Shown here: in pieces, positions 1 through 64,000 of the stretch | Layout of the letters: each line of letters begins with the position of its first letter | Numbering within the stretch: position 1 is the stretch's first letter | Assembly (NCBI GenBank): GCA_905160935.1 | Contig: CAJHZI010000476.1 | Span: 556,001-620,000, forward strand | Length of the DNA stretch: 64,000 nt | Origin: Enchytraeus crypticus | Taxonomy: Eukaryota > Annelida > Clitellata > Enchytraeida > Enchytraeidae | Direction: 5' to 3' | Notes under the pieces: generated by a model | The model's database searches: none | The model's input: the letters and a program-made list of their open reading frames with translations, nothing else | What the model was told of the DNA's origin: nothing | Program-made: the position numbers and the translations under genes

Positions 1-539
1 ATCTAGAGGGATTTGTACGGGACGATGGCCGCTCGTCCCCTGGGTGCCTGTGCTCTCGCTAATACTATCCAGCTGCCGCTCCCTGCCTCTAATCACACAG
101 AACAGTTTTATTTATTGGAGAATAAAATTAAATTTGTTCCGTCGTTCCGTGGCTTTGTGCTCGTTACAGCGCCTGGATGAGGAAATAACTCAATTCTGTT
201 AAGTTTTAAAGCATCAAAGCAATTTCAGATATCAGGTTGAAAAGGAATAGAGACAACTTGAATTAGAGTCATAGTTCGTAAATTAATTCTGTTAATTACG
301 TTTTAAAATTATTTCTAATAATGTATTACTACTACTAATAATAATTTATTTAACATTTTATCAGATAAATTCATTATTTAGCATAAGAATAGTCTAGTCG
401 CTTTTGTCATATGTATTAACTGTAGGACCTAATTATAAGTTAATATCCATTATCAATGATTTCACTTTAGGTGGGCCTAAAGATAATAGAATGAATATGC
501 TAGTCTGGCGTAGGCCTACCTACAAATCTAGCTTTTAGT
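1..539. other. AT-rich flank with no recognised gene
   Basis: I see no coding pattern, RNA gene or clear repeat family in this stretch. It is AT-rich non-coding DNA. Confidence 0.5.
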
Positions 540-677
540 AAAAGCTGGTAAAGCTAAGGTTAACGTCAGTTTCCTCATTCGAAAGCGATATCAGTGACGG
601 GAGAATCCAGGATTTGAACCCCGCACATACTGATCCGCCGTCGAGTATCCAACCGACTTCGCCACTGGCTCCATCCA
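540..677 (-). mobile_element. tRNA-derived SINE, family A
   Basis: Read on the minus strand, the copy begins with a tRNA-like head: an A-box-like GGCGAAGTCGG and a B-box-like GGGTTCAAATCC. A conserved tail follows (GACATCGCTTTCGAGTGAGGAA, then an AGCTTTACCAGCTTT end). About a dozen related copies lie in this window, in both orientations and in introns as well as intergenic DNA. The A and B boxes suggest a Pol III tRNA-derived SINE; the family name is unknown to me. Confidence 0.75.
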
Positions 678-679
678 GT

Positions 680-729
680 ATTTAGTAGACTAAATACTTA
701 TGGAAGGAAATAGTATACATGCAGATGTA

Positions 730-777
<48 letters not shown>

Positions 778-819
778 TACATCTGCATGTATACTATATT
801 CCTTCAATAAGTATTTAGT

Positions 820-887
<68 letters not shown>

Positions 888-930
888 TACATCTGCATGT
901 ATACTATTTCCTTCAATAAGTATTTAGTCG
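680..930. repeat. TA microsatellites framed by an inverted and a direct copy of a 50-bp sequence
   Basis: A roughly 50-bp sequence (TAAATACTTATTGAAGGAAATAGTATACATGCAGATGTAGAATA, given here as its ends TAAATACTT and GATGTAGAATA) occurs three times: once forward at about 690-733 and twice inverted at about 772-820 and 884-930. The copies are separated by two (TA)n tracts. The first two can fold into a long hairpin whose loop is the TA tract, as in a foldback or MITE-like element grown around a microsatellite. Confidence 0.7.
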
Positions 931-1628
931 AAAGTCTACATTCTACAACCCTATTCCACTTGACCAACCATAGAGCATTAAATATAGGCCTACTAAATTA
1001 AAATTAACTTTTTTCTCAATTCACCTCTTCTTCAACAGGCTCTAGCCACTTCGCCCAAAGGCTAAGCCCGACAGAATGTTTAATAGGCCTATACAAAGTT
1101 GAGTAAAGCGAAAAGAGAGGATATGAAACTAAGGACCCTTTAATGTAAGGACTTTGATTGTATGCATTATCCTAAACAGCATCTACTGTAGTCTGCTTTC
1201 CATGTTCCTGGAATCGATCGTGGATCTGATAAAGCCTTCTCATTATCTCTCTTCCATGGGATTTGGATAAGGGACGGACTCCCTTCCCTTTCCTCTAGCA
1301 GTGCACCACCCCTAGGGTCAGTCAGCCAGGGCTTCTCTTTAGGAAAAGTATGGTGGCTTCCGTTCACCCGTTCAAGTAAAATGTGTTTGCTCTACTACTA
1401 ATATTTATTTATTTCATCATCTGAATCTTATTAACTGAATGAGACAAATATAAAGACAAATTAATAGCAACAACTTTAGAAGTGAAATATCTAAAGTATG
1501 TAATTAGCACAAGTGCAGTGAACGCTGTTTTAATCTCTGTTAGAAATATTTAATAAATATTAGAGATAAATAGTTTGGGTGGTTTGTTGGTCTATACAAA
1601 AATGTATATAATCTATGTTTAAAACTTC
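931..1628. other. Intergenic, no gene recognised
   Basis: There is no convincing gene. The part at 1390-1530 (TTTATTTATTTCATCA and GAAGTGAAATATCTAAAG) resembles 30340-30430, so it belongs to a diverged dispersed repeat. A 66-codon minus-strand frame at 1167-1367 has no recognisable motif. Confidence 0.45.
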
Positions 1629-1759
1629 TTGAGAGAGAGATAGAAGGGGGGGGGGGGAGAGAATGGGAGAGAGAGAGAGAGAGAGTCAGAGAGAGAGAGA
1701 GGGGGGGGGGAGAGTGATCGAGAGCGAGAAAGAGAGAATGAAGAGATAAGAGAGGGTGA

Positions 1760-1790
<31 letters not shown>
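1629..1790. repeat. GA-rich microsatellite with G runs
   Basis: Imperfect (GA)n with several runs of 8-10 G. It is low complexity, and the reading frames across it are artefacts. Confidence 0.9.
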
Positions 1791-1791
<1 letters not shown>

Positions 1792-1944
1792 TGCAAATCG
1801 AATGAAGCAGTGGGGTCATAGTGCATATAAAAGAGGGCGGGGCAGCCTGAGCCCAATCATGTATCACAGAACTCAGCCTCTCTGCCTCAATGAGTCTATT
1901 GCGTAACGACCAAACCATTGTGTGAGCATGTCGTATCAGATAAA

Positions 1945-2052
1945 ACATGCATAAATGTATCCATGTGTCCATGTATCGATGTATCCATATCTTCATGTCT
2001 CCATGTCTATATGTATCCATGTATCGATGCCTCCATATCTCCATGTGTCCCG
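1945..2052. repeat. Short minisatellite of ATGTATCCAT-like units
   Basis: Degenerate 8-14 bp units (ATGTATCCATGT, ATCGATG, CTCCATGTC) are repeated in tandem just before the SINE at 2055. Confidence 0.6.
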
Positions 2053-2054
2053 TG

Positions 2055-2290
2055 TTTTAGAATGTCTAAATAGCGTAGGGGTAACGTCATGAAGTTTTAA
2101 ATGACAAATCCTGAGGTGATTTGAATCCTTGTGGGTTCGAATCCCGGCCGCGCTGATCTGAGAGTAAAATCTCGAACATTCACTGGACTGGTTATACGGA
2201 AAATGATCTAAATTGCCTCACGGTTTAAACATGTGGTTTTAAAAGTGATGGATATCAACATAGTTGATTATTCACTATAATGCGTGTTTA
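2055..2290 (+). mobile_element. tRNA-derived SINE, family B
   Basis: The head carries an A-box-like TAGCGTAGGGGTAA and a perfect B box (GGGTTCGAATCCC). The body that follows (ATCTGAGAGTAAAATCTCG, CATTCACTGGACTGGTTATACGGAAAATG) ends near CATTTCACTATAATGCG. Six copies occur in the window (also at 4166, 10615, 11290, 49381 and 56625). Confidence 0.75.
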
Positions 2291-2294
2291 CTTT

Positions 2295-2655
2295 TTACTT
2301 TTGTTGTGCTCGGGTGTGGTTGGACCACTGCAGAATAAGGCAACCGCAAACAATCTGCTGCGTGTACGTAAGAGGCGACTAAAGGCAGGAGCTGAGGATG
2401 GCAAGAGGGGACCCACCTCACCATGAAATATTTCCCCCAGGATTAAATAGTAATTAATCCATCTAACTAAGTAAGGCAACGGGCAACCACCTCAGAAGCC
2501 ATACTTTTCCCAAGCTATAGGCTACATAAAGTATGGGTAAGGCATAGAATTTGTGAAGGGATTAACTCTTTTGATCTAAGGAGAGCTGTTATGGAGCGAG
2601 AAAGCAGACTTTGAGTATGACTATGTACCTTGAACCTGCCACTTGATAGTGCACT

Positions 2656-2707
<52 letters not shown>
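2295..2707 (+). mobile_element. Dispersed element ending in a (GA)n tail, probable non-LTR retrotransposon 3' part
   Basis: The segment ends in CCTTGAACCTGCCACTTGATAGTGCACTGAAG followed by about 25 GA dinucleotides. A related copy lies inverted at 17330-17570 (with CCAAGCTATA and GGCTTCTGAGGTGGTT in common) and a fragment at 3490-3560. The 3' end resembles that of the LINE remnant at 28620, which suggests a 5'-truncated retrotransposon with a microsatellite tail. No open reading frame remains. Confidence 0.5.
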
Positions 2708-2709
<2 letters not shown>

Positions 2710-3149
2710 CATGGTAAACCAACAAAACGATTGAAAGTAAAAAATAATACTGGCAGGTCATTAAAAAAACCACTGTTGTACTTGCATCATCTAGTGCTGT
2801 CTGAGACATTAAAAAGCTCAATTCTCAATTGTTCACATTAGCTGGATTGTAGCGATAGATCTCTAGGAAGAGATGATAGTATTAGAATGGACTCAATTGA
2901 TGGAGTGGAGAAGGATGGGGGGGTTAACATTTATTCAGCCGCACGCTGTTTCAAACCCACCCCCTCCCCCACAGAGCCGCACTTAACCTCCCCCCACCCG
3001 GACCTGCCCCGGGGTGTAATTAACTAGACCTGGCAATAAAGTGGTCAATATGAACTATCGATTGATCGTGGAGAGATGCGACAGGCAGTGATGTATGGCT
3101 GAATGAATAGCAATGAATGAATGAGTTCATCCGTGCATTGCTACGCGGC
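2708..3149. other. Intergenic, no gene recognised
   Basis: I see no supported feature here; the stretch contains C-rich and G-rich patches around 2920-3010. Confidence 0.4.
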
Positions 3150-3272
3150 AGGGCCTCGATTACTGTCGGCACACAGCGTAGATCAAATATTAAAGGGCTA
3201 GGCTCGCCCGTCACTGACATCGCTTTCGAGTGAGGAAACTGACGTTAACATTAGCTTTTTTAGCTTTAAAGA
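3150..3272 (+). mobile_element. SINE family A, 5' part diverged
   Basis: The tail of family A (GCTCGCCCGTCACTGACATC and GAGGAAACTGACGTTAACAT) is intact on the plus strand. The tRNA-like head is degraded. Confidence 0.65.
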
Positions 3273-4116
3273 GCGATGCGGAAGGGTTAGTTAATGTAAC
3301 GAATGGCTAATTTGTGATTATCTTTAAATAAACATAAATAAACCTAAACCAACTTAATAAGCATTTATCTATTATTTATGAATAGACATGGCTCTCTCTC
3401 TCTCGCTCTCTCGTTATTAGATCAACTCAATGTACACAGTAATACTTTACTGCATGTCTATTTGTAAATACCACTAATATGAGTCGCTCTCATGCTGAGC
3501 CAAGTGGCAGGTCCAAAGTTCGTATTCATACTCAGTCTTCCTTCACGCATGGTAGCCTATTGGAGTTTAATTGATCTAGAACTTGATCCAATCACAAAGG
3601 CTAATCCTTGAAACCCTTAATGAGGTCATTAGTGTGACAATGCAACAGTCATATCACGAAATTGACGTTAATCTTAGCAACATATTCTTATAGCAAATAC
3701 CATTTTGTCGGTATTAACTTTTTGTTTTTATTAGCCTTTTGTCGATATAACTTTATTGTTGATATTATCATTTTGTTGATATTACCTTCTTATTTTACTG
3801 CTATGCTTTAGCCATTCACTAATAAATAACGACAAATAAATAAATAAATACATAAATTTATTAAAAGCATCATGAATGCAGAAATATAGCAAAGAATACA
3901 AGTAATTAAATAACGTCATATATTAGGGTCCGTATTGTGTCCGTGCCGTTGTAGAATAAAAACCAAATCAGTACCGTGCTTAGCATAAGAGGCGACTGCG
4001 GGTAGTAAGGAAGGAAAGTTTATGCAGGCCTATTCTTCAACGATCCAGATACAGAAGAGGAAAGCACAGACGTGTTTTTAATAACGCTAATCCATTTCTA
4101 CACTTCCCAGCTTAGG
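3273..4116. other. Intergenic, remnant repeats only
   Basis: A fragment of the GA-tailed element is at about 3490-3560 (minus). The rest is AT-rich DNA without recognisable coding content. Confidence 0.45.
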
Positions 4117-4120
4117 TGAC

Positions 4121-4166
<46 letters not shown>
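4117..4166. repeat. (TAA)n microsatellite
   Basis: About 16 tandem ATA/TAA triplets abut the 3' end of a family B SINE. Confidence 0.9.
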
Positions 4167-4167
<1 letters not shown>

Positions 4168-4402
4168 CACATAATAGTGAAATGATCAACTACGTTGATA
4201 TCAATCACTTTTAATAACACTTGTTAAATCCGTTAGGCAATTTTGTCCATTTTCCGTAAAGTCCAGTGAATGTCCGAGATTTTACTCTCAGATCAGCGCG
4301 GCTGGGATTCGAACCCACGAGGGTTCAATTCACCTCAGGATCTGTCATTTAAAACTTCATGACGTTATCAACACCTCTAACTATTGCGCTATTGAGATAT
4401 AC
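4167..4402 (-). mobile_element. SINE family B
   Basis: Inverted copy of the element at 2055-2290. The B box reads GGGATTCGAACCC on the plus strand, and the A-box region is near 4380-4395. Confidence 0.75.
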
Positions 4403-4442
4403 AAGACACAGATTCATAGTTTCACAGCATGTTGCTAATTAC

Positions 4443-5192
4443 AAAGTTTAATACAGAGTACGCACATTACACATTGTTATACGTACATTACACATTGTTA
4501 TATGCACATTACACAGTGTTATATGCACATTACACAGTGTTATACGCACATTACACAGTGTTATACGCACATTACACAGTGTTATATGCACATTACACAT
4601 TGTTATACGCACATTACACATTGTTATACGCACATTACACATTGTTATATGCACATTACACATTGTTATACGCACATTACACAGTGTTATATGCACATTA
4701 CACATTGTTATACGCACATTACACATTGTTATATGCACATTACACATTGTTATACGCACATTACACAGTGTTATATGCACATTACACAGTGTTATACGCA
4801 CATTACACAGTGTTATACGCACATTACACAGTGTTATATGCACATTACACATTGTTATACGCACATTACACATTGTTATACGCACATTACACAGTGTTAT
4901 ATGCACATTACACATTGTTATACGCACATTACACATTGTTATACGCACATTACACATTGTTATATGCACATTACACATTGTTATACGCACATTACACAGT
5001 GTTATATGCACATTACACAGTGTTATACGCACATTACACAGTGTTATACGCACATTACACAGTGTTATATGCACATTACACATTGTTATACGCACATTAC
5101 ACATTGTTATACGCACATTACACAGTGTTATATGCACATTACACATTGTTATACGCACATTACACATTGTTATACGCACATTACACAGTTTT
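4443..5192. repeat. 21-bp satellite array, about 36 units
   Basis: The unit is GCACATTACACATTGTTATAC with two variable sites (CATTG or CAGTG; TATACG or TATATG). Because 21 is a multiple of three and no stop falls in several frames, long open frames appear on both strands; these encode only heptad peptides and I do not call them genes. The variants follow a higher-order pattern: the same six-unit motif recurs at the start of three successive blocks of about 11-12 units. Confidence 0.95.
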
Positions 5193-5374
5193 ATATTCGC
5201 CCCTATGATCACATAATAATACGATAGCCGTTGAGTACATTGTAAACAGTATGAACGTTCACATTAGCAATAGCAAGAAATACAACAAAATCACGTCTAA
5301 TCCAATATTACTCTTCATGTTATATTTTAATTCTTATATTTTTAATTACTACAAAAATAAATAATAAATTCTAT

Positions 5375-8300
5375 TTATTTTCTGATGAGATGAGAAGGAA
5401 GGGGGGCGGGGGCAGCTAGCCCTAGTACAGGGGTGCCACTTCTACTGCCCCCCACGACCCCTAAACCTTGACCTCCCACCCCTCCCACACCCTGAGATAT
5501 GTTCTTAGAGCCAGACAGCTGCGCTAGAGGCGGACCAAACCGGCTGGAACCAGTTGACTGCTTTAAACCGCTCTGAAGCGGTTGAGCAGAAGTTGCAGGC
5601 TGCTCCACGTGACCAGGTATTAAAGCACTAACTCCTCCCTCTTGTTGAGTATTGTATATATTATAAGCCACGCCCAGGCTGGCCTGGGCTTGTTGACTAT
5701 TATAAGCCCCGCCCAGGCTAGCTTGTTGACTATTATAAGCCCCGCCCAGGCTGGCCTGAGCTTGTTGACTATTATAAGCCCCGCCCAGGCTAGCCTGTTG
5801 ATTGTCTCCATATTGATTGTTGTGAGAAATGAACCCGCTCAATGGCGGCGGCCCTACGCCGGACAAATGGCCCACAGGTAGTTTTCCAGTGCCGCTGAAC
5901 GACGGGGTACCTGCAGGAGTTGAAGCAATGCCGTAGAGTTCTCGCAGGATCATCAGCACGGTGTCTTCAGAGAGCCAGTAACAAGAGCGACTGCCCACAG
6001 CAAACAGGTAGTCGTTGAACATCTCTATCGGTTTCTCCTGCAGCACGTGGTCCACGCGTGAGCCTGCGTTGAGCCGGGCCGCTATCTGCCTCACCTCATC
6101 GACTGAGCCGCTCACGACATCAGCCGCTAAGTCACCGAGCACACTGTCCACGTCACCCAGCTCCGGCTCCTCCAGGTCCTGAGCATCAGCTCCTACACAT
6201 CAACCAGTAGAACAAAACAATCACATCATCATCTTCTATATAATCCCGGTTTACCTATGGTCAGGATATGAATAGATCCACTCCACTCATGTCTGCCTTT
6301 TGGTTTTAGAAATTACAGTACACATGAATCTAATACAGCACATGTGATGTGACGTCTACAGAACACATGTGATGTGTACAGAACACATACATGTGATGTG
6401 ACGTGTACAGAACACATACATGTGATGTGACGTGTACAGAACATACATTAAGTGACATGTACAGAACACATACATGTGATGTGACGTGTACAGAACACAC
6501 ATTAAGTGACATATACAGAGCACATACATGTGATGTGACATGTACAGAACACATACATGTGATGTGGCGTGTACAGAACACATACATGTGATGTGACGTG
6601 TACAGAACACACATTAAGTGACGTGTACAGAACACATACATGTGATGTGACGTGTACAGAACACACATTAAGTGACATGTACAGAACACATACATGTGAT
6701 GTGACGTGTACAGAACACACGTTAAGTGACATATACAGAACACATACATGTGATGTGACGTGTACAGAACACACATTAAGTGATGTGTACAGAGCACATG
6801 TGACGTGTACAGAACACATGTGATATGAAGTCTACAGAACACATACCTGTGATGTGACTTGCAGCAAATCCCGTCACGGCTTTCCAGGTTTTCCGCCAGG
6901 ACTCGAGTAGCTTCTGCTTCAGATCTGCTCCCACCCGCACCAAACCCTCTCTCAGCTCCAGGTGGAGCCGCTTGCGCCCCTTGTGGTGCGGCACCAGCAG
7001 AGCCTTGCTCGGTAGCTGCTCCCCAGCGAGCAGGAGCGGCTCAACGCGATACGCAGCAGGGTCGTAGGGGTGGAAGATGTTGTAGAACCTGCTGCAGGTC
7101 GGAAGAGCAAAGTCTGCGGTGAGCTTTGTTCTACGAAGAGACAAGAAGAGGGCCAGCGGTGAACCCAAGGCAAAAAATGCTGATGGAGAGAATAGCAGCG
7201 GTGGATAGGTTACGTTCGGCACGTCGATGCCGTTGTTAATTGGACAGGAATAGCCGCTGGAGTCATTTCCTAGCCTCGTGCTGACTCTGCCGTCCTGGTT
7301 ATTTTCATTTTGAGACGCTCGCTGCAGGAAATCCAACAATTTCTTTCTCGGACCCATAGGTAAGCCGAGCTCTTTAATATCGTCCGGCTTTAGCAGTTGC
7401 AGAGAATCCAAATCAATCTGTTCTCTATCAAACAGTTCTTCATACGTCGTTAAACCAAGCTGATTCAGCAGCTCATTCAACGATTCAAATCCTAAGTCTT
7501 TACCCGCTTTACCTTGATTCAACTCGAAACCAAACTGGTTACTAGTTTGAGCTGCCTTGAGTCCTCCACCAGTGGGGCTGCTGCCTTGATGAGAGAGCAG
7601 GTCAAACAGAATAAGAGCTCCTGATGAATGCCCCACTAGCGACACGCTGCCTCTAAACGAAGGATTTCTCTCCAGGAAGAGACTGTAGATTCTGTTGATC
7701 TCGGCTGCGACTGCGTCAACGATTGACTGGGCATGGGAGGGACTAGAGTAGAACAGTGCGTCTGACAGAGACTCGTTCCCAAATCCTCGCAGCTTGGAAA
7801 TCCCCGAGGGGGTAACCAACGACAGGGTATCCTCTGATTCCGCTATGGAACCAGAGATTCCGTTTCTGTAACATATTGAAAGAAATTCCGTTCTCGACAC
7901 AGACCCTGCGACTACATTGTCTTTGAAATGATCTTTCACCATCTGTCTCGCAACCGTTCTCATGTCGCTCACTAAATCCGTGGCGCCTCTGAACTTTCCT
8001 TCCCATCTCGCGGTGGCACCCAGACCTTGCACCACCAGGACGAGATGATCAGGTGGAGTCAGAGCTTCATCGTCGGGGACGTCCCTGTCCATGTCATCGA
8101 GTCCTCGTCTCAACGCTCGGGGTCTGCTATCGCTCAGAGTGTTACCCCATGCGTCAAGTTCTTCGCTCGAGCCTTCCGAGTCAGCAAAGTGAAGGATAAC
8201 ACTTGGACTGTGGATAACAATAGCTCCGCCTCCTGCAGAGAATTCAATCTTCTTGTGGAAATCTCCCGACATTAGCGTCCCAGCATAGTGGTCCTCCAGT

Positions 8301-9487
8301 ATCTGAGCTGCGAGTTCTTCGTATGGCTGGAAGCAGCTCTCACCGTGAGAACGGAAGAACCAGGAACACCGCCGAACTTCAGCGACGGGTTCTTCCCAGT
8401 AGATGGCCGTTCTGAGCCGCCTGCCCACGTCCACCTCGTATCTGCCGCCATCTACCTGCACCACACAGTCTCCATCCTCCATGACGCTGAGGTCAATGAG
8501 TGCAGAGTCGTGACGACTGAATGGCATCCAGACAGGCGCTGAGTCGCGAACGATATGATACATCCAGTGATATTTAACCGGCTCGTACGTGTACTGCTGG
8601 TTGTCAACAGTGATTGGTGTAGAAATGCTGGACGACTCCTTTGTCCCAGTCGGTGCTCTAATGTCCGTAGATCTCAAGTAAGTTTTATCAGACAATGGAT
8701 TGATAGGATTGATGGGATAGCCTTTAGCTGGTATTCCACTAGACGACGATGAGCTCATACCAAATGCTACAGGAGTGTGGGACACCTTGCCAGCAATACG
8801 ATAGGGATTCACCTGAGCGACTGACACAGGTTTTCCTGAATATGTCGACTGAATATGCGTAGCATTTTCTAAATTCAAACCAGCATTATAAGTTGTTGCT
8901 GCATTGCTGGTGTGTTGTAGCAGAGATACTGATGAGACTCCAGGCTGAAACTGGGTCATCATATTAGATGGCACTTGAGAATTTAATGTGGTAAATCCCG
9001 AAGCAGGCATTCCCTGCAGGGTATTTGCTGATGTGGAAAATCCAGATCCAGACGTAAATCCTGCATAGCCTACATTTTCAGACGAGGCCGGCAATTGGTC
9101 AAACGACTGACCAATAAAATTATCCGCTTCCGCTTCAACATCCAGCACAGGTGAGTCAGGTTTTGTAAAATCATCCAGCGGCACAGCTGCAGGCATTAAA
9201 CTGCTAATCTGAAGAACATCATTGTCAGAGATAGACGGGACTGCTAAGCTTAAATGGGAAGAATTTTCAGAGGAAAATGGTGATGATATCGGCCCTACGA
9301 CCCCCACCTGAGCAGAATGTCCACCAGGAGTAGGAGCTGACAGTGAAACAGTGGCAGGAAGAAGGGGTGATGGTGCAGCCAAACCTCCTATCAGAGGATT
9401 CGGAGAGGGTTGTGATAGTCCAGACAGCAGCGACGACTGTCCACTAACTCCACTAAGCAGACTGATGTCGTGTTTTTGGTTCGACAT
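5375..9487 (-). CDS. SEC23IP: SEC23IP/DDHD2-family phospholipase-like protein (two exons)
   Basis: Exons are 9487-6847 and 6192-5375 (donor CACAG|GTATGT, acceptor GTGTAG|GAGC), 1153 codons with stop. In the family this protein binds the COPII coat at ER exit sites. A Ser/Pro-rich N-terminus of about 300 residues, expected for SEC23IP and absent from short DDHD2 proteins, precedes a WWE-like region (about 300-435, with [10 protein letters not shown] and [15 protein letters not shown]). The lipase core has GHSSG (Ser about 621). A SAM domain (about 665-722, [10 protein letters not shown]) and a DDHD domain ([25 protein letters not shown], then [15 protein letters not shown] in exon 2) follow. 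Two oddities: the usual VVHGIG-type motif reads VVQGLG at about 485, and a Gly/Gln-rich tail extends past the DDHD end. The intron lies inside the DDHD domain. TTTGTAG just upstream of the ATG is a possible 5' UTR acceptor. SEC23IP is preferred over DDHD2 on the N-terminus, but an unduplicated ancestor of both is possible. Confidence 0.93.
5676..5815 (-). repeat. Coding minisatellite in the SEC23IP C-terminal tail
   Basis: Units of about 36-45 bp encode repeats of [11 protein letters not shown] with or without an extra AQ. About four units lie within the last coding exon and keep the frame. The peptide is low complexity and probably disordered. Confidence 0.85.
6310..6846 (-). repeat. Intronic minisatellite built from the SEC23IP exon 1 donor edge
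   Basis: The intron is filled with roughly 30-bp units that read, on the minus strand, CACATCACATGTATGTGTTC. The true junction is CACATCACAG|GTATGTGTTC, so each unit resembles the last exon bases plus the donor. In the decoys the final exon G is replaced by T, which should weaken them. About nine such units alternate with a variant carrying CACTTAATGTGTG. Confidence 0.85.
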
Positions 9488-9944
9488 ATTTTACTACAAA
9501 GCAGAGAAAATATACAACAGTGACTTCAGAAGACTATATAACGATTAGCATGAAGAATTTGTAGTTTTAAGTAGTTCTAACTAACCATATTTATAACAAA
9601 GTATAAAATACTAGAATAATTAACTTAATTAAGGAAATTGTATTACCGGTCTTTATTGTATAATTGTAAGCATTTTTATTTGCTTAAATGTTACATTTCA
9701 TTAGTGAAGAATATTAATTTGTATTTAAAACATCATTTTCTAAAAGAATATTAAAGTAAAATTAAGTAAAATTAGTTAAAAGCTCTTACGTTAATCTTAT
9801 AATTAATTATTCTTCACTACTATATTCAAGGAAATAATAAATAAAAATAGTACTTCATAGAATAGGATATATAGTTTTATGTGTGTATACGGTATGTATT
9901 TATACTTATACGTGTGCACACACAGTTATATATGCACATATGTG
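9488..9944. other. 5' flank of the SEC23IP gene
   Basis: AT-rich DNA, presumably the 5' UTR intron or promoter side of the minus-strand gene. No TATA box or initiator can be called with confidence. Confidence 0.4.
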
Positions 9945-9955
9945 TGTGTGTGAGA

Positions 9956-9992
<37 letters not shown>

Positions 9993-10035
9993 TGTGTGTG
10001 AGAGAGTGTGTTTGTGTGTGTGTGCGAATGTGCAG
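9945..10035. repeat. (TG)n microsatellite
   Basis: Interrupted TG/CA dinucleotide tract. Confidence 0.9.
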
Positions 10036-10229
10036 GATCCAAAAGATGAAACAGCTGTCAAAACTGTGTATATATGTGTATTTATGTGTGTAGGGTCGAG
10101 TTAAGTAAAATCTTGATATATTGCACAAGTGCCTAACCTTCAATTAGAATATATTTAGTGAGCGACTATGAGCTTAAAAATTCAATTAGTTTTATTATTT
10201 TACTACTACTACTGAGACTTCGCTACGTC

Positions 10230-10555
10230 TTATTTGGACCCTGCAGTAGGCTTCAAGGTTAATTGACTCCACTTCGCTCTATCCTCAGCCAGATCACAGA
10301 TGCTCTCATCTAATATGTTCAAATTCAGATTTATATCTTTGATATCTTTATTTACTAATTTGATCCATGTTTGTTTATTTTGACAACCTCTTTGTTTTAT
10401 CTGAGATTTTTTATTCTCATTTAAAGCAAGTTTTACAGGTGCATTGTTCGGTAACCTAAGTAAGCGACCTATCCATTTTAGTTTATTATTTAGAGCTTTG
10501 TTTACATTGTACTTCAAAACTTGATACGTGTTCTGTTTACACGTAAACAACCTGC
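10230..10555 (-). mobile_element. Non-LTR retrotransposon remnant, end of the reverse transcriptase ORF
   Basis: A minus-strand frame has the typical C-terminal end of LINE polyproteins: LKWIGRLLRLPNNAPVKLAL, a degraded RGRP-type motif read as RGCQNKQTWIKLV, then a DLAEDRAKW end similar to the DRxxW motif. Only about 105 codons remain and no catalytic domain is present, so this is a 5'-truncated dead copy. Confidence 0.75.
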
Positions 10556-10614
10556 CAGTGCTTCCAACTGCAAGAAAAAAAAAATTATTGTATCAAGTAG
10601 TAATAAAAAACACG

Positions 10615-10840
10615 AATTTATAGTCAAATGATGAACTATATCGATAGCTATCACTCTTAATACCGCATGATAAAACCGTTTTGCAATTTATTCCATTTTC
10701 CATAAAACCAGTGCTGTGAATGTTCGAGATTTTTCTTAGAGATCAACACGACCTACCGAGATTCGAACCCACGAGAGTTCAATTCATCTCAGGATCGGTC
10801 ATTTAAAATTTCTTGATGTCACCTGACGCCTCTAACCACT
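10615..10840 (-). mobile_element. SINE family B, interrupted by a foldback element
   Basis: Inverted copy with the B box as GATTCGAACCC. Its tRNA-head end stops at about 10840, where the foldback at 10841 begins, so the foldback probably inserted into this SINE. Confidence 0.65.
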
Positions 10841-11131
10841 GTAGAACTGATGGAACTAAAATTTTTGGGATTATTGTTGAATAAATATTGAAATACTATT
10901 GTCAGATAACACGAATTAGAAATGCATTGACCAATAAAATTACACAGGGAATGCCTATATATCTACTATTGAATTTTTCAATCGAGTGATTGAAATATTC
11001 AATAGTAGATCTATAGGCATTCCCTGTGTAATTTTATTGCTCAATGAATTTTAATTCGTGTTATCTGACATTAGTATTTCAATATTTATTCAACAATAAT
11101 CCCAAAAATTTTAGTTCCATCAGTTCTACAG
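10841..11131. mobile_element. Foldback (MITE-like) element with about 135-bp terminal inverted repeats
   Basis: The left arm (10841-about 10975, starting GTAGAACTGATGGAACTAAA) is nearly the exact reverse complement of the right arm (about 10990-11131, ending TTTAGTTCCATCAGTTCTAC). They are separated by about 15 bp. It contains no coding sequence and would make a near-perfect hairpin. It sits next to a family B SINE. Confidence 0.85.
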
Positions 11132-11289
11132 TACAGTGAAATCGAACCCTTAGGTCAGCCTGTCAGTCGTCACTGACAGGCCATGTAAAACTACAAGTGT
11201 ATAGCTGACATTCTACAAACCTAGTTATGTGAGCAATACATGTTCATATTGAAACAAAAAGCATTATATGAGCAATACAAATATAATGT

Positions 11290-11490
11290 CTTATAAGCGT
11301 AGAGGTAACGTTATGAAGTTTTAAATAACAAATCATGAGGTGAATTGAACCTTAGTGGGTAAATCTCGGACATTCACTGGACTGGTTATACGGAAAATGG
11401 ACTAATTTGCCTAACGGTTAAAACATGTGGTATTAAAAAGTGATAGATATCAACACAGTTGATCATTTCACTATAATGCGCGTTTACATT
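11290..11490 (+). mobile_element. SINE family B, B box partly lost
   Basis: The copy runs from AGCGTAGAGGTAACG to CATTTCACTATAATGCG. The B box region is shortened to TTAGTGGGTAAATCTCGGAC. Confidence 0.7.
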
Positions 11491-12084
11491 TTACATGTTG
11501 ACGTTGATATACTGAGTGGCTTCTCTGCTTATATGTCCAGTGAACATTGTCTGCCCGAGTTCAGATCAGTGAGCAGAACATAACAATCTGGTGCTGTGAG
11601 ATTAGGCAGCGGAAACCATACAGAAAACCACAGAACTTCAGAAGTTATAATAATTTTAACCGAAAGCCTTCGCAAAAGGAAGAAGGCCATCTCAGAATTC
11701 ACATTTAAGGTAGAAGCTACATAAAGATGAAGAACACATAAAGATAAAATAAACATTAAGTACCGGTAAAAAGCCGTTCTTAGCGAGCGCAAAAATGGGA
11801 CCGGCTATTTAGCAGAATATCAAATGTGAGCAGCACGAAAATATTAGAATAAGAATAAATAATTCATAGTCGAGGAGTGTTTTGAAAGAATGATTTGGAA
11901 TAATAAGAAAGTCATGAATTATATTTGGAAGACACGGAATTAAAAAATGAACTAAATAAAATAACAAAAGAAACACGACATCTTGTACCTCCTCTAGCTA
12001 CCCACAGCGCACAGCAGGATCCACCGAGAGTAATGTACCGCCATCTCCGTCATCTAACGTGTTAAGAAAACGTGTTTCTTCTAG
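11491..12084. other. Intergenic, no gene recognised
   Basis: I see nothing I can support here. An 87-codon minus-strand frame at 11529-11792 has no recognisable motif. Confidence 0.4.
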
Positions 12085-12142
12085 CGCCCGTCATCGCTTT
12101 CGACTGAGGAAACTGACCTAAACATTAGCTTTCTAGCTTTTC
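12085..12142 (+). mobile_element. SINE family A tail fragment
   Basis: Only the tail of the family remains (GCCCGTCATCGCTTTCGACT, GAGGAAACTGACC). Confidence 0.6.
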
Positions 12143-12539
12143 TACGAGTCACTTGGACAATGCTGACAACGTTAACAACGTCTGCATCAATATAGAATGC
12201 CTGCTTGATATGATGACGAGACAAATATATTAACAACAACACTACAGCAAATACTATTAATAATAACATAAGGGTTTAGTACACATAATTACGTTACTGC
12301 TAGAAAGAGAACGTTTATGAGATAGCTGGTGTGAGTGTTTGCACAATACTCTGAATACGCTAGAAAACATATAAAACAACCTCGTGATTCCACTGAACAA
12401 TCACATATACTCGCAATTAAATGATCATTCAGTCAATCACTTTGGCAACTATTGGATTAATCATTAAATTAATCAGTCCAATCACTCAATTAGTCATTAT
12501 ATCACCAGACTGCATAATCTTATCAGTCTAAGAGAACGA

Positions 12540-13020
12540 GTTCATATTAACCATCAATCAATTAATCGATCAATCAATATATCAATCAATATATCAATCA
12601 ATCAATCAATCAGTCAATCAATCAATCAAGACATGAAACAACTCACTATTCGGAATCAGTCAGGCAGGCATTCACCAAACAATATATACTAATTATATAG
12701 CCATAGTATAGACAGAGAAGAGTGGAGGCGTTATGTACCATGGACCTGCCAGTAGACAGTGCACTAAGAGAGAGAGAGATAGCCATAGTAAAATATCAAA
12801 ACATAACATAAAGTCCAGGATTCTCAGTTAAATTCAAGCAGATGTCCATGATGATTGCTGTATAAAATAGTATTTATACTGCTAGTATAAAATTGCTCAT
12901 TCAATCAATTTCAATCAATCAATAAATATGTTACTATGTAATCTCTCATCAAACTAGTACATATACTTATCATCAGTCAATCAGTCAATAATCAATCAAC
13001 CAATCAATCAATCAATCGGT

Positions 13021-13051
<31 letters not shown>

Positions 13052-13115
13052 CCAATCGATCAATCAATTGATCGGTCAATCGATCAATCAATCAATCAAT
13101 CAACCATTCAATCAG
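12540..13115. repeat. (TCAA)n tetranucleotide tracts, 3' flank of YTHDC1
   Basis: Two large blocks of ATCA/TCAA repeats (12540-12630 and 12900-13115) lie just past the stop codon of the minus-strand gene. A LINE tail at 12705-12780 separates them. Confidence 0.9.
12705..12782 (+). mobile_element. LINE 3' tail copy
   Basis: Contains AGACAGAGAAGAGTGGAGGC, ACCATGGACCTGCCAGTAGA and a short GA tail. This matches the 3' end of the LINE remnant at 28620. Confidence 0.7.
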
Positions 13116-13122
13116 ACACAGT

Positions 13123-13875
13123 TTAACGTTCATCGGACACATATCGGTCACGTCTCCTATCGTCCAAGCTGCTCTCTCTACTCCTATCTCTCTCTCTCAC
13201 TCTGTCTCTCTCTTTATCTCTGCTCGTCTCTCTCTTGCTCCTATGATGTCTGCGCTTCCTCTCCCCACCGCTGCTCTCTCCCCTCCTATCCTCCCCCCTC
13301 CTGTTCTCAGAGCTCCCACCCTTGTGCGAGATACGATACAGGAACTCATCCATCTCCCGCTCATACTACAACAATACCAACCGTCCATCATGATATCTAC
13401 CAATTATTGCTGTACATACACGCATATCAAGTGCATAAATAGATACATTAAACCATCAACCATTCACGGCATATCAATAGTATCATAGTAGTTTACTAAT
13501 AGCACATCAACCATTCACGGCATATCAATAGTATCATAGTAGTTTACTAATAGCACATCAACCATTCACGGCATATCAATAGTATCATAGTAGTTTACTA
13601 ATAGCACATCAACCATTCACAGCAAATAATGATATTAGTTTATCAGAAGCAATTGATTTAGCTCACCGCTGATCTCTTGCTGGTGGAGGAAGATGAAGAC
13701 TGGTGGTGGTGGTAAGATGTTGAGGAGTGCGGGGGGTAGGATACGGGAGGGGGCGGGGAGTAGGGAGCGTGATGAGAAGGTGGGGGGCCATAGTCCCCTC
13801 TAGATCTACTGTACGGCATAGGATAGGGTGGTGGAGGCATGGGTGGTAGTCTTCTATCCATCATGTGAGGTGCCT

Positions 13876-13912
<37 letters not shown>

Positions 13913-16900
13913 CGTTCAATCAATCAATCGATCAATCGATCAATCAATCAATCGATCAATCAATCAGTTAATCAATCATTCGTTCAATCAATCAAGCAAT
14001 ATATCAATCAATCATTCGTTCAATCAATCAATCAATGGCTCAATCAATCAATTGATCAATCAATCAATCGTTCAATCAGTGATTCAGTCAATCAATCATT
14101 CGTTCAATCAGTCAATCAATCAATTATTGATTCATTCGTTCAATCAACCAATCATTCGTTCAATCAGTCAATCAATTAGTCGATCATTCAGTCTATAAAT
14201 CATTCATCCAATCAATCATTCAATCAATCAATCTACAATTTATTCCAGCAGACAGTAATTTAACCCAGCAGTAAATCAATGAATTAAGCAGACAGTAATT
14301 TAGTCCAGCAGCAAATCAATCAATTAACCAGACAGTAATTTAATGAAGCAGTACACTAGTGAATCAGTAACACAAGTAACATTAGCAACAGAACATACCA
14401 CTGGATAGCCACCGCTAGGTGGAGGTATGGGATGAGTCTTCATGTCATACATGTAGTCACTGTAGAGACCCTGCTTGTAGATACAATACAATACAACACA
14501 ATACAATACAAGTCTTCATGTCATACATGTAGTCACTGTACAGACCCTGCATGTAATACAATACAATACAAGTCTTCATGTCATACATGTAGCCACTGTA
14601 CAGACCCTGCAAGTACTACAATACAATACAATACAAGTCTTCATGTCATACATGTAGTCACTGTACAGACCCTGCATGTAATACAATACAATACAACACG
14701 ATACAGTACACTACAATACAAGTTTCATGTCATACATGTAGTCACTGTACAGACCCTGCAAGTATTACAATACAATACAAGTCTTCATGTCATACATGTA
14801 GTCACTGTACAGACCCTGCATGTAATACAATACAATACCATAAAATACAATACAATACATTATATGGTCAACTGCAAAAACTATAGTGCTCAGACAATGA
14901 CAGCGCTGCCCTTCAGGTTGATCGACCAATCAGACTACTTCAGAAAAGAAACTAGAATTTAAATTCTTAATCAGTGGATCATATAAACCAAGGCGTAGCC
15001 TTTGAAAAGAGAGGCGCAGCTACACCTTACCAGATTCAACCATACAAAATACCTAAATGTGACTAACTCGTAGTTTATGCCAAAGTAAACTACGTTTAGT
15101 TTGACGTGTAAACTGCAGATTATGCCCTAGTGAATACGGTCATAAATGTATTAAGACACTATAATATGAACACAAAGTAAAGAATTTAATATGATTTAAA
15201 GACACCAAATTATGGTGTCAAAATAAATCTTGGAATTTACTTATTTATTAGAATTGATGATACAGCAAAAAGATATAACTTACACCATTAGAATAGTAGT
15301 CTTTTTCAGGTCTCCTACTGTCGTAACTACACAAGGTAACATACAACAGCTTCTACATACACTGTACAATATACACCAGAGTAAACAAAAGCTTTAGAAA
15401 TTATGTCTGATATCTACAGATTCTACACTACCAGTTAAATAATAATAATAACAACAATTAGAGTGCTACAGTCATCAATGACAACATTGAGCAGTATTGA
15501 GACAAAATCAAACGGCGAGCAAAAAGAAAGTCCAAAAAACGGTGCAAATTCCAAAATCCAGATAATTAATCAATCCAAAGTAAAGGGAATTGAAGAAAAG
15601 GAGGATTAAAGAAAAGGAGGAAAACATTATTAATACTATTACTATCATCGTTAAACACATTATTAGATGAAATGCTCATCCATGATAATATAGCTGAAAT
15701 GCTCATCCATGATAATATAGATGAAATGCTCATCCATGATAATATAGCTGAAATGCTCATCCATGATAATATAGATGAAATGCTCATACATGGTAATATA
15801 GATATCCATGGTAATATAAATAAAAAAACATTAGAGACCTTGAAGCAGTAAAGGTTAAGTAATTAACTTACTTTTAACAATTATATTAACTAAATTACTT
15901 AAATTAAAAAGCAATAAACTTATTTTAGATAAAGCTTCATACATGGGCTCGGCTGATACGCAGGTCGGTATTATGTCTGATTGTAAATCAGTATGTTTAT
16001 GGTTCAGATCTCATCCCGTCACTGACAAGCTTTTGCGACAGGAAACAGACGCTAAAAAGCTGGTAAACATTAATGTAAACGTCAGTTTCCTCACTCGAAG
16101 TGATGGGTGAGCCCAGGATTTGAACCCCGCACATACTGATCTGCGGTCAAATATCTTACCGACATCGCCACTGGCTCCAGCCAATAAACACAACTATAGC
16201 TAGCTATAGGCTATACTAACCCTCGCCTAGGACTTCTCTCCTCGTATCTAGGTGCTGTAGCAACAACAACAACAACGAGATGATAAATAACTATCGTTAT
16301 ACTCTTAACGAAAATATAACTCTAACGCTATCGGAGTGTCATAAAATTGGCCATTAGTAATAGTAAGCACTAACTAAAAGTAAATAAAATAAAGGAAAGC
16401 AGCCATTCAGTAACAGTGATACTTAATTAAGAAGCAGTTTTAGTTTAACTGTTATTAATACTGGAAATCAATAGAATAAACATACAAATATAGATACAGT
16501 GCTATCAATTAACCAATAGATAATATTGACCTATTAATTGAAATAGAAAGCCAACCAACGAAGTGATCAAATTGAAACCACTCTCTACAGTTATATGTCA
16601 ATCGATACATATATCAATCAATCAAATTAAAACCACTCCATAAAATCATATTTCAATCAATACATACAGCAATCAATCAAAATAAAACCATTCAAGACAA
16701 TCATATTTCAATCAATACATATATAGCTATCAAATGAAAACCATTCTATACAATCATATATCAATCAATCAAAATAAAACCACTCTATACAATCATATAT
16801 CAATGAATACATACAGCAATCAATCAAGTTAAAACCACTCTATACAATGCACACATAAATCAGTATGAAGCCTGCAATGGTTGCTCAGTGGTGTACTCAC

Positions 16901-19900
16901 AAGGTCTGCTGCGCTTCACGGGGGGAGGACTGGGGTAGGAGGGAGGGTGGCGTCTTATCTCATCACCCCGCCCCCAGCCTGGCGCCACAGCTGGCTGGGC
17001 GTGGTATATCTCAGGCCTACCGCTGTAACCACGCCCACTGTACCCGCCCCTATAGGCCCTAGGATCAGCATCAGGGCGGGGCCTATCAAACCTGGGCGGG
17101 GCCATAGGTCTGCTGCAGATAATAGACATAACACAGTGGGACTTAGACGTTGTAAGGCTTGCTACATTATTACCACTACTTGCTATGAACTACGTTACCT
17201 AGAACTATCGTAGTAGAGGCTTAGTGCCAATATAATAGTCATAATAATAATACTAATGATAAAGGTTAAACAACCGTTTCCTCATACAAGAATGATATCA
17301 GGGTTGACCATGCTTGAGATATAAAACGATTTAAGTCGTTTCTAGATACAATATACATCTCTCTCTTAAGTGCACTGCCAAGTGGCAGGTTCAAGGTACA
17401 TATTCATACTCAAAGTCTGTTTTCTCGCTCCACATGAGCACTCCATAGATCAACACGAGTTAATCAATTCACAAAGTCTATGCCTTATCCATACCTTATG
17501 TAGCATATAGCTTGGGAAAAATATGGCTTCTGAGGTGGTTTCCCGTTGCCTTCAGTTAGGTGGATTAGTTTACAATATACATATAGTATCATAATACTAA
17601 TAATAACCTCCGACAATTTCTATAGTGGTGTCCGGTCTTCAAGACCTCTTTACAGGTTCCTGGCAGGTTATTATTAACCTGCCAGGTTTTAACACTTGAA
17701 ACAAATAAATAACAACAACTTAGCGTTAATTGAGTAAGTATAACCATAACAACTGAATGGCAGGATTCGATAGTGATCTACAAGGAATCCTTTAAAAGGA
17801 CTTGATGAAATCAAGTGATAAAATCAAGCGATGGACTGAAGTGTTGAAATCAAGTGATGAATCCTGGCTCAAAGGCAAGTAAGAAAATAAGTAGACTGAC
17901 TAAATATAACAGACAGTAGTAGTATACAAAGTGGCTCAATTTCACTCAGCGGTCATTCACAATCCTGGTCAAAATTTCACTCTTCAGAAATAACAACATT
18001 ACTTATAAAAACGATAAAATACGATAAAGAAAATGATCAAGTGGAAGACATCTATAGAGCAAACTACACGCGGCTGAAACTAAGTTCTGCTCAATACTAA
18101 AACCGACAAATACAAAAAACCTAATCAGACTTTTTGAAAGCAATGCAATCAACACATGCACATTTCTTATATACACACAACCCTACCAGTAAGTATAGCA
18201 AAGCATCTTTCAAAGTAATACCCTTTACACATTTGCTAGACAAATTAACCAGTACACCCAACTATTTCTGTCAAACTTGTCATTTCTTTTAACTTTTAAG
18301 TTTCGTCTCACTATCATTATTAGCAAAAAAGTATATAAAATACAAAAAGGTCAGAATCTTGCTAAATACTTTTGACCCGATCATATATTTAGTAGTTTAT
18401 TTAAAACAAGTAACACAAAATTTAGTGCAAATAACTGGTCAGTCATAATTTTTTATACAATGCAGAGCATATAATTATACTTTCTCTACAGCAACAAGGT
18501 TTCTGTTGAGAGGGTAACTCGCACATCTGAGACTTCTACAGTATCTAAATCATAACCAACATCGTCCCTTGAATCACAGTTTACTAGGGTCGGCATTAGA
18601 AAATTTTGCAGCAATTTCTAACTATCTGAATAAAATCTGATAACCACTGAGAAAATACAATAACCTCAACTTAACTTAACTTAAAGTTCCCCCACTGATT
18701 GAGACAATTTAAAAAAGGGTATCACTTATAAAAGACACAGTGCACTACATATAAAATATAGAATTTATATAAAGGAAACAACAGTAGAGAGATACAACTA
18801 CAACCACTGTGGAAAATTCCATCCACAACTCCAACGGCACATTCCGGTGCCATCGACAACTCCACCGGCACATTCCAGTGCCATCCACAACTCCACCGGC
18901 ACATTCCAGTGCCATCGCAACTGTTACCTGTTGTCTTTGAGAAGACACGTCTCTAGATGTGTCAGTTATATATCCTCGACTACTTGCTAGGCTACTTGAG
19001 TGTGGCTAGACTTACAGGAGGAATATCCATATAGCATTAAAACAGTCACAAACTGGAGATGAGAATATAACAGCCTCACAGTATCGTCAACTGCAAGGTC
19101 ATCGGTTCCATTAGCACACCTGATGTCTTTTGGAATAGAAATGATTGACTGGATCAAGCTATCAGAAAGTTCATAATCCTATCAGCATATCCACATCACT
19201 ATTAGCAGAGTTCATTCACTCAACAGCAGCACAACTCATAATAAAACTAGACCTTCATTGTCAGGCACTTCTAGTTCTCAATACAGGCTCGCAGCTGTAT
19301 TCAGAGTCCAGAATAAACTGATTTCATGCAAGATCTTGCAAGTACAACTGTTCCATATACAGAAATGAACCGAAGATTTATCAATTTTTTGATTTGCGGC
19401 GCATATATCATTCTTTCCAGTGATTCAATTATAGTTCTTTACCACACTTCTTTACCGACGTCAACGGCTAGCAGAGCTTTGTTTTCTACACATCATGCAG
19501 TAGACGGTAGTCACCTTCTCACTAAACCAAATCTTGGTGGATTCGTCAAAGAATTATTATAGTGTTCAGATTTTTCTAATAACGACGAATATTAATATTT
19601 ACATCCTTCTGCTACAGAGAAAACTATTTCTGAACGTTCATGCCTTGGAAAAGTCAATAATGTCCAATGCCTAAGAAAATTTGCAATTGATACGTGGATA
19701 AATAGAAAACACGTCCATGACTATGTGCCTTCTGAAAAAATGAGTAATCTGACGCATTGGTGACATCACCCGTGTGCGCTGTAACATTTCGGCTCAAAAA
19801 TAAGAACAGTTCATTACGTTTCAGACGAGAGCGATCAGAGAAAAGTTTTTATATTTCACTTCATCCTACTTTACAGTTTATCAACCTGAAGAAGAGCAAA

Positions 19901-22900
19901 AAACATTCATTAGATATTCTATTTATACTTCACTCGTATATATATAAGTTTAACTTAAATAACTGCTGCAATGATACTTTATATCTTAAATTATAACTTT
20001 TAATTGAAGTAGTAAATTTAATTTATTTTTTACTAAAAATATTTTTACTTTTGTACTAAAGGTTATAGTGAGAGGAATAGAAGTGACGTAATTTTAAACT
20101 GAAGAATAAGACGAAACTGCTTTACTACACCTATTAAACTGATTCTGATAATTAATTAATTATTAATTAATTAATTAATTAAGAAGATTAGCTCATTCTA
20201 ACTTTACCACAACACCACCGGTCGCTTCATTACTCCACACCCCCCTCAACTCTTCTTATTACAACATCGATATTTCTAGGATGCTACTCCTAGACAAAAT
20301 CTCACACTCTGCAAATGACTCGACGGAAGCAGATGAATGCAAAACTAAAGAGGAAGCTATCGCAGGCCGATATCTCTCCGCTGATAAGTGAATGCACAAC
20401 TAATCAGGAAGTTATCGTAGACCAATATCTCCGTGCTGATAACTACCTATCAACCAGGCTTCGTCTCCTCGCTCTCTCTGCAGCGGCCGCTTTCTCCTTG
20501 CTTGCAAAGTCCACCTTGTCGAGACCTCTCGTCTTCAGCGCCTCCTTCGACTTCTGGGATATGATAGACACGTCTATACGCTCGTCCGGCATAAACAGTC
20601 TACATAGCTCCTCCCCCGACAGTGGATCTATCTCCTATGAGCAACAACAAAAACAACATAGAGAGCATAGAGAGAGAATAAACAGTCTACATAGCTCCTC
20701 CCCCGACAGTGGATCTATCTCCTATGAGCAACAACAAAAACAACATAGAGAGCATAGAGAGAGAATAAACAGTCTACATAGCTCCTCACCCGACAGTGGA
20801 TCTATCTCCTACGAGCAACAACAACAACAACAACAACAACAACAGACGATCGTTGAGAGAGCGAGGGAACTATGCAGTGAATTTTAAGATAAAAGAGGAA
20901 AATACAATTTTAGATATAAATGTCTCATTAGCAAAATATATTCATTATATCAATATATATATCTTTTGCTTGTGGAAATACCCATAATTAACATAAAAGA
21001 AATACCCATAATTAAAATAAAAGAAATACCCATAATTAACATAAAAGAAATATCTATAATTACCAGTTACTCTCTTAAAGTACAGATGTTTAAGTAAAAA
21101 AGCTAATGTTAACGTCAGTTTCGTCACAATTCTTCGCTACACTTAATCTTCACTGATAGGTGAGACAAGTGAGCTAAATCAAATCAAGCTTACCTGTCCT
21201 AGCTTACCTGTCCATCACAACCTATCTTCACTGATAGGTGAGACAAGTGAGCTAAATCAAATCATGGACACCAGTCCTAGCCTACCCGTCCATCACGACC
21301 TATCTTCACTGATAGGTGAGACAAGTGAGCTAAATCAAATCATGGACACCAGTCCTAGCCTAATTGTCCATCACGACCTATCTTCACTGATAGGTGAGAC
21401 AAATGAGCCAAATCAAATCAAGCTTACCTGTCCATCACGCCCTATCTTCACTGACAGGTTGAAGTTCCACGTGTTACGTATGTGCACAGCTTTAGAAAAC
21501 GACAACTCAGTTCTGCAAACACAGTGTAAGAGCACATGTACATGTACACACATCAACACAGATAACTACACACAGACATCTACACACACACATCTACACA
21601 CAGACATCTACACACACACATCTACACACAGACATCTACACACACACATCTACATACAGACATCTACACACACATCTACACACAGACAACTACACACAGA
21701 CATCTACACACACATCTACACAGTGTGTAAGAGCACACGTACATCTAAACCACAGATAACTACAATTGTATATAATTAATTAATTAATTATAATTAATTA
21801 CTACTTAGTGCAATTGATTCACAAACATGTCTTGTTGTATGATAACTACAATACAAATAGCAGTGACTAGCGTCAGCTTAGTTTAGTTTCAGTTTAGTTT
21901 AGTTTCTCACCTTTATTTAGTTTCAGAGACCTACAGGGGATATAAAGGTGAACAGTGAGCGATGTTATTCAAAAAAGCATATGCATAAGACCTTGTTCAG
22001 TTAAATGTAGTAAATCATTAGTCTACAAGCTTAGACACACACAAAATATCTGATGAAACAAATAAATACCTAAGATCTCGATGATATTAATGGGTGAGAA
22101 ATGAAAAGTGGTATGCTATATAGAGTGAGGGTTAAAAAATATAGCACAAATACATGTTAGAAATAAGTGATACAAATACGTGTTAGAAATATGTGATACA
22201 AATATGTGTTAGAAATAAGTGATACAAATACGTGTTAGAAATATGTGATACAAATACATGTTAGAAATAAGTGATACAAATACGTGTTAGAAATATGAGA
22301 TACTAATACATGTTAGAAATATGTGATACGAATACATGTTAGAAATACATGATACAAATACATGTTAGAAATACGTGATACAAATACGTGTCAGAAATGA
22401 AGCAGTAGACAACACACACCTGTTAACCCAGTCTATTGTAAAGACTCCATTGAGAGCCCTAGCGGAAATACCCACGGGTAAAACCCAGCGTATAGGAGGG
22501 TGATTTTGGTCGGACAATGCTGCTATACGAGCAAACCCTGCACAAACAAGCACAGTGATACCATCATTCATGACAAAATCGAGCAATGTAATGAAGAATT
22601 AAAGTCCAGCAAACTTCAAGAATGAAGCCATCGGTAACACTGTATGCGGTCTTTGTATAAGCAGTCTCATCATGTGATGCTTTGGCATTTGTTGATGCAG
22701 AGTGTGCATGAGACGTCCCCGACATTGCCTTATAGGAGGAGCTTAGAGACTAACTTATTTAACAGTAATCCATTCACATGTTATATTCCTACAGACAGCT
22801 GACGATGGGTTGAAGCATTTGTAAGAACTTCTTTAAGACCACACATATAGAAGCCAGGCAACAACAACAGACACTAGGCATACACATGTCAATGATCAAA

Positions 22901-25900
22901 GCTGAGAACTGTAAAGAACTGACAAAGTCTATGACAGATATTGAAATCTACGGGGAAAAAAAGCTAAAACTGGTAAGCTAATGTTAACGACCAAGATTTG
23001 AACCCCGCACATACTGATCCACGGTTGAGTATCTAACCGACATCGCCACTGGCTCCAGCCAAAAAATTTAAATATTTAAAAAAACAAATAATAAAATACT
23101 AGCACAATATTTTCTCAGACGTAGCATTCAAGCAGACAAACCTTGAAACTTTCCGCTCTCTTTAACAGAGAAGATCAGAATAACATTGCTGCAGTTCTAC
23201 AACCAATCAATCAGTAAATCATTGAAGCTGAATCTTAATCAATCATCAATCAAATGACAGCATATTAAGTAATTAAGTCAATTACATATTCAACTAGCAA
23301 CATTTTCCAATCTGTTATCCAAAATATATAAGTTATACCTTTGTGAGATCACCTTTTGAATGAGCCATTTATAATGATTAGCCTCTCATCGCTTGTGCGT
23401 ATTTAGCTTGTTATTTGTTCAGTCCACATCGTATTTAAGACAAATGTTACTAGTCAGATAATTTAGTTTCAGAATGTCAAGTACCTACAAGTATGCCTAG
23501 CTGTAGATTCACATTTGAAAGGTACTCCATTTTAACCTAAATAACTCTCTCTCTCTCTCTCTCTCTTAGTGCACTGCCTACTGGCAGGTAGGTCCATGGT
23601 ACATAACACCCCCACCATCCCCCATCTTCCATTTTCCTCTTGATGTTCACAAACGACTGGATCTTTAAATCATGTATAACATTCCTTTGATAGATTTATA
23701 CCATTATTCTTGGGGATTCTGCTAAAGCTATTATTGACAACAGTTACAAATCAATCGATACCTTGAAGGCAGTATTAAGTCTGTTCTCATTGGCTGGTGG
23801 AGTTGACCACACCCCCTTCGCTTGGGCCAGGTCTACGTTCTCGTAGTTGTTGCTCTTGATGAGGAAGTACTTGGCGTCTCTGAACAGATACTTGATACGA
23901 GAGAGATACTCTCGTTGAGCCTCCGTCATGTGCCTACTCTCTCTCTCTCTCTCTCCCTCTCTCTCTCGCCGTCTCTCCTCACGATCAACTCGAACTGTCC
24001 GTCAATCCATTAATTAATCAATCAATTAATTCTTAAATCAATTTATTTGATAAATAGCTAAAGTAGCTAATGTTAATGTCAATTTCCTCACTCGAAAGCG
24101 ATGTCAGTGACGGGCAATCGGTAAAGTGATCAGTGATCAATAAACTAAGCAGTTATCAATTTAATCAGATGGTCAATAAATCAATCAGTCAATTAATCAA
24201 TCAATAAATTAAATTAATCGATTAGTTGATTGGTCGATCAACAACAACGTAAAAACCCTAAGAATAACATAATATCAAAGAAGGCAGCTAGGCAATGACT
24301 AGCTATAACAGTAAATGCAGCAGATAATGCAGGTTAACTTCAAAAGACTGGCTTGATCTAAAAGTGTCAAATAATTGAGCAAGACACATAAATGGCTCAT
24401 CACATCAATCAATCGGTTCACGAGACAGACCTCTGGGTGAAGGGGACTCGCTGGTCTTCCACTTGATGGGAGAGATCTTGGCTCTTCCTGTCTTCTCTTT
24501 CACTTCACTCGCCCCTCCCTCCTCTTTCTCATCTGTTATCAATCACAGTGGTGTGGAAAACTGATTAGTTCACAAAGCAACGCTACAAAACATAAAACGT
24601 CTGATAGAACAGGCATCACAGCTCAAGACTGTTAGGTATAGTCACATTAATTACCAATAAATATATAATAAATATATAGTAAATATATAATAAATATATA
24701 GTAAATATATAATAAATATATAATAAATATATAGTAAATATATAATAAATATATAATATATAGTAAATATATAATAAATATATAGTAAATATATAATAAA
24801 TATATAATAAATATATAATATATGTTTATATAACAATGAACATCATTACGTAAATCTGGTAAAGCTAATGTTAACGTCAGTTTCCTCACTCGAAAGCATA
24901 GTGACGGGCGTACCCAGGATTTGAACCCCGCACATACTGATCCATGGTCGAGTATCTTACGTAGAACAGGTTTGTAGAACAGTACCTGTATAACCTCCCT
25001 ACTTCAATAGCAACACATTCCATCATATCTCACTCTAATGTGAGGTCACGTTGGGCGAATTTCTACATCAAACCCTTCACACATTTCAAATAAAAAAGAC
25101 ACTAACACGGAAAACTTACTAACAAGGAAAACATACTCACAAGGAAAACATATTCATAAATATAAATTGTATATATTGATCAAGTGTATTAACTTACTGA
25201 AGATATAAATCAACTACGATGAAGTAACATATTAGGTTAATCAATGTTTATCTCAGAAGTTGCGAAAAGGAGCGCGTGAGCATAAATTTCTCGTGTAATC
25301 GTGCTTTACGACAGAGTACTTGAGTCATAAATTAACAAGTGTGACTACAAACCTTTTCTTTCCTTATTCTCTCCATCCTCACCCTCACTATTCTGAGCCT
25401 CGGACTCCACGTCTGAGCTGATAGAACCGTCCGACACATGACTGCCATCTGTTCTAGATCTATCACTGCGAGAGCCAGCGGCTAAATCTGCCGCCTCATC
25501 GTCTCTGTATCTCTCATTATCACTCACATCATCATCGTCGTTATCATTATAGTCGGGGCTGACGTCCTCGTCATCGTAATCCTGAGCATCATCATCATCT
25601 TCATTGTGCTCGTTGTCAGACTCATTGTTGAATTCTATCATCTCTTCAGAGGGCGCTGTAACATAACGGAACTCGTTTAGTGCATGTCACATGATATCAT
25701 CAGCAGATAGGGTAGCATATTAATAGTCTACGCATCGTACACTGGTACACACACTGAACGAAATAAAAAACTAATATAGAAATACACTTTGTTATATCTA
25801 ATATAGTGAAATACTAACAGTAGTTAGTAGTAGTGCTAGATATCATGATGGACACCTAACCTCCCTAGAGCACAGTCGCTACCATAAAAAAACGCATTAA

Positions 25901-27457
25901 AAGAACGTTTCACAAAGTACAGCATGAAAGATATAGTGCATCATATCGTTCCAGATAAAACACCTAATTTACTGTATAATGTAACAAAAGTTTGAATGAT
26001 CACAACTTTAAATCATGACTGACGACTCTTACAATATAATACAATGAAAGACAGAACGACAAAACTATGTAAGTGCTAGATATCATGATGGACACCTAAC
26101 CTCCCTTGAGCACGGCCTCTAACATCTCGGCCTCTCTCTGCATCAGTCTCTCCAGCTCTCTCTGTTTCTCCTCGTTCTCTCGCTCCAGCTTCCTCCGCTC
26201 GGCCGCCAGTCGCTCCAGGCTGTCCTCCATGCTGGTGGCATCTCTGCTCTTCTGTCGTCTAGGCTCTGCCTCCTTACGCTCCGTCGCAGAGTTCTCGGTG
26301 TCTACGTAAATACAACGCTACGTCTACTATACTGTCTCCAGTTTAACTTCTAGATAAATACAATGCTACATCTACTATACGGTCTCCAGTTTAACTTAAA
26401 TATCTCTATTGACACATTTAACTTAAATGTCTTTATTTACATTTAACTTAAATGTCTCTATTTACACTTAACATATATAAATACAGTTACATTTTGTCGC
26501 ATTATTGAGCAGAGTCCGCAATAAATTAAACGATGCACATGTATACAGAATATGATGCAAGAAGCGCAATATGATGCAAGCAGTTCATGCTACATGATGC
26601 AAGCAGTGCAATATGATGCGATCAGTGCATGCAATATGATGAAAGCAGTGCAATATGATTCGATCAGTGCAAGCAATATTTAATTCCATTTATCAGTGGA
26701 CAGGCTTTCTAGATTTTGAAAACTGCATCAGTTGAACTTCCATTTTATTCACCAGCTTGGATTTGTCTCAATAATGATCTTTGTCATCATGGACAATAAT
26801 AGCACTCTAATTGCTATATGTTAAAAGCTGATAATCAGCACAGAGATACCGTTATTGTTTTGTTGCTGAGAGTCTCCCTCTGGTGTCACAGTACTGAGGT
26901 CAGAGGTCGCCCCCGTTGACTCCTGGGTGGTGTCTAGATCAGCGCTGTCACCCATCGTCAGTATATCATCCAGCAGGTCGTGCTCGTTATCTGTCAACAT
27001 AGCAATGTATTGGTATGAGTACAACGATATATGTTAAGAATTCTACTATCTAACAAGTGCTTAATAACTGTCAACATTGTATTGAATAGATACGACTAGT
27101 CACTGCATAACAACGCTGTACATGATTTATCAAACAGACTTTTACAAATTAGATATTCAATGCTAACATACATATATATTAGAGAGTGCTTGATTAGGCA
27201 GCCCTAGGCGATCTCTGAATGTTACAGATTCGACATTTACTAAGTTCCGAGGACTACAATAAATGAGAATATGACATTAGTTGTCAGTTTGTAATTTGAT
27301 TGTGTCTAGGGTTATTTAAGTATCAAATGGTCCGAAGATTTTAGCAGTACTTAGCCTAGGTAGGTAGTAACATGAGCTTGTTTAGGTGTTACTAATAGTG
27401 CAATTAAATTCTATATTGAGTGATTAATGTAATTACAAACTTACCTTTTACTTCCAT
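13123..27457 (-). CDS. YTHDC1: YTHDC1, nuclear m6A reader (16 coding exons)
   Basis: Exons on the minus strand: 27457-27445, 26990-26850, 26301-26101, 25655-25353, 24532-24431, 23994-23762, 23196-23142, 22537-22420, 21512-21428, 20634-20447, 17112-16901, 16254-16221, 15326-15284, 14470-14399, 13873-13667, 13365-13123. All junctions are GT/AG, phases agree, and the total is 750 codons. In the family this nuclear protein binds m6A RNA and influences splicing and export. The N-terminus has the conserved DLLDDILT motif, a Glu/Arg coiled coil and an Asp/Glu-rich segment. The YTH domain (about 285-440) has FLIKSNN and both cage tryptophans, KGVW (about 316) and IRWVLP (about 367), spaced as in human. 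It continues through [18 protein letters not shown] and [13 protein letters not shown]. The C-terminus is Pro-rich, then Arg/Ser/Glu-rich. Internal exons of 34, 43, 55 and 72 nt are unusually small. Several introns carry tandem copies of the neighbouring exon edge. Confidence 0.93.
13440..13625. repeat. 51-bp direct repeats in a YTHDC1 intron
   Basis: A unit containing ACCATTCACGGCATATCAAT and AGTTTACTAATAGCACATCA is repeated about 3.5 times between the last two exons. Confidence 0.9.
13877..14240. repeat. (TCAA)n tract upstream of a YTHDC1 acceptor
   Basis: On the coding strand this is TTGATTGATTG running directly into the acceptor TTGTAG|GCACC of the exon at 13873. A longer period containing ATTCGTTCAATCA is superimposed. 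Confidence 0.9.
14484..14870 (-). repeat. Five decoy copies of a YTHDC1 exon start, with ATACA repeats
   Basis: On the coding strand each copy carries TGCAG|GGTCTGTACAGTGACT and on through ATGTATGACATGAAGACT. This is the acceptor and the first 39 or so bases of the exon at 14470-14399. The decoy junctions lie near 14543, 14603, 14668, 14752 and 14812, separated by ACAATACAATAC repeats. They lack the rest of the exon and its donor. Confidence 0.9.
15439..15610. mobile_element. Dispersed repeat, unclassified
   Basis: This shares order and wording (ATCAATGACAACATTGAGCA, GAGACAAAATCAAACGGCGAGCAAA broken into similar pieces, GTCCAAAA-ACGGTGCAAATTC) with 58795-58960. Weaker relatives lie near 48830 and 55235. 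It is a diverged interspersed family of unknown type. Confidence 0.5.
15655..15805. repeat. About 28-bp minisatellite
   Basis: Five units of GATGAAATGCTCATCCATG plus ATAATATA in a YTHDC1 intron. Confidence 0.9.
15945..16190. mobile_element. Two head-to-head SINE family A copies
   Basis: A diverged plus-strand copy (15945-16045) is followed by a better preserved minus-strand copy (16050-16190, with CCAGGATTTGAACCCCGCAC). Together they can form an intronic inverted pair. Confidence 0.6.
16575..16860. repeat. About 55-60 bp degenerate tandem repeats
   Basis: Units of ACCACTCTATACAATCATAT followed by ATCAATCAA-type sequence, about five copies, in the intron just downstream of the exon ending at 16901. 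Confidence 0.75.
17330..17570 (-). mobile_element. GA-tailed dispersed element, inverted copy
   Basis: Reverse-complement relative of 2470-2707: CTCTCTCTTAAGTGCACTGC at its 3' end and GGCTTCTGAGGTGGTTTCCC at the other. It lies inside a large YTHDC1 intron. Confidence 0.6.
17575..20180. other. Largest YTHDC1 intron, mostly unremarkable
   Basis: Besides a 31-bp minisatellite at 18790-18925 (ACTCCACCGGCACATTCCAG, about four units) and a small hairpin at about 17655-17690 (AACCTGCCAGG on both arms), I see no exon or RNA gene. The open frames at 18722-18948 and 19326-19996 show no conserved motif. Confidence 0.5.
20635..20850 (-). repeat. Two decoy copies of a YTH-domain exon start (87-bp unit)
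   Basis: The unit contains, on the coding strand, GCTCATAG|GAGATAGATCCA to about 40 bases into the exon ([14 protein letters not shown]) and then CAACAA/CTCTCTATG-type intron sequence. The real junction is at 20634/20635, with decoys near 20721 and 20808. The unit length is a multiple of three, which creates a long but spurious plus-strand open frame. Confidence 0.9.
20970..21065. repeat. 24-bp minisatellite
   Basis: About four units of AAATACCCATAATTAACATA plus AAAG in a YTHDC1 intron. A family A SINE fragment follows at 21095-21125. Confidence 0.9.
21148..21427 (-). repeat. 78-bp tandem copies of a YTHDC1 exon 3' edge and donor
   Basis: Each unit includes the end of the exon at 21512-21428 (coding-strand GATAGGTCGTGATGGAC) and the donor region. 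One decoy near 21210 keeps the intact GGACAG|GTAAGC; the two in between have changed (GGACGGGTAGGC, GGACAATTAGGC). The unit also carries CTCACCTATCAG, an acceptor-like stretch. Confidence 0.88.
21545..21725. repeat. CACATCTACACACAG minisatellite
   Basis: Interleaved 10-16 bp units of ACATCTACACACAGACATC in an intron. Confidence 0.85.
22140..22395. repeat. 28-bp minisatellite near a YTHDC1 donor
   Basis: About nine units of GATACAAATACGTGTTAGAA plus ATATGT, ending about 25 bp from the donor of the exon at 22537-22420. Confidence 0.9.
22960..23065 (-). mobile_element. SINE family A, internally deleted
   Basis: Contains ATTTGAACCCCGCACATACT and TCGCCACTGGCTCCAGCC, but lacks the GCTTTCGAGTGAGG segment. 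Confidence 0.7.
23545..23690 (-). mobile_element. LINE 3' tail copy
   Basis: (CT)n then TTAGTGCACTGCCTACTGGC and TTCCATTTTCCTCTTGATGT: the inverted 3' end of the LINE family seen at 28620. Confidence 0.7.
24045..24118 (-). mobile_element. SINE family A tail fragment
   Basis: TCACTCGAAAGCGATGTCAG and the AGCTAATGTTAA end remain; the tRNA-like head is missing. Confidence 0.6.
24650..24832. repeat. AT-rich minisatellite
   Basis: Tandem AATAAATATATAGTAAATAT units in a YTHDC1 intron. Confidence 0.9.
24850..24965 (-). mobile_element. SINE family A
   Basis: Nearly full copy with CAGGATTTGAACCCCGCACA. It is truncated at the A-box end near 24962. Confidence 0.72.
25830..25882 (-). repeat. Decoy copy of a YTHDC1 donor region
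   Basis: GCTAGATATCATGATGGACACCTAACCTCCCT here repeats 26075-26105, where the same words span the real donor (coding strand GGGAG|GTTAGG). The copy lies 241 bp further into the intron and includes a few diverged exon bases. Confidence 0.8.
26535..26680. repeat. About 19-27 bp degenerate minisatellite
   Basis: Repeats of GCAATATGATGCAAGCAGTG in the intron between the 26301 and 26850 exon borders. Confidence 0.8.
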
Positions 27458-28619
27458 AAGTTGTAAAGAAGCTCAGACTGATATAGAAGACTTAAAATAT
27501 TACCATACAAGCCGCCGAACAATGGGCCCAAAATCTATTCTCGTAGATTGTTCACTAGACTATCGAATATTAAACGAATAAAATTATATTATCGTCGAAG
27601 CTTAATTTATGGCCTATTTGATATAATTAGGTTATTTTACTGGAAGTGCAGAATAAAATTAAAGATTTTATTTTCTAAATTTTGTAATAAATTAATAAAA
27701 TATCAATATGCCGGAAAAACAAGAAGCTGTCGCTGCCAGCTTCAAATAAAAATCTTGTTTGTAGACGAAGAATATGGCCCAGATCATCAAAAAATGTAAA
27801 AAGTTTTAATTTGCTAGAATCAATCAATACATTTCAAATTCAATACAAAATCGCGCTATTTAATTGTTTATTTATTCAATCTTACACTTATAAATTATAT
27901 TTTTGTGGAATTCGAATACATTCCAAAACATTTTGAACATAATATTTTTACGATTTACTACGAGACTTGACAATTTACTCCATGTTGTTGAATATTTTCT
28001 AAAAATGAAAATTTAGTGTAATAATTAGAGTTAAAAAGCCGATGATAAATCGAATCCTAAACGAATATTTGCAAATTTAATAAATTGTACTAAGTTTGTT
28101 GAAATCTCATCAGTGGCACCACTGTTCGCCGAGTGTTCGGTTTTGCCGAGTGTTGACGATGTTATGTAAAGAATAAAAGTTATTTTATTAGTTTTATTCA
28201 CTGTAGAACTTTATTTATGCAGTGAACTAATAAAATAAAAAATTCAATAAATATACATTGAATATGAAAATAGGAGTAATATGGTTTTGATATATTTGAA
28301 AAGATTTTTCCTAAATTTTGAGAATAGGGCTGTGGCCTCTATAAACGTAACTTATATACAAATTAAAAATTGTACTTATTTGGATAAGCATAGGCATCTG
28401 CAGTGACAACTCAAGTCCCTATAGTGTAATGAACACAATACGATACAATACAATAAACGGGTTTTAAAATCCTGTTTTTATCAACTGTAGATCGTATCAG
28501 TTACGAGATTACTCATGATATTCTTGAATGAAAGATAAAATCGATAAATTATTAATGATATAATATCTGATTATTATATCATTATAAAAGGCATATATAG
28601 AATTATATGTAGAGGGTAG
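27458..28619. other. YTHDC1 5' end and intergenic DNA
   Basis: The start codon at 27457 opens a first coding exon of only 13 nt (MEVK plus one base) with a strong donor AAAAG|GTAAGT. The 5' UTR and promoter should lie just above. I cannot point to a core promoter motif. The rest is AT-rich. Confidence 0.45.
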
Positions 28620-28780
28620 AATGGAAGGAAAAAGGAAAACGAGGCAGGCCGAGATTAAGTATGTTAGATGATTTAAAGACCCGCTCATATGTCGAAATGA
28701 AGAGGAAAGCAGAAGACAGAGAAGAGTGGAGACATTATATACCATGGACCTGCCAGTAGGCAGTGCATTAAGAGAGAGAG
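28615..28780 (+). mobile_element. Non-LTR retrotransposon 3' end with (GA)n tail
   Basis: A short frame reads GRPRLSMLDDLKTRSYVEMK then RKAEDREEWRHYIPWTCQ and stop, which is the classic C-terminal end of a LINE reverse-transcriptase polyprotein (GRPR...W/L...DREEWR). GCAGTGCATTAAGAGAGAGAG follows. It is 5'-truncated. Tails of the same family recur at 12705, 23545, 36420-36880 and 55742. Confidence 0.82.
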
Positions 28781-28789
28781 ATAATATCT

Positions 28790-31184
28790 GAACAATTTCT
28801 CAATCTTGCAGTTCTCTATCAATCAATCTTCGGGGTTGAACCGGTGCCATGTCGAGAAGTTGTCCTAATAGTGGATAGCTAGGAGCAAGGTTCAATGTTC
28901 GCCCTGACACTGCCTAATTTTGAGGCAGGAAGTTGAAGTTAAATAAGACTTTAACCGTCAACCACCCGCATAGTTTAAATAATTTTTCTCCTTCAGTATT
29001 TTTCTTGGCGTCTCTTTGAACCGTTAATTTAAACGTCAGAGCCGAGTGATTCTAGTAAGTCTAAGTGATTCAGAATGGTGCAGTTGACTGCGGAAAACAA
29101 ACAAACATTCTGCCTATGAAATGTTTCAGCCATGCTTTGTTCATGAATGCCTTCCCTTCGCATAAATATATAAATTTCTTTATCTTATAAAATTATCATC
29201 TTGAAGTTTCGGGCTGTTTTGGGTAATCTCTTGTAATACTCTGCTTCTAAGATTGCCCGTTGTGCTATCTGAGGCAGTTGTCAACTTAGGATTTGGAACT
29301 TTGGACTACTCAACTTTTGTAAACTTATATACAAAATTTAATTGGTCAATGAACATTTTTACAAGCCTTGTACCAGTTATGAGACCCAGAAAGTTTTTGC
29401 CAGACCAAGTCAATGACCCACAAGACCAAGACAATGACCCACAAGACCAAGACTGTCAAATGCTGTGACATCCTGGCACACATTTGAAAGAACTTGAATT
29501 CACCTGCCTTGATGGCCTAGTTTTTATTTAATTTTCTTTTATGCACATTTAGTTGCACTTACAGGACGTCTTGCACTTATTACTTAGATTCTGATAATGT
29601 TTAAGTTTTTGTCCCCGGTTCATCGAGTTATTACCCTGCAAAGTTTTGTGAAATAAAACATATTTCTCTCTTTTTCTCTCCTGCCTGGTTGGACCCTGCT
29701 AATGTCCTTGACCTCTTCTGGTCTTTACTGTATAATTTGAAGTAAATAATTCAATGATAATTTTAATTATACTTTTTTGTCTCGCAATATCTACTGTAGT
29801 TAGGTCTAACTTAGTATTTAGTTTATTTGAAATGAAAAGATAGCATAGTTATTTTTTGTTTTTTATTGATAGGTTTTTCACGTATAAAGTTATAAACTTG
29901 AACAAACCTGAAGTTGGTTGATATTGATTGGGTGAGGTAATGTTTACACAGCTGTGCTGATATTGTACTGGGGATGCTGTTATTTGTGGTGCTTAACTTT
30001 TTAATTTAGATATTGTCAGGTTACAATTACTATATAAATTTGAGTTTTTTATTCGATAGAAAGTTTGGTGATTTTTGAGCACTTAACAGATGAAGCCGAC
30101 TATAGAGTGTGCAGTAAATAGTGCCTTGAATTAGAGTTTTTATTCCTCAAAATATTCTTTAAAAACCTAGTTTGCTTAGAATGTTTTTATTACTCTAGAT
30201 ATTGCCCCTTATTACTATTTATTATATAATAAGAATTCCAAAATTTTCTTACTCCATAAATATTCTTCTTTCTCTGTTGCTTAGAATGAACAAATTGCTT
30301 CACTTGGTTTTTTAAGCATCAGGCTTTAAGTATACTATTTTTATTTATTTATTTCATCAATTAAATGGTAGACAATTGTAAGTGCAAATCAGCAATAATG
30401 ACTTTTCAAGTGAAATATCTAAAGCATGCAACAGGTGTAATGAACACCTAGTCCAAATTCATAGAATAAAATGATGTAATTCCTGATCGTCCAATAAATA
30501 TGAATTCCTTTAGTAATAGCAAAATTGAGTCAAGCTACATACTAGTTACAATACATGTTCAAACGTTCACATTTAGTAATAGATCTAAAATTATAATTTA
30601 TTTAATTTCACCAATTCAATAGTAGACAAATATATACACACAACATACACATACACTATTGCAGTAACATAATATACTATCAGACCTCGCACTGGCTCAG
30701 ACCATCATGCTAAGCTACTGGTGCAAGGATGCTTGCTAGTTACATTCTATACAGTTAGTGCTAGTGCTAAGTTGCTACTTCCAAGTTTTATTAAAATAAA
30801 TGTCAAGTTTCTAGTTTCTGTTCTAAGTTTCAAGGCCAGTTTTAATAAGTACTCAAAGCTGAGTAATAGCAATACTTTAGTGAATATATAGTTAGATCTA
30901 TATTTTGGTATATTACATGAGGTTTAAAAAGTAATTTATTACTAGAATTTTGTTAATTATTTTGTGATTTTTTTGCAAGTTTTATGATTTTAAAGCTGTT
31001 CTAACTACTTAGGTATATGCTGATGAATTCAGATCTTGAAGAACAGTGATAAATAATTTGAACTATTTGAAGAACCAATGTTATTGAAACTTGTATGATT
31101 TTATATAGTTTCCTGTATATTTCTAATGAGTTAAATGATTCGTCCACCTACATTTCCATCATGATATGATAGAGAATTGAGTCG
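28790..31184. other. Intergenic between YTHDC1 and PI4KB
   Basis: No gene is recognised. 29610-29690 ends in AAATAAAACATATTTCTCTC, a 3' end shared with 38215-38295 and 59440-59500, so a dispersed element is likely. 30340-30470 and 30590-30700 are diverged copies of a repeat that also resembles 1390-1530. The PI4KB promoter presumably lies upstream of 31185. Confidence 0.45.
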
Positions 31185-45314
<14,130 letters not shown>

Positions 45315-46285
45315 TACGATGCTATTCTATTTTTCTGTTTTTCTAAAAATTGGCAAGGCGTATAAAGTGTAATGAAATTTCTAAGTTGGTGATAAGATGT
45401 GTGAAATGGGCGACTGTTTAAAGCAAGATAGGTTGTAAAAATAGTATTTAAAAGAGATAGTTGTTTATTCTAGTATATGGGTCTGGTGATGGCTAAAGTT
45501 CTTTACAATGCCCTTAGTTGTCATTGGCTCATTTTTTTTTTGTTTTTGTGATATGAAAACGAGAGTGAAATCCTTATTGGTCGAGCTCATTGAGTTCTTA
45601 AATACTGTAGATAATAGCGAAATCAATAAAGATTTCTGATAGCAATATACTATTGCTCAGGCCGGATATATATATACAGTATATATTCCTAAATAGGCTA
45701 GTGTTGTTTTAATAAAGCGAGTGATAAATTGCTTAGATTAGTCAAAGGCTTGCTTGAGGTCTTCAACTCAATATACGATTCTCTGGTTATTGAACGAAGG
45801 AGCTAATGATTGTCAGACTGTGATGTTGCCGCTAAACCACTCGATCTATTTATTAATGGTATTTTTTAAAATACTACATTTGCTTAATATAGCTAAGAGC
45901 GGTTCTTTAACATTTATTTAACGGTTATATAACAACGAATCTTTGAAGTCGTTACCTTCTGAGGAAGCAGCCATTTTGTTTACGTAACTCATTGTGATTC
46001 TGTACATTTTTGTGTAGGAAATTTACAGATAGAGCTCTTGTTGTCACTGCAACGTTGTATAGCATTCGTGTATGTATATCTGTGCGAATAATCTTAAACC
46101 ATAAATGATGCAATGCTGCAATATGTCATTGTGTTCTGTGCATTCGTATTCGCATGTATTCTGCCAACTATATCTAGTTGTATTGATCTGGTTGAGTATT
46201 TAGTTTTTGAATAATAAAATATTTATATAACGGTTATTAAATATGTATATTTTTACGTAATTTTGCGTTTTATCCCTGGTGACAA
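45315..46285 (+). other. PI4KB 3' UTR and flank
   Basis: A polyadenylation signal AATAAA occurs at 45625-45630, about 310 bases after the stop; others are near 45709 and 46211. No other feature is seen. Confidence 0.55.
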
Positions 46286-46950
46286 ATAGAAATCAATCAA
46301 TCAATCCTTGTGTCACCTATCAGTCAATCTATCATTTCTTGGTGTCACTTAATTATCAATCCTTGGTATCACCATCAATCAATCAATCTATCCTTGGTAT
46401 CACCATCAATCAATCAATCTATCCTTGGTGTCACCATCAATCAATCAATCAATCTATCATTTCTTGGTGTCACTTAATTATCAATCCTTGGTATCACCAT
46501 CAATCAATCAATCTATCCTTGGTATCACCATCAATCAATCAATCTATCCTTGGTGTCACCATCAATCAATCAATCAATCTATCATTTCTTGGTGTCACTT
46601 AATTATCAATCCTTGGTATCACCATCAATCAATCAATCTATCCTTGGTATCACCATCAATCAATCAATCTATCCTTGGTGTCACCATCAATCAATCAATC
46701 AATCTATCATTTCTTGGTGTCACTTAATTATCAATCCTTGGTATCACCATCAATCAATCAATCTATCCTTGGTATCACCATCAATCAATCAATCTATCCT
46801 TGGTGTCATCATCAATCAATCAATCTATCCTTGGTATTACCATCAATCAATCAATCTATCCTTGGTATTACCATCAATCAATCAATCTATCCTTGGTATC
46901 ACCATCAATCAATCAATCTATCATTTCTTGGTGTCACGTTTCATATATCA
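46286..46950. repeat. Minisatellite with a 125-bp higher-order period
   Basis: Basic units of ATCAATCAATCTATCCTTGG plus TATCACC are organised into a 125-bp block (with CATTTCTTGGTGTCACTTAA) repeated four times, followed by simpler units. Confidence 0.93.
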
Positions 46951-47264
46951 ATCCGTGATGATGCAGCGTCAGGTTCTTCTAAAGATAATGTCAGGGACGT
47001 CTCTGGCATATGTTTATGGTATGAGTTGAGTTATTGATCATTTCTGATTTGTATGTGAATCGAGTGATTATATATATATATATATGTAGAGTTAGTGCTT
47101 TGATTAGATCATCGGCACTCCTCGTAGTGGTAGCCTCTTCAATTCACTACCGGCTGCCGAGCTGTCCCATGTTTACCAGTAACTGTCTGCTGCATTTCTT
47201 CCTCTCTACTGTGCATTGTCTGAACAAATAGTTACCAACTCTATGTTTCTGTTAAATAGTAGTT
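46951..47264. other. Short intergenic stretch, no gene recognised
   Basis: I see nothing I can support. Confidence 0.4.
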
Positions 47265-47405
47265 TTAAAGCTGGTAAAAAGCTACTTAAGTTAACGTCAT
47301 TTCCTCACTCGAAAGCGATATCAGTGACGGGCGAGCCCAGGATTTGAACCCCGCACATACTGATCCGCGGTCGAATATCTTACCGACTTCGCCACTGACT
47401 CCAGC
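47265..47405 (-). mobile_element. SINE family A, near full length
   Basis: Has GCCCAGGATTTGAACCCCGC and TATCTTACCGACTTCGCCAC. It is the best preserved minus-strand copy. Confidence 0.8.
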
Positions 47406-47759
47406 CAGTGAAATATAAGTGTAATTTCAGTGAAAACATCAATAATTCAATAGCTATATACAGTAGATAGTTTATATCTAATTGTAAACACAGAATTGAT
47501 GGAATTGGTATTAGTCTTGGTATTGGTATAATGAGGAATTGGTGTACATTGTGATTAGAGGTAACAGCGTTATTGTTGTTATGAGTTAGAAGTGTTGTGA
47601 TGTTTTATTTTAGAGTTCAGTTATATATTTCTTTTTTTAAGAATTTCAGAATCAAATCGTCCGTGTTTCATACGAATGCTAACTGCGCTCTATTTTGTAC
47701 TTTTATTGCAATTATATGTATCTGTCTACAGTATGTAATATGTATGTGTATATACATAT

Positions 47760-47783
47760 CTATGTGTGTGTGTGTGTGTGTGT

Positions 47784-47844
<61 letters not shown>
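47760..47844. repeat. (TG)n(TA)n microsatellite
   Basis: TG tract followed by about 32 TA dinucleotides, directly abutting a transposon end. Confidence 0.95.
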
Positions 47845-47847
<3 letters not shown>

Positions 47848-48636
47848 TGTGAGTCAAAAAAAAAACATGTGCACAGTCTTTCGCCCATAACTTTGGTATT
47901 AGTGAACCGATTTTTTAAATTTTTGCATAGGTATAATCAGGAACACATTTGCTATAAAATAACTTAAGTGACTCTGTTAATTATTATTTTTGCGTTGAAG
48001 CAGTGCTTGAAAATATGCGCGACTGAAAATATTCAGTTTAAGTAAATCAATCGCTACAGAATGTTTACAAATCCGTGGCTTAACAAAAAACGAAACAAGC
48101 AGTATTATAGGCCTACTGCTACTGTCAACTGTCAAAGCTTAATTATGCTCAAAGTGCCCTCCTTTAGCTGGAATACAAGCTCGGAGACGCTTGCGCCACT
48201 CATCTATTGCTTTATCAATGACAGATTGCTTCATGTCTTGCCAAACGCCCACCAGGCGTTGCTTCAACTCGTCCACGTTATTTATTTTCTTCTTTTCGGT
48301 GTAATTTCTTTAATAAGCAATCTGGTCCTCCCAGAATCCAGTTTTTTGTTGGAAATTCGGCAATCAACCAATGTGAGCCACAACCCTTTAAGAGGTACAA
48401 GTTTTTGTGAACTCTTAATCTGCTTAAGTAAACACCATTTTAAAATTTAAACAAAGACAGACTATGTTTGTAAAATCGTCTATTATTGTTTAAAATATAC
48501 CGGAATTGTCACAAAAACTAGATTTAAGATTGATACTTTTCTTCTACTTTATAATTCTGAAACAATTTTCAAAATCGGTTCACAAATGTCAAAGTTGTGG
48601 ATGAAATACTGCGCACATGTTTTTTTATGACTCGCA

Positions 48637-48639
<3 letters not shown>
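47845..48639 (-). mobile_element. Tc1/mariner-like DNA transposon, internally decayed, long terminal inverted repeats
   Basis: The left end CACTGTGAGTCAAAAAAAAA and the right end (reverse complement CACTGCGAGTCATAAAAAAA) match. The similarity continues through ACATGTGC and TGAACCGATTTT, giving inverted repeats of about 75 bp. It sits between (TA)n tracts, as expected for TA target choice. On the minus strand about 48120-48300 encodes a mariner-like transposase C-terminus (NVDELKQRLVGVWQDM, then WRKRLRACIPAKGGHFEHN and stop). The catalytic DDE region is absent or unrecognisable. Confidence 0.8.

Positions 48640-48716
<77 letters not shown>
48640..48716. repeat. (TA)n microsatellite
   Basis: About 35 TA dinucleotides after the right transposon end. 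Confidence 0.95.
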
Positions 48717-49380
48717 CTGAATACTTTATTGTCAGTTATATTACTATTTGGAATTGCACTGTGCAGAGATTCTACTGAGCCATTCCTATCTGGACTGTAG
48801 TCCTATTATGAACATTTAATTGAGAAAAACAACAGCAAATAGAGTGATACTGTCGTCAATAACAGCATCGAGCACTATGTGTAAATTAAACCATCAAGAA
48901 TCATAATTGGTTTTTAGATCTTCTCTTATTCTCTTGTGCCAAGATTTCATCGACGTGGTTTATATTAATTAGCATTGTAGTCCAATAATAATTAGCATTT
49001 TTGTCGAATTAGTAATTAGCATTAATGCCTAATTGGCATTAATGTTCATAGATTACAATTACTTTGTTAAACAGGCTGACTAAAGATTAGAGATAAAAGC
49101 ATAGGAATAGTTGAAACATTATAGGAAGAGTTGAAACATTATACGAAGAGTTTAAACATTATGCGAAAGGTTTTTGTCCGTCCCGTATTGGCTATATCGT
49201 ATTTTACAAACAATTATCAATGAATTATTTGAAATGTTATCTGATAATGTTGTCGAGATTGTACATGTAATCTAATTCAACTTCTTACTTTTCTCTGATT
49301 TAGACTTTGCTCGTATAAGCGATTCATTTATCTGCAGCTGTGGGTTGATGCGTCTCTATTTATATCTTAGATTTTTTTAG
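48717..49380. other. Intergenic, no gene recognised
   Basis: A weak relative of the 15439/58795 dispersed repeat is at about 48825-48890, and short direct repeats (GAAGAGTTGAAACATTATA) lie near 49105-49160. Confidence 0.45.
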
Positions 49381-49617
49381 AATGTCTTAATAGCGTAGTG
49401 GTAATGTCATGAAGTTTTGAATGACAGATCCTGAGGTAAATTGAACCCTCGTGGGTTCGAATCCCTGCCGCGCTGATCTGAGAGTAAAATCTCGCGGCCA
49501 TTCACTGGACTGGTTAAACGGAAAATGGTCTAAATTGCCTAACGGTTTATAAACATGTGCTATTAAAAGTGATAGATATCAACATAGTTGATCATTTACT
49601 ATAATGCGTGTGTACTT
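49381..49617 (+). mobile_element. SINE family B, best preserved copy
   Basis: A box TAGCGTAGTGGTAA and B box GGGTTCGAATCCC are intact. The body has GCGCTGATCTGAGAGTAAAA. Confidence 0.8.
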
Positions 49618-50872
49618 TTTTTACATTGCATTCTCGGTAAAGAAATCGATAACCTAAGCAATGTTGACAGTGACTCAGTTCATGCTCCTACGTTGTTTTA
49701 TCTCTTCATTGCTGAGCGTTTTACTTTGATGAACGTTGCGTAACTGTAGGGTACCACTAATCAGATATTGAAGAAGCCATAGGAAAGCCATCTAAGAGGT
49801 TGTAATTAATTATAAGCTATCAAAGTTTCGTATATCATATTAAGGGTTTGTGGCCAAAATATCTGAAATTAATCGATAGAGAGCTCTCGTCAATGAGTCC
49901 AAACAGAAGCTTTGTGCCTTGAGCCTACAATCGAGATGAGCTATTGAAGTGTTATAGGCATAGGCTAATATTCAAATCTCTACATCATATTTAACAAATA
50001 CTTCTACCAAGTATAAAGGCTAAAGTGAACAAATACTTCGACCTAGTATAAAGGCTAAAGTGCGTTTAACGTCAGTTTCCCAGCCGTCTTAACAGTATGT
50101 CAGTGACGAGAAGAGCACTGGATTTGAACCCTATACCTGCTGATCCGCTGTTGGATATATTACTGATAGGCCTAGGCCTACAGTAGCCAACAGGCTCAGC
50201 CCAATAAAACTAATTATTGTTGTGTGAGTTATAATTTCTAGACAATTAGATTTGCAACCATATTTTAGCATTTTGCTTAGATACATATTTTGTCTAGTTA
50301 GTTTTGTAATATTTATATTATTTCAAATAGTGACAACGCAGAGGAATAATGATTACAGTTTCTATAAAAGTGTGCGCTGAACGGTTATTAGTGGCATAAT
50401 TTAGCCTAATTGAGCAAGCTGTGATTATAGCCAGGTTTTTATTGAATTTAATTGAATCATATTTATTTTATCATACAAATTATTGAACAAATGTTTAAAC
50501 TGTTGTAATTCTGTCATCGGATAACGAACACATTTACTGCAATATTCAGATGTGAAGTAGCACTGTAAAACAATGCTTGCCTTTATCATCTAACATTTGG
50601 TGTATTTCCTGATTCACCTCTTATATTCGTAATGTGGTTTGTTATCTGTTGTATTGTTCCTGCATATTTTCAATACAGAGAGACAAAAAGAGTGAGTACT
50701 ATCAAATATTTCTAAGAACAAATCAAGCCAAGTTTCATGCTGTGTTATTAGTGACTCAATCAATCAATCTAACGATTTAACGCCCGGTTCCTCGTCAGTA
50801 GGAGATGTCAGGGAAAATTATGAATAACTGAAAAAATCTATTAATGTCCCAAGTATACAAATATTAACTGTG

Positions 50873-50877
<5 letters not shown>
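49618..50877. other. Intergenic with one diverged SINE family A copy
   Basis: 50040-50200 (minus) is a diverged family A SINE (TGGATTTGAACCCTATACCT, ACGTCAGTTTCC). Nothing else is recognised. Confidence 0.5.
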
Positions 50878-50931
<54 letters not shown>

Positions 50932-50958
50932 TATATATATATATTTATATATACGCGA
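50878..50958. repeat. (TA)n microsatellite
   Basis: TA tract with interruptions. Confidence 0.95.
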
Positions 50959-50961
50959 ATG

Positions 50962-51052
50962 ATAATTATAAGGTGCGGGACAGAGAGGAGAGGAGAAAGT
51001 CTATAGGTATCCCGACCCAGTTAAGCTGGGATAAAGGGAAGATGATGATAGA
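50962..51052 (+). mobile_element. LINE 3' end fragment of a second family
   Basis: A short frame reads VRDREERRKSIGIPTQLSWD followed by KGKMMM. The DREER and SWDKG end is typical of non-LTR retrotransposon ORF C-termini, with an ATG-rich tail (GATGATGATAG). Confidence 0.6.
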
Positions 51053-52172
51053 TATACACAGGGCGTCTTCATAATATAAGCGATGACGCAGTTTGCGTCA
51101 CGAAATGCTCCGGGGGCACCTGAAAATCAAACTTAGGGGTCGTACGGTACCCCACTAAGTTGCGTTTTGCGTAATAGGCAAAGGGGAGAAAGACACCCCT
51201 GGATACACTGGTCATGTAAGAATGCTGATGCTACATTAGCACATCCTTTCTCAGATCTCCAGTTTTATGGATGCTACAGCTGAATGTTTAGTAAGAGAAG
51301 ACTAAAGCTCGTAGACACCATCAGGATCTACAACATTACACTTCAGTGGAAGAATATAGAATTTGAACTGCTCCTGTGTTGATACGCTGTCTAGAGGCGT
51401 CCAAGGCTCTGGCAGAGATTTACAGAATCATTTCACCAATTGTATCCAGTATAATTCTCAGAAATGAGATACAAAACAGTGCCAATCCATTAATCAACAG
51501 AAAACAACTGCCAGGTTTATAGAAGGTAGCAGGAATTTGTATCAGATACAATCCATGTTTACGCCAATAAATAGGACATGAAACATAGAGCAGTGAAATA
51601 TACTCTAAAATACCACAGAAAACAAAACAAATTAACTTAAAATTATTCATTTAAAGAGAATCATTTTACCTTAAGCCAATTCATTATATAGAACATTGTA
51701 GCATATCGATATAGAATGGCAGTTTAAAATAACAGACGTACTTGTTACAAAAAGTCTCGTATGCTTTTCATAAAATTTTACAGCAAACAATATTTCTACC
51801 TTTTACAACACAGCAAAAACTTAGCTATTATAGTAATATTTAGCAAATTACAATAATTTAATGTCCATCTCTTTATTTGCAATGAGCTTGGAATAAAGAA
51901 CACTTTTCACTTGTAGACACTCGATATTTTACGCCCATTCTGCTCAATGACGCTAAATTTCTTAACAATTTCGAAGCAACTGTTGTCACGGCCATCTTGC
52001 ACATGGTTCTTTCAATTCAACGATCATTCATTACAGTGAAATGTCAATTCAGATACACTGTCGCAGATATATTCCACTAGAGTTAGAGTCTTACTGCAAT
52101 AGATTCAACTCTTCTTGACATCCCATAGAACCAGTCGTGGACTTAACGTCACACTTACAGACGAGGCTAATC
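51053..52172. other. Flank and 3' UTR side of FARSB
   Basis: No gene is recognised at 51053-51850. The part next to 52172 is presumably the FARSB 3' UTR. A 76-codon minus-strand frame at 51420-51650 is hydrophobic but has no family motif. Confidence 0.4.
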
Positions 52173-53951
52173 CTACAGGAAGTGCTCGATGTCTATTTCA
52201 AAGGCTGAACACGGCAAGGAGATCTCAAACTGTTCCAGTACCTCAGGATGAAGCACACCTAACTTACCAATCGGCTTATCGAGATGCCTGATCTCCGCAC
52301 ATCTTCCAGGGAAATAAGTCTCGTCTTCCGCTGCCTTGAGGGAATATTCTCCCACGGAGACCTCGAGCAGCTTCATCAGTCGATCCAGCAATCCGTGGAT
52401 GACCTCGAATCCCGGGCTCTTGTTATAGTAGACAGCACACATGTGACGCCTGTTAGACGAGCCCACGTCTCTCGTCGAATCCCGTCGCACGATGTCAGCG
52501 ATCTCGAAGAGCTTCAGTGGCAGAGGCATCTTCTTGTTGGACGCGATCGCCTTGAGCAGACCAGGGAGGAGCGTAGTACGAGCAACCTGGAACTCCAACG
52601 TCTTAGGATTGGATATGTGCACTGCACCGGTGTCCTCTATCTTCTTGCGCAGCTTGGTCGCGATGTCGTCCCTCGAGCACAGTGCGAAGGTCAGGCACTC
52701 GGTGAACCCTGCTGCAGCGATACTCTCGCGCAGCAGATCCGTCAGCTTGTTGATCGGCAGCTGCTGGGCGACGCAGTTGGTGTCAGAGATGACGCGGTTG
52801 ATTCGGTTGTATCCGTAGGCGATCGCAACATCTTCCATCACGTCGCAGGCGTGGATTACGTCGTGCCGAGTAGGAGGCACTTCCACCTCGATACGACTAC
52901 CCTTCCAGCTCTCTCCCTCGTTCACGTCCCCTCCCTTCACCTCCGCCGTGAGACACATTCGAGTCAAAAGCTTGGCAATGTTTTGAGCAGACTCGTTGAT
53001 GCCAATTCTCAGGTTAATATCAGACACGGGAATCTCCTCTTTCCTGTACTTCAGCTCTGGGTAGATTTTCTTTTCATTCGCGTACACAACCTCGACCTCT
53101 TCCGCTACGTGCGGTGTGGAGCAGTAACCGCTGAACATGGATACGATCGTGTCGAGAACTATGTTCGCCTTGTTGAGATCAGTCGCAGTGCACTCTATCA
53201 GCACGTTCTTTGTGTTCAGCGTGATCTTGGAGTGATTGCCGTTGATTATCGGAGGCATGGACAGAATGACTCCGTTCTTGTCCATGATGACGGGGTACAG
53301 AGGCTTGTCTCTGATGATGCCTAGGTACTGCTTGAGATGACTGTCAGTGGAGTAGAGAGTCATCAGCTCCTCCGCGCTCATTTCCTTTGTCTGGTTCAGC
53401 GCGACAAAACGTATGTCAGCCGGTCGCTGCGCGTCGTACGTGAAAGGACCCTGAATCGTGTCAAGGTCGTGAGTTCCTATGGCAACCAGTGACCTCTGAC
53501 GACCTATATTCTGATGGAGTTTGTCCTGAAGGTCGATGAAGCTCTTGTACCGATCTGCGGTAAAGGTAATGTTACGCAGAACGGCTGACACTACAAACGG
53601 TCTGACACCGGCGGTGGCTGGCTTAACAATCATCTGAAGCCGCTCAGCCGGCGTAATGGCTCTGAAGATCGGATGAGCCTTTTTCTGCTGGAACACGAGG
53701 ATCCCCTGCGTCAAACCCTCCAAACACAAGAGGTCATAGCGATTAGCCGGAACATCGATCTTAAAAATGACTGCCTCGGACCCACCGACAGCCTTGTCCG
53801 CACCTTGCTCCTTAGCGATCATCTCTTTCTCCGAAGTCACCTCATCCAGTTCTAGACCAAAGTCAAAGCAGAGGTCAGCGAACTCTTCCTCTGTGTACGA
53901 ACGTCCCAGAGCTGAGAACAACTCGTCTCTGTTCACTCCAACTGTAGGCAT
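52173..53951 (-). CDS. FARSB: Phenylalanine--tRNA ligase beta subunit, complete in one exon
   Basis: The 592-residue frame is full length for the eukaryotic cytosolic beta subunit (human about 589) and begins [20 protein letters not shown]. The subunit pairs with FARSA in an alpha2-beta2 enzyme that charges tRNA-Phe. Diagnostic blocks in order are [30 protein letters not shown], the [16 protein letters not shown] [36 protein letters not shown], the B5-type block [68 protein letters not shown], and the end [11 protein letters not shown] with [15 protein letters not shown]. There are no frameshifts or introns within the frame, although vertebrate FARSB has many. A CACAG just upstream of the ATG is a possible 5' UTR acceptor. 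A retrocopy that replaced the original, or intron loss, are both possible. Confidence 0.96.
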
Positions 53952-53989
53952 CGTTCACCTGTGCTCATTCATACAAAACAATGACTGTC

Positions 53990-54180
53990 CATGACAATAT
54001 CAAGCACTGAACAACTTGTCTCTGTTCACTCCAACTGCCGGCATAATTCACCTGTGCCCATACAAAACATTGTTCACCTGTTCATATACAAAACTCCAGT
54101 CCATGACAATATCTATTACTGAACAACTCCTCTAGGTTCACCTGTGCTCATACAAAACATTGACTGTCCATGACAATACC
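53990..54180 (-). repeat. Tandem copies of the FARSB start region
   Basis: On the coding strand the real edge is GAGCACAG|GTGAACGATGCCTA. Upstream, GGGCACAG|GTGAATTATGCCGG and further CAG|GTGAAC copies recur, with the shared TTTTGTATG and CATGGACAGTC sequences between. Related GTGAAC words continue to about 54240. Confidence 0.85.
54000..54044 (-). other. Possible uORF copied from the FARSB N-terminus
   Basis: The nearest upstream copy has its own ATG and encodes MPAVGVNRDKLFSA then a stop, clearly derived from the gene's own start [14 protein letters not shown]. If transcribed in the leader it would act as a 14-codon uORF. Transcription of this segment is not shown. Confidence 0.5.
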
Positions 54181-54244
54181 TACTAGCAATGTATAACTCT
54201 TCTCATTTTTAACCCGCCTATCGATATAGTTCACCTGTGCATAT

Positions 54245-55741
54245 ATTAAAAAAACAGTCTACATATCTAGGAAATGAATAAAGTGTTCACAAAAATTTTA
54301 TATCAAATACATGAATCTGTTACCAATTCACGAAAACCTTAACATTCTATACTGTAATTCTTTTGAAAGAATTTAATAATCCAAACATCACAATTAGTGT
54401 GCTACTGGTGTTCATAATATTATTACATCGACGAAGCTGAAGACGTTAATTGACGGAATACAGCCACAAGTATCAGAAATTTATCAACTACTTAATATCA
54501 ACCTAACTGGTTGCGTCAGGCATAAAATATTAGTTACTTTCAACATTCTATTGTTAATTAATATTTGAATATAGCTACATTTAGTAAAAATTACATATGT
54601 ATAGACTACTTAGGAAATTAGTATGATCAGACTTACAAAATTCTGTATAATGACTTGATAGTGAAAACTCCCGATGAATAAGTTTTACAGACTTCAATAT
54701 TCAAATAGCCACTAATATAGTCATTTATATTTTGATCATTATTTAGAAATTTAGTTACTAAACTCAGCTGATGCAACACAAAACGTGATGTTAACACGGG
54801 GATTCTCCTAACAGTTTTCAGTTATAATGTGACACAAGATATTTTGAAACATATTCAGTTTGAAAGAATTTGGCAAACCAAAGCTTAAACCTCGAAATGA
54901 TATGCAAATACTCTCGAGATGGGCTTGCAATGTAGTCTCGAAGACTGATTTTTAATGTGACAATGTGGAAATAATAGCTTAAACTTATAAATTGGTAGGC
55001 CTAATCAAAAAGAAGACATTAAATCTGACAAGTGGCCAGCACAAATTGATTAACGGAAGTCGCAACAGATATACTTACAGCTTGCGATCCTGAATGTCTC
55101 TTGTAAAATTAAAGATCAACTGAATTAAATATACATAATTTGGAAGCTGAAGACATTATGCATGCAGCTTATCGAAAATTTTGACAAAAGATAGTAGGGC
55201 ATTTAGTACACTTTTAATTAAAGAACCATCCACGTATAGTGCCACTGCTGTCCACGACACAACATTACAACATTGAGCACTGTTGAATCATACCCTATCG
55301 ATATGCAGCTAATTGAGTGTTAATATAAAATAGATTGCGCTAACCAGGGCTACGGAAAACCATGTTTGCAATCCAAAGGAAGGGTAGGCTATAGCCACAA
55401 AAAGATTGCGTATTTAATTATTACTAATTTATCATCTATATCTTTTGATGACAACAATATGCTATATGATGAATGGAGGCTCACATGTTGATCTTATGTA
55501 CGTTGAATGAATAATAAGATGTCGAACAGAAAAGCTTTAGCCATTTATGAACTTGTTTATGAAGAAGGAGAGGCTGATGATATGAATAAGAAGATGAGGT
55601 AGCGGTTGTGAAGAATTCCAGGAAAAGAATTTCAGATCTTTACTTACGTGGCGCAGTATGCAGGATCTCTTGGACAGTAAATTAATTAGAGAACCGGGTA
55701 ATATTATTCGAAAACTAATCTTCTGAAAACGGAATGTAAAG
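54245..55741. other. Intergenic, no gene recognised
   Basis: AT-rich DNA. The part at 55230-55290 is a weak relative of the 15439/58795 dispersed repeat. Confidence 0.45.
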
Positions 55742-55781
<40 letters not shown>

Positions 55782-55905
55782 AGTACACTAGCTGCCTACT
55801 GGCAAGTCGATGGTGCAAAACGCCTCCACTCTTCTCTGTCTTCCACTTTCCTCTTCATGTCCACATGTGTGTGGGTCTTTAAATCATCTAACATACCTAA
55901 TTGCG
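55742..55905 (-). mobile_element. LINE 3' tail copy
   Basis: (CT)n then CTTAGTACACTAGCTGCCTA, ACTCTTCTCTGTCTTCCACT and TTTAAATCATCTAACATACC: the inverted 3' end of the LINE at 28615. Confidence 0.75.
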
Positions 55906-56424
55906 GCTTGTCTTTGATTCTTTTTCCTTCCATTATATTTTCTATGACCTCCATTAATAGATCTTCCCCTAAAATATGTCCTATCCAACTCTTCTTCCTA
56001 TTTCTTAGTATATAGGCCTATATCAACTGTCTATCTGTACCAACTCCCTCCAGAACTCCTGTTCTTAGTCTATGGCAAAACTTTATCAATGAAGAACATA
56101 AAAGCTCGTATTTTACGTCGTTTGAAAAGAAATGATTGCTTTTCAAAATAGCATTAGCGGAAATTTTATGTTACACGTATAATACGTGTCAGCCAATATT
56201 TTTATAGAGATTACGCTGCATGTAACACGCCCGTAATCCTTCATTGAAAATTTCTTTTCTGACCCCACTCCTATTCTCAAAGCAATAACTTTCACGTTAT
56301 TAAAGATATTTAAACGAAATTTCTCTTTGATAGGTATAATTGGCTGCTGGTCAAGTACTGTAAATTTCAAGAACATCGGTCTACTGCTTACGACTATACT
56401 GTAAAAATAATGTAAAAATAATGT

Positions 56425-56427
<3 letters not shown>

Positions 56428-56502
<75 letters not shown>

Positions 56503-56506
56503 TATA
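56428..56506. repeat. (TA)n microsatellite
   Basis: About 36 TA dinucleotides. Confidence 0.95.
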
Positions 56507-56624
56507 CTGTGTTTTTTATAACTGATACCTCACATTATTAAAGAGAGAGAGAAAGAGAGAGAGAGAGATTTCTATTTGAATCAAAAATTGAGGACTGTTG
56601 TCAATAATTAAGATTTTTTAATAG

Positions 56625-56815
56625 CACATATTTAAACTGTTAGACAATTTAGACCATTTTCTGTAGGCTATAATCAGTCCAGTGAATGTCTGAGATTTTA
56701 CTCTCAGATCAGCGAGGCTTCGAACCCACAAGGGTTCAATTCACCTCAGTATCTGTCATTTACAGTAGTACTTCATGACGTTACCCCTACGCTGCAAAGA
56801 CATTCTAAGAAGTCC
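56625..56815 (-). mobile_element. SINE family B
   Basis: Inverted copy; the B box region reads GGCTTCGAACCC on the plus strand, and ATGACGTTACCCCTACGCTG is the A-box end. Confidence 0.72.
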
Positions 56816-57172
56816 TTAATCTAGGAAATATTTACTGCAAATGATTAATTTAACTGGTATCGCACATTTGCACCTGAATTTGTTTACTGATTTGGGACCC
56901 CATTATATACTCAACGATGTTTATGATCTTGCCCAGGACCGGTATCAGTGGAGACAGAAGGTAAAAGAGGCTGCTCTGGTGTCCACAAAGTGACGTTCCG
57001 CAGAGAAAAGGCGAAGAAGATATACTCAACGCCTGATTGCTTGATTGATGTTTGATTATTAATTCATTTATCGATTTACTGATGGATTGATAGCTTTATA
57101 TTTTCATTAATTGATTAGTTTACTGTATCATTAAGAGTTTCAGAACTTGTTTGCTATCACAGAGTCCAGAGA

Positions 57173-58294
57173 TCAACTCTGACGCTGTCCACAGCCGAAC
57201 AGTTTCTTGATGCCCTTCATGAAGTCACTCATGGCCCAGGCGTAGAGGGCAGGGTTCCAGGTAGAGTTGAGGTGAGACAGGATCACCGTTCCTTTTATGA
57301 ATCCATCGGACACCGGGCATGTCTTCTGGAACTCTCTACAGACGTACATGGTGAAGTTGAACGTATAGAGAGGGAACCAGGACAGGACAAAGAGTAGGAC
57401 AACCAGAGCGAGTCTCACAGCTGTACGTCCCTCAGAACTTCTCAGAGATTTCATTCCAGTGGAGCGGCTGGGCTGAGAGGTACGTTCTCTTGCTGGGTTA
57501 ACAAGAGGTGGTGTGGAAGAGCTGCCAGCTCTTAAGTTTTGTTCTCTATCTCTCTGGGTTGTTCCGTTCTGCCTCGCTTCACCAGTGTCTCTATTTGACT
57601 CCACTCTACTCGATGGAATGCACGGATTCGAAGGAATGCACGGATTCGGACTGGAAGCTTCACGTCTGGATACTCTGTGAATTAGAGTGGATAATCTTCT
57701 TCCAGGAATTAGAAATCCTCTGAAATGCTTCTGAGCGCCACGTAAAGCAGTCATCTCTCCGAACGCTTGAGTCCTGGACTCGGTTGTCGCTTCTTTCAAG
57801 TCATTCCCGTTTTGTTCCGGGGACGTTCGACAGAGGGCTGACCCTATCGTGGGTTCTATAGGACTGGCAGAGGACTCTTCAACCACTGCGCCACCGGACC
57901 CACTCTGTCCTGGTCCAATCCTGTTGCGTCCTACTGGCGACAGATGTGGATTCCCAGTGGAGTCCGCTAAAGTTGTTGATCCATTTGAATCCGACACCGG
58001 ATCACCCGAATCACTCATTGGACCCTGGATACCCACTGTCACTCCACTCGCCTGAAACAAAGTCTGCGTTGTTAACCCGTTAGGACCCTGCTTGATTCCG
58101 TTAGTACCTGGAGCAGATCCTGTCTGGAATCTGGAGGATGTGAATCCGGAGTCAGCTGCGGACTCTAGGATGTAGTCTCCATACAGAGCCAGTCCCTCCT
58201 CCACCGTGCAGGCTCTACTGGACTGAGGTGCCTGTCTACTCGCCATCGAACTGTTGCTGCTCACTGATATAGAGCACATGTGCGTGCGGCGTAC
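57173..58294 (-). CDS. Class A (rhodopsin-like) GPCR, terminal exon
   Basis: The exon starts at acceptor TGTTTCAG|GTACGCCGC and ends with QRQS and a stop, 374 codons. It encodes a very long third cytoplasmic loop (about 270 residues, Ser/Gly/Arg-rich). TM6 follows (LALVVLLFVLSWFPLYTFNF, with the FxxxWxP motif), then TM7 with NSTWNPALYAW (NPxxY), then a short tail MSDFMKGIKKLFGCG. TM1-TM5 must lie on upstream exons at higher coordinates, within 58.4-64 kb or beyond; I could not find them. The TM6/TM7 pattern fits amine- or adenosine-type receptors, but the ligand cannot be told. Confidence 0.88.
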   Translation of the reverse strand, partial: VRRTHMCSISVSSNSSMASRQAPQSSRACTVEEGLALYGDYILESAADSGFTSSRFQTGSAPGTNGIKQGPNGLTTQTLFQASGVTVGIQGPMSDSGDPVSDSNGSTTLADSTGNPHLSPVGRNRIGPGQSGSGGAVVEESSASPIEPTIGSALCRTSPEQNGNDLKEATTESRTQAFGEMTALRGAQKHFRGFLIPGRRLSTLIHRVSRREASSPNPCIPSNPCIPSSRVESNRDTGEARQNGTTQRDREQNLRAGSSSTPPLVNPARERTSQPSRSTGMKSLRSSEGRTAVRLALVVLLFVLSWFPLYTFNFTMYVCREFQKTCPVSDGFIKGTVILSHLNSTWNPALYAWAMSDFMKGIKKLFGCGQRQS

Positions 58295-58440
58295 CTGAAA
58301 CAAGCGTATTGTAGAGACATTATTAATCAAAATACCTGATGCAAGCGTATTGTAGAGACATTATTAATCAAAATACCTAAAGTAAGCGTATTGTAGAGAC
58401 ATTATTAATCAAAATACCTAAAGTAAGCGTATTTTAAAGA
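58295..58440 (-). repeat. 42-bp tandem repeats carrying the GPCR acceptor
   Basis: On the coding strand units read GTATTTTGATTAATAATGTC, TCTACAATACGCTT and an end of ACTTTAG, GCATCAG or GTTTCAG, followed again by GTA. Each of about four units therefore starts GT and ends AG. The one nearest the exon is the real acceptor. Confidence 0.9.
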
Positions 58441-59945
58441 TTACTTTGTTGAAGAAATGTTCGAGAAAAAGTTTGATCTGCAAAACAACGGTCAACTACT
58501 CGCTGAAACCATCACACGTAGGAGATCATGAGCAGAATATTTCAATAAGCAGTGAAATAAATGTGAAAGACCATCGTTCAAGATGATAAGGATCACTTTT
58601 GATACCTTAATTGTAAAAAGTAGGCCAATCTATTCAATCATTCAAATACCGGTCCTGTCAGCAGACACTCTGATAAAATGATATCGAGCTGACGTGACCC
58701 CATAAAGTCTCAAGCTGTTCTCTTCCCCCTCCCTGAGCTTTTCTTATCACATTAGGACTACAACTTATCATAATAACATAATAGTAGTAACAACAACAAT
58801 CATAGTGCTTCTGTCGTCCATGACAACTTCGAGCTCAATTGAGACAAGTCCAAGCCGGTGAGCAAAAGGAAGGTCCAAAACGGTACAAATTCAAAAAGTC
58901 AGTCTAAAGTTAAAGGAAATTATAGAAAAGGATGTTTGCGTAGTAGGAGGTGAGAGTGGTCAATAGCAATCATAGCGCCCAATTGCTTGACTCTTTGAAG
59001 AGTCGAAATAAGTTCCGAATCACGATATTAACAGTGTTACTATTCATTTTTTATTCATCAAACAAGTACAGCAGAGTTTTCTGATGCTTTCTTTGTGAAT
59101 CGATCTTTCGTATTGCATCATCATGAGATTTCGTCTACTAGGCTATCTGGTTCAATTATTTATAGCATTTTTAAGTTTCAGTTTTGAACTTGTTAAGTGC
59201 TACTCAGTGTTTTTCTATAGCTCTAAGTGTTTCTCTCTAGTGATTCACTGTAGCTCAGATGTATTGACAAAAGCAATATTCTGATTTTAAGTTCCTGTTG
59301 CTACTATTTCAAACATTATCAACTGTTATTTCTTTTACTTTTCTTGCATGTTTATTCCGTTTACATAGTTATTTTTCAATTTCTATGACTGAGGGGTGGT
59401 CAACTAGATAAGTTACCTGTGGCCTCTTTGACAGCCTTGTTTGTGTATGTCACTATACATTATGAGCGTATTGAAAGTAAACATAGTTCTCTCTCTCATG
59501 ACCGGCAACAGATCTTCAAGACTGCTTTACAAGTACCTGACTCGATAACTTAAACCTTCCCGTGATGAATCATATCATTGTTGTTGATATGACTTTAAAA
59601 GAACTTATTGGAGCTCCAATGCTTTACATTTCAGCCCTGCTAATTCCAAATAAAGCAGTGAATGCCCTACTCTCACATGTTTCGAGATGAAACATTAGGA
59701 AAAGTGGAAAATCAAACAAACCTACTTTGCAAAAGCCATGATGGATAGTTGGTAGAAATTAATTATGTAATTAAGTCGAATACTGGAGCGGGTAAATATA
59801 GCTCCACGTGCAGTGGTTGTTCACATTGAAATCTTGTTTGATAAAGCGCCTCTAGCGAATGTTCTTGTTTGATAAAGCGCCTCTAGCGAATGTTCTAGAG
59901 ATCGATGAGGATTTGTCAAGTGCTGTCGACGACTATACTTGAGAA
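58441..59945. other. Probable GPCR intron or intergenic DNA
   Basis: 58795-58960 is a copy of the unclassified dispersed repeat at 15439. 59440-59500 is the CT-tailed 3' end also seen at 38215. 59845-59895 contains a 36-bp direct duplication (GTTTGATAAAGCGCCTCTAG). No exon with TM1-TM5 was recognised. Confidence 0.45.
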
Positions 59946-59949
59946 ATCG

Positions 59950-59950
59950 T

Positions 59951-60000
<50 letters not shown>

Positions 60001-60040
60001 CGAGAGATAGAAAGAGAGAGATAGATAGAGAGAGAGAGAC

Positions 60041-60073
<33 letters not shown>

Positions 60074-60075
60074 AT
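59950..60075. repeat. (GA)n microsatellite
   Basis: GA tract with interruptions. Confidence 0.95.
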
Positions 60076-60146
60076 GTGATGTTATGGTTATTATCAGTAG
60101 TTAAGTGGTTACTTAATATTAAAACGACCAATGTTTTTTAACATAT

Positions 60147-60362
<216 letters not shown>

Positions 60363-61004
60363 TTTCAGCATCAACGCCAAATCACTGACAAATGCAAACA
60401 GAAATAAACATTTAAATGAAATAAAATCTTAAAAAATTCCCAGGAACACAGTGTGTCAAACAGTCTATAAACACCAGAACAACGGCCGTCAGGGAAGATG
60501 ATACACATCTTATCTATAGCTGACCATATGGTAGGCTTACTACCTCACTCATTCTGGAGCATTGTAGGCCTACTCCTACTCTTACGTTAACGAGTAGATC
60601 GTAGAAATTCTACAACAACGAAATTAACCAAACCAAAACAATTAGTGCCCATTTTGCTATGGACAGGATTTTCCAATCTTCTCTTGCTCTTTAGCGCCAC
60701 TGTGATCAAATTACAGGCTCAAGGTTCATAATAAATTAAGGACACAAGACACATAAATGACTGATAAATCAAAACAAAAATTAAAAATGAGTTCTACAAA
60801 AAATAAGGTAAAACCACTCTTCAGAGTGCGCTGAAGACACTTGAGAAGCTTACAGTGTATACAGGGGCTCTCGTTCAGTACAGAGGTTTCTTGTTTGAAC
60901 AGCGCCGTGCCTACAAGCTCTCCCGTCAACAGAGATCTAGCCTTCAGATCATCGAGCCTTCAGGTGGCCTTCAGCTTAGTTAGCCTTCAGTCCACTTAGA
61001 TGTC
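60363..61004. other. Intergenic, no gene recognised
   Basis: Nothing supported. CTTTAGCGCCACTGTGATCA near 60690 is a trace of the 15439-type dispersed repeat. Confidence 0.4.
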
Positions 61005-61345
61005 AACTCATTTTGCCTTCAGGTCACTTAGCCTTCAGGTCACTTAGCCTTCAGGTCACTTAGCATTCAGGTCACTTAGATGTCAACTCATTTTGCCTTC
61101 AGGTCACGTAGCCTTCAGGTCACATAGCCTTCAAGTCACTTAGCGTTCAGGTCACTTAGCCTTCAGGTCACTTAGCCTTCAGGTCACTTAGCCTTCAGGT
61201 CACTTAGCCTTCAGGTCACTTAGCCTTCAGGTCACTTAGCCTTCAGGTCACTTAGCCTTCAGGTCGCTTAGCCTTCAGGTCGCTTAGCCTTCAGATAACT
61301 TAGCCTTCAGGTCACTTAGACTGCAGGTCAGTTAGCCTTCAGGTC
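61005..61345. repeat. 18-bp minisatellite, about 18 units
   Basis: Units of CTTAGCCTTCAGGTCACT. A 61-bp block with AGATGTCAACTCATTTTGCC is repeated twice within it. Confidence 0.95.
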
Positions 61346-61389
61346 ACAGGCCTGGCTTTCGGTGCGAGTTTTGATAGTATACCGTGTAC

Positions 61390-61445
61390 ATGTACTGACA
61401 TCGCTTTCGAGTGAGGAAACTGACGTTAACACTAGCTTTACCTCT
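61390..61445 (+). mobile_element. SINE family A tail fragment
   Basis: TACTGACATCGCTTTCGAGT and GAGGAAACTGACGTTAACAC remain. Confidence 0.65.
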
Positions 61446-61639
61446 TTTACATATGTGTATAACGGTGAGTGTACAACATACGTTTTTGATTTTTTTTTTC
61501 GCGTAGTTACACACATGACATACCGCATGTGCTACATGCGGTATATGCAGTTTCCTTTCTTGGTTTCTGTTTTTGTAGTTTTCGTTATTTCCTCCATTCC
61601 TTTCCATGGTTATTAGTAATCGTTGCCTTTTGTTGGCGC

Positions 61640-61815
61640 ATCAATTGGAGCCGGCGCGGATTTAAGAATAACCTTCCAATACCCTCGGAATTTTTTATTT
61701 CAGAGCTCTGAACAATCGGTCTTCCGAGGTGGTCGCCCACAAAGTACTAACCGGCGCGATGGAGCTTAACTTCGTTCAACTGACTCGCAGCTTAACCGAG
61801 TGCGCTAATCCTGCC
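61640..61815 (-). mobile_element. 5S-rRNA-derived SINE-like remnant
   Basis: On the minus strand GTTAAGCTCCATCGCGCC then GGTTAGTACTTTGTGGGCGA then CCACCTCGGAAGACCG follow the order and spacing of the 5S rRNA internal promoter (AAGCTAAGC box A region and the GGTTAGTACTTGGATGGGAGACC box C region). It is too diverged for a functional 5S gene and has a non-5S 3' part (about 61640-61720), so a SINE3-type element or a 5S pseudogene is likely. Confidence 0.6.
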
Positions 61816-62224
61816 CCCTATTGTATGCTATAACTGCATACTAAGTGTATACTAAAAGTGCATGCTATAATTAGAACTAGCACGTGTTTGTTGACTACAG
61901 AGAAGCTATTGTACCGGATGTACTCTATCTCTCCAAACAGTTCTACCTGAGTCGTAGGAGCCATTCATGAGCACATGCCATCTTCCCAGGACCTACCTCA
62001 TCATCATCATCATCATAGTTTAGTCAATATCTGATGGAATGACTGACGTGCTAGCGAGGTAACGAGACTGTAGGGGGGGGGGGGGGGGGGTAAACTCAAA
62101 TATTACATTCGTATTAAAAGTTAGTAGTTATCAAAGTATCAACATCGATATAAACAACAAAAACATATCAAAACTTCAAAAGACACTAATCTAAGCTTAT
62201 AAGTCCGTGAATTTATTTTTTACG
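61816..62224. other. Intergenic with a poly-G run
   Basis: A run of about 18-20 G at 62073-62092 is the only feature; no gene is seen. Confidence 0.5.
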
Positions 62225-62465
62225 TTGACGTAGTGTTAGTATTGTATCGTAAAGTTATTATCAATGACGTAGCGATATTGTCAGTGACGTAATTATATTG
62301 GCAGTGAAGTAATGATATTGGCAGTGATGTAATGATATTGGCAATGACGTAATGATTTGTAAGTGACGTAATGATATTGTCAGTGACGTATTGCTACTAT
62401 CAGTGACGGCAAGCTATTGTCAGTGACGTAATAATAGTGTCAATAACGTAACGATATTGTCAATG
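62225..62465. repeat. About 20-bp minisatellite with TGACGTAA motifs
   Basis: About eleven degenerate units of ATTGTCAGTGACGTAATGAT. Seven keep TGACGTA and four keep TGACGTAA, which resembles a CRE/bZIP half-site. Confidence 0.85.
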
Positions 62466-62565
62466 ATTTAATAGTACTAGCAAACAAGTACTCAACCACC
62501 CAACTATCAAACAAGTACGGTAACCACCCAACCATCAAACAAGTACTCTAACCACCCATCCACGC
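62466..62565. repeat. About 28-bp direct repeats
   Basis: Three units of CAAACAAGTACTCAACCACC plus CAACTAT. Confidence 0.85.
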
Positions 62566-62879
62566 ATCCTATCATTTTAAAACGGTTGTTAGACTTTCGT
62601 CTGATGGATTCATCTTAATATGACGCTCTGCTCGTTTGTATCCTCGCAGTGTTCTGTACTAATCTGTAGTATTAATCTTTTAAACTCTAAAGGCCGTCAA
62701 GTTATCAACTCATTAAAAGAAGTAAAGAGTTGCTATATGGTTCTAGTTCAAGAAGTAGATCATTATGACATTTCATCAGTTTGTATTGCTAACATGATTC
62801 CGTGTAGTTGTAATTAAACCGAGATTTTCAAGCACCAAATCTCCTGCCTATGGTTATATGCATTCGTCGTGTGGAACAG

Positions 62880-63272
62880 AAAGAAAGTGGGATCAAAGGA
62901 AAGAGGGATCAAAGAGAAGAGGGATCAAAGGAAAGAGGGATCAAAGGGAAGAGGGATCAAAGGGAAGAGGGATCAAAGGGAAGAGGGATCACAGGAGAGA
63001 GGGATCAAAGGGAAGAAGGATCAAAGGGAAGAGGGATCAAAGGGAAAAGGGATCAAAGGAAAGAGGGATCAAAGAGAAGAGGGATCAAAGGAAAGAGGGA
63101 TCAAAGGGAAGAGGGATCAAAGGAGAGAGGGATCAAAGGGAAGAGGGATCAAAGGGAAGAGGGATCAAAGGGAAGAGGGATCACAGGAGAGAGGGATCAA
63201 ATGGAAGAGGGATCAGGGAAGAGGGATCAAATGGAAGAGGGATCAGGGAAGAGGGATCAAAGGGAAGGAGTT
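62880..63272. repeat. 16-bp satellite of GATCAAAGG units, 24 units
   Basis: The unit is GGGATCAAAGGGAAGA. About 18 of 24 units keep GATCAAAG, matching the core of a TCF/LEF site. All three plus-strand frames stay open because the unit has no stop, so the Lys/Arg/Gly-rich frames of 138-188 codons are artefacts. Confidence 0.93.
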
Positions 63273-63389
63273 AAAAGACTCTTTCAATCCACTTACACCA
63301 GTAATCAAAACAACTGTCTTACTGATTCTAGTATTTACAGACTCAGCTCTTACCTTGTCATCAGCCTGAGCTCCTCTATACACACCAGG

Positions 63390-63399
63390 TGGGGAGAGA

Positions 63400-63432
<33 letters not shown>

Positions 63433-64000
63433 TAGAGAGAGTGAGAGAGAGAGGTAGAGATAGAGATAGAGAGAGTGATAGAGATAGAGTGAGAGAGAGA
63501 GAGACAGCTAGAAATAGAGAGAGAGAGAGAAAGAGAGGGAGAGAGAGAAAGAGGAAGAGAGAGAAGTAGAGATAGAGATAGAGGGAGTGATAGAGATAGA
63601 GTGAGAGAGAGAGAGAGACAGACAGAGAGAGAGAGTGATAGGGATAGGATGAGAGAGAGAGACGTGGAGAAAAAGAGATAGATATAGCGATAGCGATAGA
63701 GATAGTCTCCATGCCCCTCTAGTCTACATTGCCCACCCCTCTATTCCCTAGCATTTAACTCTGTAGTTCATTCAGATGAATGCTCTTTCATTATGAGTAT
63801 TCAGATGAATACTCATTCATTCAAATGAATGAGTGAGAGAGAGAGAGAGAGACAGGCAGAGAGAGAGTGATAGGGATAGGATGAGAGAGACGTGGAGAAA
63901 AAGAGATAAATATAGCGATAGAGATAGTCTCCATGCCCCTCTAGTCTACATTGCCCACCCCTCTATTCCCTAGCATTTAACTCTGTAGTTCATTCAGATG
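63390..64000. repeat. GA-rich low complexity with a partial 235-bp duplication
   Basis: Imperfect GA/GATA repeats. The block around 63640-63780 (GACGTGGAGAAAAAGAGATA, TAGTCTCCATGCCCCTCTAG) recurs at about 63880-64000 and is cut by the window end. Confidence 0.9.

Follow-up and report, generated by a model that had tools for sequence, protein, structure and literature searches.

Mirage-type tandem duplication of exon edges in the annelid Enchytraeus crypticus, with a moderate bias towards 3' splice sites

Exon edges in the genome of Enchytraeus crypticus are repeatedly duplicated, together with their splice signals, into the adjoining introns, and among the genes examined here acceptor edges are affected more often than matched points inside introns, while donor edges are not. 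The reading that we favour, with a probability of about 0.7, is that these repeats are minisatellites of the type described in amphioxus as mirages, produced by ordinary tandem duplication, with donors hit at chance and the 3' end of the intron acting as a warmer zone. Tandem duplication of DNA, probably by slippage or unequal exchange, would take place in an array-rich genome; where the duplicated unit happens to lie across an exon edge, the exon would retain one functional copy, and the surplus copies, each with a splice signal and a fragment of exon, would become intron. Donor edges would then be crossed at the same rate as matched intron points, whereas at the 3' end of introns arrays would stop, or cross the acceptor, at about 2–4-fold above chance. 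Correct splicing would rest on context, the GT and AG of the copies looking functional.

The initial annotation of the window (the whole stretch of 64,000 nucleotides that was analysed) had placed copies of splice sites with adjoining exon and intron bases inside introns at 13 splice edges and at the start edge of FARSB. Each listed edge was read directly in the sequence and examined by ungapped self-alignment with microsatellites masked (Table 1). Junction-spanning copies with clear exon sequence were present at 11 of the 13 splice edges, with identities of ~81–100% across 20–160 nt, and for these the description holds. The other two are weak: the single copy at PI4KB 34692 lies 278 bp off, has GC in place of GT and counts as crossing only at a 5–6 nt criterion, and the unit at GPCR 58294 takes in just 3 exon nt. 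As for FARSB, the repeat does exist and contains the inferred start codon at 53951, but no splice junction was seen there, and it was counted apart from the 13 splice edges.

Table 1. Duplicated exon edges in the window (positions within the window)
Feature	Positions	Strand	Repeat
SEC23IP donor edge, last exon base 6847	6340..6847	-	intronic array, 29/54-bp units
YTHDC1 acceptor edge, first exon base 14470	14435..14859	-	copies upstream of edge
YTHDC1 acceptor edge 20634	20591..20832	-	87-bp unit, 2.8 copies, 44 exon nt
YTHDC1 donor edge 21428	21146..21459	-	78-bp units within next intron
YTHDC1 donor edge 26101	25832..26113	-	single extra copy 240 bp downstream
PI4KB donor edge 34151	34131..34273	+	34-bp unit, 4.2 copies, 21 exon nt
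PI4KB donor edge 34692 (weak case)	34690..34993	+	adjoins ATCA-rich repeats
PI4KB donor edge 36404	36395..36860	+	array mostly from dispersed element; 10 exon nt
PI4KB acceptor edge 38992	38892..39040	+	75-bp unit x2, 49 exon nt
PI4KB donor edge 39832	39767..39991	+	124-bp unit, 66 exon nt, copy at +124
PI4KB acceptor edge 43382	40681..43470	+	~23 upstream units of 113 bp, acceptor and 5' part of exon
PI4KB acceptor edge 45012	44833..45021	+	55-bp unit, 3.4 copies, 10 exon nt
FARSB start region	53916..54061	-	53-bp repeat, 93 bp apart, 89% identity
GPCR acceptor edge 58294 (weak case)	58292..58440	-	41-bp intronic array stopping at acceptor

The most striking case is the acceptor at PI4KB 43382, where Tandem Repeats Finder (TRF) counted 22.7 units; 20 copies could be aligned, 18 of them with AG intact, and the three copies displayed carry 58–89 exon nt. 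At YTHDC1 14470, five aligned copies (95–97% identical) each bring the acceptor and 32–36 exon nt, and AG is intact in both copies at YTHDC1 20634 and in one of the two aligned at PI4KB 45012. The copy acceptor at PI4KB 38992, with an exon start at 38917, leads into an in-frame stop. Among the donors, the SEC23IP array has the unit ...CACATCACA(T)/GTATGTG (the slash marking the exon edge), and self-alignment recovered nine copies with 12 exon nt in common, which read CACAT/GT against CACAG/GT at the genuine donor. At YTHDC1 21428, the shared stretch (90–92% identity) takes in 32 nt of exon and 7 nt of intron, one base short of the criterion of 8 nt on each side used below. At YTHDC1 26101, 13 exon nt were copied within a 42-nt match at 98%, and this copy is non-adjacent and thus not strictly tandem. 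At PI4KB 36404, GATCAGAGAG/GTAGGCTTGT is copied twice, at +146 and +245.

The genome examined (524.19 Mb in 802 contigs) is near but not identical to the described version of the E. crypticus assembly, for which the available part of the publication gives 525.2 Mb in 910 scaffolds (PMC8460440). Its COI is 94% identical to those of Lumbriculus variegatus, Mesenchytraeus and an Enchytraeidae cluster, among the best 120 of 7663 matches listed; on this evidence, a sponge and a cephalochordate host were both rejected. The best 120 of 5984 matches listed for FARSB and the 15 listed for SEC23IP included no close relative with a name. Tandem arrays are generally prone to misassembly, according to the portion of one report available (PMC6868369), but an assembly artefact is extremely improbable as a source of the copies, which vary among themselves in point changes and spacing and occur in arrays at many loci; the published assembly is, moreover, described in that partly available account as PacBio-based (PMC8460440).

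Gene models were built with a small, purpose-written protein-to-genome spliced aligner; YTHDC1 was modelled partly in this way, and the remainder of YTHDC1, as well as PI4KB and SEC23IP, by direct reading. The modelled window genes are sound: the spliced exons of PI4KB, YTHDC1 and SEC23IP form a stop-free frame, and a comparison of PI4KB exon 10 with the PDB returned PI4KB chains. The spliced models behind the first 71 introns were all stop-free in frame, XPO1 being added afterwards. A Pfam scan of ten ORFs from the window's contig gave a match for six, and a search of a 63-aa ORF against the PDB returned no match. The final set comprised 90 introns, 20 within the window (PI4KB 11, YTHDC1 8, SEC23IP 1) and 70 outside it (CLTC 28, XPO1 19, CPT2 12, STIP1 9, ACTB 2), the outside genes having been selected for conservation, regardless of repeats. 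CPT2, STIP1 and ACTB lie on the same contig as the window (C383) but beyond its limits, CLTC (29 exons) on contig C189 and XPO1 (20 exons) on contig C446. The edges at YTHDC1 14470, FARSB and GPCR were excluded from the 90-intron test, their partner edges having no model; two poorly supported CPT2 5' exons and two tiny STIP1 exons were left out, as were TRAF3 and TTPA, whose models were too weak. Positions in the genome were also obtained for PRPF8, EEF2, SF3B1 and part of POLR2B, which stand outside the set.

Tandem repeats are abundant in this genome, TRF arrays of any period covering 19.6% of the 284 kb around the window (13.4% for periods of at least 20) and 15.4% of the CLTC region, and 51 of 71 introns hold an array with a period of at least 10. 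With 8 nt required on either side of the junction (8+8 nt), repeats crossed 21 of 180 edges, 9 of 40 in the window and 12 of 140 elsewhere, the latter in CLTC, XPO1, CPT2 and STIP1. Edge-crossing repeats are thus not peculiar to this window: they occur in seven of the eight genes with tested introns, spread across all three contigs, and only ACTB had none. Six donors and 15 acceptors were crossed, and in CLTC intron 10 and PI4KB intron 9 both edges were.

The initial annotation took the recurrence of such cases to suggest a process that favours exon borders and called for a comparison with chance, which we ran on the 90 introns. A first reading, that edges are crossed less than interiors (edge/interior ratio 0.57), was dropped as misleading, because interior points count all copies of an array and the edge just one. 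In a neutral simulation at four rates, with 4 repeats each, the same ratio came to 0.18, 0.36, 0.29 and 0.26, at interior levels of 0.06–0.15 compared with 0.21 observed, and a matched null was therefore constructed. Here each intron-interior point served as a pseudo-edge, provided that its pseudo-exon side was array-free, and 8 nt were needed on both sides.

Against this null (8.8%, pooled over all 90 introns), donors were crossed at chance (6/90, P = 0.81) and acceptors in excess (15/90, P = 0.011). The separation was sharper in the 70 introns of the outside genes, with one donor (P = 0.985) and 11 acceptors (P = 0.0024) crossed against a null of 5.9%; here acceptors differed from donors (Fisher P = 0.0045), and the acceptor excess was 2.7-fold (bootstrap 1.4–4.1). 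Three further settings of the test left the direction unchanged; with 6 nt required and all genes included, donors stood at 9/90 against 9.6%, and the Fisher P for acceptor versus donor was 0.27. Within the window, neither edge type exceeded the null of 19.6% (donors 5/20, acceptors 4/20), and none of four settings gave significance. Since donors are at the null and acceptors above it outside the window, the data support a border preference for 3' splice sites only, not a general border bias. This bias is of moderate size and has 90 introns of eight genes as its base, and a larger sample is needed.

Where arrays end was examined with 85 non-microsatellite TRF arrays of period at least 15, counting an array as abutting an acceptor when its end fell anywhere from 20 nt ahead of the acceptor to 4 nt past it. 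Fourteen arrays abutted acceptors, against 2.3 expected from interior density, and 12 extended further through them; at donors, seven abutted (2.7 expected, P = 0.021) and four crossed. The 3' bias is not absolute, because array starts also abut donors somewhat. This slight donor excess, the many cases within one window and the two introns crossed at both edges would suit active copying across exon borders of either kind, as the initial annotation had it, but donors crossed in 6 of 90 introns against 8.8% expected, and in one of 70 in the outside genes, make that explanation very improbable.

As a further null, the same arrays were re-placed at random within the same introns. Acceptors again stood out, both in abutting (14 versus an expected 3.7, P = 5e-5, the floor of the test) and in crossing (12 versus an expected 5.6, P = 0.007), and donors did not (abutting 7 versus 3.7, P = 0.076; crossing 4 versus 5.6, P = 0.83). 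In the outside genes only, 10 arrays abutted acceptors against 2.8 expected and nine crossed them against 4.0; measured against interior density, the acceptor pile-up in CPT2, STIP1 and ACTB alone was not significant (2 seen, 0.8 expected). A pure by-product of chance, in which some of the abundant intronic minisatellites happen to lie over edges with zero edge effect, would account for the window, where neither edge type is above the matched null, for donor crossing at chance in all sets, and for an acceptor–donor difference that has a Fisher P of 0.061 across all 90 introns (8-nt setting); we consider it unlikely, however, given that acceptor crossing and abutting lie above three different nulls, including in genes picked regardless of repeats.

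Selection could in principle produce a similar asymmetry, if donor-spanning duplications were removed as the more splice-disturbing ones and acceptor copies tolerated. In the outside genes, donor crossings do tend below expectation, by the matched null (1/70 against 5.9%) and by re-placement (2 seen, 4.0 expected, P <= 0.21), but the latter deficit is not significant, donor copies nearly always retain their GT (see below) and the pile-up of arrays that stop at the acceptor without crossing it is left unexplained, all of which renders this account quite doubtful.

Two candidate features for the siting of arrays found no support. Intron-internal array ends lay near acceptor-like AGs in 21 of 56 cases (38%), compared with 32% at random points, and acceptor-like sequence alone is therefore no explanation; nor were microsatellites supported as breakpoint seeds (3/17 versus 14.5%). 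At intron 3' ends, the stretch from -30 to -3 has 44% T and 23% G, and the inside of introns 37% and 19%. In a bolder variant, the 3' splice site would itself be the anchor of the tandem duplication, and the arrays would be seeded by some mechanism acting on the zone of branch point, polypyrimidine tract and AG, for example transcription-coupled slippage or repair templated by intron RNA that ends at the acceptor. Introns would then grow largely by copying their own 3' end. We regard this proposal as tentative and, at present, improbable.

The surplus copies are, by sequence, rows of decoy donors and acceptors, as the initial annotation had supposed. In the first 71 introns (6+6 nt criterion, XPO1 excluded), GT was present in 26 of 27 donor copies and AG in 45 of 50 acceptor copies, and with the bases neighbouring the copied signals at 94% identity, selective loss of the decoy signals was not seen in this set. 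Of the decoys left intact under the 8+8 nt criterion, 64 in number, 59 would introduce a stop or shift the frame if they were used. Five would do no harm: the donor copies at +45, +90, +135 and +180 in CLTC intron 10, which stay in frame and meet no stop, and one donor in PI4KB intron 2. Presumably, then, the splicing machinery ignores the decoys and tells genuine site from copy by context. From established splicing knowledge, the filter would most likely be exon definition, because a copied edge would have no partner splice site at exon distance.

Intronic VNTRs and minisatellites in general involve the same DNA change and unit sizes as the worm repeats, and need not contain a splice junction. 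Closer relatives are on record, contrary to the initial annotation, which knew of no description: in the parts of the amphioxus reports available, minisatellite-like tandem duplications of exon–intron boundaries are named mirages and reported from Adh3 and the globins BflGb6 and BflGb9 (PMC3087553), and from troponin C and PGBD5 (PMC3902484). There, as in the worm, tandem units lie across a 5' or 3' exon edge, with copies in the intron, many copies have intact AG or GT, and units measure from 10 to ~160 bp (PMC3087553, PMC3902484). At the sequence level, the worm repeats show every mark of a mirage that we tested, namely a boundary-spanning unit, involvement of either edge type and many copies keeping AG or GT. 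In amphioxus, RT-PCR suggested normal splicing, haplotypes vary in copy number and Adh3 is somatically unstable, according to the same partly available source (PMC3087553). The two cases differ in that the amphioxus sections available describe a few cephalochordate loci, with splicing backed by RT-PCR, whereas in the annelid seven of the eight genes with tested introns are affected, with up to ~23 copies and a measured 3'-splice-site bias. A further comparison is the gain of introns through tandem duplication of an AGGT-bearing segment, exemplified in the available part of one report by potato RdRp (PMC4974935); there too splice signals are copied by tandem duplication within a gene, but the event goes together with the appearance of a new intron, whereas in the worm existing introns acquire decoys. 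Searches of the open-licence literature yielded no genome-wide survey of edge-spanning repeats and no annelid case. Novel here are the host phylum, how often edges are hit (one in six of the 90 acceptors), the numbers of copies and the bias towards acceptors.

These repeats would provide a model worm of ecotoxicology with natural splicing puzzles, in which a genuine site stands beside up to 18 intact copies, and which make the choice of the correct splice site directly testable. If the 3'-anchored variant were true, intron growth in this lineage would come largely from the introns' own 3' ends. Mirages, for their part, cease to be a peculiarity of amphioxus and become an influence on introns that can be measured in a second phylum, where it is biased towards the acceptor side.

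A large share of the tandem array in PI4KB intron 5 was found to consist of a dispersed element, the core of which matched 23 times, at three errors or fewer, in the 284 kb comprising the window and its surroundings, with six of these matches lying inside the array. Across the same 284 kb, an 18-mer that we take to resemble a tRNA B box had 45 matches with at most three mismatches, and the repeat bearing it is probably a SINE. Arrays occur within coding sequence too, given that the last coding exon of SEC23IP contains 39/72-bp tandem repeats.

Positions of the repeats and gene features
Feature	Position	Basis or detail
Dispersed element, core AGTGCACTGCCTACTGGCAGGTCCATG	window 36419-36860, 28770, 12770, elsewhere	approximate match search
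18-mer AGCCCAGGATTTGAACCC	C383 (the window's contig):446001-730000	mismatch-tolerant search
SEC23IP last coding exon, internal tandem repeats	window 5659-5801
CLTC intron 10 donor	C189 (contig carrying CLTC) near 882215	four donor copies at +45, +90, +135, +180
OTU-domain deubiquitinase-like gene	L014 1333-3656	Pfam scan of ORFs

At the 3' ends of the 90 modelled introns, the polypyrimidine tracts were TG-rich rather than CT-rich, with C accounting for only 9%. Microsatellite density, calculated over 71 introns, reached 30% at 10 nt upstream of the acceptor, compared to 8-18% deeper inside the intron. The OTU-domain deubiquitinase-like gene is divided among at least two ORFs, the first of which scores slightly below the Pfam cut-off.

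Acceptor copies accompany the donor copies in CLTC intron 10, and a reading-frame check found all four donor copies to be in frame and stop-free. Their use could add 15-60 residues to the clathrin heavy chain.
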